A DNA stretch of 64,000 nt, taken from the NCBI RefSeq assembly GCF_006716645.1, contig NZ_VFPL01000001.1, forward strand, positions 2,852,001-2,916,000, in the 5' to 3' direction. The notes below the pieces were generated by a model. It ran no database searches and was not told where the DNA came from. It saw only the letters and a program-made list of their open reading frames with translations. This DNA is from Arcticibacter tournemirensis (GTDB lineage: Bacteria; Bacteroidota; Bacteroidia; Sphingobacteriales; Sphingobacteriaceae). Below are positions 1 to 64,000 of this stretch, piece by piece. The first letter of the stretch is position 1; each line of letters begins with the position of its first letter. The translations under genes were made by a program, and so were the position numbers.

Positions 1-204
1 GAGCACAACAGACAGGAGTTGCAAGATTTACTTGGATTATCCGACAGGAAGAATTTCAGGACCAAATATTTAAATCCGGCAATAGACGCAGGACTGCTCA
101 ACTTATTAGACCCCGAAAATCCAACAACGAGTAAGCAGCGGTACATGCTGACAGAACTAGGCAAGCAATATTCTTCATGGCTAAAAAAGACGATAACTTC
201 ATAA
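1..204 (+). CDS. C-terminal end of a Fic-family or AlbA_2-type ATP-binding protein (5' cut by window)
   Basis: The reading frame is open from the first base, so only the last 67 residues are present. The segment has the pattern LLGLSDRKNF…YLNPAIDAGL…TSKQRYMLTELG, the small winged-helix tail at the end of many Fic-domain AMPylators and of divergent AAA_4/AlbA_2 ATP-binding proteins. The catalytic part lies outside the window, so the two parents cannot be told apart. An apparent TTG start at 19 is internal. The end overlaps by frame the possible start of the next, broken lipoprotein gene. Confidence 0.6.
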   Translation, partial: EHNRQELQDLLGLSDRKNFRTKYLNPAIDAGLLNLLDPENPTTSKQRYMLTELGKQYSSWLKKTITS

Positions 205-672
205 AAATACTCTTTCACGTTTACAGCAAGGTGCTTGATCAATGGAAAGGGTACCTAATAATCTTCTTAGCATTAACCACAACTGCTGGATGTTCAAGCA
301 GCACACAAAATTGGGTCTTATATCTCGATAAGTATAGTATAGGCACAATTTCGATGCCGTCTGCACCAACTGAAATGCTTGATACGATTAATACTTCCGA
401 ATTTAAGCTTGTCGTATCCCAGAACATCGGATATTATGATAGCCCTAAAAAAAGTCCATTTTTTCTATCCTGAGCCAGGCGTCAAGATAACATTGTTTAA
501 TTCCGAATCAAATATAAAGAGCATATGCCGGATTATAATTTTCGACAATTGCGTTATATCTATCAGTGCAACGGGAGCAAACGACGGCTATAATAGCGAT
601 GCCGAGGAAAAGTTCTTCAACAGTCTAAAAGTAAATCCAGGGAATCGCCATCGTAAAAGGAGAGCCCTTTGA
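177..672 (+). pseudogene. Lipoprotein-like gene broken by a frameshift in an A7 run
   Basis: Frame 3 encodes a hydrophobic N-terminus ending in a lipobox-like LTTTAGC followed by SSST, then runs to a stop at 473. Frame 1 carries on without a break in sense from about 450 to 672 with the same kind of composition. Removing one A from the seven-A run near 451–457 joins the halves as DSPKKVHFFYPEPGVK. This is therefore one gene of about 160 residues with a one-base insertion, either real decay or a homopolymer sequencing error. The start is uncertain: ATG 177, inside the preceding gene, or a GTG near 231. No family was recognised. Confidence 0.55.
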
Positions 673-763
673 TAAATAAATACTGTAAGGGAAATTTGGC
701 GGTCATGTCAGTACTATTGACAACCGGAAGCCTCAAAATAAACGGTTAGTTCATACCTCAAAG

Positions 764-1261
764 CTACTTGCTTTGCAGATAAGCTTTCATTTTCGGATAA
801 GCTTCGGTTTCATACCAGGCTTTTGACGGCCGGTTGGCCGGGAAGCCGTACCGGGCACGGTAAGCCTTGCGTTCTGCCGTGAAATCCCACCAGCGTTTGC
901 CGGTATCGCCATGCTTGATGAAATGCACCAGCAGGCGGTAGGAATCTTCCACACAGGGATCGGCCCAGACGCCCGCATGCCGCTCGAAAGCGTCGAACAG
1001 TTCGACTGCCGTCCTGCCCCGCAACTGTTCCAGCGAATAATAGCCCTGGGCGATCAGTTCTTCCGCGAAGTTGACCCCCAGCGAAGGAATGCGCTGAAAT
1101 TCAGCCAGCGCCTGTAGCTCGCGGATCCGTTCGGAGGAAGCCTGCAGGGCGGCAGCCACCTCATCCGGAGCCATCTCCTGCATCTGTTTCTGCGTAATCC
1201 TCTGCGCCTTCAGCGCCTGTTTCTCTGCCGCTGTAAGTTTATAATCAACCGTCTTTTTCAT
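764..1261 (-). CDS. Helix-hairpin-helix, Cdd1-like (pathogenicity-locus family) protein
   Basis: 165 residues. The lysine/glutamine-rich N-terminus (KLTAAEKQALKAQ) is followed by a helix-hairpin-helix-like stretch (RIPSLGVNFAEELIAQGY, residues about 57–75). The C-terminus is typical of the Cdd1 family: ADPCVEDSYRLLVHF, then KRWWDFTAERKAYRARYG. The family is small, presumed DNA-binding and of unknown role; it was named from a Geobacillus/Clostridium locus and not from a demonstrated function. The gene stands alone, divergent from the DUF4375 gene. A TACCTTTG box lies about 60 nt upstream of the ATG. Confidence 0.75.
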   Translation of the reverse strand: MKKTVDYKLTAAEKQALKAQRITQKQMQEMAPDEVAAALQASSERIRELQALAEFQRIPSLGVNFAEELIAQGYYSLEQLRGRTAVELFDAFERHAGVWADPCVEDSYRLLVHFIKHGDTGKRWWDFTAERKAYRARYGFPANRPSKAWYETEAYPKMKAYLQSK

Positions 1262-1319
1262 GATCTGTAGGGTCTTGAAAACAAAGTTGTGAAAAAAATG
1301 TAAATACTTATTGAATTAA

Positions 1320-1327
1320 CAAAGGTA
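1320..1327 (-). promoter_or_regulatory. -7 promoter box TACCTTTG for the Cdd1-like gene
   Basis: The minus strand reads TACCTTTG, a full match to the Bacteroidota -7 consensus TAnnTTTG, 58 nt upstream of the ATG at 1261. A second near match (CAACTTTG) lies at 1282–1289. No clear -33 TTTG element was assigned. Confidence 0.4.
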
Positions 1328-1429
1328 TTAGCATGACTTTGCAGATCTGAATTCGATCAGTTATGCTTGCAAGGAAAGAAGATATCATTGGTGTATAACT
1401 TTGGAGCATACTTATAATCAGAAATTTTG

Positions 1430-1437
1430 TTAATTTG
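1430..1437 (+). promoter_or_regulatory. -7-like box TTAATTTG immediately before the DUF4375 start
   Basis: TTAATTTG (one mismatch to TAnnTTTG) ends 3 nt before ATG 1441, which implies a transcript starting at or next to the start codon. The preceding 30 nt are nearly the same as the region before the DUF4180 gene at 6558, both containing ATCAGAAATTT. The TTG inside the box is in frame and can be mistaken for a start codon at 1435. Confidence 0.5.
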
Positions 1438-1440
1438 AGT

Positions 1441-1986
1441 ATGCGCATCCTTCCAACGTCGCTTCATCCATCCGAGTACCTTTATTTAACAATCAGCAAG
1501 ATTGATAAAACCTCTGATAGCCGTCTGATTCAAGTTGTTTTCCGTAATATTCGTGAGAAGATAAAATCACTCGCAGACGACGAGTACCAAGCAGTGTCTT
1601 CACTATCGAAGTCAAGACAGGCAATCTATGTGATTTGGCATTTACAAGCCGAAGTAAATAACGGAGGCTTTAACCAGTTCTATTTTAATCCGGTGGGAAA
1701 GTATGCACATCTGGCGCCACAAGCACTCTCTCATGTAGGAGCAAACAAGTTCTCGCAGCTTGTGGTAAAAGCAAACATGACATATGAAGATTATTACGAT
1801 AAGATAACCTGTCAACAGGACGGCACAATTGAAGGTTTCAGCAGATCATATAACGACAACCCCTTAAATGAGTTAGACAGGCAATTCTACCAGCTATATA
1901 GCAAAGAAGACCTCACTGCGATTCTTATTCACTTCATAAGAACCCATAAACAAGATTTCAGCGATTGCCCCGACGATTCCTGCTGA
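1441..1986 (+). CDS. DUF4375 (DMP19-like DNA-mimic family) protein
   Basis: 181 residues from ATG 1441; the in-frame TTG at 1435 belongs to the promoter box. The core of the DUF4375/DMP19 family is visible at about residues 55–105: SKSRQAIYVIWHLQAEVNNGG, then FNQFYFN. Neisserial DMP19 is an acidic dimer that imitates DNA and sequesters a DNA-binding regulator. Here the 46-nt gap to the PLD–helicase–DUF3427 gene suggests, as inference only, that it modulates that nucleic-acid enzyme. The helicase gene also has a promoter of its own. Confidence 0.75.
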   Translation: MRILPTSLHPSEYLYLTISKIDKTSDSRLIQVVFRNIREKIKSLADDEYQAVSSLSKSRQAIYVIWHLQAEVNNGGFNQFYFNPVGKYAHLAPQALSHVGANKFSQLVVKANMTYEDYYDKITCQQDGTIEGFSRSYNDNPLNELDRQFYQLYSKEDLTAILIHFIRTHKQDFSDCPDDSC

Positions 1987-2005
1987 AAGTCTCCCCCAAA
2001 ACCAA

Positions 2006-2013
2006 TACCTTTG
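2006..2013 (+). promoter_or_regulatory. -7 promoter box TACCTTTG for the PLD–helicase gene
   Basis: Exact TAnnTTTG match, 19 nt before ATG 2033, in the 46-nt gap after the DUF4375 stop. It would allow the helicase to be transcribed on its own as well as by read-through. Confidence 0.5.
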
Positions 2014-2032
2014 AATCTACACGACCTTATAA

Positions 2033-5000
2033 ATGGAGGAAGGACTCTACGAACAACTCATCACAAAACTGCTCGCCAATAAGCTGGAAACGCAGCTGCA
2101 GGAGCAGTATTACATTAAAAGCAGCATACTCGATAGGGAAGAAGCCGCCCGGTATTTAAGCACGTATCTGGCGGAAACCATCAAGTTTGCATTATCAGAG
2201 TATAAAGACGAAAGCAGCCTTGGCAAGCAGATCGAGCTCAGCAACAAAATCATACAGCTGCTGATGCAGGAACTACCCAGGTTAGACCTGAACGAGAACC
2301 TCATAGAGAGTCAGGGAAAACTGCTTGAAGCCATCTTCAGGAAAGAGAATTTTCCCTATTCCAACATCGAAGAGAGGATTAAGCAGATAACACCCTATAC
2401 CAGGCTGAGCCAAAGCGAACTATTCACCGGGAACAACATTGGGCTGCCTCTCGAAGCAGAATTACGCAAAGAAATCCTCTCTGCCGACGAGATCTGCTGG
2501 CTGGTATCCTTCATCCGCTTTACAGGCATCAGAGTCTTCGCCAAAGAACTCGAAGAATTCACACAGAGCGGACGCAGCCTTCGCGTAATCACAAGCTCCT
2601 ATATGGGCGTTACAGAAACCAAGGCAGTGGAGTATCTGGCATCGCTTCCCAACACAGAAATAAAGGTCTCTTACAACTCGCAGCACGAGCGGCTTCATGC
2701 CAAGGCCTACCTCTTTAAACGAAACACCGGGTTCCATACCGCCTATATCGGCTCGTCCAACATGTCATTGTCGGCATTAACCAAAGGACTCGAGTGGAAC
2801 CTGAAGATCACCACGAAGGAGATCGGTCATATTACCGACAAGTTTCAAAAGATCTTCGAGACCTACTGGCTCGACCGCGATTTTGAAACTTACCGGCCCG
2901 GACAAGATAAAGACAAGCTGCGCAAGGCCCTAAAAAGCCAGCAAAGCAGAGACACCGCAACCATCGCCACCTTTTTCGATCTCAATCCCTTCGAGCATCA
3001 AAAGGAGGTACTCGAAAAGCTGCAGGCAGAGCGGCAGGTCCATGGGCGCTACAGAAATCTCATTGTAGCCGCCACCGGAACTGGTAAAACCGTCATTTCC
3101 GCCTTCGACTACAAACGGTTCAAAGAGCAAAACCTGCGTGCCCGGCTGCTTTTTGTAGCCCACCGCAAGGAAATTCTCGATCAGGCCCGCGAAACCTTCA
3201 GACATGTGCTGCGCGACGCCAACTTCGGAGAATTCTGGGGCGACGGACAAGAGCCCGATAATTACGAATATCTGTTCGCCTCCGTGCAAACCCTCAGCAA
3301 TCGTATTGACAGCCTGCCCCTCGATACCCGTTTTTACGATTACATCATTATCGACGAAGTACACCATATTGCAGCCAGCAGTTACCGGCCCGTACTTCAA
3401 AAGTTCGAACCCAAAATCCTCTTAGGGCTCACCGCCACGCCCGAACGGATGGACGGAGAAGATATTCTCAAAGATTTCGACCATACTATTGCCGCCGAAA
3501 TCCGCCTGCCCGAAGCACTAAACAGGAAGCTGCTGTCGCCATTTCAATACTTTGCGGTGAGCGATACCATCGACCTTTCGCATGTCAACTGGCGCCAGGG
3601 AAAATACGAAGTCAATGAGCTCACCCGTCTCTATACCGAAGACGACCGGCGCGTAAACGAGATCGTCCATAACTGCGATAAATACCTCAGCGATATTTCC
3701 GATGTACGAGCTTTAGGTTTTTGCGTAAGCCAGGAACATGCCCGTTTTATGGCCGAGAAGCTGGTCATTCGGGGATTAAAAGCCGATTACCTGGTGAGCA
3801 ATAACGGAAATTCCAATCGTGACGAAGTACGCCGGAAACTGCAGAACAAAGAAATCAACTATCTTTTTGTAGTCGATATCTTTAACGAAGGAGTAGACAT
3901 TCCCGAGATCGATACCGTACTGTTCCTGCGGCCTACCGAAAGTTTAACCATCTTCCTGCAGCAATTAGGAAGAGGACTACGGCTTTCCGAAGGGAAGGAA
4001 TGCCTTACCGTACTCGACTTTGTAGGCAATGCCAGGCCAGAATACGATTTTGAACAAAAATTCCGTGCGCTGGTAGGGAAGACCCATACCTCTATCCTAA
4101 AAGAAGTGTCCGACGACTTTCCGCATTTGCCCTTAGGTTGTTCCATTATTCTCGAAAAGCGGGCCAAAGAAATTATCCTCAGTAACATCAAGGCGGCCGT
4201 AGGCTTTAACCGGAATCAGTTAATCAAAAAGATCCAGAACTTCCGATACCAAAGCACACTGCCCTTAAATTTGAAGAATTTCCTTGAAATCAACCATATA
4301 GAACTTCCCCTGCTTTACAAAAGAGGAAGCTGGAAAAGGTTATGTGCAGACGCAGGGGTGATCGATGGCTTTACCGAACCCAACGAAAAGGCCATTACAT
4401 CCTGCATCAGCCGAAGGCTCCTGCAATGCAATTCTATAAGCTATCTCACGTTTATAGAAAATCTCATCACCAGTAACTTCAATTACGGGATAAGCAGCCA
4501 GGCAGAAGAACTCTTGCTCCTGATGTTCCATTATGATGTTTGGCAAAAGGGGGGAGAGGCCCTGGGCTTTCAGTCGTTACAGGAGAGTATGCAGCAATTG
4601 AGAAACAATCCGGTAATGCTTGAAGAACTGCAGGAAGTAATCGACCTTCTGATTTCAAGAGTCGATTTTATTGAAAAGGACATCGATCTCGGATTCTCCT
4701 TCCCGTTGAAGATACACAGCAGGTATAATAGAGACCAGATTCTGGCAGCATTAGGGCTCCATCAGTTTGAAAAGGCAAGCTCAAACAGGGAAGGAGTAGC
4801 CTATAACAAACAAGTAAACGCAGAAGCCCTCTTCGTTACCCTTAAGAAGACAGAAAAAGAGTACTCTCCGACTACGCTGTACGAAGACTATGCTATTAAC
4901 GAAAGCCTGTTTCACTGGCAGAGCCAGAATCGGGCATCAGCAGAAAACCCTTCCGGGAAAGCCTATATCAGTCAGCAGACTACCGGCAGAAAAATTTTAC

Positions 5001-5176
5001 TCTTTGTCAGAGAGCAGAATGACGACGAATATGGTTTTACCCTGTCATACGTTTTCCTGGGAGAAGCAAATTTTAAAAGCTCTACCGGAGCCAAGCCCAT
5101 GAATATAGAATGGCGGTTAGCTGAGCCTATGCCCGCATATTTATGGAAAGAAAGTGGGAAGTTGGCGGTGGGGTGA
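2033..5176 (+). CDS. PLD-nuclease / SF2 DEAD-box helicase with C-terminal DUF3427
   Basis: 1047 residues in three parts. Residues about 130–290 form a phospholipase-D-like nuclease domain with HAKAYLF and, further on, GSSNMS (the HxK…GSxN half-motif, about 220–240). An SF2 helicase follows, with Walker A AATGTGKT (about 346), DEVH (about 439), GLTATPER (about 465) and motif VI QQLGRGLR (about 642). The last 350 residues match the DUF3427 region found only on such helicases. Proteins of this architecture (like the N-terminal PLD 'YfiC-type' ATPases) occur in defence islands and restriction-like loci, where they are thought to cut or remodel foreign DNA. The gene is full length and intact, and the DUF4375 gene upstream is its only likely partner. 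Confidence 0.85.
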   Translation: MEEGLYEQLITKLLANKLETQLQEQYYIKSSILDREEAARYLSTYLAETIKFALSEYKDESSLGKQIELSNKIIQLLMQELPRLDLNENLIESQGKLLEAIFRKENFPYSNIEERIKQITPYTRLSQSELFTGNNIGLPLEAELRKEILSADEICWLVSFIRFTGIRVFAKELEEFTQSGRSLRVITSSYMGVTETKAVEYLASLPNTEIKVSYNSQHERLHAKAYLFKRNTGFHTAYIGSSNMSLSALTKGLEWNLKITTKEIGHITDKFQKIFETYWLDRDFETYRPGQDKDKLRKALKSQQSRDTATIATFFDLNPFEHQKEVLEKLQAERQVHGRYRNLIVAATGTGKTVISAFDYKRFKEQNLRARLLFVAHRKEILDQARETFRHVLRDANFGEFWGDGQEPDNYEYLFASVQTLSNRIDSLPLDTRFYDYIIIDEVHHIAASSYRPVLQKFEPKILLGLTATPERMDGEDILKDFDHTIAAEIRLPEALNRKLLSPFQYFAVSDTIDLSHVNWRQGKYEVNELTRLYTEDDRRVNEIVHNCDKYLSDISDVRALGFCVSQEHARFMAEKLVIRGLKADYLVSNNGNSNRDEVRRKLQNKEINYLFVVDIFNEGVDIPEIDTVLFLRPTESLTIFLQQLGRGLRLSEGKECLTVLDFVGNARPEYDFEQKFRALVGKTHTSILKEVSDDFPHLPLGCSIILEKRAKEIILSNIKAAVGFNRNQLIKKIQNFRYQSTLPLNLKNFLEINHIELPLLYKRGSWKRLCADAGVIDGFTEPNEKAITSCISRRLLQCNSISYLTFIENLITSNFNYGISSQAEELLLLMFHYDVWQKGGEALGFQSLQESMQQLRNNPVMLEELQEVIDLLISRVDFIEKDIDLGFSFPLKIHSRYNRDQILAALGLHQFEKASSNREGVAYNKQVNAEALFVTLKKTEKEYSPTTLYEDYAINESLFHWQSQNRASAENPSGKAYISQQTTGRKILLFVREQNDDEYGFTLSYVFLGEANFKSSTGAKPMNIEWRLAEPMPAYLWKESGKLAVG

Positions 5177-5279
5177 TTGAGAAGGAAAAACGATCTCTGG
5201 AATTTCATATCTGTGCATTTTTTCGAAAAGTCATTTTTGAAAAAAGTCGTTATTTATTTTCTTCAAAAACAGGAAATTG

Positions 5280-5287
5280 TAACTTTG
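5280..5287 (+). promoter_or_regulatory. -7 promoter box TAACTTTG 3 nt before the Rpn start
   Basis: Full match to TAnnTTTG ending three bases before ATG 5291. It supports 5291 as the start, against the longer frame from 5177, and implies a leaderless transcript. Confidence 0.55.
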
Positions 5288-5290
5288 GGT

Positions 5291-6166
5291 ATGAACCATT
5301 CTGACCAGCCTATAACCACCAAATTCATCGACCCACTTACTGACTACGGCTTCCGCTTCTACTTCGCATCAGAACCCCGAAAAGAGATTCTGATAGAATT
5401 TCTCAACGACCTGTTTGATGGAGAGAGGTACATAGAAGATCTGGAATATACACCGACGGAGCACGACGGTGACGTCCCGGCTGACAAACGGGTTATGTTT
5501 GACCTTAACTGCCGGGGCCGTAACAATGAGCACTTCATCATCGAGATGCAACGTGTCAGACAGGAATTTTTCAGGGACAGGGCGCTTTATTACACGTCGA
5601 GGCTCATTCATCGACTCCTGTCAAAAGGAGGAGAATCGAACCAGTACGAACTGCCTGCCGTTTACCTTATCGGCGTTCTTGAGTTCAGGATGGATGATAA
5701 CGAAAAAGAACAGTATTTTTACGATATTGCCCTTGCGGATAAAATCACAGGTAAACAATTTTACAACAAACTGGGTTTTAAATTTCTGGAATTGAGTAAC
5801 TTTGTAAAGGAAGAGCATCAGCTGGAAAGCTACCGCGACAAATGGATGTACCTGCTCAAGCATATGCACAAAATGGACAGGTTGCCGACATTTTTAGATA
5901 AGCGGGTTTTTCAGAAAATCTTCAGTATAGCAGAGGTATCGAAATTAACAACGGAGGAACGTATGGCATACGAAGCAAGTTTAAAGGCAAAATGGGATAG
6001 TCAAAATGCGTTTGCTTATGTAGAAAAGCGGGTACGGGAAGAAGAACAAGCAAAAATGCTTGAAGAAAGACGCAATATTGCCAGGGCAATGAAAGCTGAC
6101 GGTTTGTCGGTCGCTCAGATTAGCAAATTTACAGGATTATCTCCTGAAGAAATTCAGGGGTTGTAA
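5291..6166 (+). CDS. Rpn-family PD-(D/E)XK nuclease / putative transposase (PDDEXK_9 type)
   Basis: 291 residues from ATG 5291. The N-terminal half has the family signature KFIDPLTDYGFRFYFASEP, then EILIEFLNDLF. The nuclease core has DLNCRGRNNEHFIIEMQR (about 85–105), with the D…ExQ arrangement of PD-(D/E)XK enzymes. The C-terminal tail (WDSQNAFAYVEKR…ISKFTGLSPEEIQ) is the variable tail typical of Rpn/PDDEXK transposases. E. coli Rpn proteins promote RecA-independent recombination and act as phage-defence toxins. A Shine–Dalgarno and in-frame ATG lie inside the gene at 5953–5965, and a duplicated tail follows at 6182. Confidence 0.85.
   Translation: MNHSDQPITTKFIDPLTDYGFRFYFASEPRKEILIEFLNDLFDGERYIEDLEYTPTEHDGDVPADKRVMFDLNCRGRNNEHFIIEMQRVRQEFFRDRALYYTSRLIHRLLSKGGESNQYELPAVYLIGVLEFRMDDNEKEQYFYDIALADKITGKQFYNKLGFKFLELSNFVKEEHQLESYRDKWMYLLKHMHKMDRLPTFLDKRVFQKIFSIAEVSKLTTEERMAYEASLKAKWDSQNAFAYVEKRVREEEQAKMLEERRNIARAMKADGLSVAQISKFTGLSPEEIQGL
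5953..5965 (+). promoter_or_regulatory. Internal ribosome-binding site and in-frame ATG for a 67-aa Rpn tail protein
   Basis: GGAGG at 5953–5957 is followed after 5 nt by ATG 5963, in frame with the nuclease. Initiation here would give a 67-residue protein consisting only of the C-terminal tail (MAYEASLKAKWDSQNAF…). In E. coli, internally started short Rpn products (RpnS) neutralise the full-length nuclease. Strong Shine–Dalgarno sites are uncommon before Bacteroidota genes, which makes this one stand out. Use of the site is an inference. Confidence 0.4.
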
Positions 6167-6181
6167 ATCTCTTGAGAACCT

Positions 6182-6369
6182 ATGGAAACACACAATACGA
6201 AAAAATGGGATACGCAGAATGCGTTTGCCTATTTAGAGAAAAAGGCCGGTAAGAAGGCAGAATAGAAAAAAAATATGAGATTGCTCGTGAATTAGTGAAG
6301 CTGGGTGTTCCGATAAATAAAATTTCTAAAGCGACCGGTTTGTCTATTGAAGAAATAGAAAAGTTATAA
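6182..6369 (+). pseudogene. Orphan Rpn C-terminal tail, frameshifted
   Basis: ATG 6182 opens METHNTKKWDTQNAFAYLEKK and stops at 6265. One frame over, YEIARELVKLG…ISKATGLSIEEIEKL continues to a stop at 6369. Joined, they give a close homologue of the tail of the Rpn just upstream (WDSQNAFAYVEK…ISKFTGLSPEEIQ). The unit starts at the same domain boundary as the internal ATG of that gene. It is 15 nt downstream of the Rpn stop and is followed by a terminator. The nonsense/frameshift break lies around 6251–6265. Confidence 0.7.
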
Positions 6370-6390
6370 TCAATATCCCAAGAGAATATT

Positions 6391-6414
6391 AGCCGCCCCT
6401 TCCGCGGCTTTTTT
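6391..6414 (+). terminator. Rho-independent terminator after the Rpn/tail unit
   Basis: AGCCGC (6391–6396), a 7-nt loop, GCGGCT (6404–6409) and a T-run, followed by more T at 6416–6422. A textbook intrinsic terminator on the plus strand. Confidence 0.85.
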
Positions 6415-6546
6415 GTTTTTTACCGTCATAAGTTTATTCGCCTTGCACCGGATGTCGTCCTGTCCGTTCCTAAAAATGCTATACCTCCGGTAATAACAGA
6501 CTGCGACTTCAGAATGTCCACACAAACTTATTATCAGAAATTTCGC

Positions 6547-6554
6547 TTAATTTG
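6547..6554 (+). promoter_or_regulatory. -7-like box TTAATTTG 3 nt before the DUF4180 start
   Basis: Same box, same 3-nt spacing and nearly the same upstream 30 nt as before the DUF4375 gene (1410–1440). The in-frame TTG at 6552 is part of the box and not a start codon. Confidence 0.5.
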
Positions 6555-6557
6555 AAT

Positions 6558-6926
6558 ATGAATGTAAACAGTCATATCATAAATAATAAAAAGATAGCAG
6601 AAGTAGGAGGAGACGGTGTTTTTATTGAAAGAGCCGAAGACGCTCTCGATCTGCTGGGCGATCTTTATTATCAGGGATTCGACGGAATAATTATCCGGGA
6701 GCAGAATATTACTCCCGATTTTTTTGATTTAAAAACCGGTATCGCCGGTGAAATTCTTCAGAAGTTCTCCAACTACCGCGTAAAGCTTGCCATCATAGGC
6801 GATTTTTCATCTTACAAGGCAAAAACCATCTGCGACTTTATTTATGAAAGTAACAAAACCGGTCATATCAATTTTCTAAGCTCCGTGGAGGAAGCTTTGA
6901 AGAAAATCTCTATTACAATATCATGA
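6558..6926 (+). CDS. DUF4180 domain protein
   Basis: 122 residues filling the DUF4180 family: IAEVGGDGVFIERAEDALDLLG near the N-terminus, then FDGIIIREQNITPDFFDLKTGIAGE cut by family consensus, then RVKLAIIGDFSSY and NFLSSVEEAL. Family members are small, single-domain, cytosolic and without a proven function; they resemble STAS/SpoIIAA-like folds by pattern. ATG 6558 is chosen because the -7 box ends at 6554. The gene is apparently monocistronic after the terminator at 6391. Confidence 0.75.
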   Translation: MNVNSHIINNKKIAEVGGDGVFIERAEDALDLLGDLYYQGFDGIIIREQNITPDFFDLKTGIAGEILQKFSNYRVKLAIIGDFSSYKAKTICDFIYESNKTGHINFLSSVEEALKKISITIS

Positions 6927-7154
6927 GCGATTACGGTATTACAATTGCATCCCATATTTTCGGTTCTGATCCCGACTATATTTAATAATTCTTTTACAGC
7001 TATATTTGAAGTCGTGGCTGAAGCATGTTGCAGTGTTGTTATGTTCCTCGAAGGGGATGGTTATTTAGATTGTGATTTGCAACAGCCCCATGGCACTATG
7101 TTAACACATGGATATGGAGCGAATGATAATCACTGGTTTTATTAATAACCAGAA
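6927..7154 (+). other. Gap with no convincing gene
   Basis: An ATG overlapping the DUF4180 stop (6925) opens only about 20 codons. A weak 66-codon frame (TTG start, 6945–7145) ends in LDCDLQQPHGTM…GANDNHWFY but has no recognisable domain or ribosome-binding site. It may be a gene remnant. Confidence 0.3.
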
Positions 7155-7562
7155 ATGAGAAACGTTTATTATTTGATATGGGCAGATTCGATTCTTAGTT
7201 TTAAGAAATATCACCCTAAGAGACGCGATTGGAAGATAACCGTTTTTTTATACAATACATGGATAAATGCTTTGGGTTTCTGGACGATCCTTCTCTGGGT
7301 GAAATATTTTAATGTTTTGAATATTCCACAGTTTCAGATTGATATCTTCCCGGGCACTTTAATAGACAGTTTTATTGCTTTTACAATGGAGTTTGCCCTT
7401 CCTTTTGCAGTTCTAAACTATTTTCTAATCTTTCATAAAAACAGGTACAAGGTAATTATACAGAAGTATCCTTCTCCGCCGGAAAAGTTGGCATTTATTT
7501 ATTCTGCCAGCGTTGCATTAGCTGCTTTCATTTCAGCGGTGCTTTACGGAGTACTAACCTAA
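7155..7562 (+). CDS. Small integral membrane protein, unknown function
   Basis: 135 residues with ATG 7155. Three hydrophobic segments are visible: about 30–50 (NTWINALGFWTILLWV), 73–93 (FIAFTMEFALPFAVLNYFLIF) and 111–133 (AFIYSASVALAAFISAVLYG). The N-terminal region FKKYHPKRRDWK is basic and probably cytoplasmic. The layout is common among short uncharacterised Bacteroidota inner-membrane proteins next to phage-defence or toxin loci. No enzymatic motif is visible. It lies 48 nt before another membrane protein in the same direction, with which it may be cotranscribed. Confidence 0.6.
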   Translation: MRNVYYLIWADSILSFKKYHPKRRDWKITVFLYNTWINALGFWTILLWVKYFNVLNIPQFQIDIFPGTLIDSFIAFTMEFALPFAVLNYFLIFHKNRYKVIIQKYPSPPEKLAFIYSASVALAAFISAVLYGVLT

Positions 7563-7610
7563 AATATATTAATACTATGAAAAATGGCTGAGTTTAAAAA
7601 AATAGGTTAG

Positions 7611-8114
7611 ATGAAATATATAGTCACCGTCAAAAAGCATTTTATGGTCTTAGAATCAGCCATTATTGGCCATGTGTTGTTAATTGCGATGATTTTCTAT
7701 TTTTACTGCTTAACTGATAATCAGGATGGTGTTCTCGTAATATTAGGTGTAACTTATCTGATCTCTATGTTGCCAGCCTTTTTTCTTCATATTGAATACT
7801 ATACAGCTAATAAGCATGATACCGTAGATATCGATACATTGAGCAAGACTATTACATTTAATGACGGACAGCCTGTTTCATTTAATGACGTTGAAAAAGT
7901 AGTACTTTATATGCCGCCTGTATGGCATAGAAAGGGTTTTATAAGATTGCTGCCCTTTGAAGATTATCATTATGCTAAGATAATGATGAAAAGTGGCGAG
8001 CAGTTTACTTTTACCTGTTTACTGGCATCCAAGGTAGAAGAAGTTATGAAAACAATGCGCGGAGTTTTGATTGAGAAAAAGAAACGGGTTATAGCAAGTG
8101 CTTTGTTTGAATAG
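7611..8114 (+). CDS. Membrane protein with N-terminal hairpin and PH-like C-terminal half, unknown function
   Basis: 167 residues. Two membrane segments are near the N-terminus (about 15–35 SAIIGHVLLIAMIFYFYCL and 42–60). The soluble C-terminal half has the β-rich pattern TVDIDTLSKTITFNDGQPVSF…VEKVVLYMP…AKIMMKSGEQFTFTCLL, which resembles bacterial PH-like/YdbT-type domains. This similarity is by pattern only. The gene follows the preceding membrane protein in the same direction and may form a two-gene unit. It is clearly coding by length and codon pattern. No partner or regulation was seen. Confidence 0.55.
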   Translation: MKYIVTVKKHFMVLESAIIGHVLLIAMIFYFYCLTDNQDGVLVILGVTYLISMLPAFFLHIEYYTANKHDTVDIDTLSKTITFNDGQPVSFNDVEKVVLYMPPVWHRKGFIRLLPFEDYHYAKIMMKSGEQFTFTCLLASKVEEVMKTMRGVLIEKKKRVIASALFE

Positions 8115-8171
8115 CAGAAACTGTAGCTTATAATATTTACTCCTTTTTAAAACGCTCCATTATTTAATGGC

Positions 8172-8786
8172 TCAAATGTGAATGCCTGAAGCCTTGATGA
8201 CTTCTTTCCGCAACTTTTCCAAAGCTTCATCAATACCAACGTCAATAAATTCCCTTAATGGGCCATCAGATTTTCCATCAATGAGAAAGTATTGAAGGCC
8301 CGAATTAGGGGAAGTAATATATATCAATCGATGCGGAGAGCTTTGTTTGTCAAAAACGTATACCTTAAAGTGAAAGTCACCCTTTACCGGTATACGGTCT
8401 GTTACCCTTCCTGTTTCAATATCTGTAAGTTCTACTATGGTATCAATAGGGATCGTAGATTGAAGGATGCGGATTTGCCTTAAATCCCCATTGTGCCTAA
8501 TCCAGCTTTGTATGGTTGTACCCTGAACGGTTCGATTGCTATAGTGAAACTTTGAAAGCGGTGGCGTGAGGAATTGCCTGAAGATTTTTACTCTATCGCT
8601 CATTGAAACGCCGTGTTCTGTATGCATTTCATTTAAATCCCGCAGGTAAACAGATCGAAAGTCATAAAGCGAATCAGGCCGGAACGAACTTAAAAGTATC
8701 AGCAAGGAGAAGATGACAAATACCCGATATTTTAATTCTCCTTTTAGCAATAGATTTAGTCTGCTTGTTGTCCTAAAAGTACTCAT
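8172..8786 (-). CDS. Signal-anchored hypothetical protein; parent of a duplicated block
   Basis: 204 residues. A basic N-terminus and the hydrophobic stretch YRVFVIFSLLILLSSF (about 20–36) indicate a signal peptide or anchor, so the rest is periplasmic or membrane-bound. The central part LSKFHYSNRTVQGTTIQSW…IVELTDIETGRVTDR is copied, at about 90% DNA identity by eye, inside the chimeric frame at 10852–11214. No known domain was recognised. It is convergent with the membrane proteins upstream and divergent from the Rpn gene at 8976. Confidence 0.55.
   Translation of the reverse strand: MSTFRTTSRLNLLLKGELKYRVFVIFSLLILLSSFRPDSLYDFRSVYLRDLNEMHTEHGVSMSDRVKIFRQFLTPPLSKFHYSNRTVQGTTIQSWIRHNGDLRQIRILQSTIPIDTIVELTDIETGRVTDRIPVKGDFHFKVYVFDKQSSPHRLIYITSPNSGLQYFLIDGKSDGPLREFIDVGIDEALEKLRKEVIKASGIHI
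8391..8570. repeat. Duplicated block, copy 1 (in the 8172–8786 gene)
   Basis: About 175 bp shared in the same orientation with 10968–11146, with scattered mismatches only. The flanks on both sides are unrelated. Confidence 0.8.
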
Positions 8787-8975
8787 TTCCCTTAGATTTA
8801 CATGTAGTTAAAATTAATAAACTTATCGAACACAGATGACTTTTACAACGTGATGGTTCGACTAAATCTAACCTTCGGTGAATAGCTACAGTTCTTTCGG
8901 CTGTTTGTGATCAAGATCATTTTCCTGCCGGATCGATAGTTTTTATTATTGTATTACCAAAATCAATTACCATAT

Positions 8976-9854
8976 ATGTCTGAGAGTGGTAGTAAAAATA
9001 CGGGACCGAGACAATCGGGACAATACGATAAGGTCTTGCGTGAAAACCTTGAAGTAACCCTGCCTGTCTTTATCAGGGAAGTTTTGGGTATTGAAGTGGC
9101 AGAGAGTGAAGAGTTACCCGATGATGTTCAGCATACCAAAGAGCGAAAGCCCGACGCTCTTAAGAAGATCACTACCGTAAGCGGCGAAACCTTCCTGCTT
9201 CATATGGAGTTCCAGGTAGAAGACGAGGATGAGATGGTATTCCGAATGGCTGAGTATTACATTATGCTCATGCGTCGATATCACCTCCCTGTGCGGCAAT
9301 ATGTGATCTTTCTTCGCGACAAGAAACCTTTGATGGCAAAATCTCTCCATACAGACAGGCTTAAATTCAGTTACGAACTATTGGAGATTTCTTCCATAAA
9401 TTACAGGCTGTTTTTGAATGCCGCAAACCCGGAAGTGAAGATGCTGGCCATCCTGGCAGATTTTGCCAACAACGATAGTTATTCGGTTGTTAAAGAGATC
9501 GTAGAAGATATCAGAGGAGGCAAAGAGAGTGATTTCGCAGAAAGCAGATATTTCAAGCAATTACGTATCTTTGTACAGTTACGTCGCAGCATAGAACCAC
9601 AATTTGAGCGAGTTATGGAAGCAGTAAGCAAATTCTTTAAAGAAGAGAGAGATTTTCTTTTTCGCAGGGGCGAAAGCAAAGGCTTAGAAAAAGGCTTAGA
9701 AAAAGGTCTGGAAAAAGGTTTAGAAAAGAAATCACATGAGGTAGTAGCCAATCTTATTAGCGAATTTCATTTTTCCGATGAGCAGGCCGCAAAAGCAACT
9801 GGTACCACTGTAGAGTTTGTTAAGGAAGTACGAGCTTCATTAGACAAAGCCTAA
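8976..9854 (+). CDS. Second Rpn-like PD-(D/E)XK nuclease/transposase-family protein
   Basis: 292 residues from ATG 8976 (the TTG at 8949 is less likely). It is of a different subfamily from the 5291 gene. The N-terminus has QYDKVLRENLEVTLPVFIRE, the nuclease core ERKPDALKKI, then FLLHMEFQVEDEDEM (D…ExQ), followed by the helical MAEYYIMLMRRYHLPV. The tail has four GLEK units from a 12-bp repeat (9681–9728), then FSDEQAAKATGTTVEFVKEV, a small HTH-like end. Like the first Rpn it is followed directly by an orphan tail. A recombination nuclease or phage-defence toxin is the family expectation. Confidence 0.8.
   Translation: MSESGSKNTGPRQSGQYDKVLRENLEVTLPVFIREVLGIEVAESEELPDDVQHTKERKPDALKKITTVSGETFLLHMEFQVEDEDEMVFRMAEYYIMLMRRYHLPVRQYVIFLRDKKPLMAKSLHTDRLKFSYELLEISSINYRLFLNAANPEVKMLAILADFANNDSYSVVKEIVEDIRGGKESDFAESRYFKQLRIFVQLRRSIEPQFERVMEAVSKFFKEERDFLFRRGESKGLEKGLEKGLEKGLEKKSHEVVANLISEFHFSDEQAAKATGTTVEFVKEVRASLDKA
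9681..9728 (+). repeat. Four tandem 12-bp repeats coding GLEK
   Basis: Four in-frame units of the type GGCTTAGAAAAA, the first two identical and the next two diverged. They are likely to vary in number by slippage, as is common between the nuclease and tail parts of this family. Confidence 0.85.
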
Positions 9855-9859
9855 AACCT

Positions 9860-10036
9860 TTGCAAACAGTAAGTCAGTTTTTCAGGGAAGTGAAAGATTT
9901 TCTCTTCAAAAGAGGTGCAGAAAAAGACCTTGCCAGGGCCGAGGATAAAATGCTTGAAGAGAAACGCAATATCGCACGGGAGTTTAAGAAGCAGGGTGTT
10001 CTTATTGGAGATATCGCAAAAGGTACCGCACCGTGA
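9860..10036 (+). pseudogene. Orphan tail of another Rpn-type protein, truncated
   Basis: The frame reads QTVSQFFREVKDFLFKRGAEK…MLEEKRNIAREFKKQGVLIGDIAKG and then loses the expected end. It matches the tail of the gene just upstream (EAVSKFFKEERDFLFRRGESK) and the tail of the 5291 Rpn (MLEERRNIARAMKADG). It begins 5 nt after the Rpn stop with no good start codon; the first ATG is 9950. This is the second orphan tail found right behind an Rpn gene in this window. Confidence 0.7.
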
Positions 10037-10081
10037 TTCTTTTCAGGAATGAATGCTATATTTAGCTCGTAAAATATAGTT

Positions 10082-10729
10082 ATGACTGAACGAAGCCACA
10101 TCTTAGATCAGCAAAATGCTGCCCGCATTGAAGTGACAAAGCTTGAATTTCCAATCTCATTCCGGTTCAGGATCGGAACACTGGCTAACGATTTTATGGC
10201 CATTGATGCCTCCGGCCGAACGATAGCTTATGTCCGCCAAAAGATGTTTAAGCTTAAAGAAGCCATCATGATCTATTCTGATGAGAGCAGGACGGAACTC
10301 CTTTATCAGATTAAGGCAGACCGTTGGATAGACTTCAATGCAAGCTATGCTTTTTCTGACGTTAAAGACGTGCCGGTCGGCAGTGTAGGCAGGAGGGGAA
10401 TGAAATCGATCTGGAAAGCCAGCTATCAGATCTTTGACCCGGGCAAGAATCTCGATTTCAACATTCGTGAAGAAAACCCCTGGGCGAAGGTTTTCGATTC
10501 CTTACTCTCGGAGGTCCCCTTAATAGGGCTGTTTACCGGCTATTTATTTCATCCCAGGTATGCTGTTACCAATGCACAGGGAACGCCTGTTGCGCGCTTG
10601 TCAAAAGAATCGTCGTTCTTCGGAAGGAAATTCAAAGTGGACCAGCTGGCGGAGATAGATCCGCGCGATGGCGAGCGGATCCTGCTTGGACTGATGATGA
10701 TGATCTTGCTGGAGCGTCGGAGAGGGTAA
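10082..10729 (+). CDS. LURP-one-related (Tubby-C-like) protein
   Basis: 215 residues with the family pattern: FRIGTLANDFMAIDASGRTIAYVRQK, then MFKLKEAIMIYSDESRTELLYQIKADR, then a WKASYQIFD strand and a late hydrophobic piece (VPLIGLFTGYLF, about 143–154). The fold is a β-barrel around a central helix, related to phospholipid scramblases. Bacterial members such as YxjI have no known catalytic role. The gene is isolated. It is convergent with the minus-strand chimeric ORF downstream. Confidence 0.7.
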   Translation: MTERSHILDQQNAARIEVTKLEFPISFRFRIGTLANDFMAIDASGRTIAYVRQKMFKLKEAIMIYSDESRTELLYQIKADRWIDFNASYAFSDVKDVPVGSVGRRGMKSIWKASYQIFDPGKNLDFNIREENPWAKVFDSLLSEVPLIGLFTGYLFHPRYAVTNAQGTPVARLSKESSFFGRKFKVDQLAEIDPRDGERILLGLMMMILLERRRG

Positions 10730-10851
10730 TCGCCCGTTTTTATTTAATTGTGTTGTTTTTTTCGTTGCTGAGGGTGAATGACAGATTTTAGAGAATTTAC
10801 CGTTTTTGAGTTGATCAGCCATATTGTCCATGTCTTATTAACCTTTAAAGC

Positions 10852-11214
10852 TTATCTGTTTTCAAAAAAACGTTTTTGTATTGTGAAAGCTTCATCCAAA
10901 GATGTTTGAATATATGCAATACTCCGCACAGCTTCCGGTGTAGAAGCCAGTCGTCCAATTTCCTCAGGCATACGGTCTGTTACCCTTCCTGTTTCAATAT
11001 CTGTAAGTTCTACTATGGTATTCATAGGAATCGTAGATTGAAGGATACGGATTTGCCTTAAATCCCCATTACGCCTTATCCAGCTTTGTATGGTTGTACC
11101 CTGAACGGTTCGATTGCTATATTGAAACTTTGACAGCGTTGGCGTTGGCTTCTGGCCCGGCTCTGATAGTGATTTGAACGGCCTCCGTAATGATATCGTA
11201 ATGCTGCGGTACAT
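10852..11214 (-). pseudogene. Chimeric fragment: duplicated block joined to an interspersed repeat
   Basis: A 120-residue frame. Its middle (LSKFQYSNRTVQGTTIQSW…LTDIETGRVTDR) is a copy of the centre of the 8172–8786 protein. The N-terminal 25 residues (MYRSITISLRRPFKSLSE) come from the separate repeat at 11147–11345, and the C-terminal 45 residues match neither. The join at about 11146 is abrupt. It most likely arose by recombination and is not a functional gene; no signal peptide remains. Confidence 0.55.
10968..11146. repeat. Duplicated block, copy 2
   Basis: Same orientation as 8391–8570 and nearly identical. It ends exactly where the 205-bp repeat copy at 11147 begins. Confidence 0.8.
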
Positions 11215-11345
11215 CTTCGATCGGCAGCGAGTTTGAACGGCAACATTACGGAAGCTTAATGAAGGTGATATTGCAGGGTCTCAGATGCGAGTCAGAACAG
11301 GGGTAGGGCACTTTTTACCATCTTCCATTGGCGAATTATGTGGAT
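11147..11345. repeat. Interspersed imperfect direct repeat, copy 1 (about 200 bp)
   Basis: Starts at CTTCTGGCCCGGCTC and ends near GAATTATGTGGATTTGC. It matches 12420–12625 at roughly 88–90% by eye. It contains the sequence ATGATATCGTAATGCTGCGG in both copies. No terminal inverted repeat or transposase was seen. Confidence 0.75.
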
Positions 11346-11573
11346 TTGCTCCATACCGATGTTGATATTGAAAAGGAAGTAATTGCAGATCACCTAGAAA
11401 AAAGCCAATTTCGGCAACGAGATTATTCGCTGAAAACAGGATTAAAGAAGCTGCCTTCTTCTTTCTTTTTACCTTACCTGGACAAAATTTTCAGAACCTG
11501 TAACATGATTTATTTGGGTGCTCTTCCCAAGCTCTTCGATCGACAAGTGTTATTGAATGATAAGATCGTCTAG
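11328..11573 (+). CDS. Possible short ORF or gene fragment, unknown
   Basis: An 82-codon frame from a TTG, starting inside the repeat copy 1 and running to 11573: MANYVDLLHTDVDIEKEV…LPSSFFLPYLDKIF. The sequence after the repeat is plausible protein but matches no family I recognise. There is no ribosome-binding site or promoter. The end overlaps the C-terminal remnant of the ParE-like toxin on the other strand. It is more likely the remains of a larger gene cut by the repeat than a working gene. Confidence 0.25.
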   Translation: MANYVDLLHTDVDIEKEVIADHLEKSQFRQRDYSLKTGLKKLPSSFFLPYLDKIFRTCNMIYLGALPKLFDRQVLLNDKIV

Positions 11574-11813
11574 ATTCTGTTTGCTTGCCTACACCGTATG
11601 GACAACAATATCGTTGCCGATTATTTCATAAAAAAGTATATAATCAAGTACAATCAACCCCCGTACTGCTTCCTCGCTTGTCTTAATGCCGAGATCGGGG
11701 TGCTTTAACAAAAGGTTGAGACTTTTAGTGAAGTTTTTATAAAGTTTAATAGAATATATCCTGTTATGATTACGCTCTGCATAAAACTCCATGATCTCAT
11801 AAAGCTTTATTTT
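11550..11813 (-). pseudogene. RelE/ParE-family toxin, broken at both ends
   Basis: The frame carries the family core YEIMEFYAERNHNRIY…LLKHPDLGIKTSEEAVRGL…DYILFYEI…IVVHTV. A TAG at 11589–11591 stands where the conserved Trp (TGG) of the VWxxRQN end should be. After it the frame continues ASKQNLDDLIIQ to a second stop at 11550. At the other end the codons AKIKLYEIM follow the antitoxin's TAA in the same frame, so the first β-strand and start codon are missing; the only ATG is 11792. The toxin is probably inactive. Confidence 0.7.
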
Positions 11814-11816
11814 CGC

Positions 11817-12065
11817 TTATGTGACCAAATTATCGTTTTTTAGCCATGCATCCATTTCCAGATCTAAATCAGCCTGCGTTATAAACAAGCCCTGTTTTAT
11901 TTCACTGCGGGAAATCGAAATGTCTTCCTGCTGCTCTGGCGTAAGCGTAAACATAATGGTATTTGCTTTTGCGTCCAATATGGTTTTAATGGCGCTCAGA
12001 AATGCCATATCGTTGATTTCAGAAATACGATGTATCAAAAGTCGCTGTAGCTCTAAAGTACTCAT
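11817..12065 (-). CDS. Antitoxin of a ParDE/RelBE-like pair (intact)
   Basis: 82 residues from ATG 12065 (MSTLELQRLLIHRISEIND…). A longer frame from 12113 adds residues with no support. The C-terminal part TPEQQEDISISRSEIKQGL, then ADLDLEMDAWL, is the usual toxin-binding tail of Bacteroidota antitoxins paired with ParE/RelE toxins. A TAGCTTTG promoter box lies 18 nt upstream of the start. With the toxin downstream damaged, this antitoxin is an orphan that could still protect against a related toxin elsewhere in the genome (inference). Confidence 0.75.
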   Translation of the reverse strand: MSTLELQRLLIHRISEINDMAFLSAIKTILDAKANTIMFTLTPEQQEDISISRSEIKQGLFITQADLDLEMDAWLKNDNLVT

Positions 12066-12082
12066 ACTGTTCCGCTTTCTAT

Positions 12083-12090
12083 CAAAGCTA
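12083..12090 (-). promoter_or_regulatory. -7 promoter box TAGCTTTG for the antitoxin
   Basis: Exact TAnnTTTG match on the minus strand, 17 nt before ATG 12065. It supports the shorter start. Confidence 0.5.
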
Positions 12091-12172
12091 GAAAATAATA
12101 TCTGGCTATCCAATTAAAGACAGAGAATACATCGTCAAAATGAAAAACTCGCACCAATGGTGCGGGAAATAA

Positions 12173-12382
12173 GCCGGAGCCATAAGGCATAAAAATGCAG
12201 CAGTTGAAAGTTGGGAGTTTAAAATCGGCGACACCACTTACTGTATTGGCCACTGGAAGGCTGACGCTACGTTCAGCATGCTTGAAAGTACCATGCAAGG
12301 TTCTTCTACGGAGTTTCTGAGCGGGAAGTTTATAAAAAGAGGGAATGAATTCCACTTAACAACAGATGCCGTGCTGTTGTAA
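12173..12382 (+). pseudogene. C-terminal fragment of an unrecognised protein
   Basis: An open frame without a start codon: ESWEFKIGDTTYCIGHWKAD…FLSGKFIKRGNEFHLTTDAVLL, ending at TAA 12380. The composition is that of a real protein C-terminus. Just before it, CGCACC-AAT-GGTGCG (12151–12165) forms a small hairpin. The 5' part of the gene is gone and repeat copy 2 starts 38 bp downstream. Confidence 0.4.
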
Positions 12383-12419
12383 ACAGAAAATAGCAATATT
12401 AACTCCTGGGAGAACAATT

Positions 12420-12625
12420 GACTTCTGGCCCGACTCTGATAGTGATTTGAGCGGCCTCCGTAATGATATCGTAATGCTGCGGTACATCTTCGATCGGCAG
12501 CGAAGTTGAACGGCAGGATTGCGACAGCTTAACGAGGGCAATATTGCAAGGTCTCAGATGCGGGTCAGAGCAGGGGTAGGGCACTTTTTACTATCTTCCA
12601 TTACCGAATTATGTGGATTTGCCCA
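12420..12625. repeat. Interspersed imperfect direct repeat, copy 2
   Basis: Direct copy of 11147–11345, 1,273 bp away, with substitutions and one or two indels. Its flanks differ from those of copy 1. Confidence 0.75.
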
Positions 12626-12664
12626 AGGCCAATCGTTACTAACATTACCTCCAATAATTCGAAT

Positions 12665-12685
12665 TCAGCATCTCCGGAATCTCCA
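12665..12685 (+). repeat. Solo copy of the IS21-element right end
   Basis: 21 bp identical to the right terminus of the IS21-family element (33246–33266), including the terminal CTCCGGAATCTCCA. No other part of the element is present. A shorter match (15–16 bp) lies at 14209–14224. Confidence 0.5.
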
Positions 12686-12894
12686 TCTTCAATCTTATCT
12701 TTATTATCGCCTGATTGAACGAGATGCTCTGGCTGCAGCTCATGCCAAACCGGGAGTAAGTCCAGGCACAAGTGACATTTCCAGTTTTGTTGAGTAGTAC
12801 TCCTTTGATGATATTTTGTCTCATACCAACTTTTAGTTAACCTTAATCGTTAACAGCGCTGCAACACCACCGTTCTTTGGTCGTAGAAGTCAAA

Positions 12895-13437
12895 ATGAAA
12901 CGTCTTAATATTCTGCTACTCTTGCCAGTCCTCATATCATGCAACTCTCCGAAACGCAAAAATCTTGAATTGTCTATTGATTCGATAAAAAAGGAGAACG
13001 AATTTTTGAAGAGAGAAAAAGAGATAATAAGAAAGGAAAAAGAACTCTTGATCCGCGAAAAAGAAAAATCTCAAAAGACGACGTATGAAGATATTAAATT
13101 ACCAGAGGAGTTTTGGCTTGGTAAGTGGTCATATTATTACGATCAGGGGGAATATACTTTAACGATAGAGGGCCAGATCAGAGGTATGAACAGGTGCACC
13201 ATTCTCGCAGAGGGTGTTCAGCTCTATTACGAGGCCGATTTAGTGGGTGTTCAGAAAGGAAACTCATTTATTATTTATTACCGAGGTTTAACTAACGGCA
13301 GCAACTGGTACGAAAACAAAGTTGACATAAACGAACCCTTGCTTACCTTAAAATATCAAAAAGGGAAGGTAAGTACTGTTTTTCATCAGGTCGATACCAA
13401 CCTGAATGGAAAAGTAAACTTCGAAAAGAAGAGTTGA
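12895..13437 (+). CDS. Coiled-coil lipoprotein, unknown function
   Basis: 180 residues from ATG 12895. The signal peptide KRLNILLLLPVLISC ends in a lipobox with Cys at about residue 16. A highly charged coiled coil follows at about residues 25–63 (repeated KREKE, RKEKE, REKEK). The C-terminal domain has FWLGKWSYYYDQGEYTLTI…, a β-rich pattern that looks like a lipocalin-type or META-like domain by pattern only. It is expected on the outer or inner membrane facing the periplasm. The gene is monocistronic and no partner was seen. Confidence 0.6.
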   Translation: MKRLNILLLLPVLISCNSPKRKNLELSIDSIKKENEFLKREKEIIRKEKELLIREKEKSQKTTYEDIKLPEEFWLGKWSYYYDQGEYTLTIEGQIRGMNRCTILAEGVQLYYEADLVGVQKGNSFIIYYRGLTNGSNWYENKVDINEPLLTLKYQKGKVSTVFHQVDTNLNGKVNFEKKS

Positions 13438-13569
13438 TAGCATCGATTATATCCGTTTTTATGCTGTACGTTTTTAGGTTAAAAGTCCTAAAAAACGACT
13501 CACTGGTTTTATTTTACTAAAAAAATTAGTTATATTTACTTCATCAAAAAACAACCAAACGTTTCAAAA

Positions 13570-13881
13570 ATGACAGATCCTCCATCCAACTGGTCCGTTC
13601 TTGAAGCCTACGACGATGAGGAAACCGGAGAGCAGGGATACATGTTCGTAAACGCCATCGAAACCCACTATGTAATAATCGAATACTGCAGTGTATTCAA
13701 TTACCCTTACGGAATCAGCTTCACCCAGATAAAAGGTTCTGCCACCATGATTGGTATAGAAAGTGGAGCCTACACAGCGCATGTATCAACTAAAGAAGAA
13801 GCATTTGCCGAAGCCATAAAGACGATGGAATTCATCGACTCAAAGCTCCGCGATCTTGAAATACCTGCTTACCTTAATTAA
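13570..13881 (+). CDS. Small hypothetical protein
   Basis: 103 residues from ATG 13570: MTDPPSNWSVLEAYDDEETG…HYVIIEYCSVFNYPYG…STKEEAFAEAIKTMEFIDSKL. It is acidic, cytosolic and without signal or membrane segments. The end is an amphipathic helix. No family was recognised. A weak hairpin TTTTTAGG…CCTAAAAA (about 13470–13495) upstream may end the preceding lipoprotein transcript. The codon pattern and a clean start support a real gene. Confidence 0.5.
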   Translation: MTDPPSNWSVLEAYDDEETGEQGYMFVNAIETHYVIIEYCSVFNYPYGISFTQIKGSATMIGIESGAYTAHVSTKEEAFAEAIKTMEFIDSKLRDLEIPAYLN

Positions 13882-14190
13882 TCATAATATCGGCCTCTGT
13901 ATAACATTTTCCAATTAAACTAGTTATAAATTATAATATATGGCCGATGAATACAGAGTGAGGAAGTGAATTGTCCCTTTATCTAGTGGTTCTGCAGCAT
14001 AAAATAGTCAACTTTTTTCCGATGGCTAATGGTTTAGTCAAACAGATACGCTTAATTTCTTCCGGTTGACAGATTGATACATTAATCGTCTCTTACTGTG
14101 TTTTTTGTGCCCCCAAATTTATTTTGGACACCTATGTATTCACTCATAATATACGGGAACGACTCGCAGAACAATGACGGTTCCTAAACT
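13882..14190. other. Intergenic region, possible decayed IS end
   Basis: No gene seen. The imperfect palindrome around GTGCCCCCAAATTTATTTTG (14108–14127) and GGACACC resembles an insertion-sequence end, but no partner end was found. Confidence 0.25.
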
Positions 14191-14222
14191 GGAGACACCG
14201 GAGATGCTTCTCCGGAATCTCC
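14191..14222. terminator. Strong inverted repeat after the defence operon
   Basis: GGAGACACCGGAGA–TGCT–TCTCCGGAATCTCC: a 14-bp stem with two mismatched positions and a 4-nt loop, 3 nt beyond the AIPR stop. There is no U-run, so it could be a transcript-stabilising hairpin instead of an intrinsic terminator. The right arm is the same sequence as the IS21 terminus. Confidence 0.5.
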
Positions 14223-14224
14223 AC

Positions 14225-16000
14225 CTAAACAACATTCAGATTTTCTTTTACAGCGATCCAGCAATCCTCTTTTTTTGCCCACTCTCCATAAAGTGCGCCT
14301 GGTGCATTTTGTTTAATAAACTGCTCAACCTGAGTCATCAAGTTATAAATAGAGTCTTGAAGAGTATCGGGAATAGTCTGCTTTTTCCATATTTCATTAA
14401 GATCTATAGAATTTCGATTTTTTAAAGAAAGTAGAGTGAGTGCATAGGGAACAGTAATAAATCGCATATCTCCGATAGAACTTGGTTTTCTACCATATAA
14501 TTTTTCGGCTGTTCTGAATAAAATAGCTTTTGCTATCGTCTCTTCAAAATATTTATTTTCAAGATTTTCAGGTATATTATGCATAATAAATTGCGCATAG
14601 TTTTTCTGACTACCCCTAACCACAATATGAGGGCCAATTACCAATGTGTCTTTCTGATACACTTCGTTCCATGTATTTATAAACTTTGCCAGCTCTTCTT
14701 TCGTAAAAAGCTGCTTTTTAGGGTTTTTAAGATCAAACGCTTTCAGTTTTGTTTTTGTAGTTCCTTCCCGAGACCGTGCATTTCTGTATTGACCTCTTGC
14801 TCTTTCATAAAACCATCTTGTCTGATGAGATTGACCACTGACAGGTGGAGCCCATATATTTCTGGATAATTTTTCAAGTTCAATATGAAACGGTGTATTA
14901 GAACTAAGGTCAGATATAGAAACTTTATTCTGAGTATTGGCATATTCAGCAATACGGCTCACAATTTCCGAAAAATTATTCTTGTCTTTTATTATACTCA
15001 GCTTAACTTGAATGACGATATCTTTTATATCCGCCTTATCCTTCTTCCAAGTGTGGTATATAGATGCTGTTGTTTGTCCTCCATTTACAATCTGAAGATC
15101 TTTTACAGATTCTATCAAATATCCCTTTTCTGTCTTTTTTAGCTTTAAATCGTCGGCAGTAGCTGCAATACCATTGTTAAAAGCCAGGAACATATGCGGT
15201 TCTTTCAGTATGGTATTTCGTATTCCTTTATTTATTTTTCCAGTGAATTGTAGAAAAGACCTCACGTTTTGTTCTAGTAACCGGGCTCCATATTGCTCAT
15301 AAACTGAGACAAGTGCATGCCCTGGGATTAAAGCTAAGTAAGACTGATATTCAGGATTATCTATATCCGCTTTAATACACGGTACTTCAAAACCGTCCTC
15401 TTCAAAATCAATTTCAATAGGAACATATTCTTTCTCAGAAATATTGAAAAGATAATTCAAACCAATTACTCTGAAAAAAACAGGGATCTCGTTTAATTCT
15501 TTTTGTGAAGGGATCTCTCCGTTGTAAATACCGTCAGTTAAGATATATATATTTATTCTTACAAGGTTTTCCCTTAGTTCTGCTGAAGCATTTAAAGTAT
15601 GTGCAAAGTCAAATATCTCAGATGATTCTTCTAAACTGCTCGAATATTCTCTATTATCAGCTTTTTTCAAAAAGGAAAGTAATAGTTTTGCTGCATTATC
15701 AATATCCGATTTCTGTATCCGTGAAGGTTTTTCTGTGCACTTAAATACTGTAACAAAAAGATCTAGGGTTTCATAATTATCCGCAATAGCGTAAGCATTG
15801 ATCTTGTGGCGGTTTCTCGGTATGATACTTTCATGGAAAGAAATTCTAACATCTGCTGTTTCCCCGCCTTCAGTTAGAAGAGCAATAGCGTGAGTAGTAA
15901 ATAACTGTTCTAAAGAACCTCCTTCCTCGTTTGAAAGTTGTTCTGAACGAATATCCTGTAATAGTTCTGTATAAAACCTGTTTAGTTCATGCTGTTCCAT
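14225..16000 (-). CDS. AIPR family protein (abortive phage resistance), last gene of the defence operon
   Basis: 591 residues from ATG 16000; the TTG at 16006 overlaps the preceding stop. The AIPR core is clear: YGARLLEQNVRSFLQF…KGIRNTI…FLAFNNGIAATAD (about 235–285), then LQIVNGGQTTASIYHTW (about 300–316). The family is named after an AbiK-like abortive-infection locus. It is regularly found downstream of Z1 and MORC-like ATPase genes in methylation-linked defence loci, where it probably acts on nucleic acid or as the effector. The start lies 2 nt after the AAA ATPase stop, so translation is coupled. Confidence 0.85.
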   Translation of the reverse strand: MEQHELNRFYTELLQDIRSEQLSNEEGGSLEQLFTTHAIALLTEGGETADVRISFHESIIPRNRHKINAYAIADNYETLDLFVTVFKCTEKPSRIQKSDIDNAAKLLLSFLKKADNREYSSSLEESSEIFDFAHTLNASAELRENLVRINIYILTDGIYNGEIPSQKELNEIPVFFRVIGLNYLFNISEKEYVPIEIDFEEDGFEVPCIKADIDNPEYQSYLALIPGHALVSVYEQYGARLLEQNVRSFLQFTGKINKGIRNTILKEPHMFLAFNNGIAATADDLKLKKTEKGYLIESVKDLQIVNGGQTTASIYHTWKKDKADIKDIVIQVKLSIIKDKNNFSEIVSRIAEYANTQNKVSISDLSSNTPFHIELEKLSRNIWAPPVSGQSHQTRWFYERARGQYRNARSREGTTKTKLKAFDLKNPKKQLFTKEELAKFINTWNEVYQKDTLVIGPHIVVRGSQKNYAQFIMHNIPENLENKYFEETIAKAILFRTAEKLYGRKPSSIGDMRFITVPYALTLLSLKNRNSIDLNEIWKKQTIPDTLQDSIYNLMTQVEQFIKQNAPGALYGEWAKKEDCWIAVKENLNVV

Positions 16001-16002
16001 AA

Positions 16003-17898
16003 TCAAATCAATTCAGAAATTTTTTCCCCCTCAGCAGTATAAATTTCATCGAATATAAAGTTTTCATAGAAGCTAGATACTGCTCCAGGAACATCAGAAA
16101 GAAAGAATATTCCTTCACATAATTTTTTAAGAGATATATAGTTCTTTTCTAAGACCTCGAAATTTTTATATTCTTTTGCCCTATATTGTGAATTGATATT
16201 CGAGTTTAATAGTACTCTGAATGTGTTGTATTGAAATATCCTCAGGTTTTCCAATATTTCAAACCTGTAATAGTAGAGGTCGTTCTTATAGTCTTTTTTA
16301 ATACTGTACATCTGAATTGCATCAGTATTTTTTACCGATAAAATAACTTTTGAAATTATTTTCTGAAGTTCATCTAGTATTTTAAATCCGGTAATAAGTT
16401 CTGCTTTAAATATTGAAGATTTCAGGTCATCATGAGAAAGAGGATTTAGTAACCGGTTTTTGATTCCGGTAAGTTCATCAATGAGTAAGAATGGAATTTC
16501 ATACTGATTGACTAACTTTTTAAATTGATCTATCATTTGTTGTAAAGAGATAAATCTGAAAGTATCTACAGCTGTATCTTCTTCCTCTTTTAATTTGTAA
16601 AACCATGCATTATCATTTTCTGAAATTGAAAGACTTCTTTTTGATAAAGCGACTACACTATTGTCTCCCGATGTACCACTAAAACCTGGATATAAAACAT
16701 TTTCAGGGAGAATTCTCTTTAGCTCTTTTTCAAATGCCTTTCGGAGATAATTCGCACAAGCCGGATAATCTCCTTTAGTGAGATGGTATTCTGCTCTTTC
16801 TCTATACGTATCGGATTTGCGTATAAAGGGGCGTTCGATATCATGACTATGGTTATCTACATAAAATTCTGTTTTTTCCCAGCCTTCAAGATATGGCTTA
16901 GCTATATTGAACCATTCTCTGTCATAAGTTGTGAGGAAAATCTGAGCATCTTTAAATGAACTACCGTCTCCCAAATTATCTGCAGTGAGTATTTTTAGCA
17001 AAGGAATTCTATTGGTCATATCCAGTCCTATAAAGATATCGTCCAGAAACAGAATTCTTAATTCCGCAGGAGGAATACAAAGTTGATGTGCCATAAATAC
17101 GGAGATTGCTATAGCCGTAAGGCGAGCTTCGTTCAGCATATCATCATGTTCTGGCAATTCTTTACCAAAAAGCTTCACTTTAAAGGATATTGTTGGATTA
17201 TTCAGTGTGTTATCATTTATTACCCCATCTGTATATTCTATCTTCAAGCTGCATTCTTTGTGAAAAAAACCAAGCAGCATATTTGCTTTCGCTTCAAGCT
17301 CTCCGAAAAGAGCAGTAACGTTGGTATTGTAATCAGTCAGAGCTTCCTGGTCCAATCCTCCACATTTAATCCAGAGATTTTTATAAGTTATTTTATTTTC
17401 TGGTTGTGCCGGTGCAGGAACAACCATATCTGAAAATAATCCGTCTTGCCCGAGAAATAAAGAAACCAAATCGGGGTTCTGATTATCCTGTCTGAAATGT
17501 AGTTTGAGCAAGTCTCTGTAACTGATAAATCCATTGATAATATTTGCCTGAGTAATATAGTTTGTATTAACTCCCGATTCGTTATTAACCAATAAATATT
17601 GATTACCATCAGAGGAAAACCTGTGATGACTGTTGTCATCAATTTCAATATCAATAAAAGGAGGTTCCGAAGTATTCCGTGCTTCATAAAACAGGTTTTT
17701 TTGAAATGGCTGCGGATTTGTTACTGCATTGAAAAAATCTTTTAAAGCTCGAAAAAGCGATGATTTTCCACTTCCATTTTCCCCATATATTAGTAAGTTC
17801 TCTCCGTTAGGGAGATTTAACGTATAACGAGATGCTTCCTGATCATCATTTATTAGGAACGCCCTGTAATTGCTAATATGTATACGTTTAATTTTCAT
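16003..17898 (-). CDS. AAA/RecF-SMC-like ATPase of the defence operon
   Basis: 631 residues. Walker A IYGENGSGKSSLFRAL (about 37–52), after the typical IHISNYRAF start of RecF/SMC-type ATPases. Walker B/D-loop ILFLDDIFIGLD (about 282–293). About 300 further residues have no known domain. The gene overlaps the Z1 gene by 11 nt and is followed 2 nt later by AIPR. In related MORC/Z1 loci this position is usually held by a PD-(D/E)XK-motif protein; here an ATPase stands in its place. A role in sensing or loading on DNA ends is inferred. Confidence 0.75.
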   Translation of the reverse strand: MKIKRIHISNYRAFLINDDQEASRYTLNLPNGENLLIYGENGSGKSSLFRALKDFFNAVTNPQPFQKNLFYEARNTSEPPFIDIEIDDNSHHRFSSDGNQYLLVNNESGVNTNYITQANIINGFISYRDLLKLHFRQDNQNPDLVSLFLGQDGLFSDMVVPAPAQPENKITYKNLWIKCGGLDQEALTDYNTNVTALFGELEAKANMLLGFFHKECSLKIEYTDGVINDNTLNNPTISFKVKLFGKELPEHDDMLNEARLTAIAISVFMAHQLCIPPAELRILFLDDIFIGLDMTNRIPLLKILTADNLGDGSSFKDAQIFLTTYDREWFNIAKPYLEGWEKTEFYVDNHSHDIERPFIRKSDTYRERAEYHLTKGDYPACANYLRKAFEKELKRILPENVLYPGFSGTSGDNSVVALSKRSLSISENDNAWFYKLKEEEDTAVDTFRFISLQQMIDQFKKLVNQYEIPFLLIDELTGIKNRLLNPLSHDDLKSSIFKAELITGFKILDELQKIISKVILSVKNTDAIQMYSIKKDYKNDLYYYRFEILENLRIFQYNTFRVLLNSNINSQYRAKEYKNFEVLEKNYISLKKLCEGIFFLSDVPGAVSSFYENFIFDEIYTAEGEKISELI

Positions 17899-20800
17899 CC
17901 GTCAGCGTTTGGTAAATAAGTTTGAACTCAGGAATCGTATTAATGGAGTACAATGCTTTCTTTATAGTACTTTGAGGGGCATTCAATATCTGGTAGTAGC
18001 TTTTTATTTGTTCTATATCATTATTAAATGGATCTAGGTCTCTTAATTCCGAAAGAACGCTTAAACGGTTATTTTTAAATATTTCCGGGAAATAAATCTC
18101 AAAGACAACTACATCCAGAACATTCATGAAGTATGAGCTTATTACTCTGTTTTCTCTTGATGCCTGATTCTGCTGAAGGTGTAATATACTTTCTACTAAA
18201 GCAGTTATTGCTAGTATATATTGTGTATCAGCGATAACAGGAAATTCTCTGATTAGTATTTCCGTTTTTTCTCCTTTTCGGTCTACATTGTAAAAAGCAA
18301 AAAGTGCAGAGTTGAACAAAGCCAGTAAATACTCCAAAGCAAGCTCTGAACTTTGAACAGTCAGGCAACTACTATCGGCAACAAAACCAAATTCAGAAAG
18401 TGTAAACTTTTGATCGGTATATATAATAGGAGCTATGATACTTTTCTTTTTTGTCAGTATCTCCCCCGCATTTACGACTTGAAAATCATGATAAGTTTTT
18501 GTATAGTATCTATTAATATCTTCTGCTCTGATTAAGGGAACACCGCCTTCTGTTTGTTCCGGTACTGCAACAGTTTTCGTTTCGAGTTCATTATAATGTT
18601 TACTATAACTTATGTTAGTTCCCTTTTGAAAACCAAGAGAAAGTTCTTTATTGAAGTTTTCCTTATCCTTCATCGTTCTAAGGATAAATGATTTCATTTC
18701 AGTGTTTTTTTCCTCTGTTTCGGCTATCAAAGGATCATCAATTTCATCTTCATCCAGCTCATCGGGATAATCCAAAACTTCTTTTAAAAACTGCTCATTT
18801 ACAGCATACTCGATTTTTATATCTTTTTCAATCCATGGAAAACTTACAGCAAGTCCAACAAACGGAATATCAGATAATGCAGGTTTCTTTTCATCAGGTT
18901 GAGGGTTTAATATATAAATCAGTAACAGGCCCTGATTTTCCGGACGAACCTCTTTGATTCTTACCGGGCTTGGTTTATTAACTCGTGATGAGTCCTTCCC
19001 TTTCTCTACTGCATCCTGTTTTGATTTTTTAAGAGCATTCCTTATCTGCTCGTCTGTCAGATCAATATATTCATGCTTTGGATCTATAATATGTGATTTT
19101 GCAATAGTATAATGATTTACCTGAGTTCCAGAATCGCTTCGTTTAGTTAATCCTACAGTTATATCCTCATTAATTTTTATACCTATTTTATCATCTGTAT
19201 TATTAATCAGCACTACAATCCAATCTGTAATCACTCCATGTCTTTGCTGTGCCTGAATATAATCTGACATCAAAGAAACATTAAATGATAGTTGTTTGGT
19301 TTTATATGCAGATAAGAAGCTAACAACCTTATCTGCATTGCTTTTTCCTCTCCATACAAAATGATTGCGGAATGCAGCTTCTGAATTTGAAATTCCATCA
19401 GGTAATCCCAGGCTATTGATAAATGAAAGAGCGAGTGTATAATTGGAAAGATTTGCTGTATCGTTTTTACGGAAAGAATAGGTTTCTTCCAGCTCTCCGG
19501 AATAACTAAGCTCCATAATTTTCTTGTATCTGAACTTGTTTGCAGCGGTTACTACCAGTGAACCAGGATGCGTCCTTATTTTCAACCCATATTCAGCAGG
19601 TGTTTTATCCAAATCTCCCATGCGGTCAAATTCAGCCCGCATTTCTTCCGTAGCCACTGTAATATGCTGATACCATTGGACAAGCTCATTACTCGTAAAT
19701 AATCTGCACAAATCCAGATATCCTGGACGGTAGCCAAACCATCTGCCCATCTGCATCAATGTGTCGTACATTTTTGACGCACGAAGGAAATACGTAATTG
19801 TCAGCCCTTCAAGGGTAAGTCCCCGAGAGAGTTTATTACCTCCAACTGCAATTACAGAAAGTCCGTTTTTATTATCATAATAATCAAGCGGACGGATATT
19901 TTTATGTTCAAGTCCATCGACTTTTGTATCGCCGTGTACAGATCTGACTTCTACTTTAGCTACCGCGGGATATAGATGAGATTCTATATCCATCCAGGAC
20001 ATTTCTTTTATGGATGGATCTTTGACCGTTGGATTAGCTATAATATTTTTTGTAACGGGTACAAATTCTTCATTCCATAGATGTTCAAGTTCTCTCAGGA
20101 ATGCATTATCATTAAATTCTACTAAACGTGCGTAAGTTTTTACCTGTTCTTCTACCAAACGGCCAATTCTGGCCTGCCATTTTATAAACCTTGTTACGTG
20201 TATCAACATTGAGTTATGTTCATTTTCCTGACCACGGGCTCTTCTGGCTGCACAGGATAAAAAGAAACATTTTATTGCTTTATGAAGGCTTGGCGGGAGT
20301 TCATCAGGTTTCTCATCATCCATTTTATGCCCATCTTTTATATAATTTAAATAGTCATCTACAGGTTCTATTAAATCATTCAATGGATAGGACGGATTGT
20401 CATAATCTTCAATCGATTCAATAGTCTCGATACCAAAAATTTTCTCTGGTCCAATGTAGTTAGAAGGAGCTGGTATATTAACAATAAAGTTTTTTGGGAA
20501 AATGTCTTTTCCTAAAGATAAAGGTATATTATGTACGTTATAATCAAGTCCTTTGACATCATCATCTGTATATTGTTTAATGAAAATATTTGCATAAGGA
20601 GTAGCTGTATAACCAATATAAGCACTTTGTTCAAACAATTTCAACATGGAACGGATACAGGCATTGATTCCTGAAACATAGTTTTTACTGATGTTTATTG
20701 ATGCATTATCCGCCTCGTCATCAATAACCAGCAAAGGCAGATTTTTGATCTGTTTTTTTCCATCTTCCATCGTTTCTGCTCTGCTTGCCAGCCAACCCAA

Positions 20801-21574
20801 CAGATTTTTCATAACAGAAGCATTTTTCTTGATGACGAGTACTATCGGATCATTACTACGAATATTAATACCTGACGTTTCGGAAGCTTTTCGATTAAAA
20901 TCTCCATTAATTTCATTGGTGGTCAGTGAATGCGCTACCAGATTAGGATCAATCTTACCTACACCGATTCTGTTTGTGGTTTGAGTTATGCTTCGGGCTT
21001 GTTGGGTATCAAATCCCAGAAAGCCTTCATCAATGCGCAGCTGAGTCTGGGAACGTAAACTATTGTGAATCCCTGCTAATACAATAATCAGTTTATATCC
21101 TGCGTCTGCAGCCTTACATATCAATCCGATATAGTTCCCGGTTTTCCCTGATTGTACATGACCGACAATTAATCCTCTTTTATCAAAAGGAATATTGCTT
21201 CCTGGTCGAATCAACCTGTCAAGAATATCATCTGTCAGGTTATCCATTTTATTCAGTGTGTCCGGCGCATAGTTCCGTTGTTCCAGTAACATTCTATAAC
21301 GATTCCAGAATTTCCATTCTATTTCTGCTTTGGCATTTTTTATCCAAGGAATTCTTTTTTTATCTTCCTCTGCATCCAATATGCGATACTGATCAGAAAA
21401 TACCGCATATCGTACTTCAAGTTCTTCACGAAGAGTTGACAGTTCAGGTTCAGAAAGAGAGAATAGCTTGTTGACATTCTCTACCGTGGTTTTTATTAAA
21501 TCGGCATTCATACTTTCGGTTGCCCCTGAAAGCATTGTTACACACACATTTTTTGCCTGTTCGTATTTAGTCAT
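17888..21574 (-). CDS. Z1-domain SF2 helicase/endonuclease with an extra TRD-like C-terminal region
   Basis: 1228 residues from ATG 21574, which gives the usual ATGA overlap with the GHKL gene; ATG 21580 is also in frame. Walker A GHVQSGKTGNYIGL (about 138–151), DDEADNAS (about 285) and GGNKLSRGLTLEG…MYDTLMQMGRWFGYRPGY cut by family consensus (575–620) define the Z1 superfamily. Typical Z1 proteins end near residue 930. Here about 300 residues are added, with VPLIRAEDINRYY…SIIAPIIY and LLALFNSALFAFYN, the pattern of target-recognition domains of Eco57I/TaqI-type enzymes. It is the probable motor or nuclease of the system. Confidence 0.85.
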   Translation of the reverse strand: MTKYEQAKNVCVTMLSGATESMNADLIKTTVENVNKLFSLSEPELSTLREELEVRYAVFSDQYRILDAEEDKKRIPWIKNAKAEIEWKFWNRYRMLLEQRNYAPDTLNKMDNLTDDILDRLIRPGSNIPFDKRGLIVGHVQSGKTGNYIGLICKAADAGYKLIIVLAGIHNSLRSQTQLRIDEGFLGFDTQQARSITQTTNRIGVGKIDPNLVAHSLTTNEINGDFNRKASETSGINIRSNDPIVLVIKKNASVMKNLLGWLASRAETMEDGKKQIKNLPLLVIDDEADNASINISKNYVSGINACIRSMLKLFEQSAYIGYTATPYANIFIKQYTDDDVKGLDYNVHNIPLSLGKDIFPKNFIVNIPAPSNYIGPEKIFGIETIESIEDYDNPSYPLNDLIEPVDDYLNYIKDGHKMDDEKPDELPPSLHKAIKCFFLSCAARRARGQENEHNSMLIHVTRFIKWQARIGRLVEEQVKTYARLVEFNDNAFLRELEHLWNEEFVPVTKNIIANPTVKDPSIKEMSWMDIESHLYPAVAKVEVRSVHGDTKVDGLEHKNIRPLDYYDNKNGLSVIAVGGNKLSRGLTLEGLTITYFLRASKMYDTLMQMGRWFGYRPGYLDLCRLFTSNELVQWYQHITVATEEMRAEFDRMGDLDKTPAEYGLKIRTHPGSLVVTAANKFRYKKIMELSYSGELEETYSFRKNDTANLSNYTLALSFINSLGLPDGISNSEAAFRNHFVWRGKSNADKVVSFLSAYKTKQLSFNVSLMSDYIQAQQRHGVITDWIVVLINNTDDKIGIKINEDITVGLTKRSDSGTQVNHYTIAKSHIIDPKHEYIDLTDEQIRNALKKSKQDAVEKGKDSSRVNKPSPVRIKEVRPENQGLLLIYILNPQPDEKKPALSDIPFVGLAVSFPWIEKDIKIEYAVNEQFLKEVLDYPDELDEDEIDDPLIAETEEKNTEMKSFILRTMKDKENFNKELSLGFQKGTNISYSKHYNELETKTVAVPEQTEGGVPLIRAEDINRYYTKTYHDFQVVNAGEILTKKKSIIAPIIYTDQKFTLSEFGFVADSSCLTVQSSELALEYLLALFNSALFAFYNVDRKGEKTEILIREFPVIADTQYILAITALVESILHLQQNQASRENRVISSYFMNVLDVVVFEIYFPEIFKNNRLSVLSELRDLDPFNNDIEQIKSYYQILNAPQSTIKKALYSINTIPEFKLIYQTLTDEN

Positions 21575-23031
21575 AGACATTCAATTAATTCCGGATATTC
21601 ATTAAATGGCTCAATAAGTAATAACCTGTTTTTTGCCTGTTCCGGTGTGTTAGTATTCAATAATGAATTATATACTGCTTTCAGCAATTCTTTCAGTTCA
21701 CTGGAAGCTGCTACTCTTTCAAATGGTCTGAAAAATGAATCCGGGTTTTCGGATTCATTAATAACTATCAATGGAACTGGTAATGTTTCTTCCAACAATC
21801 TGATGAGCGGTTTTACAGCTTTCAGATCCATTGATACAATAAGAGGATGAGTCTGATTTATTTCGTAATAGCGCTTTCCATCCCTTTGTTTTTCTATCCA
21901 TACGGGCTGAAAATGCTGCGTTGTGGCATTCCGTTGAACAACTTTACCTCTGTGCCTATAAACCTCAACAGCCTGAGCTCTTACAAGGGACGCATAAGCT
22001 TTTAGATTGTCTTTTAGCCCGAAAGGGGCTCTTGCGACTGATTTTTTAATATCAATCTGCCATTCTCCATCCAGGCTATTCGGTAGGTCAATCATTATTC
22101 TTGCCAGTTTGAAGTGTTCTTCTTTTCTGAACAATCCTAACCATTCTCCGCTAACCAGCATTCGTTCATTTCGGTATACATAAAATCCCTGTTGTGCATT
22201 CCAACCTTTAACGCCTTCCGCGTTCCTGAATTCTTCCGGTGCAAGTTTGGATTTATGAGGTAAAACAAAGCCCCGGACTTTAATTTTTCCATTATGTAGT
22301 GGTTCTTCAGGAAAATTCTGTGTTGCTGTATGCTGTATAAGAAAAGGATTCCACGCTTCAACTTCCCTGCCACTGAAAAATATTCTTGTTTTATTGCCTT
22401 CAATATAACGATGAAAAACAGTTGCGATATGTTTTTTGATACGTTCCATCGTTTGCAAAAATTTGTCGTAAGCTCTTTTATCGTCTTTAGCTATACCCTT
22501 CAACAAATGATCTATATCCTGCCAGATGACAATCGTTCCGGAAGTTAAATTCTGCATTTGTTCGTTCCAGTTTCCATCAGGTAATAATGCGATCAGTTTC
22601 CACTCTTTTGCATAATGATAAACATAATCCAGATCCCATGTCCAGAAAACAGGTTCTTTTGATTTCTTTTTAGAAACGACTGTGTATTTCCTGCACTGTG
22701 AAAATGAGGCGGTTTTTAATCCCAAGCCAAAACGACCAAGATCTTTTATATGCCGTTCTTCATTCGGATCTCTAGAACCCGGACGCATCGCGTTAATCAA
22801 TTCATCATTCGTCATACCACAACCATCATCTTTTATTGAAAATGTGGTGTCTGCCCCTTTCCAGTCAAAATCTATCCATATATTTTTCGCCTCAGCTGAT
22901 ATCGAATTGTCTAGTATGTCCGCAACAGCTGCTTCCATACTATAACCTACAGCTCTGAACGACTCAAGCATATTAACTGCAATTGGTGCAGCATCAGCGG
23001 TTGGATATTTTGAGTAATCGGAAGTGGTCAT
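21571..23031 (-). CDS. MutL/MORC-like GHKL ATPase
   Basis: 486 residues. Bergerat-fold motifs: N box DILDNSIS (38–45), G1 DDGCGM (68–73) and G2 GRFGLGLKTASF (99–110). The middle domain has WQIDIKKSVARAP, typical of MutL/MORC-type transducer domains. Prokaryotic GHKL ATPases of this kind sit beside Z1 helicases, C5 methyltransferases and Vsr in restriction-like operons and are regarded as the ancestors of eukaryotic MORC proteins. The protein probably clamps DNA on ATP binding. The gene overlaps Z1 by 4 nt and begins 31 nt after the 280-aa gene. Confidence 0.85.
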   Translation of the reverse strand: MTTSDYSKYPTADAAPIAVNMLESFRAVGYSMEAAVADILDNSISAEAKNIWIDFDWKGADTTFSIKDDGCGMTNDELINAMRPGSRDPNEERHIKDLGRFGLGLKTASFSQCRKYTVVSKKKSKEPVFWTWDLDYVYHYAKEWKLIALLPDGNWNEQMQNLTSGTIVIWQDIDHLLKGIAKDDKRAYDKFLQTMERIKKHIATVFHRYIEGNKTRIFFSGREVEAWNPFLIQHTATQNFPEEPLHNGKIKVRGFVLPHKSKLAPEEFRNAEGVKGWNAQQGFYVYRNERMLVSGEWLGLFRKEEHFKLARIMIDLPNSLDGEWQIDIKKSVARAPFGLKDNLKAYASLVRAQAVEVYRHRGKVVQRNATTQHFQPVWIEKQRDGKRYYEINQTHPLIVSMDLKAVKPLIRLLEETLPVPLIVINESENPDSFFRPFERVAASSELKELLKAVYNSLLNTNTPEQAKNRLLLIEPFNEYPELIECL

Positions 23032-23062
23032 CTGTTATTTAGGTTAGGTTTTTACCAAGTAC

Positions 23063-23905
23063 TTAATATTCATTGTTAAATTCTTCTCTTAATATCGCTG
23101 CAACAGCTTCAGTTTCCAATAGAGTAGTTCCTGTTGTTTGTATAACAAGGCCTAGCCCCTGATCTGTTCCTGTAAGTACCAGTTCAACTCTTCCATCGGG
23201 ATAACAAGATTTTACAAAGTCGTTATTATGAGGATTAAAGGGTAACGAATTTATCACCCTTGTGACATAGGGTGATCTAATCAGCTTTTTGGAGAACTTT
23301 AATAGCAAATCTTTACCATGGTCATCTCTCAGACTGATTGCCTTTTGTTGTATCTGCAAATCAGTGACAGCTAATTTTATCCCCAATCTTGAAATAATCC
23401 AATCCTTGTGCTGTTCTATATGAGATATCTGACTTGCGTGCCTGACTTTAATATTCTGATCCTCACTATCTGCTTCCGAAAACCTGATATCAATTTCATG
23501 TGAATTCCATTTTTCAGCTGAACAAAGGCTAACGGCTATAGTCTTGTAGAGGTAGGCAACTGCCAATCCTTCTACGGAAGTATTTTTTTCTTCATTCAGA
23601 AAACCATAAGATGAAATAAAACGCTCTTCAGTTGATGTGTCTCCGTCTTCAATATAAGGGTGCCTGACAATGCTTAGTAGCAAATCTTTGTAAGTTCTTG
23701 TTACAGATGGGTCACTTAGCCAATCTCTGACACAATAGTTCTCTGCCAGATATTGCTCATAAAAATCAGTTCTGATTGCTAATCTTGACATCCCGGACTC
23801 CCTGCCTTTTTTACATACCTGAAGCAGATTATTAATTCCTTTTTTACCTGCATGAATATCAGTAGCAACGTTGCCAAAACACAGTTCATTAAAAATGAAA
23901 TCCAT
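23063..23905 (-). CDS. Unrecognised operon protein of 280 aa
   Basis: 280 residues, soluble, no signal peptide: MDFIFNELCFGNVATDIHAGK at the start, IKVRHASQISHIEQHKDWI in the middle, GRVELVLTGTDQGLGLVIQT at the end. No family or catalytic motif recognised. It starts 7 nt after the DUF3696 ATPase stop and ends 31 nt before the GHKL gene. Position and spacing link it to the DUF262–DUF3696 pair; proteins of this size often accompany DUF3696 ATPases. It could be an effector or adaptor (inference only). The gene is undoubtedly coding by its operon position. Confidence 0.75.
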   Translation of the reverse strand: MDFIFNELCFGNVATDIHAGKKGINNLLQVCKKGRESGMSRLAIRTDFYEQYLAENYCVRDWLSDPSVTRTYKDLLLSIVRHPYIEDGDTSTEERFISSYGFLNEEKNTSVEGLAVAYLYKTIAVSLCSAEKWNSHEIDIRFSEADSEDQNIKVRHASQISHIEQHKDWIISRLGIKLAVTDLQIQQKAISLRDDHGKDLLLKFSKKLIRSPYVTRVINSLPFNPHNNDFVKSCYPDGRVELVLTGTDQGLGLVIQTTGTTLLETEAVAAILREEFNNEY

Positions 23906-23912
23906 AAAGTGT

Positions 23913-25025
23913 TTATATTAATTTAAAAAGCTGAGAACTCCATTCATCTAATAACCCTTTAGGATATTCACTTAATTCCCCATTCTTGTCAATGTTTATA
24001 GTAGTAATCGCAGATTCGTGTTCAGCTTTCCCATTGGATACTCTGTCAAAATAGTAGATTGCCGCTTCTGAATGTAGAAGCTTAGTTTCTTTTATAGCTA
24101 CTCTTATTCCATTAAGGATATGATCACTATGTGTCTCGACAAATATCTGGCAATCATTCGCTGTAGATAGTGCAATGAGCTCACCGATTTTTGCCTGCCC
24201 TTGTGGATGAATATGTGATTCTGGATTTTCAATAATTGTAATTTTGTCTGGAGCTATAGTGAGCAAAGCCACAACTACCGGTAGGGCATAGGTGATACCA
24301 AAACCAACATTAATTGGTTTGTATTCATTGGTATATCCGTTCTCAGCTTCATATTGAAAGCCGAGACGAATAGAATCCACGCCCTTAATGTCTTCTACAA
24401 TTACTTTGACTCCGGGACTTATTTCGTTTAACCATGCTTCTACGTTATGAAGCAATCGATTCGATTTGGCTTTAGGGTGGATCAGATTGGCATATTGTAT
24501 TGGCTCCAATCCATACTCTGAGAGATAATGAACAGCATATTCTCCGTGCTTACCTATCTGCCGGTTATGAACTACTTCAAACTCTGACTTTTTATATGTA
24601 TTAAGAGGAACAATATGCTCTGTATTTAGGTATTGGAAGTTCCTATTGAAGAGACTAAATTTTGATAGTTGATCTGTGTAAGTACTTTTATTAATAACGG
24701 GTAAAATGTCAGAATCTGCTGAATATGTAAAATCCCAGTAATAGGTATGATTAGTAGTGTTGATTTTTATTTTTACAAATTCATCTTTACCGGCAAACTG
24801 ATTAAAAATGTCTTTACCTGTTCCTAATTCAACGAGATTCCCTTTCAAATTTAAACCGGCTGTCGATAAAATTCCGGACTGTTGAGATTGTCTCAGTAAT
24901 AGGAGCACCTGAATAATTGAAGATTTGCCAGTACCATTTAGTCCCGTAAACAAACTAAGGGTTCTTAAAGAAAGCTTACTTCTTTTGAACAACTTAAAAT
25001 TTTCTATTTCTATATCTTTTATCAT
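23913..25025 (-). CDS. DUF3696 AAA ATPase
   Basis: 370 residues. Walker A TGLNGTGKSSIIQ (about 27–39), Walker B ITIIENPESHIHPQGQ (about 263–278) with the ABC-like signature, H-loop-like ETHSDH shortly after, and a C-terminal GLLDEWSSQLF that marks the DUF3696 extension. This is the RecF/OLD-type ATPase group with a short insertion in place of a TOPRIM nuclease. The gene overlaps DUF262 by 4 nt (ATGA), so the two are translationally coupled. It probably forms a nucleotide-driven sensing complex with the DUF262 protein. Confidence 0.85.
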   Translation of the reverse strand: MIKDIEIENFKLFKRSKLSLRTLSLFTGLNGTGKSSIIQVLLLLRQSQQSGILSTAGLNLKGNLVELGTGKDIFNQFAGKDEFVKIKINTTNHTYYWDFTYSADSDILPVINKSTYTDQLSKFSLFNRNFQYLNTEHIVPLNTYKKSEFEVVHNRQIGKHGEYAVHYLSEYGLEPIQYANLIHPKAKSNRLLHNVEAWLNEISPGVKVIVEDIKGVDSIRLGFQYEAENGYTNEYKPINVGFGITYALPVVVALLTIAPDKITIIENPESHIHPQGQAKIGELIALSTANDCQIFVETHSDHILNGIRVAIKETKLLHSEAAIYYFDRVSNGKAEHESAITTINIDKNGELSEYPKGLLDEWSSQLFKLI

Positions 25026-26515
25026 TGTTGTATTTGTTTTTGGATTAAGTTTTCAATAGCGGTGAATCTTTTTGTTACTCTTTTTCTGTCGCCCGTTCCG
25101 GAACTTAAAGAGTCTGAGAAAACAGAATCTTCATTTAATAAGAGAATAAATTCATCCGTCAATTTATCTTTTTGCTCGATGAGTAATTTTAAATCTTCAT
25201 TTGTAAGTTTAGCGAGAGAGACTGACCAAACCTCAAAAAGAGCTTTATTGATTGGTTTACGATTATCGGCTCGGCTAAATCGCTTACGAAAAGCATCTTC
25301 ACCAAATAGGCTGTAAGCTCCGTTCATCGCTCCTATGAACTTAGACTTTATTTCTAATCTTTCGCTATCACTTAACTCCTTTAGGGCGGCCATAGATTTA
25401 TTCATAAAAGTATCTAAGTCCGGTTGGTAGCCTTTATAAGGATTTAAATAAAAAGATAAAAATCTTGTAACAAAATCCCTGTCGAGCATCCTGTGAGTTT
25501 TTATAGTATAAGAAGTGGCTCTTTTAAATTCATCCAAATCAGCAAGCTCTTTTACAAAAAGAGCCGGTACTCCCTGATTGATCGCATGTCTAATTTCCTG
25601 CGGCTCGAGTATAAGTGCAGTAGTATTAATTCTTTTGAATACATTATATTTTACCTCGTCAGGAGTGCCTGGGTTTATTATATAAACAGTTATTTCTGCT
25701 TCATCAATCCGTCTTTGCAGATTACGTGGAAGATCATCGTAGTTACAGCCATTGAATTGATCTAAAAACTCCAGATTCTGAAGTTTCAAAGTTTTGTCGA
25801 TGACGAAATTCTTAAGAGTGCTTATTCGTTGAAGACCGTCTACAATTAACCACTGATCTTCATCTGTTCCATCAAAATAAAATGCTGGCAATGGAAATCT
25901 GATTAAAATTGATTCTATAAGCCTGCTTTGCTTCATAGGATCCCACAAATCACCTTGTCTCTGAAAATCTGTAAAAAGATTTATCTCTTTTCGGGAAATA
26001 CGTTTGAATATAGAATCTAAGATCAAGGTTTTGCTGGTAATGTCAATCCTCTTCGGATCAAACGGTTTAATGATTTCTGATGATAGTGTATCTTCTTTTT
26101 CAACATCCGGATTATGCTGATCGCGAAGTATAGCATTATCTAAATCGCTTTTTGAATCATCATCTAAAAGGTCTTCATCATCATCGTTTGCCAACCGTCC
26201 ATCCAGCATTTTGATCTTTCTGATAATTTGATCTTTATCAACCGCTTCTGCTTTCTTTCCCTCTTCTGTCAAGGACCAATATGCCCGTCCGGTTCTTTCG
26301 AGTAATCCTACTCTTTTTAAATAATTTCTAGACCATGCAAGCCGATAGCCCAGTTTTGTTCTATTGTCTTTGTGTACTTCAAGAATATCTTCAGTAGATA
26401 AATCAAGAAGTTCAGAAACTTTATCTTCAATTTCTTTAATATGAGCTTCTCCGCCTAAGCTTTTGAGTGCCTGGAGAGTCGGATTCATCATATCTTCAAA
26501 TACTGGAACTGGCAT
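25022..26515 (-). CDS. Mrr-N winged helix fused to DUF262 (GmrSD-N-like) protein
   Basis: 497 residues. Residues about 1–95 resemble the Mrr N-terminal winged helix (PTLQALKSLGGEAHIKEIED…LAWSRNYLKRVGLL). Residues about 175–320 form DUF262, with FQRQGDLWDPMKQSRLIESI and VDGLQRISTLKNF, the DGQQR-type nucleotide-using motif with Leu in the fourth position, and YNVFKRINT. DUF262 proteins include the NTP-dependent half of the modification-dependent restriction enzyme GmrSD. The C5 methyltransferase gene is 37 nt upstream. The protein may read the modification state made or lacking in this system (inference). Confidence 0.8.
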   Translation of the reverse strand: MPVPVFEDMMNPTLQALKSLGGEAHIKEIEDKVSELLDLSTEDILEVHKDNRTKLGYRLAWSRNYLKRVGLLERTGRAYWSLTEEGKKAEAVDKDQIIRKIKMLDGRLANDDDEDLLDDDSKSDLDNAILRDQHNPDVEKEDTLSSEIIKPFDPKRIDITSKTLILDSIFKRISRKEINLFTDFQRQGDLWDPMKQSRLIESILIRFPLPAFYFDGTDEDQWLIVDGLQRISTLKNFVIDKTLKLQNLEFLDQFNGCNYDDLPRNLQRRIDEAEITVYIINPGTPDEVKYNVFKRINTTALILEPQEIRHAINQGVPALFVKELADLDEFKRATSYTIKTHRMLDRDFVTRFLSFYLNPYKGYQPDLDTFMNKSMAALKELSDSERLEIKSKFIGAMNGAYSLFGEDAFRKRFSRADNRKPINKALFEVWSVSLAKLTNEDLKLLIEQKDKLTDEFILLLNEDSVFSDSLSSGTGDRKRVTKRFTAIENLIQKQIQQ

Positions 26516-26552
26516 AATTAAATTTATTAGTTGTCAAAATCGACGTAACTCT

Positions 26553-28166
26553 TTACAATGTATATTCTCTTAATAATTTCTTTGCTTTCTTACTCATTCC
26601 TACAGCACTGAAAACGTTGAAAACAATCTCTGCTATCTGGTTTGCTAAAAGTGGGGGAACTGCATTACCAACCTGAATAAATTGTGATGTACGGGGGCCA
26701 CAAAAAAAATAATTATCCGGAAATGTTTGAATTCTTGCAGCTTCCCGCACTGTAAAACTGCGACATTGAGTCGGATCATAATGAATATAGTAATGCCCGT
26801 CTTGTGATATATGGCTTGTGATAGTTTTTGAAGGCTTGTTTTTGAGCTGTACCCTGAAGCGATCGGCAAATTTGCGTGTAATACGGCCATCATTACTGTA
26901 AACATTTTTATGATCAGGTAATAATGCCAAAGGAAAATCCGATAACTGCGGAGAATACCCCTTGATATTAGCAAAACATGAAATAAAAAAATACCTGTGC
27001 AGATCGCTCTCCATATGTCCTCTTGCTGCATGATTGCACACACCCCCGAGTCGATTATCAATGAACCAATCAGCCCGATATTCTGTATTTAATTTCTGAT
27101 CTGCTATAAATTCTTTCCCGGAACCTTCATCAGGTAGCTTTAATAAAGAAAGGCTTTTTACAATTTCATGTTTTATTTCTGCCTGAATACCTGTTAATAT
27201 TCCGCGTTTCATTATCCCATTCACAAAATCTTTCCATTTCTCTCCGCTATCATCCCCCCTTGAGGGTTTCCCCCGGAGTTTCGTAAGACCAGACAGTACC
27301 TTAGAAATCGCAACCTGCGTTTGTTCCTCTAAAACACCAGGGATAAAACTTATGTCGTTTCGCACGCCTAACAATATTACCCTATGTCTTGTCTGTGGGA
27401 TACCGTAGTTTTCAGATCTTATAAGAAAGTCTTTCTGCTGGATAATGGGCTCCCCATCAGCACCAAAATCTTTAGGATTTACGACAAGAGAAAATATCTT
27501 ATATCCCGGGCAAGCGAGCTCCTGTCCATTTCGTTTATAATCTTTTAAATATGCAGTTACCGGATTTGCTAAATCTTTAAGGATTTTAGTAAAGACCGGG
27601 CTTTTTTCTGTTGTAGCGGATAAAAGTCCTTTAACGTTTTCCATCACAAATACGGCAGGATTATGGACCGCTAGTATTCGCAAATATTGTTTATATAAGC
27701 CAACTCTTTCATCCGTTGACTCATCCAGAATATTTTGCTTTCGTCTCACTCTTCCTACAACTGAATAGGCCTGACACGGTGGGCCGCCTATTAATAGCCA
27801 GTTTCGCTCACCATTCAAGGCTTCATATATCTTTTTATCAACCAAGTTGCTTGAAACAGCATCCTTCGACTCCCCAAGTGTAGCCAACCAGGTTTCGTTC
27901 GTAGCATGACCAGCTTCTACAGGATATCTTTTATACAGTTCTTCTAAAGAAATATTTCCCTTTACGAATTCGTAATAATCTTTCGGTGCCTTGCTCGGCT
28001 CAAATTGCCTAAAAAAACTTCTTAGTGTCAGTGTTTGATGGGCATATCTATCTTTTTCGATTGATAACGCAATTTTGAATACTCTTTTCCCCGCTGGGTT
28101 AAGCAATGAACTGAAGCCTTCTCCAAGCCCGCCTGGTCCCGCAAAAATGTCAATTATAGGTATCAT
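26553..28166 (-). CDS. DNA (cytosine-5) methyltransferase
   Basis: 537 residues with all key C5-methylase motifs: I DIFAGPGGLGEGF (6–18, SAM binding), IV GGPPCQAYS with catalytic Cys131, VI VMENVKG (Glu175), VIII QTRHRVILLG (about 265) and X FIQVGNAVPP (about 505). About 200 residues between VIII and X form the target-recognition region; the target cannot be predicted by eye. It methylates host DNA in a sequence context. The Vsr gene ends 1 nt upstream, the standard pairing that repairs T:G mismatches arising by deamination of 5mC. It is longer than plain Dcm (about 470 aa). Confidence 0.92.
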   Translation of the reverse strand: MIPIIDIFAGPGGLGEGFSSLLNPAGKRVFKIALSIEKDRYAHQTLTLRSFFRQFEPSKAPKDYYEFVKGNISLEELYKRYPVEAGHATNETWLATLGESKDAVSSNLVDKKIYEALNGERNWLLIGGPPCQAYSVVGRVRRKQNILDESTDERVGLYKQYLRILAVHNPAVFVMENVKGLLSATTEKSPVFTKILKDLANPVTAYLKDYKRNGQELACPGYKIFSLVVNPKDFGADGEPIIQQKDFLIRSENYGIPQTRHRVILLGVRNDISFIPGVLEEQTQVAISKVLSGLTKLRGKPSRGDDSGEKWKDFVNGIMKRGILTGIQAEIKHEIVKSLSLLKLPDEGSGKEFIADQKLNTEYRADWFIDNRLGGVCNHAARGHMESDLHRYFFISCFANIKGYSPQLSDFPLALLPDHKNVYSNDGRITRKFADRFRVQLKNKPSKTITSHISQDGHYYIHYDPTQCRSFTVREAARIQTFPDNYFFCGPRTSQFIQVGNAVPPLLANQIAEIVFNVFSAVGMSKKAKKLLREYTL

Positions 28167-28167
28167 G

Positions 28168-28584
28168 TTAATGTACTATTTTGTGATAAAGGCTATTAAG
28201 TGTTTCGTCCAAAGTGTTACTTTTCAATTCGCATTCCCAAACTATAATTACATTCCAGCCATCAGATATCAATTTAAAGACAGCTTTATCATCATTAGCT
28301 TTATTGAGGTCAATTTTGTTCTGCCACCATTCCGTTCTGGTTTTTGGAATCACGTAATATTTACAATCCTTATGTCCGTGCCAGAAACACCCATGAATAA
28401 ATACAGCTGTATTATAGCGCGGAAAAACAATGTCTGGTTTACCTGATAAGCGTTTATCATGTAGACGATATCTCAATCCTTTTGAAAGAAGGAATTTTCT
28501 AACCAGGATTTCAGGCTTTGTATCCTTCCCTCTGATCATACTCATGTTGTAGCTTCTTACCTCTTTAGAATGCACATCTGCCAT
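28168..28584 (-). CDS. vsr: Very short patch repair endonuclease Vsr
   Basis: 138 residues covering the whole Vsr fold. Catalytic-type residues are in GKPDIVFPRY (Asp51) and HGCFWHGH (His64, His69), at the same numbers as in the E. coli enzyme. RGKDTKPE lies near the start and WWQNKIDLNKAND in the zinc/DNA region. Vsr nicks 5' to the T of T:G mismatches created by 5-methylcytosine deamination. The gene lies between AbiEii (1-nt TAATG overlap) and the methyltransferase (1-nt gap). The start at 28584 is fixed by that overlap. Confidence 0.93.
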   Translation of the reverse strand: MADVHSKEVRSYNMSMIRGKDTKPEILVRKFLLSKGLRYRLHDKRLSGKPDIVFPRYNTAVFIHGCFWHGHKDCKYYVIPKTRTEWWQNKIDLNKANDDKAVFKLISDGWNVIIVWECELKSNTLDETLNSLYHKIVH

Positions 28585-29441
28585 TATATTATTTTATTAA
28601 AGAGATTTAAAAGATCATTTTTAACTAGCTCATAATCGGGAAGCTTTTCTGAGATCAACTGATGCCCTAAACTGTTTTTCCAAGCTAACTTTACAGCCCG
28701 TTCATTTTTAGGATTTATGAGTTGATTTTTTCCCTCAAATTCAAGCCCCTTAAATTTCATTTTTTCAAAAAAGGCGTCAGTAATTGCTTTCCAATCCAAG
28801 TCGTTTACATTGTTTGACAAATACCATATATCATAATAATCCCGTGGAGCGGTATAGGAACGTTGTATCAGTGCCCGGATTTTTTCTGACAATACCTCCT
28901 TCAAATCATAGCAAGGAATCTCATTGGTGGCTGTGGTTAGCTTGTCAGAGTAATTGTGATATACCGGACGCATTACTACAGGAAAAATCATTCGCTCATA
29001 TTGAATAATTTCAATTTTAATGGAAGTTGTCCACCGTTCTGGAGCAGGGGGAGCCTGATCTTTTGCATGATCAGCGCCCCAGAATTTTACGACAGCTGTA
29101 TAGCCGGTTGGGTTGTCCCGATGTTTTAATTCAGTAAGTTTATCAACATGCAACTGCATCTCTGTCCGGCTACTTACTAAATCTATGATTTGCTGAAGTA
29201 ATTGTTCGTCAAGTTTGAATTGCGGGTTGAGTGCTATGAAATCAAGATCCTCAGAAAATCTATAGTTTTCCAAGTAACATTTCCGAAGACATGTACCTCC
29301 TTTAAATACGAGGCTTTTAGCACATTCTTCCACGGAAAATATTGCATCAATAAAGTGGCCAAGTACCCATTCCTTATCAATGGTACTTCTTGATACTCCA
29401 CTTGCGGCAGCTTTCTTTTCTATCTCTTTCTTGAGTATCAT
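28584..29441 (-). CDS. abiEii: AbiEii-type nucleotidyltransferase toxin
   Basis: 285 residues. Nucleotidyltransferase motifs: LVFKGGTCLRKCY (44–56) and YRFSEDLDF (60–68, the DxD metal site). A later lysine motif DLKEVLSEKIRALIQR (about 183–198) completes the AbiEii/AbiGii set. In AbiE systems this enzyme is the growth-arresting toxin, acting by tRNA/NTP modification, and AbiEi is its antitoxin and repressor. The gene overlaps AbiEi by 1 nt and Vsr by 1 nt. The toxin is thus embedded in the same transcript as the methylation system. Confidence 0.88.
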   Translation of the reverse strand: MILKKEIEKKAAASGVSRSTIDKEWVLGHFIDAIFSVEECAKSLVFKGGTCLRKCYLENYRFSEDLDFIALNPQFKLDEQLLQQIIDLVSSRTEMQLHVDKLTELKHRDNPTGYTAVVKFWGADHAKDQAPPAPERWTTSIKIEIIQYERMIFPVVMRPVYHNYSDKLTTATNEIPCYDLKEVLSEKIRALIQRSYTAPRDYYDIWYLSNNVNDLDWKAITDAFFEKMKFKGLEFEGKNQLINPKNERAVKLAWKNSLGHQLISEKLPDYELVKNDLLNLFNKII

Positions 29442-30241
29442 TAGTATTGCTTATTTGAAATTTCAATCAATTCTTGTCTGTCTATATTGAGGCGTAGTCT
29501 CCATTCGGAGACGAATTCTCCCTCTTCTAAGCCTTGAGGATCTAATAAATTGTATTTATTGTTAACTTCCGTTTTCGCAAAATCTACAAAAGAGGCTAAC
29601 GTTTTGCGCTCAAATAACTCCACTAAAAATCCGATACGCTTTGTGACAGCAATATTTCTGATTGATTTACAGTAAGTAATAAGCTTTGGGGAATCCATTT
29701 CTGCCACACTAACAGCTCGGATGAGTTCGGCATAGCCACCTGAATATTGAGGCTGATCAAAGCAATCCACGATTGTTTTTTCAATATCAGTAATTGGATA
29801 GCGGAGGCTTCCGTATCCATTCCAAACAATACCAACTCTTTTATAAGCAGCAATTTTGACAAACTTGTATGTTGTCCCTAAAATGTTCTTGTCTTTTTTT
29901 TTATTGGTTGTTTGTATAAATACAGTGTTGGCAAATTGTTCGGTTAATCCATGCAGGTTAAGTGCCGACCAATAGGCAATGGCGCTCTCTTCCACTACAA
30001 AGGTTCCTATAACAAACTCATCTCTGAAGTTAGGCCGGCAAAATTTTCCTTTTTCGATCCTGGTAAGCAATTCTTTGTGAACCAGATTTTCGAGAATCTC
30101 ATTTAAATTTTCGAATTTCCGGTTGAGTTGCTTTTCGATATCTGAGAATTTAAATAATTGTATTTCAAAGTCGTCCAGCATTTTTAAGAACTCCAATTGA
30201 GTTTTAGTTAGATTTGCAGATATATAAACACTGTCGGCCAT
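29441..30241 (-). CDS. abiEi: AbiEi-type antitoxin / repressor, first gene of the operon
   Basis: 266 residues from ATG 30241 (MADSVYISANLTKTQLEFL). An upstream GTG at 30352 is in frame but adds 37 residues without family support. Residues about 1–75 form a winged helix; then GKFCRPNFRDEFVIGTF and the central AYWSALNLHGLTEQF…VFIQTTNKKK resemble the AbiEi C-terminal antitoxin domain. The family binds inverted repeats in its own promoter. It therefore probably regulates the whole 11-gene operon, though a clear palindrome was not identified in the leader. Confidence 0.82.
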   Translation of the reverse strand: MADSVYISANLTKTQLEFLKMLDDFEIQLFKFSDIEKQLNRKFENLNEILENLVHKELLTRIEKGKFCRPNFRDEFVIGTFVVEESAIAYWSALNLHGLTEQFANTVFIQTTNKKKDKNILGTTYKFVKIAAYKRVGIVWNGYGSLRYPITDIEKTIVDCFDQPQYSGGYAELIRAVSVAEMDSPKLITYCKSIRNIAVTKRIGFLVELFERKTLASFVDFAKTEVNNKYNLLDPQGLEEGEFVSEWRLRLNIDRQELIEISNKQY

Positions 30242-30647
30242 ATTACCATTTAGGGAGTCAAAAGCCCTAAAAAATGGGTCTTTTGATTCTTTGATTGGTA
30301 AATATAATGAGAATAGTTTAATTTTTAGGATTTTATTAAAGATTAAATACACTCAAAAGCAACGATTTGATATAGCGGGCATTCAATGTGTCTTTAAACT
30401 TCAATAGAAATGCATATTTCACTCAACAGCGGGCAAACAGTCCTATATATTAGTATGTGCCATTTTCACTCCTGATTCGTCTTTTTACACTATCCGGTTG
30501 TTATCCCAGTAAATGCCTAGCAGAACAATCTATAAAGACAATATAACAGGCAATATCTTTAAAACGAACATGGTACGAACAAAGTGTTAAGAATTTTTTT
30601 TGCATATAATTTTAAATTACTTGTCTTCTGGCATCCTGACTCAGCTA
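30242..30647. other. Leader and promoter region of the defence operon
   Basis: About 400 bp of AT-rich sequence between AbiEi and the IS21 target duplication. A TATATTTA near-match to the -7 box lies around 30300 on the minus strand. No exact TAnnTTTG was found. No gene. Confidence 0.4.
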
Positions 30648-30653
30648 CGATAT
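30648..30653. repeat. Target site duplication CGATAT, left
   Basis: Six bases CGATAT directly before the element's terminal TGG; the same six follow the other end at 33267–33272. Confidence 0.85.
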
Positions 30654-30904
30654 TGGATATTCCGGAGCATGTTGACCCCTCCAAAGCGGTTAGGATAGCG
30701 GATAGCGATGCTGCTTAAATCAACAGAAACGCCTGCCATTCCGGCGGATACTGACCCCCTCTGAGAGATAGGCGCAATGCGTACCGGAGCATGTTGCCCC
30801 CCTGATATTGACTTAAAGGGGATACCGTACCGGAGCATACTGACCCCTCTAATTCTGGTTTTGGTTATACTTAGTGATCAATTTATTACAAAAGAAGATC
30901 ACTG

Positions 30905-32461
30905 ATGGCCGGAAAACCAAGACCCATGAGTCAGATAAAACAACTATTACGCTTACACACCCAGGGCTATTCTATTAAGGCCATCGCACGAACGCTGAAC
31001 ATCAGCAAGAACACGGTGAAGTCTTATCTTGCCAAGCTTCAGTCTGCTGCCCTGGACCCACAGGAACTGCTTCAGTTGGAGGATCCTGTCCTGGAAACCC
31101 GGTTCCATTCCGGTAATCCTGCTTATAAGGATCCACGTTATATTCATTTCAAAGGAAAACTGGAATATCTCTCCAAAGAGCTTAAAAAAATAGGGATGAC
31201 TAAAAAACTGCTGTGGGATGAATACATTCTGGGTTTTCCCCAGGGGTATGCCTACTCCCAGTTCTGCTTTCATCTGCATCAGCAGCTTGTTGCCCGTAAG
31301 CCGACCTCTGTATTAAGCCATGAGCCTGCCGATAAGCTGTTCGTCGACTTCGCCGGCAAACAGATCAGTTATACAGACCGCCAGACCGGGGAAATTATCA
31401 GTTGCCAGTTGTTTGTAGCCTGTCTTCCTTTTTCTGATTATGCTTTTGCTATGGCTGTACCCTCTCAGCGAATCGGTGACTTTCTGTATGCCCTTTCCTG
31501 CTGCCTGAAAGAATTGGGCGGGGTACCCCGGGTACTGGTACCCGATAACCTTAAGTCTGCTATCGTCAAGGCAGACCGGTATGAGCCGGAGGTCAACCGG
31601 AGCCTGGAAGACTTTGCCAATCATTATCAGATGTCGGTCGTGCCTGCAAGACCGGGCCGTCCCCGCGATAAAAGTCTGGTTGAGAACCAGGTAAAGCTGC
31701 TCTATACCAGAGTGTATGCCCGGCTGCGCAACCGGCAGTTCTTCGATCTGGCTTCTCTAAATCAGGCCATCAGCGAAAAAGTACGCGAGCATAACCAGAC
31801 CCGCATGCAGCGTAAGGACTACTGCAGGGAAGAACGCTTCCTGGCCGCTGAAAAGCCGTTACTCTCTGAGCTGCCCCAGCAGGACTTTGAACTAAAACAC
31901 TATTGTGAACCCAAGGTAGCCAGTAACGGGCATGTCAGTGTTCAGAAACACTTTTACAGTGTTCCCTACACGCTGATTGGTTCCAAAGTAAAGGTGATCT
32001 ATACCCGCAGTATGGTCTCTATCTATGCTGAAGGGAAACAGGTGGCTGTCCATATCAGAAGCTACAGCGGGGGATATACTTCGGTAAAGGAACATCTGAG
32101 TTCTGCTAATCAGGCCTGGCTGAACCGCAGTCCGGAATATTACCTGGAGCGGGCCCGTTATAAGTCGGAAGATCTCTACCGCCTCCTTGAGATCATCTTT
32201 CAGCAGGACCGTTATCCAGAGCAGTTGTACCGCACCTGCGACGGCCTGTTCCGTTTACACCGGAATACCGAGGCAGAAAAGTTCACCCGTGTTTGCCGGA
32301 TCGCTGTGCAGCACCGGATCTGCTCCTATAAGGCCATCCAGAAAATACTGGAGAACAACATGACGCTCTATCTGCAGGAGGAGAGCATTGAACATCCGCT
32401 TCCTGCCCATAACAATATCAGAGGAAAAGAATACTATATACAATCCACTATTCACTTTTAA
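30905..32461 (+). CDS. istA: IS21 transposase IstA
   Basis: 518 residues. The N-terminal helix-turn-helix is LRLHTQGYSIKAIARTLNIS (about 14–33). The catalytic core has DDE residues in DKLFVDFAGKQ (Asp), LVPDNLKSAIVKADRY (Asp) and RDKSLVENQVK (Glu). The C-terminal β-barrel-like region has HFYSVPYTLIGSKVKVIYT. IstA binds the element's ends and carries out strand transfer together with the AAA+ protein IstB. It ends 1 nt before the istB start. Full length, no damage. Confidence 0.95.
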   Translation: MAGKPRPMSQIKQLLRLHTQGYSIKAIARTLNISKNTVKSYLAKLQSAALDPQELLQLEDPVLETRFHSGNPAYKDPRYIHFKGKLEYLSKELKKIGMTKKLLWDEYILGFPQGYAYSQFCFHLHQQLVARKPTSVLSHEPADKLFVDFAGKQISYTDRQTGEIISCQLFVACLPFSDYAFAMAVPSQRIGDFLYALSCCLKELGGVPRVLVPDNLKSAIVKADRYEPEVNRSLEDFANHYQMSVVPARPGRPRDKSLVENQVKLLYTRVYARLRNRQFFDLASLNQAISEKVREHNQTRMQRKDYCREERFLAAEKPLLSELPQQDFELKHYCEPKVASNGHVSVQKHFYSVPYTLIGSKVKVIYTRSMVSIYAEGKQVAVHIRSYSGGYTSVKEHLSSANQAWLNRSPEYYLERARYKSEDLYRLLEIIFQQDRYPEQLYRTCDGLFRLHRNTEAEKFTRVCRIAVQHRICSYKAIQKILENNMTLYLQEESIEHPLPAHNNIRGKEYYIQSTIHF

Positions 32462-32462
32462 T

Positions 32463-33179
32463 ATGCAAATCGAAACACAACTCAAAGAGCTGCGCCTGCA
32501 TGGAATGTGCCGCAGTTGGCAGGTACTGCTGGAGACCCGCCGCCATCACGAACTGAACCTCTCAGAGGGCCTACAATTGCTGCTGCAGGCCGAACAGGAA
32601 CAGCGCAGCGGAAAACGCTTTGACCGTCTGCTTAAAAATGCTGGCTTCCGCTACCGGGCTTCTGTGGAAGAACTGAACATGGATGCCTCCAGGGGGATTG
32701 ACCGTTCACTCATTACGGACCTTGCCATGGGAACTTATCTCTCCAGTGGAGATGCCGTTCTGATCAGCGGGGCCTCAGGTGCCGGTAAAAGCTTTCTGGC
32801 TTCTGCCCTGGGGCACCAGGCTTGTGCACAGGGATATAAAGTGGCTTATTATAACCTGCAGAAGTTACTGCTGCGCACGAAGATGAGCCGGATTGATGGG
32901 AGCATCTATAAGTTTATGGAAAAGCTTTCGCGCACGGAACTGCTCATTCTGGACGACTTCGGACTCACTCACCTGGAACAGCAGCAACGCATGGATCTGA
33001 TGGAAATCATAGAAGACCGTCATGGCCGCAAATCTACTATCATCGCCAGCCAGCTGCCGGTGGCAAGCTGGTATGATGTGATCGGTGAAGAAACGATTGC
33101 TGATGCCATACTCGACCGGCTGGTACATACCGCTTACAGAATTGAACTTAAAGGTGAAAGTCTAAGAAAAAAAAGGTAA
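32463..33179 (+). CDS. istB: IS21 helper ATPase IstB
   Basis: 238 residues from ATG 32463; the longer frame from 32388 lies inside istA. Walker A GASGAGKSFLASALG (about 103–117) and Walker B LLILDDFGLTH (about 160–170). This is the DnaA/DnaC-like AAA+ clade. IstB selects the target DNA and stimulates IstA. Start and stop fit the conserved TAATATG junction with istA. The small N-terminal helical domain (MQIETQLKELRLHGMCRSW) is usual for IstB. Confidence 0.95.
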   Translation: MQIETQLKELRLHGMCRSWQVLLETRRHHELNLSEGLQLLLQAEQEQRSGKRFDRLLKNAGFRYRASVEELNMDASRGIDRSLITDLAMGTYLSSGDAVLISGASGAGKSFLASALGHQACAQGYKVAYYNLQKLLLRTKMSRIDGSIYKFMEKLSRTELLILDDFGLTHLEQQQRMDLMEIIEDRHGRKSTIIASQLPVASWYDVIGEETIADAILDRLVHTAYRIELKGESLRKKR

Positions 33180-33266
33180 AATTGTCAGGCCTTCAGAATC
33201 TATGGGCCAAAACCAAATTAGGGGGTCAGTATGCCCGGTACGGGGTCAGCATCTCCGGAATCTCCA

Positions 33267-33272
33267 CGATAT
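33267..33272. repeat. Target site duplication CGATAT, right
   Basis: Six bases CGATAT directly after the terminal CCA of the element. Confidence 0.85.
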
Positions 33273-33528
33273 TACCAAATATCATTATCCATGCTCTGGA
33301 TCGGCTTCGGACCCTGTTCTGAAACTGTTCAGAGTGGGAGGCGCCACATTCTTGTGCACCTCGTATCGCCCTCATGTGTTGTTTGATGTTTTTATCGAAG
33401 CGGCATACAAGGAGGTGAAGTGTTAGCCAAAACTCTTACATTCCTATTTTCCGGTGATATCTATTTCTGTTTTTTCAATAATAATACGGCTCCAACTTAA
33501 ACATAGCTTAAATGAGCAGATTTTTTAT
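33273..33528. other. Right flank of the IS21 element, no gene
   Basis: A frame ending in HVLFDVFIEAAYKEVKC stops at 33426, but it enters from the IS end and shows no family. It may be a remnant of the sequence interrupted by the element. Confidence 0.3.
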
Positions 33529-34139
33529 TTAACAAGATGGTCGCAGATTAATTGTAATATTATTACTGTGCACTGCTGCATGGCAATTTCTGCAAAGTGC
33601 TTGTAAATCCTCTAGAGGTTCATTATAAAGATTCTTATACGTTAAATGGTGTACGTCTAGGGCCGGTTCAATTCTGCATCGTTGACATAAATGATGATCT
33701 CGATTAAGAACCAGTGTTCTTTTTTCTTTCCATTCGGGAGAGTTCAGATAAGTGTAATATTTGTAAGCTGTCGTGTTTTTATAATTGTTATGCCATAGAC
33801 TTTGGTAAATCATGTTATCTTCTTCATTTCTTTCTAACTTCCACTGTTCAAATCTATCCTGACTAAATTCGTAGCGAATTTGCTCCAGAAAATCTTTTGA
33901 TTTTAAATGTTTCTTTTTATCAGCACCGCCGCAATTTAAACATTGATGGTATAGGGAATACCTGTCATGGTCGTAATGAAGAATGACAACAATGAGAATG
34001 GCTTACGGCAGCAGTCGACAATCCTCTTATGGTACGAATGATTACAATCTAAGCATTCATAAATATCGTGATAAGGATAATTCCCGTCGACCTTTATCTT
34101 GCTGCTTCCGCATTTTTTACAATTATAATTCAAGAGCAT
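33529..34139 (-). pseudogene. Zinc-ribbon + HNH endonuclease gene with a frameshift
   Basis: ATG 34139 opens LNYNCKKCGSSKIKVDG…YECLDCNHSYHKRIVDCCRK, a two-CxxC zinc ribbon. Near 34005 the frame must shift by one base; in the next frame ILHYDHDRYSLYHQCLNCGG continues without a stop into the HNH domain (YLNSPEWKEKRTLVLNRD…CQRC…DVHHLTYKNLY…LQALCRNCH). The protein would be about 200 residues. HNH domains of this type cut DNA non-specifically or site-specifically. A lone one-base loss could be real or a sequencing error. A 94-residue HNH part could still be made from ATG 33813. Confidence 0.7.
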
Positions 34140-34492
34140 CGTCGTCAATATAGGTTATCAAAAGTAATTAACCAGTCCTTTAAACTCAGTTTGGTCTTTT
34201 ATATTTATAAAGTGATACAGTAACAACTCTTGATTATTAAAGCTTGTTTTATGCGCTGATAATTGAAAGTTGAGGGTTTTAAGCGACGACTTTACATTGT
34301 ATATGTTAAAATTGAAGCTTTGAAATACCTGATGCAAGTACAAGCAGCCAATCTTTGCTCCTTGTATAAGTTGGCAGGAATCATGTTTTTTAAAAAATCT
34401 ACATCCGATACCGGCGAGTTTTGGAGTTTTTCAAAACTATATAGACGTAATTGAAGGGATACGGAGTCGTATATCTATTGAACCCGATAGCG
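34140..34492. other. AT-rich intergenic region, nothing recognised
   Basis: Only short overlapping frames (about 60 codons) in both directions, without ribosome-binding sites, repeats or family resemblance. Confidence 0.4.
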
Positions 34493-35647
34493 TCACTTCA
34501 AGTCGTCCAGAAGCATTCTTAACTCATTGAATTCTTCTTTATCCGCTATATCAATTTTATTCAAAGTAGCGAGCTTGATTTTATCTCGGATGATTTTTAG
34601 ACGATGCAGCATCGGAAGTATCATTCCATTCCCGTGGTTAACAAATTTATGCAAATCCTCTATTGATGAAGGTAGCTTATAACCCTTATCGCGTCCAGTA
34701 CTGCTGCTTACAACAATTACGCCAGAATCTCGGATTTTACCTATAACCTTAGTTCGGAACGTATGCTCGGTTAAGGTCTCGGTCCTTCCCACATTCAGAT
34801 GCCTGATCAATTCACCGGTTGTAATATATTTGTCGACGCCGTAATTATTAAAGTATAGTAGAAGCAATTTCACACAGTTGACCTTATCTGTATCTTCCTG
34901 ACCTTCCACCTTTTGATTATTTAAGAACAAATTTGCGCTATTGAATGCTGCTGTTGCTATTTCCGAATTAAAATTCTTTTCTTCTTTAGCTGCTTCAGCG
35001 TAATAGGTTTGGTGATCTGGGGGAAACTGGTTTAGGCTAGTAATTTTGGGTTTTAGTAACCGTAGAAACTCACTAGATTCATCCGTTCGTTTTGTGTCGT
35101 CGAAACAGCGAGCTAAGGTGCCGGCAATAAAGTCAGCAAGCTGGATCATGGAATTATCGTGGCTCACTCCAAAGTTGAAATCACTGCCGGAAAACAGGGT
35201 AGGCATATGCTGTCTTTGAACATATTTTTTGAACTCTCGCATAAAATCATTTTCCCCATGCTCGTCGACAACCAGATCTAGGCTGGGAAAGGTGCGGAAC
35301 AATTCTCTATAAACGAGTCCATTTAGAAACTTGTAAAAAGAGGCTTTGTATTTAAAACCTTCCCCTTCCAACTTTCGCTTATCCACGATAACGGCGTAAA
35401 TGGAAAAATCAATTTGACAAATATCTTGTAGTATCCTTATCCGGCGGGCGTGATTATTGGCGACTTTCTTCGACTTAATCTCGCCTTTTTGAAAATGCTT
35501 ACTGCGAATTTGCTCAATTTGCTCGCTGCTTTCAGACAACTTATCCTTTCGTAATATAACACTGGCGACAATAAAATGACTTCCCTGAGAGTCGAATTCA
35601 AAGGAATTGTTCCCGTATTCATCGGCGAAAGCTACAATGGTACTCAT
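34493..35647 (-). CDS. DUF3800 domain protein with C-terminal winged-helix region
   Basis: 384 residues. DUF3800 signature: AFADEYGNNSFEF at the start (D-E pair), LDLVVDEHGEND (about 122–133) and HDNSMIQLADFIAGTLARC (about 162–181), giving the conserved acidic residues and the Q-L-A-D motif. The domain has an RNase H-like appearance and is common in phage-defence and mobile loci. Residues about 255–330 (LLLYFNNYGVDKYITTGELIRHL…) look like a winged helix and are not part of the basic domain. The gene is monocistronic. Role unproven; a nuclease is expected. Confidence 0.8.
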   Translation of the reverse strand: MSTIVAFADEYGNNSFEFDSQGSHFIVASVILRKDKLSESSEQIEQIRSKHFQKGEIKSKKVANNHARRIRILQDICQIDFSIYAVIVDKRKLEGEGFKYKASFYKFLNGLVYRELFRTFPSLDLVVDEHGENDFMREFKKYVQRQHMPTLFSGSDFNFGVSHDNSMIQLADFIAGTLARCFDDTKRTDESSEFLRLLKPKITSLNQFPPDHQTYYAEAAKEEKNFNSEIATAAFNSANLFLNNQKVEGQEDTDKVNCVKLLLLYFNNYGVDKYITTGELIRHLNVGRTETLTEHTFRTKVIGKIRDSGVIVVSSSTGRDKGYKLPSSIEDLHKFVNHGNGMILPMLHRLKIIRDKIKLATLNKIDIADKEEFNELRMLLDDLK

Positions 35648-35952
35648 GTTTTTTTTTTACAGTAAATATACAGTATCAGTTATTACTTTTGAATCGGACG
35701 AGTAGTAATAGCAAATGCTAGATAAGCTACGATAGAGTTAAGATCGGTTGTTCTGGTGTTCGGCTATATGGATTGATTAAAAAATTTAAATAACGAATGC
35801 TGTATTAATCTAGTTCGTGTATTATTCCGTTCCTTATTGTACTCCTGTATATTTGCACTAGACTCCCAAATAAGCTTTTTTCTGTATAAAGCAGGTCTAA
35901 AGAGTCGAGAGATATGAAGTAAAATCCGGCTACTGCTCTCACCGCTACACCA
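35648..35952. other. Intergenic region before the istA relic
   Basis: No gene supported. A 71-codon minus-strand frame here (35764–35979) overlaps the istA relic and has no family resemblance. Confidence 0.35.
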
Positions 35953-36098
35953 CAGGACTTTGAACGGAAGCGCTCTCATGAGCCCTGGTAGCCGGCAACG
36001 AGCGTGTTAGCGACCAGAAATACATTTACAGCGTTTCCTGTGCGTTGATTGGTTTTACAGAAAAAGAGCTCTATAGCACCAGTACGGTATACACTTAA
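35953..36098 (+). pseudogene. Remnant of a second, diverged IS21 istA
   Basis: CAGGACTTTGAA at 35953 and the downstream codons VAGNERVSDQKYIYSVSCALIG match the C-terminal part of the istA in this window (QDFE…VASNGHVSVQKHFYSVPYTLIG), with a frameshift and internal stop between. About 145 bp remain. It shows an older IS21-type insertion in the same neighbourhood. Confidence 0.7.
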
Positions 36099-36319
36099 TA
36101 ATCTAATAACTCCTTTTTGGGAACATCCAAGCCCTTTGCCAATTCAAGAATAGTTGAAAGCTGAACGTTAAAGTGCCCATTTTCAATTTTTGATATATTG
36201 CTATCATCCAAATCGCACCTAGATGCTAATAACCGTAAACTAATACCTTTACTTTTTCGAAGTTTTTGAAGATGCTCGCCAAATTCTTTCTGAATTTCGG
36301 GATATTCTCTTTTTGCCAT
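36095..36319 (-). CDS. Small XRE-family helix-turn-helix regulator
   Basis: 74 residues from ATG 36319 (MAKREYPEIQKEFGEHL); a start at 36328 is possible. Classic HTH_3: GEHLQKLRKSKGISLRLLASRCDLDDSNISKIENGHF…LSTILELAKGLDV, nothing else. Such single-domain regulators usually control mobile or toxin–antitoxin genes. A perfect inverted repeat GCTTCA–5 nt–TGAAGC lies 3 nt upstream of the ATG, suggesting autoregulation. The gene's end overlaps the istA relic by 4 nt. Confidence 0.85.
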   Translation of the reverse strand: MAKREYPEIQKEFGEHLQKLRKSKGISLRLLASRCDLDDSNISKIENGHFNVQLSTILELAKGLDVPKKELLDY

Positions 36320-36321
36320 AT

Positions 36322-36338
36322 GCTTCAATGTATGAAGC
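36322..36338. promoter_or_regulatory. Palindrome GCTTCA-N5-TGAAGC at the XRE start
   Basis: Perfect 6-bp inverted repeat with a 5-nt spacer, directly before ATG 36319. The size and position fit an operator bound by an XRE dimer. It also argues against the upstream ATG at 36328, which lies inside it. Confidence 0.5.
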
Positions 36339-36362
36339 GGTCAAATTGGAACGATATTTTTA

Positions 36363-36394
36363 AAAAAATGCGGTTGTTTATTACCGCATTTTTT
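36363..36394. terminator. Bidirectional terminator hairpin
   Basis: AAAAAATGCGGT, an 8-nt loop, ACCGCATTTTTT: a perfect 12-bp stem with A-run and T-run on the two arms, so it can stop transcription from either side. It insulates the XRE gene. Confidence 0.75.
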
Positions 36395-37185
36395 AATTTT
36401 ATTCATATATTTGATTTTATAAAGGAAATTGACAATAGCGATTGTCGAATAGTGACACTTCGATATAAATAGAGGTGCCCACTTACGAACTTCGTCCGTG
36501 CAAATGTGGAATTTGAATCCGAGGATAATAAGTGAGACCCGCATGTATAATAGCTAAGCTATATAGCCTGGGAACAGATTATCGTTTTATCAGAACAATT
36601 AAAGGTCGTTCCTCGTCGATACGGATGCACTTGCAGAACGCGAATTGTCCAGATAACCTTTATAACGCATTCCGGCTGTTTGGGTCGAGAATCTTATTTG
36701 ATTTGTTAATCCTTAACATTGAATAGTGAAACTATTAACTAACAGAAACAAAAAACGTTTTCAGGTCCAAGAAGCTTTAATAAACTTCTTTCTTAATTGT
36801 TCTAGCAAAAGAAGTAGGAACCTTTTATTGTTCTGGTTGAAAGGCACCGTTATAGGAAATTATTCCACTCAGCCTAACAAAGAACGAGGCAGTCTAAATA
36901 GTTCTTATAAAGAATTATCTCATTTCATAGATGCTGCTTGGTTCGTTAATGAGCAGCAAAATCATTCTTTCTGATATATTGAACGAGCCCTTTATGCTTA
37001 GTCGCCCCGCCCTTCATTGGGATCTGCTCATAAGCCCCCCTGAATAATCTGCAGCTCTCCAACGTCAGCAGTAAAACTACGTTTCGCCCCTGCGAAATTT
37101 CCTTAGTCGTTAAATAATTAACCCGGATTAATCACGTTAAAATATGCTCAAAAATAGAGTAGAGGGAGGGCTATGCCCTAAGGTG
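36395..37185. other. About 790 bp without a convincing gene
   Basis: Frames 36532–36726 and 36726–36974 (GTG start, MKLLTNRNKKRFQVQEALINFF…) touch each other but show no family, no ribosome-binding site and no conserved composition. They may be remnants. The last 150 bp contain the likely promoter region of the TlpA–SusCD operon; no exact TAnnTTTG box was found. Confidence 0.35.
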
Positions 37186-38487
37186 ATGGCAGAAAACAAA
37201 CCCCTGACCGGCCTGGCCGTCGTATTGATATACCTCCTTCTCATCCTTCTTCTTTCCCTGTCGGCCATCATCTCCTCGTACGCTCAAACGCAACCGAAGG
37301 CTCTTGAGATCGGGGATACCATCCCCGATATTACCATCACCAGGCTTCACAACTATACGTCGCCGTCTGTAAATACAGCTGATTTTCGCGGCAAACTCCT
37401 GATCATCGACTTCTGGGCCACCTGGTGCACAGCCTGCATTGTGAACTTTCCGAAGATGGATTCGCTGCAAAAGGCTTTCGGCAGTAAACTCCAGGTGCTG
37501 CTGGTTACCCGGGAGGGAGCAGGCAAGGTGCTGCCTTTTTGGGAAAGGTACAACAAGAACCGGGGGCAGGCCTTGGGGCTGCCCACCGTGCTGAACGATA
37601 CGGTGCTGAACGATCTTTTTCCGCACCGCTTTATTCCTCATTATGTATGGATAGGGGCCGACGGCATTGTTAAAGCCATTACCGGCCCCGAAAAGGTGAA
37701 CGCCGCTAATATCGCAGCTTTCACGGGCGGAACCAACAGGCAACTGCAACAGAAGAAGGATCTTGATCCGGAGAAACCGTTGTTCCTTTCGGACGACTTG
37801 CCCGCGGCATCGCTGGTGCACCATTCCATCCTGCTGCGGGGCCGCTATGAGGGCCTGTCCAGCGGTAACCACCAGCGCCATACCGAAAACTATACCGGCC
37901 TTGCGGTCACCAATGCTTCGCTGCTGTGGCTTTACCAAACAGCGGCAATCATGCTGTTCCGCCAAAGGGGTGAGTCGTTTAACGACCGCCGCATGATTAT
38001 CCGCAGCAGGCTGCAGGTGGCTTCGGCGACTCCCGACAGCCTCTATACCTACGAGATCCTGGTACCGCCGCAGCAGCAGGAACAAATGTATCCGTACATG
38101 CTTGCGGACCTCAACCGCTATTCGCCCGTGAAGGGCCGCGTCGAGCGCCTCAAAGTAAAATGCCTGGTGCTGCGTCGCAGCGGCAGGAAAGACCTGCTGA
38201 AAAGCAAAGGAGGCAAGCCGGAAAACAGGCTCTACAACAAAACAGACCCTTATATGCAAAATACTTCTTTAGCCAGCCTGCTGGTGAGACTGAACAGCCT
38301 GAACAAGCTGCAGCTCCCGGTGGTGGACGAAACGGGCTATACGGGCAATGCCGACCTGCGCTTTCAGGCCTCCTTTGATGATCTCCTGGCGTTGCGCAGA
38401 AACCTGCAGGCTTATGGCCTTGAGCTAAAAGAGGCCAGCCGTGTGCTGCCCATGCTGGTGATCTCTGATAAAAACGAAAATCTTTAA
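37186..38487 (+). CDS. TlpA-family thiol-disulfide oxidoreductase with long C-terminal extension
   Basis: 433 residues from ATG 37186 (MAENKPLTG), chosen because the signal peptide (VVLIYLLLILLLSLSAIISSYAQ) then follows directly and CTAAGG precedes it; ATG 37144 would add 14 residues. A thioredoxin domain carries the CxxC site WATWCTACIV (Cys81, Cys84) and a cis-proline region FIPHYVWIGADG. The last 220 residues have no known fold and are typical of Bacteroidota TlpA-like proteins next to SusCD. Periplasmic, membrane-tethered. The SusC gene starts 12 nt downstream, so the three form an operon. Confidence 0.85.
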   Translation: MAENKPLTGLAVVLIYLLLILLLSLSAIISSYAQTQPKALEIGDTIPDITITRLHNYTSPSVNTADFRGKLLIIDFWATWCTACIVNFPKMDSLQKAFGSKLQVLLVTREGAGKVLPFWERYNKNRGQALGLPTVLNDTVLNDLFPHRFIPHYVWIGADGIVKAITGPEKVNAANIAAFTGGTNRQLQQKKDLDPEKPLFLSDDLPAASLVHHSILLRGRYEGLSSGNHQRHTENYTGLAVTNASLLWLYQTAAIMLFRQRGESFNDRRMIIRSRLQVASATPDSLYTYEILVPPQQQEQMYPYMLADLNRYSPVKGRVERLKVKCLVLRRSGRKDLLKSKGGKPENRLYNKTDPYMQNTSLASLLVRLNSLNKLQLPVVDETGYTGNADLRFQASFDDLLALRRNLQAYGLELKEASRVLPMLVISDKNENL

Positions 38488-38499
38488 CCCTCTTTTTTG

Positions 38500-41400
38500 A
38501 TGAAACACGCTTTATTTATCTTTCTTCTGTTCAGCTTTCCGGGCGCAATGCTTGCCCAGTCGCAACTTACCGGCAGGGTGCTGTCGACAAAGGATAGAAG
38601 TCCCCTAACCGGGGCTACCATTCGTGTAAAGAACAGTAAAGCCGGTACTTCTACCGGCCGCGATGGCAGCTTCTCGCTGACGCTGCCCTCATCTAAAGCC
38701 GATCTGATTATTTCCTATGTCGGCTTCGAACCTTTGGAGCTGTCGGTTACGCTGCCGCTAAAGAGTCCGCTCGAGATCTTTCTCCGCGAATCGGCTGCCG
38801 GCCTGCAGGAAGTGATGGTCTCTACCGGCTACCAGAGCCTTCCCCGCGAGCGTTCTACCGGCTCTTTCAGCCAGGTGGACAACCGCAGGTTTAACCAGCA
38901 GGTGAGCACCGATGTGATCAGCCGCCTCGAAGCAGTAGCGGGTGGCTTGTCGGTTGGGCGTACCAATAACTCGGGATTGATGGTGCGGGGGCTGAGCACC
39001 ATCCAGGGCGTAAAAGGCCCGCTGATTGTGCTGGATAACTTTCCCTACGAGGGTAACATCGACAATATCAACCCCAACGACGTCGAGAATATTACCATCC
39101 TGAAAGATGCCGCAGCGGCTTCCATCTGGGGAAGCAGGGCAGGGAACGGGGTGATTGTAATTACCACCAAAAAGGGGAGGCTGAACCAGCCGCTTGCCAT
39201 CGAGCTGAACTCGAACGTCACCGTCAGCGGCAAACCGGACCTTTCGTACCTCCGGCCAATGTCGTCATCGGATTTTATCGACGTGGAGCGGATGCTCTAC
39301 GAAAAGGGCTATTATAACGATAAGTTCGCCTCGGCAAGGAAACCTGCCGTAAGTCCTGTGGTGGAACTGCTGGACCAGGCGGATAAAACGATTACACAGG
39401 AGGAAGCCGATGCACTGATCGATGAATGGCGTAAGCTCGACGTGCGCGACGATTACGACCGCTACCTGTACCGCCTGACGGTTAACCAGCAGTACTCCTT
39501 AAGTATGCACGGCGGCTCAGACGCGATGGCCTGGAACCTCTCGGGCGGCTATGACCGTAACATCAGTAACCTCGATGCTGCGAACAACCGGCTGAACCTC
39601 AATTTTAACCAAAGCCTGCAGCTCACCAGCAACCTGCAGCTGAGCTCGGGTATCTATTATACCAAAACGGAAAACGAAAGCGGCAGGCCGGGCTATGGCG
39701 AGATCTACTCGGTAAGCTCCTATCTCTACCCTTATGCCCGGCTGGCCGACGAAGGGGGCAACGCCCTGGCTGTACCGCGCGGATACCGCTCTTCGTATAC
39801 GGATACCGCAGGGCAGGGCAAGCTGCTCAACTGGCAGTACTATCCCCTGGAGGATTACAAGCACAGCGGCACGAAATCGGACCTGCAGGATGTGCTGCTG
39901 AACTTCGGCCTCAATTACCGCCTGCTGAAAGGCCTGAACGCTGATCTGAAATACCAGTACGAACAGCAGCAGAGCTCTGCAAGGCGCTTGTATGATGAGA
40001 ACAGCTACTTCGCCCGCGACCTGGTGAACGCCTTTACGCAGCTTTCCTCCACCGGAGCGCTCATACACCCGGTGCCGCCCGGCGGCGTGCTTGACCTTTC
40101 GGAATCGCTGCTGAAATCAAACAGCCTTCGCGGCCAGCTCAACTATAACCGGAGCTTCGGGAAGCATGCCGTCGCTGCGCTGGCAGGAGGGGAGCTGCGC
40201 AGCCTGCGCACTACCGGAAACGCAGAGCGCAGCTACGGCTACAATCCAGACCTGCTTACCTTCGGGAATGTGGATTATACGCGAACGTACCCTTCGATTG
40301 TAGACGGCACCGAGTCGTTTATCCCCAATGCCGACTCCTTCGACCACCTTCTCAACCGCTTTGTATCGCTGTACGGCAATGCGGCTTATACCTACGATGG
40401 GAAATATACGGTATCAGGCAGCACCCGGAAAGATGCTTCTAACCTGTTTGGCGTGAATACCAACGACCGCTGGAACCCGCTGTGGTCGGCGGGCCTGAGC
40501 TGGGATGTGTCGCGCGAAAGCTTTTACCGCTTCCCCCTGCTGCGCTACCTCAAGCTGCGGGCCACCTATGGCTTCAGCGGGAATGTGAATAATGCGCTGG
40601 CTGCTGTTACTACTGTCCAGTACTTTGGCACCAACCCCTACCTGTTTACGCCGTATACCTTGTTCAGCAACTATGCCAACCCCGAACTGAAGTGGGAGAC
40701 TTCGCGCATGCTGAACCTGGGCGCCGACTTCCAGCTGAAAGACAACCGCCTGAGCGGAAGCATTGAATATTACCGCAAGAAGGGGACCGACCTGTTCGGC
40801 CGTGCCCTGATTGATTATACCAGCGGCATCGGCAGCTATATCACCAAAAACGTGGCTTCCATGAAAGGGAAGGGGCTGGATATTGAGTTAAACAGCATCA
40901 ACACCACGGGCGCACTGGAGTGGAGCACCAACCTGAACTTTAGCAGCTACAGCGACGAGGTGACGGATTTTTACGTGTTCTCGAGGCAGGGCAGCAACTT
41001 CGTGGGCAGCAGCAGCCGCATTGCCGGGATTGTGGGGAAACCGGTGTACTCGGTGTTTTCCTACCGCTGGGGAGGGCTCGACCCGCAGACCGGCGATCCG
41101 CAGGGCTATGTGAACGGCGAACTCTCTAAAGATTATTCGGCCCTGAATGGCAGCGGTACTACGGTAGACGACCTGGTGTACCACGGACCTTCCATGCCCC
41201 GCTTCTATGGCTCGCTGGGCAATACCTTCAGCTACCGGAACTTTTCGCTCACCGCCCGCCTGCTGTATAAGTTCGGCTATTACTTTGTGCGCGGCTCCCT
41301 GAGCTACTCCGACCTGTACAGCAATGGCAACGGCCATGCCGACTATGCCCTGCGCTGGCAGAAACCCGGCGATGAACAGGTTACTGATGTGCCTTCGCAG

Positions 41401-41688
41401 GTATATCCCGCAGCGGCTAACCGCGACCAGTTCTATGCCGGATCGGAGGTGCTGGTGGAGAAAGGTGATCATATCCGGCTGCAGTATGTCAGTTTAAGCT
41501 ACGACATCAAAAAGCAGAACGTCCGCAGTCTGCCTTTCCGCTCGCTGCGGCTCTTTATGAATGTTAACAACGCCGGGATCCTCTGGCGGGCTAATAAACA
41601 GCATCTCGATCCGGAGTACGCGGCCTTCCGGAATACGCTGCCGCCTTCACTGAGCTTCGCCCTGGGCCTCAGGGCAACGGTTAAATAA
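38500..41688 (+). CDS. SusC/RagA-type TonB-linked outer membrane transporter
   Basis: 1062 residues from ATG 38500. Signal peptide to about residue 20 (…PGAMLAQ). A CarboxypepD-regulatory-like domain (LTGRVLSTKDRSPLTGATIRV, about 22–105). The plug domain includes VENITILKDAAAASIWGSRAG, then GVIVITTKKG. The rest is a β-barrel ending in the aromatic LGLRATVK. It imports a ligand with SusD as the lid; the substrate cannot be told. SusD begins 22 nt later. There is no sigma/anti-sigma pair next to it, so control is probably through the TlpA gene's promoter. Confidence 0.95.
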   Translation: MKHALFIFLLFSFPGAMLAQSQLTGRVLSTKDRSPLTGATIRVKNSKAGTSTGRDGSFSLTLPSSKADLIISYVGFEPLELSVTLPLKSPLEIFLRESAAGLQEVMVSTGYQSLPRERSTGSFSQVDNRRFNQQVSTDVISRLEAVAGGLSVGRTNNSGLMVRGLSTIQGVKGPLIVLDNFPYEGNIDNINPNDVENITILKDAAAASIWGSRAGNGVIVITTKKGRLNQPLAIELNSNVTVSGKPDLSYLRPMSSSDFIDVERMLYEKGYYNDKFASARKPAVSPVVELLDQADKTITQEEADALIDEWRKLDVRDDYDRYLYRLTVNQQYSLSMHGGSDAMAWNLSGGYDRNISNLDAANNRLNLNFNQSLQLTSNLQLSSGIYYTKTENESGRPGYGEIYSVSSYLYPYARLADEGGNALAVPRGYRSSYTDTAGQGKLLNWQYYPLEDYKHSGTKSDLQDVLLNFGLNYRLLKGLNADLKYQYEQQQSSARRLYDENSYFARDLVNAFTQLSSTGALIHPVPPGGVLDLSESLLKSNSLRGQLNYNRSFGKHAVAALAGGELRSLRTTGNAERSYGYNPDLLTFGNVDYTRTYPSIVDGTESFIPNADSFDHLLNRFVSLYGNAAYTYDGKYTVSGSTRKDASNLFGVNTNDRWNPLWSAGLSWDVSRESFYRFPLLRYLKLRATYGFSGNVNNALAAVTTVQYFGTNPYLFTPYTLFSNYANPELKWETSRMLNLGADFQLKDNRLSGSIEYYRKKGTDLFGRALIDYTSGIGSYITKNVASMKGKGLDIELNSINTTGALEWSTNLNFSSYSDEVTDFYVFSRQGSNFVGSSSRIAGIVGKPVYSVFSYRWGGLDPQTGDPQGYVNGELSKDYSALNGSGTTVDDLVYHGPSMPRFYGSLGNTFSYRNFSLTARLLYKFGYYFVRGSLSYSDLYSNGNGHADYALRWQKPGDEQVTDVPSQVYPAAANRDQFYAGSEVLVEKGDHIRLQYVSLSYDIKKQNVRSLPFRSLRLFMNVNNAGILWRANKQHLDPEYAAFRNTLPPSLSFALGLRATVK

Positions 41689-41710
41689 ATGTTCTCAAAT
41701 AAAATACAGC

Positions 41711-43084
41711 ATGAATATGAAATATATAAAGTTCTTACCCCAAACGCTGCTCTGCATGGCAGCGGCAATCGCCATCTCACTTCCGGCCTGCGACAGCTTC
41801 CTGGATGAAAAACCCGACAAGAAGCTGGTGGTACCGTCGTCCCTGGCCGACCTGCAGGCTATGCTGGATAACTACAATACCATGAGCAGCAATACCCCTG
41901 CCTCGGGCGAGGTGAGCACGGATGATTATTACTTAACGGATGCCGACTGGGCAGCACGGAGCGAAACCGACCGCCGCAAGTACCTCTGGGAAAAAGATAA
42001 CCTTTTCCCGACGGGCGATAACGGCAACGACTGGTCGTATAGCTATAGCTCGACCTTTACCTGCAATACGGTACTGAACCTGATCGGTGACATGGAGCGG
42101 AATGCCGCCAATGCTGACGTCTGGGACGATATCAAAGGACAGGCCCTGTTTTTCAGGGGTATGAATTACCTCAGCGCTGCTTTTATCTGGTGCATGGCTT
42201 ACCAGGAGGGATCGCCTGATCCGGGTCTTCCCATTCGCCTTGACCCTGATTTTAATCTTCCTTCCCTGAGGTCCTCGCTGGAGGAAACCTACGCGCAGGT
42301 GATCAAAGATGCAAGGGCATCGCTTCCCTTACTGCCCTTAAAATCAGTGAATGCGCTGCGGCCCTCTAAAGCGGCGGCCTACGCCTTGCTGGCGCGCACT
42401 TACCTCTCCATGCGTCGCTATCCCGAGGCGGGGCTCTATGCCGATTCGTGCCTGCAGCTGTCGGGCACGCTGCTGGATTTTAACACGCTGAATGCTTCGG
42501 CTTCCTACCCGGTTAAATTTCTCAATGCCGAGGTGATCCTCGAACGGTCGGGGGTAGCCACTCCGCTCAACCCTTCGCGGGCGAAGATCGACAGCAGCCT
42601 GTACCTGTTGTACCGGGATGGCGACCTGCGCAAAACGGTGTTCTTTAAACGCAACAGCAACGGAACGTATGCTTTTAAGGGCTCATTCGAAGGCTCGCAG
42701 GCGCTGTTTACAGGCTTTGCCGCCGGCGAAATGTACTTGATCCGGGCAGAAGCCGCTGCCCGCCAGGGGGATCCGCAGGCTGCGATGGCCAGCCTGAACA
42801 CGCTGCTGGCCAAACGATGGAACAAGAACAGCTTTGTGCCGCTCAGCGCTGCGGGCAGCGGGGAGGCCCTGCAGCTTATCCTGCTGGAAAGACGTAAGGA
42901 ACTTGTGATGAGGGGACTGCGCTGGATGGACATCAAGCGCCTGAACAGGGAGGGCGCCGGCATTTCGCTGCAGCGCAAAATAAACGGGCAGCTGTATACG
43001 CTCCCCGCGGGCGACCCCCGCTTCGCCCTGCCCATTCCCGAAGATGTGATTGCCCTGTCGGGCATGCCGCAGAACCCGCGTTAA
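41711..43084 (+). CDS. SusD/RagB-type outer-membrane lipoprotein
   Basis: 457 residues from ATG 41711. Lipobox SLPAC with Cys at about residue 27, followed by DSFLDEKPDKKLVVPSSLADL, the standard SusD mature start. TPR-like helices (KAAAYALLARTYLSM; AGEMYLIRAEAAARQGD) and LVMRGLRWMDIKRLNREG complete the family. It caps the SusC barrel and binds the substrate at the surface. The stop is followed by a strong hairpin at 43089, closing the operon. Confidence 0.93.
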   Translation: MNMKYIKFLPQTLLCMAAAIAISLPACDSFLDEKPDKKLVVPSSLADLQAMLDNYNTMSSNTPASGEVSTDDYYLTDADWAARSETDRRKYLWEKDNLFPTGDNGNDWSYSYSSTFTCNTVLNLIGDMERNAANADVWDDIKGQALFFRGMNYLSAAFIWCMAYQEGSPDPGLPIRLDPDFNLPSLRSSLEETYAQVIKDARASLPLLPLKSVNALRPSKAAAYALLARTYLSMRRYPEAGLYADSCLQLSGTLLDFNTLNASASYPVKFLNAEVILERSGVATPLNPSRAKIDSSLYLLYRDGDLRKTVFFKRNSNGTYAFKGSFEGSQALFTGFAAGEMYLIRAEAAARQGDPQAAMASLNTLLAKRWNKNSFVPLSAAGSGEALQLILLERRKELVMRGLRWMDIKRLNREGAGISLQRKINGQLYTLPAGDPRFALPIPEDVIALSGMPQNPR

Positions 43085-43088
43085 ACAA

Positions 43089-43123
43089 AGCGGGGCTGCC
43101 AGGAAATACCCGGCAGCCCCGCT
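43089..43123. terminator. Strong hairpin between SusD and the DUF6520 gene
   Basis: AGCGGGGCTGCC, an 11-nt loop, GGCAGCCCCGCT: a perfect 12-bp GC-rich stem. It sits between two convergent genes and can serve both. There is only a short TGTATT after it. Confidence 0.75.
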
Positions 43124-43152
43124 GTATTAAAGCCCTGGCAATATCGGCCGGC

Positions 43153-43464
43153 TTATTCGGAACGCTTGCTGCTTGCAATGGCCAGGATATCGTTCACGCT
43201 CTTACCGGCCATATACGAATCGAGCTGAGCCTGCGTGGTGATATTATCGGGCACCGTGATTTCGCAGGGCAGGTCGCCGGTATTGCCGCAGTCCTCTGCC
43301 GGTGTTCCGTTCAGGGTGTATTGGCTGGCCTGTAAAACTTCCGACTGGCTGTCGCCGTTGAAGGTCCACCGTTGTACTCTTTTTTCGGCTTTAAATGCAA
43401 TAGTAAACAGTACGAGCAGTACGCCCATCACAAGGGCGCCGGCTTTTAAAAATGAAGTTTTCAT
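43153..43464 (-). CDS. DUF6520 family secreted small protein
   Basis: 103 residues. Signal peptide or anchor LKAGALVMGVLLVLFTIAFKA (about 6–26), then a short mature part with two cysteines in EDCGNTGDLPCEITVP. The family is confined to Bacteroidota, mostly 80–110 aa, found in multiple copies near SusCD loci, role unknown. The start lies after a long AT-rich leader. A TGTCA-rich repeat (43671–43690) about 207 nt upstream is shared with the HTH gene and may be a common operator. Confidence 0.75.
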   Translation of the reverse strand: MKTSFLKAGALVMGVLLVLFTIAFKAEKRVQRWTFNGDSQSEVLQASQYTLNGTPAEDCGNTGDLPCEITVPDNITTQAQLDSYMAGKSVNDILAIASSKRSE

Positions 43465-43670
43465 ATCGGTTGAATTTTTTTTATTTTGTTACACATTTAG
43501 TTTTGAGGCAGATAGATGCCTTTTATAATCGTTGCGGAAGAGTGGCCGGTCTAAGGTTGCTCTTTCCTGTTTTTATACGTCAGGCAGGAGCCCTGCCGGA
43601 ATACAGCAAAATGATAGCCCATGTTCTTTTTCATAACATCCCGATGTTTCTATACAAAAGAAACGGGTCG

Positions 43671-43690
43671 GCCTGTCAGAATATGTCAGT
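43671..43690. promoter_or_regulatory. Shared 20-bp element, copy 1 (candidate operator)
   Basis: GCCTGTCAGAATATGTCAGT, 18/20 identical to 44050–44069. It lies upstream of the minus-strand DUF6520 gene. It contains TGTCAG–AATA–TGTCAG as a direct repeat. Confidence 0.4.
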
Positions 43691-43723
43691 CTTCAGGAAA
43701 TTGGATTTTTTTTCAAAATATTG

Positions 43724-43969
43724 TTAGTGGCCGTCTTTCAAGAAATATTCAATCTCGGGGTGCTGGCTTTTATCGGCCAGGAAATACTTCTTCTGGGCGC
43801 GGCTCCATTTTATTTGGTATCCCTGGTTTTTCAGGCTTTCGATGATCCTGAAAATAGTCCGTTCACTGCAGCTGAATTTTCTGGCTGCCTCGCGGGCTTC
43901 AAATAGTCTTTCTTTGTAAATCAGATAAAGCAGATACTTTTTCTTTTCTTCATATTCCCTGTAATTCAT
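43724..43969 (-). CDS. Small winged-HTH regulator (HTH_11/DeoR-like)
   Basis: 81 residues: MNYREYEEKKKYLLYLIYKERLFEAREAARKFSC, then SERTIFRIIESLKNQGYQIKWSRAQKKYF. The recognition helix (SERTIFRIIESLKNQG) and wing follow the HTH_11 pattern. No effector domain. The gene is divergent from the MocR-like gene at 44288, with the second copy of the 20-bp element between them. It may bind that element (inference). Confidence 0.7.
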   Translation of the reverse strand: MNYREYEEKKKYLLYLIYKERLFEAREAARKFSCSERTIFRIIESLKNQGYQIKWSRAQKKYFLADKSQHPEIEYFLKDGH

Positions 43970-44049
43970 CTAATAAAAGTTTAGTTCATAAGGCGAGTTT
44001 CTGTCGTTTTCAAAGCCGGAACTTTGATTTTTACAAATAAAACAGCTTG

Positions 44050-44069
44050 GCCTGTCAAAATATGGCAGT
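44050..44069. promoter_or_regulatory. Shared 20-bp element, copy 2 (candidate operator)
   Basis: GCCTGTCAAAATATGGCAGT, two mismatches from 43671–43690. It lies 80 nt upstream of the HTH gene on the minus strand and 218 nt before the MocR-like gene. Confidence 0.4.
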
Positions 44070-44287
44070 TTACAAAAGGGCGCTTTCCGCCAGCTCTTCT
44101 TCTTCCTGGTTAAGTTGTTTTCTGATCAAAGTAAGGGTATTTTAAGATGCCGGATCCAGACAGTTTTCGTAAAATTTAAATGACAGTTAGGTTTAAGTTG
44201 GGAATTTGCCAAATTAACTAAGATATTGCCACCCTGCCTCGTAAAAACCTGTCTTCGGGAAATTGTAAAACATTTCAAGCCTTATTT

Positions 44288-45694
44288 ATGCCAGAAAGAC
44301 AACTCGAATTGGAAAGAAAAGAAGGGTTTTCAGAAAAAGAAGAGACAGAACTTTATTTGAAGGATCTGATCAGGGGAATGAAACCCGGTGATCCGTTTTT
44401 TTCAGTGAGATCTTTATCCCGGTATCTTAAAGTGAACCGTAACACTGCAGAACAGATCCTAAGGAAGTTCACCGGAGAAGGAATATTGAGCAGTGAGCCC
44501 TGCATTGGGTATTTCGTAAAAGAAAGTTACCTCTTGCATGAGCCTCCTTCATTGTATGAATGCTCTGATGCTCCGTTTTATTACAGGGCTTCGGCTCCTG
44601 CCTTCGGGGCCCCGTACCATCCGGAGTATGAACGTTTTATTAATCTGGGCTGCGCTACACCCGATCCGGAGATTTTACGTTTCGAAAAGTATTTATCGCT
44701 TTACCAGGGAACGGGTGTTTCCTTCAAGCAACGGTTGGCAGGCTTTGAGCAGGATTTTAACTCCACTATCAGTCGTATTCTTTTGAGAAGGGGCATCAGT
44801 ATTCCGGATGCAAACTTTTGTGTTATCCGCGATCTGGCGCTTTTGCTGGTTGTATCGTCGGTTATTCGCAAAGGCGACCGTGTGGTTATGGCCGACTGGG
44901 GTGATACGGAGGCCGAGATTGCTTTCCTTGAGGCTGGCGCCGAAATTATATATACCGGATCTGATGATGAGGGAATGCTGGTAGACGAGCTTGTTTCGCT
45001 AAGTGGTTCTGAAAAGATCAGAGCTGTTTTTATACGGCCCCGGGCTGGTGTGCCTGCTTGTAAAAGGCTGAGTGAAGAAAGACTGAACATGCTTTTTGAA
45101 TATGCCGGGGCAATGGATTTTGTGGTGATTGCTAAAGAGAATGAACCTGATTTCTGCATCGACCCGATATGGCCGCCGCAGCAAAACAGAAAGCACTTTA
45201 ACCGGCTTGTCGGCATAAGTTGTATCTGTAATGTTTTTCCGCAGTACAGCAGAACAGATATTGTAACGGGGCCTGCGGATTTTATAAGCGACTTACATTT
45301 GTCATCTTCAATCCGCTCTCCAAAGCCCGATGCCTTCAGGTCGCTGGTTTTAATACAGATGGAAGAAGACGGCGAATTGCAGGCGCAGATTAAGCGCCTT
45401 CAGAACTATTATAAAGGATGCCGCGATTATTTATCGGATGCATTTGATTATTACCTGGGAGGAAGAGCGGTGCTGACAATGCCTGACGAAGGACTGCATG
45501 CATTTATACAATTTGAAAAGGAAACTGATCTCTCCGTTTTGCTGGATTGGATGGAGGAGGTATGTATGTATCGCCAGGCAGCCAACAACCATCTTGCCGG
45601 CGATTATAATGTTAGTTCCGTTCGCCTGGGATTTGGCTTTCCCGATAATAGTATCCACAAGTCTTTATTTAAAAAACTGAATAAAATTATTTGA
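44288..45694 (+). CDS. GntR/MocR-like regulator with degenerate aminotransferase domain
   Basis: 468 residues. The N-terminal GntR winged helix (VRSLSRYLKVNRNTAEQILRKFTGEGIL, cut here to its key part SRYLKVNRNTAEQIL) is followed by a class-I aminotransferase-like domain. The PLP lysine is absent: where SKxxxPxLR is expected, the protein has VGISCICNVFPQYSRTD. The DDYDxEF site reads IAKENEPDF and the NPTG-type loop reads RAGVPACKRL. The domain probably no longer uses PLP and may sense another ligand or only dimerise. Divergent from the HTH gene 43724–43969. Confidence 0.7.
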   Translation: MPERQLELERKEGFSEKEETELYLKDLIRGMKPGDPFFSVRSLSRYLKVNRNTAEQILRKFTGEGILSSEPCIGYFVKESYLLHEPPSLYECSDAPFYYRASAPAFGAPYHPEYERFINLGCATPDPEILRFEKYLSLYQGTGVSFKQRLAGFEQDFNSTISRILLRRGISIPDANFCVIRDLALLLVVSSVIRKGDRVVMADWGDTEAEIAFLEAGAEIIYTGSDDEGMLVDELVSLSGSEKIRAVFIRPRAGVPACKRLSEERLNMLFEYAGAMDFVVIAKENEPDFCIDPIWPPQQNRKHFNRLVGISCICNVFPQYSRTDIVTGPADFISDLHLSSSIRSPKPDAFRSLVLIQMEEDGELQAQIKRLQNYYKGCRDYLSDAFDYYLGGRAVLTMPDEGLHAFIQFEKETDLSVLLDWMEEVCMYRQAANNHLAGDYNVSSVRLGFGFPDNSIHKSLFKKLNKII

Positions 45695-45737
45695 TTGGCT
45701 GCCTGCCGAAAATTTTTCATGAAAAGTACCTTTTGCT

Positions 45738-46025
45738 ATGAAACTCCAGTTCCCGCCTCTTATATCTGCATCCCGGTTTGAGTACCTTCTTTCAGAAATG
45801 ATTCATATTTTGAAACAAATAAAAGGGAATCTCATGCCTCCTGAACCATCAAAGCCCCCTGAAGATGATGTTTGGCTGAGCAGTAAGGAAGCAATGATGC
45901 GCCTGCGTATCAGCGCAAGTACCTTCTACCGCTTGAAAAAAGCCCATAAACTTAAACAGCACCGTATGGGCGGCCGGGATTACTACCGGCAGTCTGACAT
46001 CGACCGCTGCTACGAGGAAGCATAG
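45738..46025 (+). CDS. HTH_17 (MerR/excisionase-type) DNA-binding protein
   Basis: 95 residues from ATG 45738. The second half is the HTH_17 excisionase-like fold: VWLSSKEAMMRLRISASTFY, then RLKKAHKLKQHRMGGRDYYRQSDIDRC. The N-terminal half (FEYLLSEMIHILKQIKGNL) is helical. Proteins of this kind are common next to integrases and conjugative elements, but no integrase is seen here. It starts 44 nt after the MocR-like gene and ends just before the region with phased repeats, which it could bind (inference). Confidence 0.8.
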   Translation: MKLQFPPLISASRFEYLLSEMIHILKQIKGNLMPPEPSKPPEDDVWLSSKEAMMRLRISASTFYRLKKAHKLKQHRMGGRDYYRQSDIDRCYEEA

Positions 46026-46091
46026 CTCGTTTCCTGGTCGTTTTTCATTTGTTTCTTACTCGTTTTTCGCGCGCTGCTCAGATGCTGCGCG

Positions 46092-46175
46092 TTCGTCAAC
46101 TCCTTGTCGATTGTCCGTCAGGTCTTCGTCAGCCCGATGCTTTTTGTTCGATAGCTGTTCGTCAGCTGTTCGTCA
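46092..46175. repeat. 11-bp-phased array of TTCGTCA motifs
   Basis: TTCGTCA or close variants at 46092, 46114 (TCCGTCA), 46125, 46147 (TTCGATA), 46158 and 46169. All positions are spaced by multiples of 11 bp, with a weak copy at 46103 and a gap at 46136. No reading frame explains it. Confidence 0.6.
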
Positions 46176-46300
46176 GGGAGTAAATAAACCGACGGTAAAG
46201 TGACGGGCAACAGGCGTTTTCGCTGTGCATAAGCTTTGCCTTTGAAACCTGCATGGCCGGGCTGCCTCTGTTCGTGCCTTTTGCCGGGTAAAAGAACACT
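46176..46300. other. Spacer between the two phased arrays
   Basis: No gene. Non-coding sequence with no repeats of its own, in the 440-bp gap between the HTH_17 and DUF6266 genes. Confidence 0.4.
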
Positions 46301-46346
46301 GTCAAACAGTGTCAAAGTGTGTCAAAGCAGGTCAAAGTATGTCATA
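46301..46346. repeat. 10-bp-phased array GTCAAAnnnn (four units plus one GTCATA)
   Basis: Units at 46301, 46311, 46321 and 46331 begin GTCAAA; a fifth at 46341 begins GTCATA. CACTG-TCAAA-CAGTG overlaps the first unit. The 10-bp period is not a multiple of three, so the array is non-coding. It lies about 120 bp before the first DUF6266 gene. Confidence 0.75.
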
Positions 46347-46465
46347 CGGCCTTGATCGTTAGGTTTTTGCGAAAACCCGTTCTATGTTTGTTCAAGCAAG
46401 CACAACGTACCGGTACTACAGATGCTTCGTAAATTTTATGGTTTAATTTTTAAATTTTAAGTATC

Positions 46466-47113
46466 ATGGGAAATTTTCTCAAAGGAGTCCTCGGAGGATT
46501 CTCCGGTAAGATCGGAAATGTTATCGGAAGCAGTTGGAAAGGCATCGACTACATGCGAAGCCTGCCACGTAAAACACTAAATAATGCAACACAGGAGCAG
46601 CTGGTCCAGCGTCTGAAGTTTTCCTGCGCAGTGAATTTTGTAAAGCCGATAAGTGCCCTGGTGAGCGTAGGCTTTAAGAGCCTGGCCAAACAAAAGATCA
46701 CCGGCTACAATGTGGCTATTCAGAAGGTGCTGATGAACGCTATCTCTGGCGACTTCCCGGATTATGCCGTAGACTTCGCCAAAGTGCAGATCAGCGAAGG
46801 TACGCTGATCTCTGCAATGAACCCCAAGGCGCAGTCGACCATTCCGGGAACTTTAGACTTCAAGTGGACGAACAACGCCGATCCGGGCAATAATGCTCAT
46901 AACGACGATACGGCCATTGTGCTGGTATACAACCCATCGAAGGGCCGCTATCTGTTCAACTTCCAGGGCGCTAAACGGGAGGAAGAACTCTACAGCTTCG
47001 CCCTTCCGGAAAACTTCAGCAACGACGAGGTGCATGCCTACATGGGCTTCATCTCGCGCGACAGGCGTATTGCTTCTAACAGCGAATACCTGGGGAAGGT
47101 AGTCGTTTTTTAA
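46466..47113 (+). CDS. DUF6266 family protein 1
   Basis: 215 residues. The family core is a Gly-rich start (MGNFLKGVLGGFSGKIGNVIG), then KGIDYMRSLPRKTLNNAT, ITGYNVAIQKVLMNAI and a β-rich second half (AIVLVYNPSKGRYLF). It is Bacteroidota-specific, usually in tandem copies, and reminiscent of phage or injection-machine structural proteins. No signal peptide. A hairpin terminator follows at 47122. A second, divergent copy comes next. Confidence 0.7.
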   Translation: MGNFLKGVLGGFSGKIGNVIGSSWKGIDYMRSLPRKTLNNATQEQLVQRLKFSCAVNFVKPISALVSVGFKSLAKQKITGYNVAIQKVLMNAISGDFPDYAVDFAKVQISEGTLISAMNPKAQSTIPGTLDFKWTNNADPGNNAHNDDTAIVLVYNPSKGRYLFNFQGAKREEELYSFALPENFSNDEVHAYMGFISRDRRIASNSEYLGKVVVF

Positions 47114-47121
47114 TCAACCCG

Positions 47122-47150
47122 ACCGCAGGCTTCGATAGCCTGCGGTTTTC
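47122..47150 (+). terminator. Intrinsic terminator between the DUF6266 genes
   Basis: ACCGCAGGCT, a TCGAT loop, AGCCTGCGGT, then TTTTC: a perfect 10-bp stem followed by a short U-run. Confidence 0.85.
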
Positions 47151-47165
47151 TAAACGAAAAAAATC

Positions 47166-47843
47166 ATGGCACGAATTACAGGCTCTAATATTTTCTCCCT
47201 TTCAGGGAAACTGGGCGGCATGGTGTACTGCCGCTGGAAGGACACACAATATGTCCGCACCCTTAGTAATAAACCCCCAAAAGCGCCTACCGAAGCGCAG
47301 ATGGCAACGAGGGCAAAAATGAAGCTGGCTACCCGGCTATTGTCGCCGCTACGGTCGGTTATTGAAACATCATGGACCCCTTCACCCCGTAATATGACGG
47401 GATACAACGCAGCTGTAAGTCACTTTATCCGGCATTGTATTGCAGGTACGTATCCGGATCTGGTACCCGTCTATCGCAGGATAGTATTCAGCAAGGGAAC
47501 CCTGCCTCAAGGTACAGGAGCCTCATTACATCAATGCGGCGGAGGGATAAAAGTAATGTGGCACATGCGCAGCTGGCTTGAGAACCCCCTGGATAGGGCG
47601 ACAATCGTGATCTTCGATGCTACCAATGAGGAGCATCTTGTGTTGGAAAACTGTGCACTCCGCAGTGACGAAGAGGTCGTTCTTCATCTTCCTGAAGGTT
47701 ATGCAGGAGACACGCTTCACTGTTACCTCTTTTTCAGAAGTGATGATAAGCGCTTCGCCTCGTCAACACAATACCTCGGAGAGTTGAATTACAAACTGGT
47801 ACTGACGGGCTTTGCTACGTTTCTGATGTCAGCTCAATCTTAA
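47166..47843 (+). CDS. DUF6266 family protein 2
   Basis: 225 residues: MARITGSNIFSLSGKLGGMV, then YCRWKDTQYVRTLSNKPPKAPTEAQ, then RNMTGYNAAVSHFIRH, corresponding position by position to the first copy. The C-terminal tail LVLTGFATFLMSAQS is more hydrophobic than in copy 1. The two copies share about a quarter of their residues by eye. It is the first of a run with the small membrane protein 18 nt downstream. Function unknown; a structural role in a phage-like particle or surface complex is only a guess. Confidence 0.7.
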   Translation: MARITGSNIFSLSGKLGGMVYCRWKDTQYVRTLSNKPPKAPTEAQMATRAKMKLATRLLSPLRSVIETSWTPSPRNMTGYNAAVSHFIRHCIAGTYPDLVPVYRRIVFSKGTLPQGTGASLHQCGGGIKVMWHMRSWLENPLDRATIVIFDATNEEHLVLENCALRSDEEVVLHLPEGYAGDTLHCYLFFRSDDKRFASSTQYLGELNYKLVLTGFATFLMSAQS

Positions 47844-47861
47844 CTTTTAATCCTTAACATC

Positions 47862-48245
47862 ATGAAAAATACTTGTACTGTAATCCTCAACCATCTCACT
47901 GATGGAGGGAATAAGATCTTTAATCACGAATTTGGTATTCTGCTCCTGGCCCTTGTTTCTTTCCTGGTTTTCCCCATGCTTTCCAGAACGATAGACGTTA
48001 CCGCTGCTCCGGTTGATCCCGGTATTCTCAGCGTGGTGATAATGGCCGTGCTGGCCTTTCTAATCTTCAAATCTGTTACGTGGTGGGCTATACGGGCCAT
48101 CTGGCCTGTATTTGCGGAATATTCCGAATTACAGTTTGAGCAGAACTTTACGTCGCTCTTGTCGTGGCAAAAGGTGTTGATTTACCTGGGATTTTACCTG
48201 CTGTTGCTGTTTGGCTTTGTGGTGACACTCGGCGCGCTGATGTAG
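47862..48245 (+). CDS. Small membrane protein, possibly holin-like
   Basis: 127 residues with three hydrophobic segments: about 25–42 (FGILLLALVSFLVFPML), 53–75 (GILSVVIMAVLAFLIFKSVTWW) and 104–126 (VLIYLGFYLLLLFGFVVTL). It starts 18 nt after DUF6266 copy 2 and is followed, after the VapBC genes on the other strand, by a CHAP endopeptidase. Size and topology resemble holin-type proteins, and the neighbour with a peptidoglycan hydrolase supports this. It has no recognised domain. Confidence 0.55.
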   Translation: MKNTCTVILNHLTDGGNKIFNHEFGILLLALVSFLVFPMLSRTIDVTAAPVDPGILSVVIMAVLAFLIFKSVTWWAIRAIWPVFAEYSELQFEQNFTSLLSWQKVLIYLGFYLLLLFGFVVTLGALM

Positions 48246-48300
48246 CGGTTAGGTATTGGCAATTGGTAGTTACGATGGCACACTAGCCTGATAAAGACAA

Positions 48301-48687
48301 TTAAATTAGTTGGAGACTTTCGATACGGTCAAAATGCCTTTTGTTTAGAGTACAGACAGGAATATTTAGTGAAACGGCAGTAGCGGCAATGAAAAGGTCG
48401 GCAATATCAATTTGATTTCGGGTTCGTTTCAAGTCGTTGTTGAGTTTAACAGCGGTTTGAACAGCAAAAGAATCAAGTGGAATAACTGAAACGTGGCGAA
48501 GGAATTCGTTCCAATAATCTGCTTGAAGAGACCCAGATCCAGAGTAGATTTCATACTCCGTTATTACTGAGATTTTAAAAGCTGAGAAGTGATCGGCAAT
48601 CTGTAAGAAACGGGTTTTGGATTTATCCTTTTTTCTGAAGTAATCAATTAAGACAGATGTGTCAAGTAAAACTACTTTGTTCTCCAT
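48301..48687 (-). CDS. vapC: VapC-type PIN-domain RNase toxin
   Basis: 128 residues with the PIN quartet: LLDTSVLIDYF (Asp9), ISVITEYEIYSG (Glu44), and NQIDIADLFIAATA (Asp94, Asp97). The end CTLNKRHFDRI is typical of the family. It cleaves RNA, commonly initiator tRNA or rRNA, and is neutralised by its VapB-like partner. It overlaps the antitoxin by 16 nt, the usual antitoxin-first order. It is intact and probably functional. Confidence 0.9.
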   Translation of the reverse strand: MENKVVLLDTSVLIDYFRKKDKSKTRFLQIADHFSAFKISVITEYEIYSGSGSLQADYWNEFLRHVSVIPLDSFAVQTAVKLNNDLKRTRNQIDIADLFIAATAVSLNIPVCTLNKRHFDRIESLQLI

Positions 48688-48899
48688 TTATTGATTTGCT
48701 TTCTTGCTTCTTTGATTTCTTCCAATTGTTCTTTACCAAACACAGGACCGTTTAATAAAAAAGATTTGATATCGGAATTGGATGCAGAAGCGTCACTTTG
48801 GTTGTTCAACTCAGCTTTAAGCCTGTTTAACTCACTTACAGGTAGCTGCTTGATGATACTAACCAACTGATCGAACCCTATTCTCATCTTTAATTCCAT
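48672..48899 (-). CDS. VapB-like antitoxin
   Basis: 75 residues: MELKMRIGFDQLVSIIKQLPVSELNRLKAEL, then GPVFGKEQLEEIKEARKQINKW. The N-terminus is helical and DNA-binding-like; the C-terminus matches antitoxin tails of Bacteroidota PIN pairs. It starts 4 nt after a TATTTTTG promoter box, so the mRNA may be leaderless. The gene overlaps vapC by 16 nt. Confidence 0.8.
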   Translation of the reverse strand: MELKMRIGFDQLVSIIKQLPVSELNRLKAELNNQSDASASNSDIKSFLLNGPVFGKEQLEEIKEARKQINKWRTK

Positions 48900-48903
48900 A
48901 ACA

Positions 48904-48911
48904 CAAAAATA
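48904..48911 (-). promoter_or_regulatory. -7 box TATTTTTG 4 nt before the VapB-like start
   Basis: Exact TAnnTTTG on the minus strand, ending 4 nt before ATG 48899; implies a leaderless transcript. Confidence 0.5.
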
Positions 48912-49008
48912 AGAATTTTTAATAGCATATGAAACTTGCTGCCAGCTTTCAACTGAAGCTTTTGGCAGTTTGCGATTGGGTTTTTGACTAATCTAAAATG
49001 ACGATAAC

Positions 49009-49617
49009 ATGAAAACAATCATATTATTCATTTTGCTGGGTAGTGTTGCTTTCAGGCCTGCAACGCACAACATACAACCCGCAATTCACCGCCTACGTCA
49101 GATCTATACCGCCGAGCTTGGTGTTCGCGAAGCAACCGGCCGAAACGATGGAAGTAGGGTAGAGGGCTACCTTCGCTATGTGGGACTCAAAAAAGGCGAT
49201 CCCTGGTGCGCGGCGTTCGTGTGTTATTGCCTCGGCAAGGCCGGTGTCGCCAATCCCCGAACCGGCTATTGCCCCAGCTTGTTTCCGGCAGCGAAGGTGG
49301 TATGGAGCAGGAAGTCGAGAGTTGAAGGTTCAAGGTTGAAGGTTGAAAGCACGCAACCCACAACCCGCAACTTACAACCTTCTTCCTGCAACTCACAACC
49401 CGCAACACACAACCCATACTCCGGCGACGTGTTCGGGATCTATTTTCCGGAGAAAGGCCGCATCGCCCATGTCGGCTTTGTTGACGAATGGGGCGATAAG
49501 TACGTTATTACAGTGGAGGGTAACACCAACGAGGCAGGCAGCCGCGAAGGCGATGGCGTGTACAGGAAGCGAAGGCTGATCAGCTCGGTTTACCAGGTTG
49601 CCCGTTACCTCAATTAG
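49009..49617 (+). CDS. CHAP-domain peptidoglycan endopeptidase with an in-frame repeat insertion
   Basis: 202 residues. Signal-like start MKTIILFILLGSVAF. Catalytic CHAP residues: KGDPWCAAFVCYC (Cys67), IAHVGFVDEWGD (His) and VEGNTN. Between them, residues about 104–139 (RVEGSRLKVESTQPTTRNLQ…) are coded by an interspersed repeat (49316–49425) and do not belong to the fold. The residue before the insert (AAKVVWSR) and after it (YSGDVFGIYF) would meet directly in normal homologues. It is the probable lytic enzyme of the cassette that includes the holin-like gene. Confidence 0.85.
   Translation: MKTIILFILLGSVAFRPATHNIQPAIHRLRQIYTAELGVREATGRNDGSRVEGYLRYVGLKKGDPWCAAFVCYCLGKAGVANPRTGYCPSLFPAAKVVWSRKSRVEGSRLKVESTQPTTRNLQPSSCNSQPATHNPYSGDVFGIYFPEKGRIAHVGFVDEWGDKYVITVEGNTNEAGSREGDGVYRKRRLISSVYQVARYLN
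49316..49425. repeat. Interspersed GTTGAAGGTT/CAACCCGCAAC repeat inserted in frame
   Basis: A left arm of GTTGAAGGTT units and a right arm of CAACCCACAACCCGCAAC units, partly complementary, so the RNA can fold back. The length keeps the CHAP frame open. Similar low-complexity pieces (GCAACGCACAACATACAACC) lie at 49060–49080. Confidence 0.7.
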
Positions 49618-49641
49618 TTGACATTTTATTTAACAGGTATT

Positions 49642-50211
49642 ATGAGAAAAATGATTTTAGGGCAGCGTGCAATGACGCTGCCAATGTTGTCCATATTATT
49701 GCTTCCTGTATTGATGATATCCGGCTGTTCCGTCCTGAAAACAAAATACTCTGAACGGAAGGATAGTCTTGGCCGGAGGGAGCTGTATAAAACGGAAAGC
49801 AGTTCCCTTAGCGGCGGAAGCTGGGCCAGCCGTGTTCTGGTAGTGAACGATTCCCTGGGGCATCAATACAGTGCAGAGATCTTTCCGAAGGGGAAGTTTC
49901 ATTATTCTCCCCTGGAAGGATTTACCGGGGAGGCCAGCAGGGTGTTAGTGAAAGGGAAAATAAAGGGGGCTACCATTGCAAGAGACTCCATATCAGGCGG
50001 AAGCAGCCTTAGCGGCCAGCAAACCCTGGCTCTGAAAGAAAAAGAGCAAAGTAACACCAGCTTGGCAGAAAAGGTCAAGGACGTGAAACGCCCGGGAACG
50101 GCCGGGCTGTTTTGGCTGCTGCTAATTGTCGCCGGTGTGCTGGCTGGCGGAGTGCTTTGGTGGCGAAAAAGAAGGAAAGTCACAAAAAGAGAATCCATGA
50201 ATTCTAGCTGA
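49642..50211 (+). CDS. Lipoprotein with C-terminal transmembrane segment
   Basis: 189 residues from ATG 49642 (MRKMILGQRAMTL); the TTG at 49618 is less likely. Signal peptide MLSILLLPVLMISGC with a lipobox Cys at about residue 29. The Ser-rich central part has ESSSLSGGSWASRVLVV. A C-terminal helix GLFWLLLIVAGVLAGGVLWW (about 158–177) is followed by basic RKRRK. A lipid anchor plus a membrane helix near the end is unusual. It directly follows the CHAP gene and could complete a lysis or envelope module (inference). Confidence 0.55.
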   Translation: MRKMILGQRAMTLPMLSILLLPVLMISGCSVLKTKYSERKDSLGRRELYKTESSSLSGGSWASRVLVVNDSLGHQYSAEIFPKGKFHYSPLEGFTGEASRVLVKGKIKGATIARDSISGGSSLSGQQTLALKEKEQSNTSLAEKVKDVKRPGTAGLFWLLLIVAGVLAGGVLWWRKRRKVTKRESMNSS

Positions 50212-50264
50212 CTGAGCCCGACTTGTTCTGCCTGTCTTTCTTAATGTAGACCCTCCGGGAGTAC

Positions 50265-50720
50265 TCAGCGGTCCCGGTTGACAGTTGATGCGGCTTGCTT
50301 TTTCCTTAGAAGATAGGAGAGAGCGCCTGTCGACCAAAGTGCCCATAGGATAAGGACGGGTTGAAAAAATAACCTGATCAGACGAGCCTGATCAGTGTCA
50401 AGGCCAAAAGCGTCGACTCTATTCATATACTGAGCTATGTTGCCAGGAAAGACAAGTACATAGAATAATGCAAGTAGCAGGCCCGCTTTGATTTTTTGTT
50501 TTACCCAGAATATCATGGAAAGTCCGAGTGTCAATTCAAGTACTCCCGAAAGAATCACTACCACGTCTTTGCTTAAAGGCATCCAGTTTGGTACCTGAGC
50601 CTGAAATTCTGCCCGTTGAAAAGTAAAATGACCAATGGCGGCAAGTACCATGAAAAGTCCCAGCACAACTCGCAATATATTTTGCAGGGTATTTGTTTTT
50701 CTGTTGTTCGTGTCTGTCAT
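50265..50720 (-). CDS. DoxX-family membrane protein
   Basis: 151 residues from ATG 50720 (MTDTNNRKTNTL); the ATG at 50762 adds 14 unsupported residues. Four membrane segments: ILRVVLGLFMVLAAIGHF, VVVILSGVLELTLGLSMIFWV, LLLALFYVLVFPGNIAQYM and PVLILWALWSTGALSYLL. DoxX members are small quinol- or thiol-redox-associated proteins. Divergent from the AraC gene at 50904. Confidence 0.8.
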   Translation of the reverse strand: MTDTNNRKTNTLQNILRVVLGLFMVLAAIGHFTFQRAEFQAQVPNWMPLSKDVVVILSGVLELTLGLSMIFWVKQKIKAGLLLALFYVLVFPGNIAQYMNRVDAFGLDTDQARLIRLFFQPVLILWALWSTGALSYLLRKKQAASTVNRDR

Positions 50721-50892
50721 TGCTTGAATCTGTTTATGATAATGTGAGTGCGATCCGTTCACTACTTTTCTGATTTCCTTTGCTACGACAACGCTGTAAC
50801 TGGAATGTTTTCCTCAAACGGAAATTTCCGGGAATGTATATCACAGGTGCTTCAAAGGTAGAGCGGAGCTTTCATTGTAAATTATACTTTTT

Positions 50893-50900
50893 TAAATTTG
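50893..50900 (+). promoter_or_regulatory. -7 box TAAATTTG 3 nt before the AraC start
   Basis: Exact TAnnTTTG match ending 3 nt before ATG 50904. The TTG inside it lies in frame and can be mistaken for a start codon. Confidence 0.55.
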
Positions 50901-50903
50901 AGC

Positions 50904-51794
50904 ATGATCGATACGCAGCCCATTCATGTTTTTGCGCCAGGTTTATCGGAGGTGAAGGATCCTTCTGCCGGGTATTTTGCGGCAGTAAGGCTGGAAGAGT
51001 TCTCGGCCGAAAGCCTGGCTGCGACCGCTTCCTATAGTCGTAAGGACTTCTATAAAATATCTTTAGTTACGGGTAACACTTCATACTTTTACCAGGGAAC
51101 TGAATACCGTTTGAATGGAAATGAATGGGTACTGGTATTTACAAACCGCGAAGTTCCGTACCGCTGGGAAGTGCATGAAGGGATCTGCCATGGCTATGCT
51201 TGTATGTTCACGGAAGACTTCCTGCCATTGCACACGCACCTGCGACCAGCGGATTGGCCGGTATTTAACGGCAATGCACAATCCGTTTTTAAGTTAAACC
51301 CGTCGGACGAAGCGTTATTTACCGGTCTTTTCCAAAAAATGCTCGACGAGCAAACATCGACCTATGTGCATAAATACGATCTGTTGTTTCTCTACGTGCT
51401 GGAATGTATACATGGTGCCTTAAAGCAGCAACCGGAGCCGGAGAATAAAAGTTCCACAGCGGCCACACGCCTGGCAAACTCCTTTAAATCGTTACTGGCC
51501 GGCCAGTTTCCTCTGGCTTATCCATACCAGCAGGTTTACTTACGCACACCGCAGCAATTTGCCGAAAAGCTGGCGATACATACTAATTCACTGAACAGGG
51601 CATTGAAAGAAGCTACCGGAAAGACCACCACGCAACTCATAAATGAACGGCTGATGATGGAGGCACGTGCTTTACTGGTACATTCTAACTGGAGTATCAG
51701 CCAGATAAGTAACAGCCTGGGGTTTGAAGAAGCCACGCATTTTGCCCGTGCATTCCGGGCCTATTCAGGCCAGTCCCCATCTTCACTGCGATAG
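50904..51794 (+). CDS. AraC-family transcriptional regulator
   Basis: 296 residues from ATG 50904. The N-terminal cupin-like ligand part (residues about 1–160) includes YFYQGTEYRLNGNEWVLVFT. The C-terminal AraC DNA-binding domain has AEKLAIHTNSLNRALKE, then WSISQISNSLGFEEATHFARAFRAYSGQSP. It regulates from its position next to the SDR, DoxX and later oxidoreductase genes. It is transcribed from a leaderless promoter. No insertion or truncation. Confidence 0.9.
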   Translation: MIDTQPIHVFAPGLSEVKDPSAGYFAAVRLEEFSAESLAATASYSRKDFYKISLVTGNTSYFYQGTEYRLNGNEWVLVFTNREVPYRWEVHEGICHGYACMFTEDFLPLHTHLRPADWPVFNGNAQSVFKLNPSDEALFTGLFQKMLDEQTSTYVHKYDLLFLYVLECIHGALKQQPEPENKSSTAATRLANSFKSLLAGQFPLAYPYQQVYLRTPQQFAEKLAIHTNSLNRALKEATGKTTTQLINERLMMEARALLVHSNWSISQISNSLGFEEATHFARAFRAYSGQSPSSLR

Positions 51795-51853
51795 CTGTTT
51801 GATTATGGTCGGTATCTGTTTGGGTGGGGCTAACACTTAACTCCATGCATGCC

Positions 51854-51861
51854 TAAATTTG
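51854..51861 (+). promoter_or_regulatory. -7 box TAAATTTG for the SDR gene
   Basis: Exact match to TAnnTTTG, 27 nt before ATG 51889. Confidence 0.5.
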
Positions 51862-51888
51862 CATTGTTAAATTTTAAAACGATACATT

Positions 51889-52716
51889 ATGAGAACATGG
51901 TTAATAACCGGAACATCTACCGGTTTGGGCAAGGCACTTACCGAAAAGCTACTGGCAAACGGCGATCGTGTTGTGGGCACGGTTCGCAAAGCGGATGCCT
52001 TAGATGAGCTCAAAAAAGCTTATCCGGAGAATTTATGGGTAGCTGTGCTGGATGTTACAGATACAGCGACTGTCAAAACAGTGGTTGACAAGGCGTTTGC
52101 AGACCTCGGACAGATTGATATTGTGGTTAACAACGCAGGCTACGCTTTATTTTGCTCGGTTGAAGAAGCCAGTGACGAACAGATCGTTCATCAGATCAAT
52201 ACCAACATCATTGGCTCTATCCAGGTTATCAGAGCTGCGTTACCTTACTTCAGGAAGCAAGGACATGGCCGCATTTTGCAACTTTCATCAGCAGGCGGGC
52301 AAACAACTTATCCTAACTTTAGCTATTATCATACCACCAAATGGGCCGTTGAAGGTTTTTGCGATACCATTGCCAAGGAACTGGCGCCATTGAACATTGG
52401 CGTAACCATTGTTGAACCTGGAGCGCATCAAACCTCATTCGGTGCGGGCATGACGACTGCCCCGGTTATGGCAGCGTATGAGAACACGCCGGCCGGCGAA
52501 GTGAGAAGAGCTATTGCCGCGGGCACTTTCCCTATAAAAGGGGACGTTGACAAATCGGTTCAAGCGATGATTGACAGCGTTGAGATTTCACCGGCACCAC
52601 TGCGTTTAGCGCTCGGCGGAGATGCCTATCGTGACATGCGAGCGGCGTTGGTATCTCGCCTGGAGGCACTGGATGCACAGAAAGAGCTTGCATTGGCAAG
52701 TGAAAAAAATGATTAA
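51889..52716 (+). CDS. Short-chain dehydrogenase/reductase (SDR)
   Basis: 275 residues. The NADP-binding site is TGTSTGLGKAL (about 7–17), followed by VVNNAGYALF (NNAG motif, about 80–89), the active-site Ser in ILQLSSAGG and the catalytic YxxxK of YYHTTKWAVEGF. Classical SDR. The substrate is unknown; the family of this sort (retinol/3-oxoacyl-like) reduces carbonyl compounds. It lies between two AraC regulators, one of which probably controls it. Confidence 0.9.
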   Translation: MRTWLITGTSTGLGKALTEKLLANGDRVVGTVRKADALDELKKAYPENLWVAVLDVTDTATVKTVVDKAFADLGQIDIVVNNAGYALFCSVEEASDEQIVHQINTNIIGSIQVIRAALPYFRKQGHGRILQLSSAGGQTTYPNFSYYHTTKWAVEGFCDTIAKELAPLNIGVTIVEPGAHQTSFGAGMTTAPVMAAYENTPAGEVRRAIAAGTFPIKGDVDKSVQAMIDSVEISPAPLRLALGGDAYRDMRAALVSRLEALDAQKELALASEKND

Positions 52717-52728
52717 GTGCTGATTTTT

Positions 52729-52773
52729 AAGACGAATACCGGTTTTTACTATGTTGATACGGGTATTCGTCTT
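52729..52773. terminator. Inverted repeat after the SDR gene
   Basis: AAGACGAATACC and GGTATTCGTCTT, 12-bp perfect stem with a 21-nt loop, 13 nt after the SDR stop. It lacks a T-run, so factor-independent termination is uncertain. Confidence 0.5.
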
Positions 52774-52892
52774 CGGGACGCGAAAATCACTTCCGACGAC
52801 CCTGGCGCTTTTATGGAAGATCTGATACAAAAACACACGCTCAGAAAGTTTCTAAAAGTCGATTTTTCAAATGCTGCTTAGTTCGGCCGCAG

Positions 52893-52900
52893 TAAATTTG
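52893..52900 (+). promoter_or_regulatory. -7 box TAAATTTG for the second AraC gene
   Basis: Exact TAnnTTTG match, 38 nt before ATG 52939. Confidence 0.45.
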
Positions 52901-52938
52901 TAAATTTCCAACGATGACATCGCCAAGATTTATGTTAT

Positions 52939-53676
52939 ATGAAAAAAACGATTTACAATCCGTTCATTCTTGCCCTTAAGGCTCGCAACCTCACAGTAGA
53001 AATCCATCACCACTCGGCATATCAAATTGTCCTGTCGAACGATGCTCCATTTAATTCAACGATCAGCGGATTACTTCACGAAGGGATTCATGGTTTTTTA
53101 ATAAAACCTCACGTTACGCATTTTTGCGAGGCTGAAAATGGAACGTTGAATGTTTTAAATATAGAACCCTATTCGACTATTGGTTTGGAACTGGCAAGCC
53201 GATTTAAAGAAGATCAAGAGTATATCGTCTTCGATACGCCACCGGAAACAAATTCCTTCTTTCAGACACCCAATGACAGTTTAGATATTAATAAATTAGT
53301 TGATGCCTTACTAAATAAGTTGCAGTCAATTGAATATGACGAACGAGTAACAAAAATAGTTGAATACATTAACACTAATTATTTCCGATCAGATATAACA
53401 CCGCAAACATTTGCAGATATCGTTTTTCTTTCTCCGTCTCGTTTAGCGTCGCTCTTTAAGGAACAAACGGGAAGCAGCTTATCAAAGTATCTATTGTGGA
53501 CAAGGCTGCGCCAGGCTATCTATCTCACGCTTTCTGACAAGGACAGAAGTCTTACCGATATTGCCTGCGACACCGGCTTTTACGACCTCCCGCAGTTTAA
53601 TAAATATATGTACGAAATGTTTGGAATGCCTCCTAAGGCGTTGAAGTACAATAGTGATTTGATACAGATTTATTAA
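52939..53676 (+). CDS. AraC-family transcriptional regulator
   Basis: 245 residues. The N-terminal half is β-rich (VEIHHHSAYQIVLSNDAPF) and probably a sensor. The C-terminal half is AraC/XylS-like: RSDITPQTFADIVFLSPSRL, then LTDIACDTGFYDLPQFNKYMYEMFGMPP. Smaller than usual AraC proteins. The quinone-oxidoreductase-like MDR gene begins 178 nt downstream in the same direction and the old yellow enzyme after it, so both may be its targets. Confidence 0.85.
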   Translation: MKKTIYNPFILALKARNLTVEIHHHSAYQIVLSNDAPFNSTISGLLHEGIHGFLIKPHVTHFCEAENGTLNVLNIEPYSTIGLELASRFKEDQEYIVFDTPPETNSFFQTPNDSLDINKLVDALLNKLQSIEYDERVTKIVEYINTNYFRSDITPQTFADIVFLSPSRLASLFKEQTGSSLSKYLLWTRLRQAIYLTLSDKDRSLTDIACDTGFYDLPQFNKYMYEMFGMPPKALKYNSDLIQIY

Positions 53677-53854
53677 TCTGCTTATCCCACGTATATTTAA
53701 TTTAACACTTTGAAGGTATCTCATTGCAGGATCCTCTGCGGTCAGACCTTCATTAACATCAAGTCTCAAATCAGAATAGTGATTTGATACAAGTTTGCGG
53801 CTGCGCTTGTGTGCAACTTTGTGATATCAATTTAAATAATTAAAAAATTATATC

Positions 53855-54796
53855 ATGAAAGCAATCGCATACAAGGAGTTCGGAACCACAGCTGTTTTGC
53901 AAATCGTAGAACAACCAAGACCTACTATTACAGCAGATCAGGTACTTGTAAAAATAAAAGCATTTTCTATCAATCCAATGGACTGGAAAATCAGGAAAGG
54001 AGAAATGACACTCATGTCCGGTTCGAAATTCCCAAAGCATACAGGCGCCGATTTCGCGGGTATTGTGGAGGAAATTGGCGCTTCCGTTGTTGGTGTAAAA
54101 AAAGGCGACGAAGTTTTTGGAGCAGTCAAAAATATGAAAGCAGGTGCTTCAGCCGAATATGTTGTCATAACATCTTCGTTAATCTGGAAAAAGCCTGCCA
54201 ACATCAGCTTTGCTCAGGCGGCTTCTATTCCAGTAGTTGGAAACGCGGCAGTTACCGCAATACAAAAAATGGGTAACATCAATTCGCAAACTACCATCCT
54301 GGTAAATGGCGCTACCGGAGGTTTCGGTATGTTTTTACTTCAATTATTAAAACAACGGGGCGCCAAGGTAACCGCAGTTGCAAGTACAGAGGGTTCAGAC
54401 TTTGCAAAAAAATGGGGCGCAAATTCAGTGATAGATTATACGAAGGAAAATGTGCTTTCCAGGAAAGAAACCTACGACATCGTTATTGATTTATCAAGCA
54501 AAATGGGATACAAAAAGGCTAAACAAATAATGAAGGCTAAAGCACTATTTCTAAACCCCACGCCGAAACCAATTGAAATTCCCCTGGCACTTTTCAAAAA
54601 TTTATTTACGTCCCAAAAACATGTCGTGGTACTTGCAAGTTCATCCACCAAAAACACAAATGTTTTGATCAATGCAATTGAGGATGGGTTACAAATTGAA
54701 GTCGACAAAGTGTTTCCATTTGCGGAGTACAGGGAAGCATACGAATATGCGGAGCAAGGAGGATACATCGGAAAGGTTGCCGTAGAAGTTAATTAA
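53855..54796 (+). CDS. NAD(P)-dependent MDR alcohol dehydrogenase / quinone oxidoreductase
   Basis: 313 residues. GroES-like start MKAIAYKEFGTTAVLQIVEQPRP, cut to its key part LQIVEQPRPTITADQVLVK. The NADP fold has ILVNGATGGFGMFLLQL (about 148–164). No zinc ligands were seen. This matches the zinc-less quinone-oxidoreductase branch. The OYE gene lies 65 nt downstream in the same direction. A CAACTTTG near-match promoter box lies about 40 nt upstream. Confidence 0.88.
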   Translation: MKAIAYKEFGTTAVLQIVEQPRPTITADQVLVKIKAFSINPMDWKIRKGEMTLMSGSKFPKHTGADFAGIVEEIGASVVGVKKGDEVFGAVKNMKAGASAEYVVITSSLIWKKPANISFAQAASIPVVGNAAVTAIQKMGNINSQTTILVNGATGGFGMFLLQLLKQRGAKVTAVASTEGSDFAKKWGANSVIDYTKENVLSRKETYDIVIDLSSKMGYKKAKQIMKAKALFLNPTPKPIEIPLALFKNLFTSQKHVVVLASSSTKNTNVLINAIEDGLQIEVDKVFPFAEYREAYEYAEQGGYIGKVAVEVN

Positions 54797-54861
54797 GATT
54801 TCCGCTTATATTAAAGCATTTTTGTATCATAAATAGCTAAAAAAATAAAATTATTAATATC

Positions 54862-55944
54862 ATGAAATTACTTGAAAAAACACAGTTAGGAAATCTAACA
54901 TTAAAAAATAAGATGGCAATGTCTGCAATGACAAGAAGCCGTGCAGACATAGACGGTGTAGTAGGTGATATAACAGTTCAGTACTATACTCAAAGGGTTA
55001 GTGCTGGTTTGATATTTACTGAAGCCATCAGAATAAGTGAAGAAGCAACAGGTAGTCCGCTTACGCCCGGCATTTACACCACCGCACAGATCGAGGCCTG
55101 GAAAAAAGTCACAAAATCTGTACACGATAATGGAGGTGTCATAATTGCCCAGCTCTGGCATACAGGCCGTGCAGGACATTCAATTGACCGAAATGGTAAA
55201 CTTCCGCTCGCACCTTCCGCACTACCCATACAAGGGATGCAACACTTCACGTCGCAGGGATTAAAAGATTACGAAATTCCTCAGGAAATTACCATAGCGG
55301 AGATTAACCAAACCATAAGTGATTATGGAAAGGCAGCTAAAAATGCAATCGAAGCAGGTTTTGACGGTGTAGAACTTCATGCCGCAAATGGTTATCTGCC
55401 GAGCCAGTTCCTGGCGGAAAGTGCAAACCAGAGAACGGATGAATATGGTGGCAGCATTCCCAAAAAAGCACGTTTCGTACTGGAAGTAATGCAGGAACTG
55501 ATCAATGCTGTTGGTGGGGATAAAGTGGGGATCAAAATTTCGCCTTTTCATCCGTATGGCAATATGATTTTGGATGATCCTGCCGGAACCTACACTTATC
55601 TGGTTGAGGAACTTAACAAACTGGACTTTGCCTATGTGGAATTGATGAAGCGCAGCCCATACTTCCCTTCGCCAGCCCATTACCCTTCTGATGATGAGGT
55701 AGAATTGTTCGGAAGCATGATAAAGCAAACCGTTATCGCTAATGCTGGCTATGATAAAGCTTCAGCTGAAGCAGAACTGGAAAAAGGTATAGCTGGCCTT
55801 GTCTCCTTTGGTACGCTGTTCCTGGCAAATCCTGACCTTCCGGCACGGTTTGAAAAAGACTCAACGCTTAACGAACCGGACAGGGCAACGATGTTTGGAG
55901 GTGGAGCGCAGGGTTATATTGATTATCCATTTTTAAATGATTAA
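54862..55944 (+). CDS. Old yellow enzyme (alkene reductase / N-ethylmaleimide-reductase type)
   Basis: 360 residues, FMN-dependent (β/α)8 barrel. Family marks: MSAMTRSRADIDGVVGD, TEAIRISEEATGSP, IAQLWHTGRAG, then HAANGYLPSQFLAESANQRTD (about 176–196), and a C-terminal GLVSFGTLFLANPDLPARF. It reduces activated double bonds of enones or nitro compounds with NAD(P)H. The MDR gene 65 nt upstream and the AraC gene before it make a probable electrophile-response set. Confidence 0.92.
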   Translation: MKLLEKTQLGNLTLKNKMAMSAMTRSRADIDGVVGDITVQYYTQRVSAGLIFTEAIRISEEATGSPLTPGIYTTAQIEAWKKVTKSVHDNGGVIIAQLWHTGRAGHSIDRNGKLPLAPSALPIQGMQHFTSQGLKDYEIPQEITIAEINQTISDYGKAAKNAIEAGFDGVELHAANGYLPSQFLAESANQRTDEYGGSIPKKARFVLEVMQELINAVGGDKVGIKISPFHPYGNMILDDPAGTYTYLVEELNKLDFAYVELMKRSPYFPSPAHYPSDDEVELFGSMIKQTVIANAGYDKASAEAELEKGIAGLVSFGTLFLANPDLPARFEKDSTLNEPDRATMFGGGAQGYIDYPFLND

Positions 55945-56118
55945 ACCGTAATCCGGCAAACAATTAGAACTTTATTCTTGACAGCCCCAGGTCAGACACA
56001 TTGACAAACGCAGTTATTCTGCTTTAAATTCATCTCCAGGTAAGGTGGAGCGAGACCTGTGTGAGGCAGGGGGGCGAACTTTTTTCAATTGTCCTTCGTA
56101 ATACTAAAAATATTAGCA

Positions 56119-56126
56119 TAAGTTTG
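56119..56126 (+). promoter_or_regulatory. -7 box TAAGTTTG for the dinB–dnaE2 operon
   Basis: Exact TAnnTTTG match 25 nt before ATG 56152. An imperfect palindrome AATACTAAAAATATT ends just upstream and could be a repressor site. Confidence 0.5.
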
Positions 56127-56151
56127 CAGTGCAGAATTGTAGTATTATCAG

Positions 56152-57303
56152 ATGGAGCGGCAGATCATTCATATGGACCAGGATGCTTTCTTTGTTTCGG
56201 TAGAGGTGAGGAAGGATCCGCGACTGGCCGGGAAACCGGTGATTATTGGGGGCACATCCGACAGAGGTGTGGTTTCCTCCTGCAGTTACGAAGCCCGCAA
56301 GTTTGGTGTGCATTCTGCCATGTCGTCGAGGATGGCAAAGATGTTATGCCCGCATGCGGTCTTTATTAAGGGAAATATGGATGAGTACTCCAAAGCCTCC
56401 CATGAAATAACCGACATTCTGAAAGAGCGCGTCCCGCTGATTGAGAAAGCTTCGATCGACGAGCATTATATCGATATGACGGGGATGGACCGCTTCCACA
56501 ACACGCGGCTTTATGCCCACGAATTACGACGGAAGGTGATCAAAGAAACCGGGCTGCCGATTTCTTTCGGGCTTTCGGTAAATAAAACAGTTTCCAAGAT
56601 GTGCACCAATGAGTGTAAGCCTAATGGCGAACTGAATATCGGCCAACCGGAGGTGCGCAACTTCCTGAACCCTCTTTCCATAAAGAAGATCCCAGGACTG
56701 GGTGAGAAGACCTTCCTGAAGCTGAGTGACATGGGCATCAAAAAGATCTATACGCTCTCGCAGATGCATCCTGACCAGATGAACACCGTGCTCGGCAAAA
56801 ACGGTTTGGTACTGCTTCAGAAGGCTAAGGGGATTGACCTGTCGCCCGTGATCCCTTTCCACGAGCAGAAGAGCATTGGTACGCAAAGCACTTTCCGTGC
56901 GGATACTATTGACGTCGACGCTATTAACCATCTTCTCACTTCGATGGTGATGGGCATAGCCTACGATCTGAGGCAAAAGCGGAAGCTCGCCGCCTGCGTT
57001 ACCGTAACGGTGAGGTATTCCAATTTCGAGGATGTCACTAAACAGGCTGTCATTCCGTATACCTCTTTAGACAGCGTGCTGATCCGGAAGGCTAAGGAGC
57101 TCTTCCGGCAGGTGTACCAGAAGCGGATGCTGATCCGCCTGGTGGGGGTGCGGTTATCAAACCTGGTGAGCGGCTTTGAGCAAATCGACCTCTACAGCGA
57201 TTCCAGCGAGCAATACAGCCTTTGCCAGGCGATGGACAAGATCAGGCAGCGTTTTGGTGAGAATGCTATTTCGCTGGCCTCTACCATGGATATAAGCTTA
57301 TAA
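56152..57303 (+). CDS. dinB: DNA polymerase IV (DinB, Y-family)
   Basis: 383 residues. Catalytic acids in MDQDAFFVSVE (Asp9, Asp11) and SIDEHYIDMTG (Asp103, Glu104). The thumb has KKIPGLGEKTFLKLSDMGI, and the little-finger domain covers about 240–345. It copies damaged DNA with low fidelity. The dnaE2 gene begins 5 nt downstream, so it functions as the partner polymerase in an SOS-type mutagenesis set. Neither ImuB nor ImuA is adjacent. Confidence 0.95.
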   Translation: MERQIIHMDQDAFFVSVEVRKDPRLAGKPVIIGGTSDRGVVSSCSYEARKFGVHSAMSSRMAKMLCPHAVFIKGNMDEYSKASHEITDILKERVPLIEKASIDEHYIDMTGMDRFHNTRLYAHELRRKVIKETGLPISFGLSVNKTVSKMCTNECKPNGELNIGQPEVRNFLNPLSIKKIPGLGEKTFLKLSDMGIKKIYTLSQMHPDQMNTVLGKNGLVLLQKAKGIDLSPVIPFHEQKSIGTQSTFRADTIDVDAINHLLTSMVMGIAYDLRQKRKLAACVTVTVRYSNFEDVTKQAVIPYTSLDSVLIRKAKELFRQVYQKRMLIRLVGVRLSNLVSGFEQIDLYSDSSEQYSLCQAMDKIRQRFGENAISLASTMDISL

Positions 57304-57308
57304 ATGCC

Positions 57309-60257
57309 ATGTATTTAAACGTTCACTCCTGGTACAGCCTCCGCTATGGGACTATGTCAGTCGACAAGCTGATTGAAGAAGCGAAGGGGCGTGGAATTAC
57401 GCGCATGGTGCTTACCGATATCAATAACTCCACGGGCGTCATGGAGTTTATCCGCAAATGCCGCAAGTCGGGTGGTATTGAACCCATCGGAGGCATAGAG
57501 TTCAGGCGCGATAAGAAGCTGCTCTATATCGGCATTGCCCGGAGTAAGGAAGGGATGAAGGAGCTCAATGATTTTCTTACAGAACATAACCTGGCAAAGA
57601 AAGAACTTCCGGACCGGCCTCCCTTGTTCGTACACGCCTTTATTGTTTACCCTTTCAGCATGCATGGTCATCCCCTGGGGCCGAATGAGTTTTTAGGCAT
57701 CCGGGCCGACGAACTGCATCTTCTTTATAAGAAGGGTACTGCAGATATTAAAGATAAGTTGCTTGTGCTTCACTCTGTATTTGTTTCTAACCGGATTGAA
57801 TACCGCCTGCATGAGTACCTGAGGGCGATTGATTTGAATACCGTACTGAGTAAAGTGGCGGCTGAGGACCGGTGCCGCGAAACGGACCAGTTTCTGATGC
57901 CCGGAGAACTGGAGGCGAAGTTTGCCAAATATCCTTTTATCCTGGATAATACCAGGCGGCTGCTTGACCAGTGCCGGATGGACTACCCGGAGGGCAAGGT
58001 AAAACTCAACCGGAAGACTTTCACCGGTAACCGGAAGGACGACACAGCCTTGCTGGAAAAACTGGCATGGGAAGGCATGATTTACCGTTATGGCAAAAGT
58101 AACAGGGAAGCCCAAAGGCGACTGAAGTATGAGCTGAAGGTGATCAATGCCCTTGACTTTTGTTCTTACTTCCTGATTACCTGGGATATTATCCGCTACT
58201 CGATGTCGCGAGGCTATTATCATGTAGGCCGTGGCTCGGGGGCCAACAGCATTGCTGCGTACTGCCTGCGGATCACGGATGTGGATCCGATTGAACTGGA
58301 CCTGTATTTCGAGCGCTTCCTCAATGAACAGCGCACTTCGGCTCCCGACTTTGACCTTGACTTTTCATGGGACGAGCGGGAAGATGTACAGGATTATATC
58401 TTCAAACGGTACGGCAGCACACATACTGCTTTGCTCGGCACCATGACGACTTTTCGCGACCGCTCGGTGATCCGCGAGATCGGAAAAGTAATGGGACTGC
58501 CAAAGGCTGAGATCGACAGCTTTACCGACCGCTCGAAGGAGCGCCAGAACCGCGATAATGAAACGTTTAAAAAGATCCTTGCCGTACATGCGCTCATGAG
58601 CGACATGCCCAACCAGCGGAGTATCCATGCCGGAGGTGTGCTGGTTTCGGAAGAGCCCATTACGTATTATACGGCGCTCGACCTGCCGCCCAAAGGCATG
58701 CCTGTAGTGCAATGGGATATGTATGAAGCGGAGGATATTGGCTATGATAAATATGATATCCTGAGTCAGCGGGGGATCGGTCACATCAAGCAGGCGGTAA
58801 ATCTTGTTGAAGAGAACCGGCAGCGCAAGATTGATATCCATAAAGTGAAGGACTTTATGAGTGACCCCAGGCTGAACGAGCGACTGAAAACAGGGGAGAC
58901 CATCGGCTGCTTCTATATTGAATCGCCCGCTATGAGGCAGCTGCTCAATAAACTTCGATGCGATAATTACCCGGTATTAGTAGCCGCAAGCTCGATCATC
59001 AGGCCGGGAGTGGCCTCTTCGGGCATGATGTCGGCCTACATCCGCTATCACCATCGTCCGGAAGACGTCAAATACCTTCACCCGGTATTAAAAGAACAGC
59101 TCGGCGAAACCTATGGGGTGATGGTGTACCAGGAAGATGTAATTAAGGTGTGCATGCATTTTGCAGGTATGGATGGTGCGGATGCGGATATCCTCAGGCG
59201 GGGAATGAGTGGAAAATACCGCTCACGCGTAGAGTTCGACCGCCTCGTCGACCGTTTCTTTAAAGGGGCGCTGCGACTTGGCCGACCCGAAGAAACGGTT
59301 AAAGAGGTGTGGCGACAGGTGTCGAGCTTTGCAGGATACAGCTTCAGCAAGGCCCATTCTGCGAGTTTCGCTGTGGAAAGTTACCAGAGCCTTTTTCTGA
59401 AAACATATTATCCTATTGAGTTCATGGTGGCCGTGCTGAACAATTACGGCGGTTTCTATACCCGCTGGCTGTACGTTCACGAGCTGCAAAAAGCAGGAGC
59501 AACGGTGCATCTGCCCTGTGTAAACCACAGCGACGATGTGGTGAATGTAAAAGGTACCGACTGCTGGCTGGGCTTTGTGGGTATCCAGGGACTGGAGAAC
59601 AAGCTGATTTGCCTGATCCCGGAAGAGCGAAAGCTAAATGGAGCTTACCATAACCTTGAAGATTTTGTAAAACGGACCGTTATCAACCTGGAGCAGGCCA
59701 TCATCCTGATACGGGTCGGGGCATTGCGCTTTACCGGTAAAAATAAGAAGGAGCTGCTCTGGGACGTTCACACCTTGCTGGGCAACAAAGTCAAGCCGCT
59801 GAATGAAACTGAGCTTTTCCAGGTGGAGGCGAAACACTATGAGCTTCCGGAGTTGACCACTACCGCCCTGGAAGATGCTTATCACGAGCTGGAGCTTCTG
59901 GGCTATCCGCTCTCGCTTTCGATGTTCGACCTGCTGAAAACCGGCTTCCGGGGGAATGTGATGGCCAGGCAAATGAATGATTACGTCGGTGCCGTTGTGA
60001 GGATGGTAGGCCTGTATGTTTGCGAGAAGACGGTGCACACAAAAAACAATAAAAAGATGTGGTTCGGTACCTTTCTGGACGTAAAGGGCGACTTCTTCGA
60101 TACGGTGCATTTCCCGGATGCCACGTCCGGCTATCCCTTCAGGGGAGCAGGATGCTATTTAATTGAAGGGAAAGTAGTAGAAGACTTCGGGTATGCCGGG
60201 TTGGAGGTGCGGCGCTTCGCCAAGCTGGAGATTAAGGGAAACCCGGTAATGGAGTGA
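57309..60257 (+). CDS. dnaE2: Error-prone DNA polymerase III alpha subunit (DnaE2-type)
   Basis: 982 residues, 5 nt after dinB. The N-terminal PHP domain is degenerate: NVHSWYS in place of HVHSxYS and LTDINNS in place of LTDHxN. The polymerase core has HVGRGSGANSIAAYCL and the acidic PDFDLDFSWDE (about 350–360). A C-terminal OB-like part (VVRMVGLYVCEKTVHTKNNK) remains. It lacks the longer tail of replicative DnaE. Paired with DinB it forms a translesion or mutagenic polymerase set, known in many Bacteroidota. Proofreading via the PHP site is unlikely. Confidence 0.88.
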   Translation: MYLNVHSWYSLRYGTMSVDKLIEEAKGRGITRMVLTDINNSTGVMEFIRKCRKSGGIEPIGGIEFRRDKKLLYIGIARSKEGMKELNDFLTEHNLAKKELPDRPPLFVHAFIVYPFSMHGHPLGPNEFLGIRADELHLLYKKGTADIKDKLLVLHSVFVSNRIEYRLHEYLRAIDLNTVLSKVAAEDRCRETDQFLMPGELEAKFAKYPFILDNTRRLLDQCRMDYPEGKVKLNRKTFTGNRKDDTALLEKLAWEGMIYRYGKSNREAQRRLKYELKVINALDFCSYFLITWDIIRYSMSRGYYHVGRGSGANSIAAYCLRITDVDPIELDLYFERFLNEQRTSAPDFDLDFSWDEREDVQDYIFKRYGSTHTALLGTMTTFRDRSVIREIGKVMGLPKAEIDSFTDRSKERQNRDNETFKKILAVHALMSDMPNQRSIHAGGVLVSEEPITYYTALDLPPKGMPVVQWDMYEAEDIGYDKYDILSQRGIGHIKQAVNLVEENRQRKIDIHKVKDFMSDPRLNERLKTGETIGCFYIESPAMRQLLNKLRCDNYPVLVAASSIIRPGVASSGMMSAYIRYHHRPEDVKYLHPVLKEQLGETYGVMVYQEDVIKVCMHFAGMDGADADILRRGMSGKYRSRVEFDRLVDRFFKGALRLGRPEETVKEVWRQVSSFAGYSFSKAHSASFAVESYQSLFLKTYYPIEFMVAVLNNYGGFYTRWLYVHELQKAGATVHLPCVNHSDDVVNVKGTDCWLGFVGIQGLENKLICLIPEERKLNGAYHNLEDFVKRTVINLEQAIILIRVGALRFTGKNKKELLWDVHTLLGNKVKPLNETELFQVEAKHYELPELTTTALEDAYHELELLGYPLSLSMFDLLKTGFRGNVMARQMNDYVGAVVRMVGLYVCEKTVHTKNNKKMWFGTFLDVKGDFFDTVHFPDATSGYPFRGAGCYLIEGKVVEDFGYAGLEVRRFAKLEIKGNPVME

Positions 60258-60347
60258 TATTTATCGTTCATGTTAACATTCTGAAAGCTTTTATATCTTA
60301 GTGGACTACCCCCCTAGGTTATCTGTGCTTCAGAAGTGTTGGGAAGG

Positions 60348-60680
60348 CTATTCGATATCTTTTAATAACTCTTTTAATCTGGCAGCAGTGATAGTATCCC
60401 TTTCACTTTTATCATACAAGGTAATCAGGTATATTGTTCCGGGTAAAACATGGGCTACGAATTGAGAAATAATTCTGGCTCCGCCACTTTTTCCCTTGTT
60501 TTTGCTGCCAATAGCCATCCTGATTTTATAGCAGTTCATCCCGATTGAAGTACCTGTTTCGGGGTTCTCTTGCAACTTATCCAATAAACTCCGAAGATCA
60601 TCGGGTAGAGAAGGGTATTTTTTCTTCAGACGTTTAAAATCCGATTGAAACGTATCAGTTAAAATAATCTTATAGGCCAT
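60348..60680 (-). CDS. RelE/ParE-family toxin
   Basis: 110 residues. ILTDTFQSDFKRLKKKYPSL at the start, then NPETGTSIGMNCYKIRMAIGSKNKGKSGG and RIISQFV…TIYLITLYDKSERDTI. It is one of the longer RelE-like toxins that cleave mRNA on the ribosome or act on gyrase. It overlaps the antitoxin gene by 11 nt; antitoxin first. Intact. Confidence 0.85.
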   Translation of the reverse strand: MAYKIILTDTFQSDFKRLKKKYPSLPDDLRSLLDKLQENPETGTSIGMNCYKIRMAIGSKNKGKSGGARIISQFVAHVLPGTIYLITLYDKSERDTITAARLKELLKDIE

Positions 60681-60882
60681 TCAGAAACTGATAAGCATCT
60701 ACTCCTTTTTGGTTGCCGGCCTGAATCTCTTTGCTTTCCTTGAAGCCTTTCTTAAGCCGCGCTTCTATTTTTGTTTCGACCTTAACAGGAGTTTGTTTTA
60801 CACTTAACCCCAACTCTTTAGCCAGGTTAACCAGCAACTCTAATTTTGCAGTGTTCGTTCCTTCTATTATATATGTTGCCAT
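60670..60882 (-). CDS. Antitoxin of the RelE-like pair
   Basis: 70 residues from ATG 60882 (MATYIIEGTNTAKLELLVNLAKELG); the TTG at 60888 is part of the promoter box. A C-terminal tail follows (ETKIEARLKKGFKESKEIQAG, cut to EARLKKGFKESKE). It probably represses its own promoter. Overlap with the toxin 11 nt. Confidence 0.78.
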   Translation of the reverse strand: MATYIIEGTNTAKLELLVNLAKELGLSVKQTPVKVETKIEARLKKGFKESKEIQAGNQKGVDAYQFLNGL

Positions 60883-60885
60883 ATC

Positions 60886-60893
60886 CAAATTTA
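60886..60893 (-). promoter_or_regulatory. -7 box TAAATTTG 3 nt before the antitoxin start
   Basis: Exact TAnnTTTG on the minus strand ending 3 nt before ATG 60882; a leaderless start. Confidence 0.55.
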
Positions 60894-61144
60894 CGATTTT
60901 TTAAATAAAACATTCCTTAATTTCCCGAACAAACACATTAAAAGGATGTTTTTTAACCATACCACTACAGCTTGCTAACATCTGGAAGCACGATTTCTCA
61001 AGGCGGTAGCCATTTCTTTGTCATAGGTAGCGTGTATAAAATAGCTACGGATACTTGAAAGCTTTGGCAAGTTTGATCAATGTTTTTAGCAGGCCATCCA
61101 GCGACAATTTTTAGCCTTGCTAAGTTGTATTTAATCATGTGTAT

Positions 61145-61849
61145 CTAAATGTTGGAGGCATCGTCACGAAGCGCTGCTGCAGCAGCCTTCAGTAGGGGCG
61201 CGCTTAGCCGTTGCGTGATGTCTGGGTTGATATATTCAAATAGGATCGTTCCCTTTTTATTTAATATGAATACCGACGGTACGGGCAGCAGCTTCTCAAG
61301 GTTTTTTCCACCGGAGGTCTCGGGTAGAAATCGATCGTAGTTTCCCGGGCTTTTGTACGCGATACCAAAACGTTTGGCTGCCTTTAGGTCGGCGTCTGAT
61401 AAGAGTGTGTAGGAAAGTTTTTCTTTACTCATTGTTTTGCTTAGATTCCCGGGGCTGTCGGTGCTTATAGCGATAATCTGATATCCTAAATCTTTAAGGT
61501 CGTTTTCAATTTCCTGTAATCCTGAAAGTTGGAGAGTGCAGTATGGACACCAGCTTCCGCGATAAAACACAAGAATTGTTGGCGTTTCAGCAACTGATTT
61601 GTTAAGATCGAACACTTCGCCCGAAGATCGGGGGAGACTTAAAACAGGGATTCGCTCGCCGGTAAGCAATGGACTTATGTCCTCCGGCTTTAACGGAACA
61701 CCTGCCGTTATTTTAATTGTATCTGCTTGATGGGCTGCTGTCGCGCTGATGCCGGTCGCTACATTAGATGTCAGGATTGAAAAGCTGATCAGAGAAAATA
61801 CAATCATGGGATTTTTCAATGATACTTTTGTAACGTGATTTGTTTGCAT
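61145..61849 (-). CDS. Peroxiredoxin-like (AhpC/TSA superfamily) exported protein
   Basis: 234 residues from ATG 61849 (MQTNHVTKVSLKNP). A hydrophobic export segment IVFSLISFSILTSNVATGI comes first. The redox centre is LVFYRGSWCPYCTLQLSGLQ (CxxC, about 113–118), then IIAISTDSPGN and SVFILNKKGTILFEY. A thioredoxin-fold peroxidase or resolving protein in the periplasm. Divergent from the ECF sigma gene at 62006; that sigma factor may regulate it (inference). Confidence 0.85.
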   Translation of the reverse strand: MQTNHVTKVSLKNPMIVFSLISFSILTSNVATGISATAAHQADTIKITAGVPLKPEDISPLLTGERIPVLSLPRSSGEVFDLNKSVAETPTILVFYRGSWCPYCTLQLSGLQEIENDLKDLGYQIIAISTDSPGNLSKTMSKEKLSYTLLSDADLKAAKRFGIAYKSPGNYDRFLPETSGGKNLEKLLPVPSVFILNKKGTILFEYINPDITQRLSAPLLKAAAAALRDDASNI

Positions 61850-62005
61850 GTGCTTTTTTCCATTCAGTCGAAACCTCATCTAAATCCTTACAAAAAATGT
61901 CAATTATTTATTCTTTATAAGAAATTTTGTAAGGAATATGAGGTACTTCCGACCAAGCGCTCAAAGACTAACATGAAAGTAAATTAATTTTCTTTAGATT
62001 CACTT

Positions 62006-62602
62006 ATGCAAACAGATCATTCTGGAATTGAGAGTATTGACAGTCGACTCGATCCGCATCTATGGGTTAGTAAGTATGCCGACTACCTCTATACTTATGC
62101 TATCGTCAGGATTAATGACGAAGACCTGGCAAGGGACCTGGTGCAGGAAACGTTTTTGGCCGCTTTGGAGCGAATTCAGAATTTTGAAGGAAGAAGTACA
62201 GAAAAGACGTGGCTTACTGCGATTTTAAAAAACAAGATCATTGATGTTTACCGGTCTAAATCATCGGGCCCAGCTAAAGGTCCCGCTGTTTGGGTCGCTG
62301 AAGGAACGGACGGCGACTTTTTCGATCCGGACGACGGCCATTGGAATGACCAGCACCGGCCGGCGATGCTAGGCATTGAACAGCCGGATGCACTTGAAAA
62401 CAAAGAATTCCAGAGAATACTGCAAACCTGCATGAAAAAGTTACCTGCCTTATGGCTTTCTGTGTTTACCATGAAGCACATCGATGATGAATCGACAGAA
62501 ATGATCTGCAGGGAATTGAAAGTGACGTCGTCGAATTTCTGGGTAATCATTCACCGGACAAAGGTAAATCTAAGGTCGTGCCTTCAAAAAAACTGGATTT
62601 AA
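62006..62602 (+). CDS. ECF sigma-70 family sigma factor
   Basis: 198 residues. Region 2: YTYAIVRINDEDLARDLVQETFLAALERI; the key part is DEDLARDLVQETFL. Region 4: LPALWLSVFTMKHIDDESTEMICRELKV, then SSNFWVIIHRTKVNLRSCL. A long linker contains DGDFFDPDDGHWND, typical of Bacteroidota ECFs. It probably drives a stress regulon. The anti-sigma gene begins 10 nt downstream. Confidence 0.9.
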   Translation: MQTDHSGIESIDSRLDPHLWVSKYADYLYTYAIVRINDEDLARDLVQETFLAALERIQNFEGRSTEKTWLTAILKNKIIDVYRSKSSGPAKGPAVWVAEGTDGDFFDPDDGHWNDQHRPAMLGIEQPDALENKEFQRILQTCMKKLPALWLSVFTMKHIDDESTEMICRELKVTSSNFWVIIHRTKVNLRSCLQKNWI

Positions 62603-62612
62603 ATGAACACGC

Positions 62613-62903
62613 ATGAAAGAACTAAATGAATTGGAATTGAAAAAGATAGCCTATAACTGTAGAAAAGCTACTTTTTTAATAGAGAAACAGCAGATAGGGA
62701 AAATAACGTTAAGAGAGAAGCTGGAATTGAAGATACATTTAACCGGCTGTTCTATATGCGTAACTTTTATGCAGCAAAGTGCGATGATCAATCAAATGGC
62801 AAGGAAACTATTTCATTCAGATCACCCTGAATTGCAGCTGGATGACGCATTTAAGCAGCAGCTTCAAAAGCAAATTGACGATCAGCTTACTAAAAATTGT
62901 TAG
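62613..62903 (+). CDS. Cytosolic ZAS-type anti-sigma factor
   Basis: 96 residues. A HxxxCxxC motif HLTGCSIC (His42, Cys46, Cys49) marks a zinc-containing anti-sigma domain. No membrane segment follows, so it is soluble and probably redox-responsive like RsrA/ChrR. It is coded 10 nt after the sigma factor. The cysteine-rich copper protein follows 92 nt later. Confidence 0.8.
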   Translation: MKELNELELKKIAYNCRKATFLIEKQQIGKITLREKLELKIHLTGCSICVTFMQQSAMINQMARKLFHSDHPELQLDDAFKQQLQKQIDDQLTKNC

Positions 62904-62995
62904 AGAGTTGTTATACAGAATGTCTATTTTTATTTAATGTAAACCCTCCCAGATATAATGTGTTAGACCTATGAACCATTAAATTTTTAATTATT

Positions 62996-63325
62996 ATGGG
63001 ATATCACGAATGGAAATCATGTATCGATGCATGTTTGCAATGCGCCGCTGTATGTAATCACTGTGCGAGTTCATGCACAAAGGAAGAGGATGTTAAAATG
63101 ATGGCCGGCTGTATTGAAATGGATATGCAGTGCGCTGCAGTTTGTTATGCTTCGGCTCAGTTGATGAGCATGGGAAGTCCTCACGCTAAACAACTATGTT
63201 CAATCTGTGCCGACATTTGCGAGGCATGTGGTAATGAATGCGGTAAGCATCAAACGGAGCACTGTCAGGAATGTGCCCGGATCTGTAAGGAGTGTGCAGA
63301 GGAGTGCCGGAAAATGGCTGCTTAA
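62996..63325 (+). CDS. Four-helix-bundle, cysteine-rich copper-binding protein (DUF326/Csp-like)
   Basis: 109 residues with cysteines at 9, 13, 16, 20, 23 and 27 in the first helices and more of the same in CSICADICEACGNECGKHQ and CQECARICKECAEEC. This spacing lines the inner face of a helical bundle and can store many Cu(I) ions, as in Csp proteins. No signal peptide, so it is cytosolic. The gene follows the ECF/anti-sigma pair and may belong to its regulon. Confidence 0.9.
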   Translation: MGYHEWKSCIDACLQCAAVCNHCASSCTKEEDVKMMAGCIEMDMQCAAVCYASAQLMSMGSPHAKQLCSICADICEACGNECGKHQTEHCQECARICKECAEECRKMAA

Positions 63326-63353
63326 GAGCCGGCGCATAATTCACGGCTTGTCG

Positions 63354-63375
63354 GAGCCAGTTAAACTGGCTGATT
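63354..63375 (+). terminator. Hairpin after the copper-binding protein
   Basis: AGCCAG–TTAAA–CTGGCT, 6-bp stem, then GATTTTATTT. Weak intrinsic terminator. Confidence 0.5.
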
Positions 63376-63554
63376 TTATTTAACCTAAACCATTGATCGC
63401 AATATTAGTTGGAAAAGAGTATTACCTAATATGCTCTTTTCCTATGAGTTATCAGCCTGCATAAAACTACGGCATTATCGATGATTTAAATACAGTGGCA
63501 GTGACTTTCCTGCTATAATGATCATACTATTTTAAACTAAAAAAGGAGGACAAT

Positions 63555-64000
63555 ATGATACGGAGTATTCAGAGTTTAATTAATAACAGGATAGCTGCAA
63601 CTGATGGTGAGGTTGGAAAGGTTAAGGATATGTATTTTGATGATCAAACCTGGCGGCTTAGGTATCTGGTAGTAGAAACAGGGAACTGGTTATTCGGACG
63701 AAAGGTTCTTATATCGCCGGTTGCCCTGGGCGAACCGGACTGGGATGCCGGTTTCTTCCCCGCTAATCTTACCACTGATCAGGTTAAGAACAGTCCGGAT
63801 GTGAATAGTGAGAAACCAGTATCCCGACAAGAAGAAGCAGATCTTCATAATCACTATTCGTGGCCTGGCTTTGGCGTTGGCGGAGCTGGTTTTGTTACTA
63901 CGGGAATGGTGGGTGCTGTAATTGATCCTACGGTTCCGCTAGACGAAGCAGTATATCAGGATAGCAAAAGCGCTGACCCTCATCTGCGAAGTTTTAGTCA
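63555..64000 (+). CDS. PRC-barrel domain protein (3' cut by window)
   Basis: Starts at ATG 63555 behind a strong AAAGGAGG Shine–Dalgarno at 63542–63549. The first 148 residues are present. IQSLINNRIAATDGEVGKVKDMYFDDQTWRLRY (cut to GEVGKVKDMYFDD) and LVVETGNWLFGRKVLISP form the PRC barrel. After about residue 95 comes a Gly-rich stretch (GFGVGGAGFVTTGMVG) and acidic SKSADPHLRSFSQ, where the window ends. A second PRC copy often follows in this family. It is a stress-associated cytosolic protein of unknown role. Confidence 0.85.
   Translation, partial: MIRSIQSLINNRIAATDGEVGKVKDMYFDDQTWRLRYLVVETGNWLFGRKVLISPVALGEPDWDAGFFPANLTTDQVKNSPDVNSEKPVSRQEEADLHNHYSWPGFGVGGAGFVTTGMVGAVIDPTVPLDEAVYQDSKSADPHLRSFS

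Follow-up and report, generated by a model that had tools for sequence, protein, structure and literature searches.

A predicted layered defence operon in Arcticibacter tournemirensis: AbiE, Menshen and a Mza-type core with an ABC-HEPN-like ATPase in the MzaD position

Restriction operons that pair a MORC ATPase with a Z1 helicase-like protein are a known theme (Iyer 2008, PMC2292703). In that account they are accompanied by Vsr and a C5 methylase, and the Mza systems (mzaABCDE; PMC2292703, PMC9523054) belong among them. MzaD is a DUF4420 protein, a PD-(D/E)XK nuclease, and mzaA is present in few of the related systems covered by PMC9523054. Menshen is built from NsnA, NsnB and NsnC, and mutation or deletion of its DUF262 gene is reported to abolish phage protection (PMC10952713). 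AbiE, a type IV toxin-antitoxin system, requires AbiEi and AbiEii in one operon. The anticodon nucleases PrrC and RloC, both described as tRNA-specific, join an N-terminal Rad50/SbcC-like ABC ATPase to C-terminal R-x3-E...S-H residues (PMC2610378, PMC3710099), and this triad is reported to be essential in RloC (PMC2610378). Here we compare these systems with an eleven-gene run in a 64-kb stretch of Arcticibacter tournemirensis DNA, referred to as the window, and conclude that the run is a predicted layered defence operon that stacks known modules: AbiE, Vsr with a C5 methylase, Menshen and a Mza-type core.

Composition of the run

ORFs and domain calls place eleven contiguous genes at 14225-30241, all on the minus strand. 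In transcription order they encode:

29441-30241, minus strand: AbiEi antitoxin/repressor, 266 aa (PADLOC AbiEi, E = 4.7e-93; open frame from 30352)
28584-29441, minus strand: AbiEii nucleotidyltransferase toxin, 285 aa (Pfam PF08843, E = 4e-36; PADLOC AbiEii, 1.1e-88)
28168-28584, minus strand: Vsr mismatch endonuclease, 138 aa (Pfam PF03852, E = 8.4e-34)
26553-28166, minus strand: C5-cytosine DNA methylase, 537 aa (Pfam PF00145, E = 3.8e-40; best PADLOC model DrmMII, 9.8e-88; PPC, ENV and GNAVPP motifs)
25022-26515, minus strand: NsnA, an Mrr_N winged helix fused to DUF262/GmrSD_N, 497 aa (PADLOC NsnA, E = 3.2e-137; Pfam Mrr_N and GmrSD_N)
23913-25025, minus strand: NsnB, AAA ATPase with DUF3696, 370 aa (PADLOC NsnB, E = 3.6e-112)
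23063-23905, minus strand: NsnC, 280 aa (PADLOC NsnC, E = 1.3e-71)
21571-23031, minus strand: MzaB, MORC/GHKL ATPase, 486 aa (PADLOC MzaB, E = 3e-103; Pfam HATPase_c_3)
18746-21580, minus strand: MzaC core, Z1 helicase-like, residues 1-945 of a 1230-aa protein (PADLOC MzaC, E = 4.2e-169 over residues 49-930; Pfam Z1, 5.7e-82)
17888-18724, minus strand: extension at the C-terminus of the same Z1 protein, residues 953-1230, a homologue of the specificity end found in type IIG Eco57I/TaqI_C enzymes
16003-17898, minus strand: Rad50/RecF-like AAA ATPase with a C-terminal HEPN-like domain, 631 aa (R386-x3-E390 and N485-x2-S488-H489), in the position expected of MzaD
14225-16006, minus strand: MzaE, AIPR protein with AIPR_N, 593 aa (Pfam AIPR, E = 5.6e-94, and AIPR_N, 2.9e-38; PADLOC MzaE, 1.3e-88)

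The intergenic distances, from the head of the run, are -1, -1, 1, 37, -4, 7, 31, -10, -11 and -4 nt, and the GC content is 0.363 against 0.452 in the remainder of the window; the tight, co-oriented and AT-rich layout given in the preliminary description is thus confirmed. Signature motifs were found in the AbiEii, Vsr, C5, NsnA, NsnB, MORC, Z1 and AAA proteins, the sole miss being the Walker B pattern of the AAA protein. Between 13500 and 31000 we counted six terminator-like sites, below the 10.1 of shuffled sequence; two lie on the minus strand, one within NsnA and the other outside the run. A scan for Bacteroidota-type promoters returned no exact site and a raw count of 51 relaxed ones. A single transcript spanning the whole run is plausible on this layout.

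At the head of the run, AbiEi and AbiEii overlap by 1 nt and form the operon that AbiE requires, AbiEi being recognised by its PADLOC model with no Pfam match at E ≤ 0.01. We examined 16 AbiE pairs, comprising those of 14 of the 104 other matching genomes (among the better-scoring), a second copy in the same genome and the window; three of the 16 head operons of restriction-modification (R-M) type. The window pair leads directly into an R-M operon, unlike those of its two closest AbiEii relatives (57% and 46% identity), where the next genes lie 206 and 95 nt away and none was recognised as R-M-like by inspection without a family search. In one of the 16 pairs (L193), a stop falls within AbiEii. 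AbiEi may govern how the operon is expressed.

Menshen is complete, its three genes contiguous and in the described order NsnA-NsnB-NsnC (PMC10952713). The protein that the preliminary description treated as a separate 280-aa part of unknown kind is NsnC by its PADLOC model, and that earlier label was dropped. For comparison we took 15 other Menshen stretches, namely all 5 other NsnC genomes (of 395) and the 10 best of 48 other NsnA genomes (of 287). The window differs from them in the N-terminal Mrr_N of NsnA, unmatched in the 15 other loci, and in its place between a C5 methylase and MORC; neither MORC nor Z1 occurs in any of the 15. In 5 of 16 loci, the window among them, R-M genes enclose or precede Menshen. 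At the Menshen locus L133, an AbiEii-like gene lies roughly 7 kb off on the opposite strand. Searches against plasmids returned 138 records for NsnA and no match for NsnC. The interval between C5 and MORC carries cargo in 17 of 54 loci, and in the two relatives L032 and L034, described below, the cargo includes NOV_C and HNH proteins. We conclude that this interval is a recurrent, predicted cargo slot, in the window holding Menshen.

A Mza-type core without MzaD

As Mza requires, MORC lies next to Z1, with overlapping genes, and an AIPR protein is present; MzaB, MzaC and MzaE were all identified by PADLOC, with Vsr and a C5 methylase alongside. The preliminary description of MORC-Z1-C5-Vsr-AIPR as a known theme agrees with Iyer 2008 (PMC2292703). 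That description had overlooked that MzaD is absent, that Z1 is extended and that the tenth protein bears a HEPN-like motif. MzaD (DUF4420) was not among the Pfam and PADLOC matches listed for the eleven proteins, nor the MzaA sigma factor among those listed for the window genes scanned. The window further departs from Mza in the type IIG-like C-terminal extension of its Z1 protein and in the ABC-HEPN-like ATPase that occupies the MzaD position.

We surveyed the best 80 of at least 581 confirmed related Z1 stretches, and 67 of the 80 include 1.5 kb or more of sequence ahead of the first core gene. MzaD is present in 73 of the 80, and because the window lacks it we filed the locus as a Mza variant and not as a standard member. 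The Z1 extension was found in two of the 80 (L032 and L034), both of which lack MzaD and carry the ATPase. The MzaD state and the extension-plus-ATPase state were never mixed in one locus of the 80; five loci showed neither, two of these being truncated by contig ends. Among the 74 loci whose sequence continues for 1300 bp or more past Z1, 69 have MzaD, two the extension and ATPase, and three neither. The extension-plus-ATPase variant thus has three examples, the window and two among the best 80 of at least 581. When window proteins were used as BLASTP queries (E 1e-3) within the fetched DNA, neither an Nsn gene nor an AbiE pair was detected at any of the 80 loci. L093 contains a single weak AbiEi-like match on the opposite strand. 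The core is shared by the nearest relative, L032, in which a NOV_C protein takes the Menshen position and the 5.7 kb upstream contain no AbiE. The Z1 protein matched 41 plasmid records, none covering 80% of the query.

In a tree of Z1 cores (79 rows including the window, with Z1 proteins shorter than 850 aa, from 2 of the 80 loci, omitted), the window, L032 and L034 form one group with support of 98. They are likewise grouped in the ATPase tree (98/96), where, with midpoint rooting, these three and four ATPases of the type IIG trios described below lie on one side of a branch supported at 100/100. The three Z1 proteins have diverged to about 45% identity, and the extension and the ATPase have been kept together in all three.

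The Z1 extension and its ATPase partner

Homologues of the ATPase are also found in trios with a PLD-SNF2 helicase and an Eco57I/TaqI_C type IIG enzyme, an arrangement for which we found no established name in the literature searched. By hhalign, extension residues 1047-1224 align with the C-termini of 12 large proteins adjoining ATPase homologues (probability 99.5%, E = 2e-22), whereas the negative control, the catalytic region of those proteins with one type IIG row below 800 aa omitted, gave 0.1%. Pfam shows Eco57I and TaqI_C in the three trio enzymes scanned, TaqI_C being under cut-off in one. TaqI_C scores E = 0.0017 and 19.1 bits in the window extension, under the cut-off of 26.5, and is unmatched in L032 and L034, so DNA sequence recognition by the extension stays putative. 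The window and the trio share this specificity-side C-terminus and the ATPase family; in the trio it is part of an adenine methylase adjoining the PLD helicase, whereas in the window it is fused to Z1 and stands beside a C5 methylase. The two families adjoin elsewhere too, including on contig C2 of the same genome. At 12 other loci with a large protein matching the extension, the ATPase or a remnant lies immediately downstream, or separated by one small ORF, in seven and is absent in four, the remaining locus being cut too short to tell. We also considered that the extension might serve purely as an ATPase docking site. Taken together, these comparisons show the core to be a rare Mza-type form without MzaD that carries instead a predicted two-part module, extension plus ABC-HEPN-like ATPase, that recurs in PLD-helicase/type IIG/ATPase systems.

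The Rad50-like head of the ATPase contains a Walker A motif and matches AAA/SMC_N families; a full-length model (mean pLDDT 50) matched Rad50/SMC heads with a best E of 1.0e-3. We aligned 14 ATPase homologues, omitting L142 and L144 (frames below 400 aa) and weaker or fragmentary matches. D286/D287 is invariant in all 14, although the Walker B pattern was missed. R-x3-E and N-x2-S-H are invariant in all 14 as well, and past residue 350 these RNase-motif residues are, apart from one proline, the only invariants. The spacer between E and H is 98 residues in the window and 56-114 across the homologues; counted in aligned columns, none of the 14 falls within the 36-52 of RloC, and we therefore did not file the ATPase as RloC or PrrC. 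With Foldseek, the first seven PDB matches to the C-terminal domain model (mean pLDDT 66) were Csm6 chains, 2q00 chains and an annotated HEPN protein, the best E, 0.078, being non-significant. A domain profile searched against PDB returned no PrrC/RloC or HEPN chain, its best matches being FliS, and no anticodon-nuclease name appeared for the ATPase among the PADLOC and Pfam matches listed. Among viral contigs, 100 pattern matches to the ATPase profile included no relatives; plasmids gave three records, one of them from Nostoc with a TaqI_C-annotated gene under the match. Nevertheless, the C-terminal motifs recall the PrrC/RloC anticodon nucleases (HEPN), with a longer spacer, and the ATPase resembles PrrC in its location within an R-M operon (PMC2610378, PMC3710099). 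It differs from both in going unmatched by family models and in its partners, which are MORC/Z1 or type IIG/PLD-helicase proteins instead of type I HsdMSR.

Proposed function and alternatives

We consider it somewhat probable, from sequence comparison, that the run is a layered operon in which a Mza variant has given up DNA cleavage in favour of an RNA-cutting effector, Menshen filling the recurrent slot and AbiE standing at the head. The C5 methylase would mark self DNA, and Vsr would repair T:G mismatches arising from deamination of 5-methylcytosine. MORC and Z1 would engage unmarked or altered DNA, the Z1 extension contributing sequence recognition, ATPase docking or both. Triggering or inhibition of this complex would lead the ABC-HEPN protein to cut tRNA or other RNA and halt translation, by analogy with PrrC beside EcoprrI. 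AIPR could act as a second abortive effector, Menshen could sense DNA as a layer of its own, and the entire transcript may be under repression by AbiEi. A more specific account, which we put forward tentatively, is that this Mza subtype was rewired to RNA-cleaving growth arrest: it would have lost the PD-(D/E)XK nuclease and gained the specificity-domain and ABC-HEPN module of a type IIG trio, the specificity domain being fused to Z1 as a trigger.

The preliminary description had instead proposed one compound system, in which expression is under the control of AbiEi, self DNA is marked by methylation, DUF262/DUF3696 together with GHKL/Z1 target DNA that lacks the mark, and AbiEii serves as a last resort. 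The single strand with its short gaps, the three AbiE pairs at the head of R-M-type operons, the R-M linkage of Menshen and the AbiEii-like gene near the L133 Menshen locus are all in line with it. Nevertheless, independent occurrence of the parts, which that description had named beforehand as counting against it, is what the survey found: because Nsn genes and AbiE pairs are missing from the 80 best related Z1 loci, we rejected a single eleven-gene system. The lack of MORC and Z1 from the 15 other Menshen stretches and the gene content of L032 also weigh against it, and we regard it as very improbable. The same separability of modules in Z1 and Menshen loci would suit a passive stack, in which AbiE, Menshen and Mza are independent and have only a promoter in common, the ATPase senses DNA or has a regulatory role without acting as a nuclease, and the extension is a type IIG relic. 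Related ATPases of the OLD/RecF type act as sensors, and the non-significant HEPN fold matches and the spacer unlike that of RloC point the same way. However, joint retention of extension and ATPase in three loci so diverged is unexpected for a relic, and the invariants after residue 350 are, one proline aside, those of the RNase motif; we judge the passive stack unlikely, if still worth weighing. Alternatively, the ATPase could be a true HEPN RNase whose target is mRNA or invader RNA and not tRNA anticodons, or one that comes into play only after a slot nuclease has failed to cut DNA. HEPN RNases include the mRNA-cleaving RNase LS/LsoA (PMC3710099), and the slot cargo of L032 and L034 is compatible with such a nuclease. 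The PrrC/RloC arrangement of the protein, tRNA-specific in both described cases, argues against this alternative, and we give it little weight.

The literature searched gave no detailed mechanism for Mza or any other MORC-Z1 system, and an origin from the bacterial MORC proteins of such systems has been proposed for the MORC chromatin proteins of eukaryotes (PMC2292703). In a natural variant where an RNase-motif module and a transplanted specificity end stand in for the nuclease, recognition can be told apart from effector function, and the RNase-motif residues offer point mutations for probing the response set off by MORC and Z1. The locus is a further indication that cargo favours particular positions in R-M operons, the C5-MORC slot and the operon head, which take in whole systems such as Menshen and AbiE. 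If the rewired Mza subtype is real, it would be, as far as the literature searched shows, the first MORC/Z1 system to use a tRNase as its effector, and it would mean that sensor-effector cassettes move between R-M systems of different types.

Gene content and order of the run

The eleven ORFs of the run lie on the minus strand from 30241 down to 14225 of the window. Read in the direction of transcription, the distances between them are -1, -1, 1, 37, -4, 7, 31, -10, -11 and -4 nt, confirming the single-strand arrangement with gaps of at most 37 nt given in the preliminary description. The run is AT-rich, as also described (GC 0.363 vs 0.452 in the remainder of the window), and two minus-strand terminator-like sites were found in 13500-31000, one within NsnA and the other past the run. 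The following features lie upstream.

30905-33179: IS21-type pair istA/istB, a short way before the run
about 30654-33266: IS21-type element ~0.4 kb from AbiEi; it has a pair of 14-bp inverted repeats, and one of its ends holds several repeats containing CTCCGG
34493-35647: DUF3800 protein directly past the IS21 element; it is hit by PDC-M04A, a candidate defence model (E 3e-11)

Nearly every gene of the run was named by PADLOC and Pfam. AbiEi and AbiEii, a type IV toxin-antitoxin pair, are followed by Vsr and a C5 methylase. Genes five to seven are NsnA, NsnB and NsnC (PADLOC E 3e-137, 4e-112 and 1e-71), Nsn being the PADLOC prefix for Menshen. They form a complete Menshen system and not the new DUF262-DUF3696-280-aa module that had been proposed. 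Among the last four genes are those for the Mza proteins MzaB (MORC), MzaC (Z1) and MzaE (AIPR); the family matches listed contain no Mza model for the tenth protein, an ATPase, and no MzaD (DUF4420) for any of the eleven proteins. MORC-Z1-C5-Vsr-AIPR neighbourhoods, rightly described as a known theme, are in print (PMC2292703), as are mzaABCDE (PMC9523054) and Menshen (PMC10952713).

Menshen and AbiE as probable cargo of an Mza operon

A Z1-alignment scan of bacterial and archaeal genomes confirmed at least 581 stretches, the best 80 of which were retained together with flanks of up to 10 kb; at least 1.5 kb before the first core gene was readable in 67 of them. The most frequent gene order in these 80 is (Vsr)-C5-MORC-Z1-MzaD-AIPR, with MzaD in 73 (one representative verified as DUF4420/MzaD by family models). 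Neither an Nsn gene nor an AbiE pair was detected in any of the 80, and L093 has one weak AbiEi-like match on the opposite strand; the single compound AbiE, DUF262 and MORC/Z1 system first envisaged is thus contradicted within this sample. Three loci (L037, L040 and L061) have a third Mza architecture: their Z1 proteins (1046-1058 aa) group by themselves in the Z1 tree, Z1 is preceded by a protein of 174-177 aa with no assigned family, a 483-532 aa protein lies in the operon, and neither MzaD nor AIPR was matched. Since the window Z1 protein is matched in 7 of 120 relatives' genomes and in none of 5 same-genus genomes, the operon looks recently gained.

In 54 loci MORC is preceded by a C5 gene on its own strand. 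The two are at most 150 nt apart with nothing between in 30, and by manual reading other genes stand between them in 17, not counting split MORC pieces, Vsr itself or MORC-Z1 inserts.

Proteins found in the C5-MORC slot
NOV_C-domain protein: cluster of 7 loci, Pfam-verified on L032 and L079
Large GHKL protein: cluster of 5, verified on L043
HhH-GPD glycosylase: cluster of 2, verified on L049
HNH protein: L034
CARF-kinase protein: L050
MzaA sigma factor: L104
Several proteins without a family match

Menshen occupies this same slot in the window. The closest relative, L032 (Z1 73% identical), holds a NOV_C protein there, and AbiE is absent from 5.7 kb upstream. The HhH-GPD DNA glycosylase (L049:7280-7960, Pfam-verified; L070:7491-8168) follows the C5 methylase where no Vsr match was found, and its presence there is consistent with repair of deaminated 5-methylcytosine by Vsr here.

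Other Menshen loci (n = 15) comprised all 5 other NsnC-bearing genomes of 395 from the phylum and the best 10 of 48 other NsnA-matching genomes of 287 from the class. NsnA adjoins NsnB in all 15, a third gene (245-319 aa) follows in 14, and no MORC or Z1 is seen in any of these stretches; L133 has an AbiEii-like gene ~7 kb off on the other strand. Menshen lies within or after R-M genes in 4 of the 15, or 5 of 16 counting the window: Vsr-C5-AAA_5-LlaJI-Menshen (L228), HsdM-HsdS-two small ORFs-Menshen-HsdR (L232), HsdM-HsdS and, after 424 nt, Menshen (L134), and an Eco57I-domain enzyme gene with a 4-nt overlap with Menshen (L136). The window NsnA (25022-26515) carries an N-terminal Mrr_N winged-helix domain; because its alignments to all 15 other loci begin at residue 111 or beyond, this N-terminus looks exchanged. 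In the C-terminal part of NsnC (gene at 23063-23905), residues 179-276 match the end of the PADLOC CARF_DUF2103 model (E 7.8e-13).

Sixteen AbiE pairs were examined, 14 from other genomes plus the window and a second copy in this genome. Three lead into R-M-type operons: the window, L187 (4-nt overlap with HsdM-HsdS-HsdR) and L182 on contig C2 of the same genome, followed after 41 nt by a PLD-helicase/type IIG/ATPase trio. The two nearest AbiEii relatives (57% and 46%) have next genes at 206 and 95 nt that were not recognised as R-M. In L189 and L190, AbiEi-AbiEii pairs stand 24 and 0 nt upstream of apparent transporter genes, presumably for branched-chain amino acids. AbiE at an operon head is not confined to defence genes. 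AbiEi autoregulates its own operon in one studied case (PMC7725324), and it may therefore control the genes that follow it in the run.

A type IIG-like extension and an ATPase in the place of MzaD

The window Z1 protein has 1230 residues, and its Z1/MzaC homology stops near 945. It was matched in 33 of 395 phylum genomes (this one included); the match lay in the Z1 core in 18 of them and in the C-terminal region alone in the other 15. A Pfam scan of one of the latter (G335, L138) gave Eco57I and TaqI_C, as did the L147 and L145 enzymes, reached via the ATPase (TaqI_C below cut-off in L145). A profile of the three Z1 extensions, compared with one of the C-terminal ends of 12 such large proteins, matched over window residues 1047-1224 at a probability of 99.5% (E 2e-22); the control with their catalytic region (11 rows) gave 0.1%. 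The gene immediately after these enzymes encodes a homologue of the window ATPase. In 9 of 12 loci the enzyme is preceded by a protein of 1049-1128 aa, the contig ending there in two others, and all three scanned are PLD-SNF2 helicases. The full trio of PLD-SNF2 helicase, Eco57I type IIG enzyme and ABC-HEPN-like ATPase is also present in this genome, on contig C2 (about 168.5-179.0 kb; L145:8503-17353, L182:1-4022), with a divergent AbiEi-AbiEii pair of its own at the head, at a distance of 41 nt.

Among the best 80 of at least 581 loci, extended Z1 occurs in L032 and L034 only, both without MzaD and both with the ATPase, and no locus mixes MzaD with extension and ATPase. Where at least 1300 bp is available downstream of Z1 (n = 74), 69 loci have MzaD, 2 have extension and ATPase, and 3 have neither. 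With midpoint rooting, the window, L032 and L034 form one group in both the Z1 tree (support 98) and the ATPase tree (98/96), and in the latter a 100/100 branch separates this group, together with four trio ATPases, from the rest. The simplest account of these sequence relationships is that the extension and ATPase moved once, as a pair, into an Mza lineage. The portion of the literature covered describes neither a Z1 protein extended by a type IIG-like region nor the replacement of MzaD by an ABC-HEPN protein.

A likely HEPN domain and a proposed mechanism

Past residue 350, only P357, R386, E390, N485, S488 and H489 are fully invariant among 14 ATPase homologues. PrrC and RloC share the triad R-x3-E...H, with Ser often preceding His, and Ala at any triad residue kills RloC activity (PMC2610378); in both, a HEPN nuclease domain is attached to a Rad50-like ATPase, with PrrC restrained by a linked R-M system (PMC3710099, PMC3506569). 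The ATPase has the same R-x3-E...S-H residues, but with a longer E-to-H spacer, of 98 residues in the window and from 56 to 114 (range 56-114) over the 14 homologues, in no case within the 36-52 of RloC. A model of the 175-residue C-terminal domain (mean pLDDT 66, higher in helices) gave Csm6 chains, 2q00 chains and an annotated HEPN protein as its top seven PDB matches, but the best E is 0.078; a model of the whole ATPase (pLDDT 50) is similar to the heads of Rad50/SMC proteins, with a best E of 1.0e-3. A sequence profile of the domain found no HEPN chain in the PDB. We conclude that the C-terminal domain is likely HEPN; by analogy its target may be tRNA. A short natural gene behind a type IIG-like gene (L020:2088-2426) fuses the ATPase's first residues to its R-x3-E...N-x2-S-H domain, as though by in-frame loss of the ATPase core.

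Gene content, order, co-variation and homology are established here, and the following scheme is proposed. The C5 methylase would mark self DNA and Vsr would repair deaminated 5-methylcytosine, while MORC and Z1 would perform surveillance, with the Z1 extension as a putative recogniser or dock. The ATPase may act as an effector that cleaves RNA, replacing DNA cleavage, and AIPR, predicted to hold a HEPN RNase (PMC3506569), may be an additional effector. Menshen and AbiE would be added layers.
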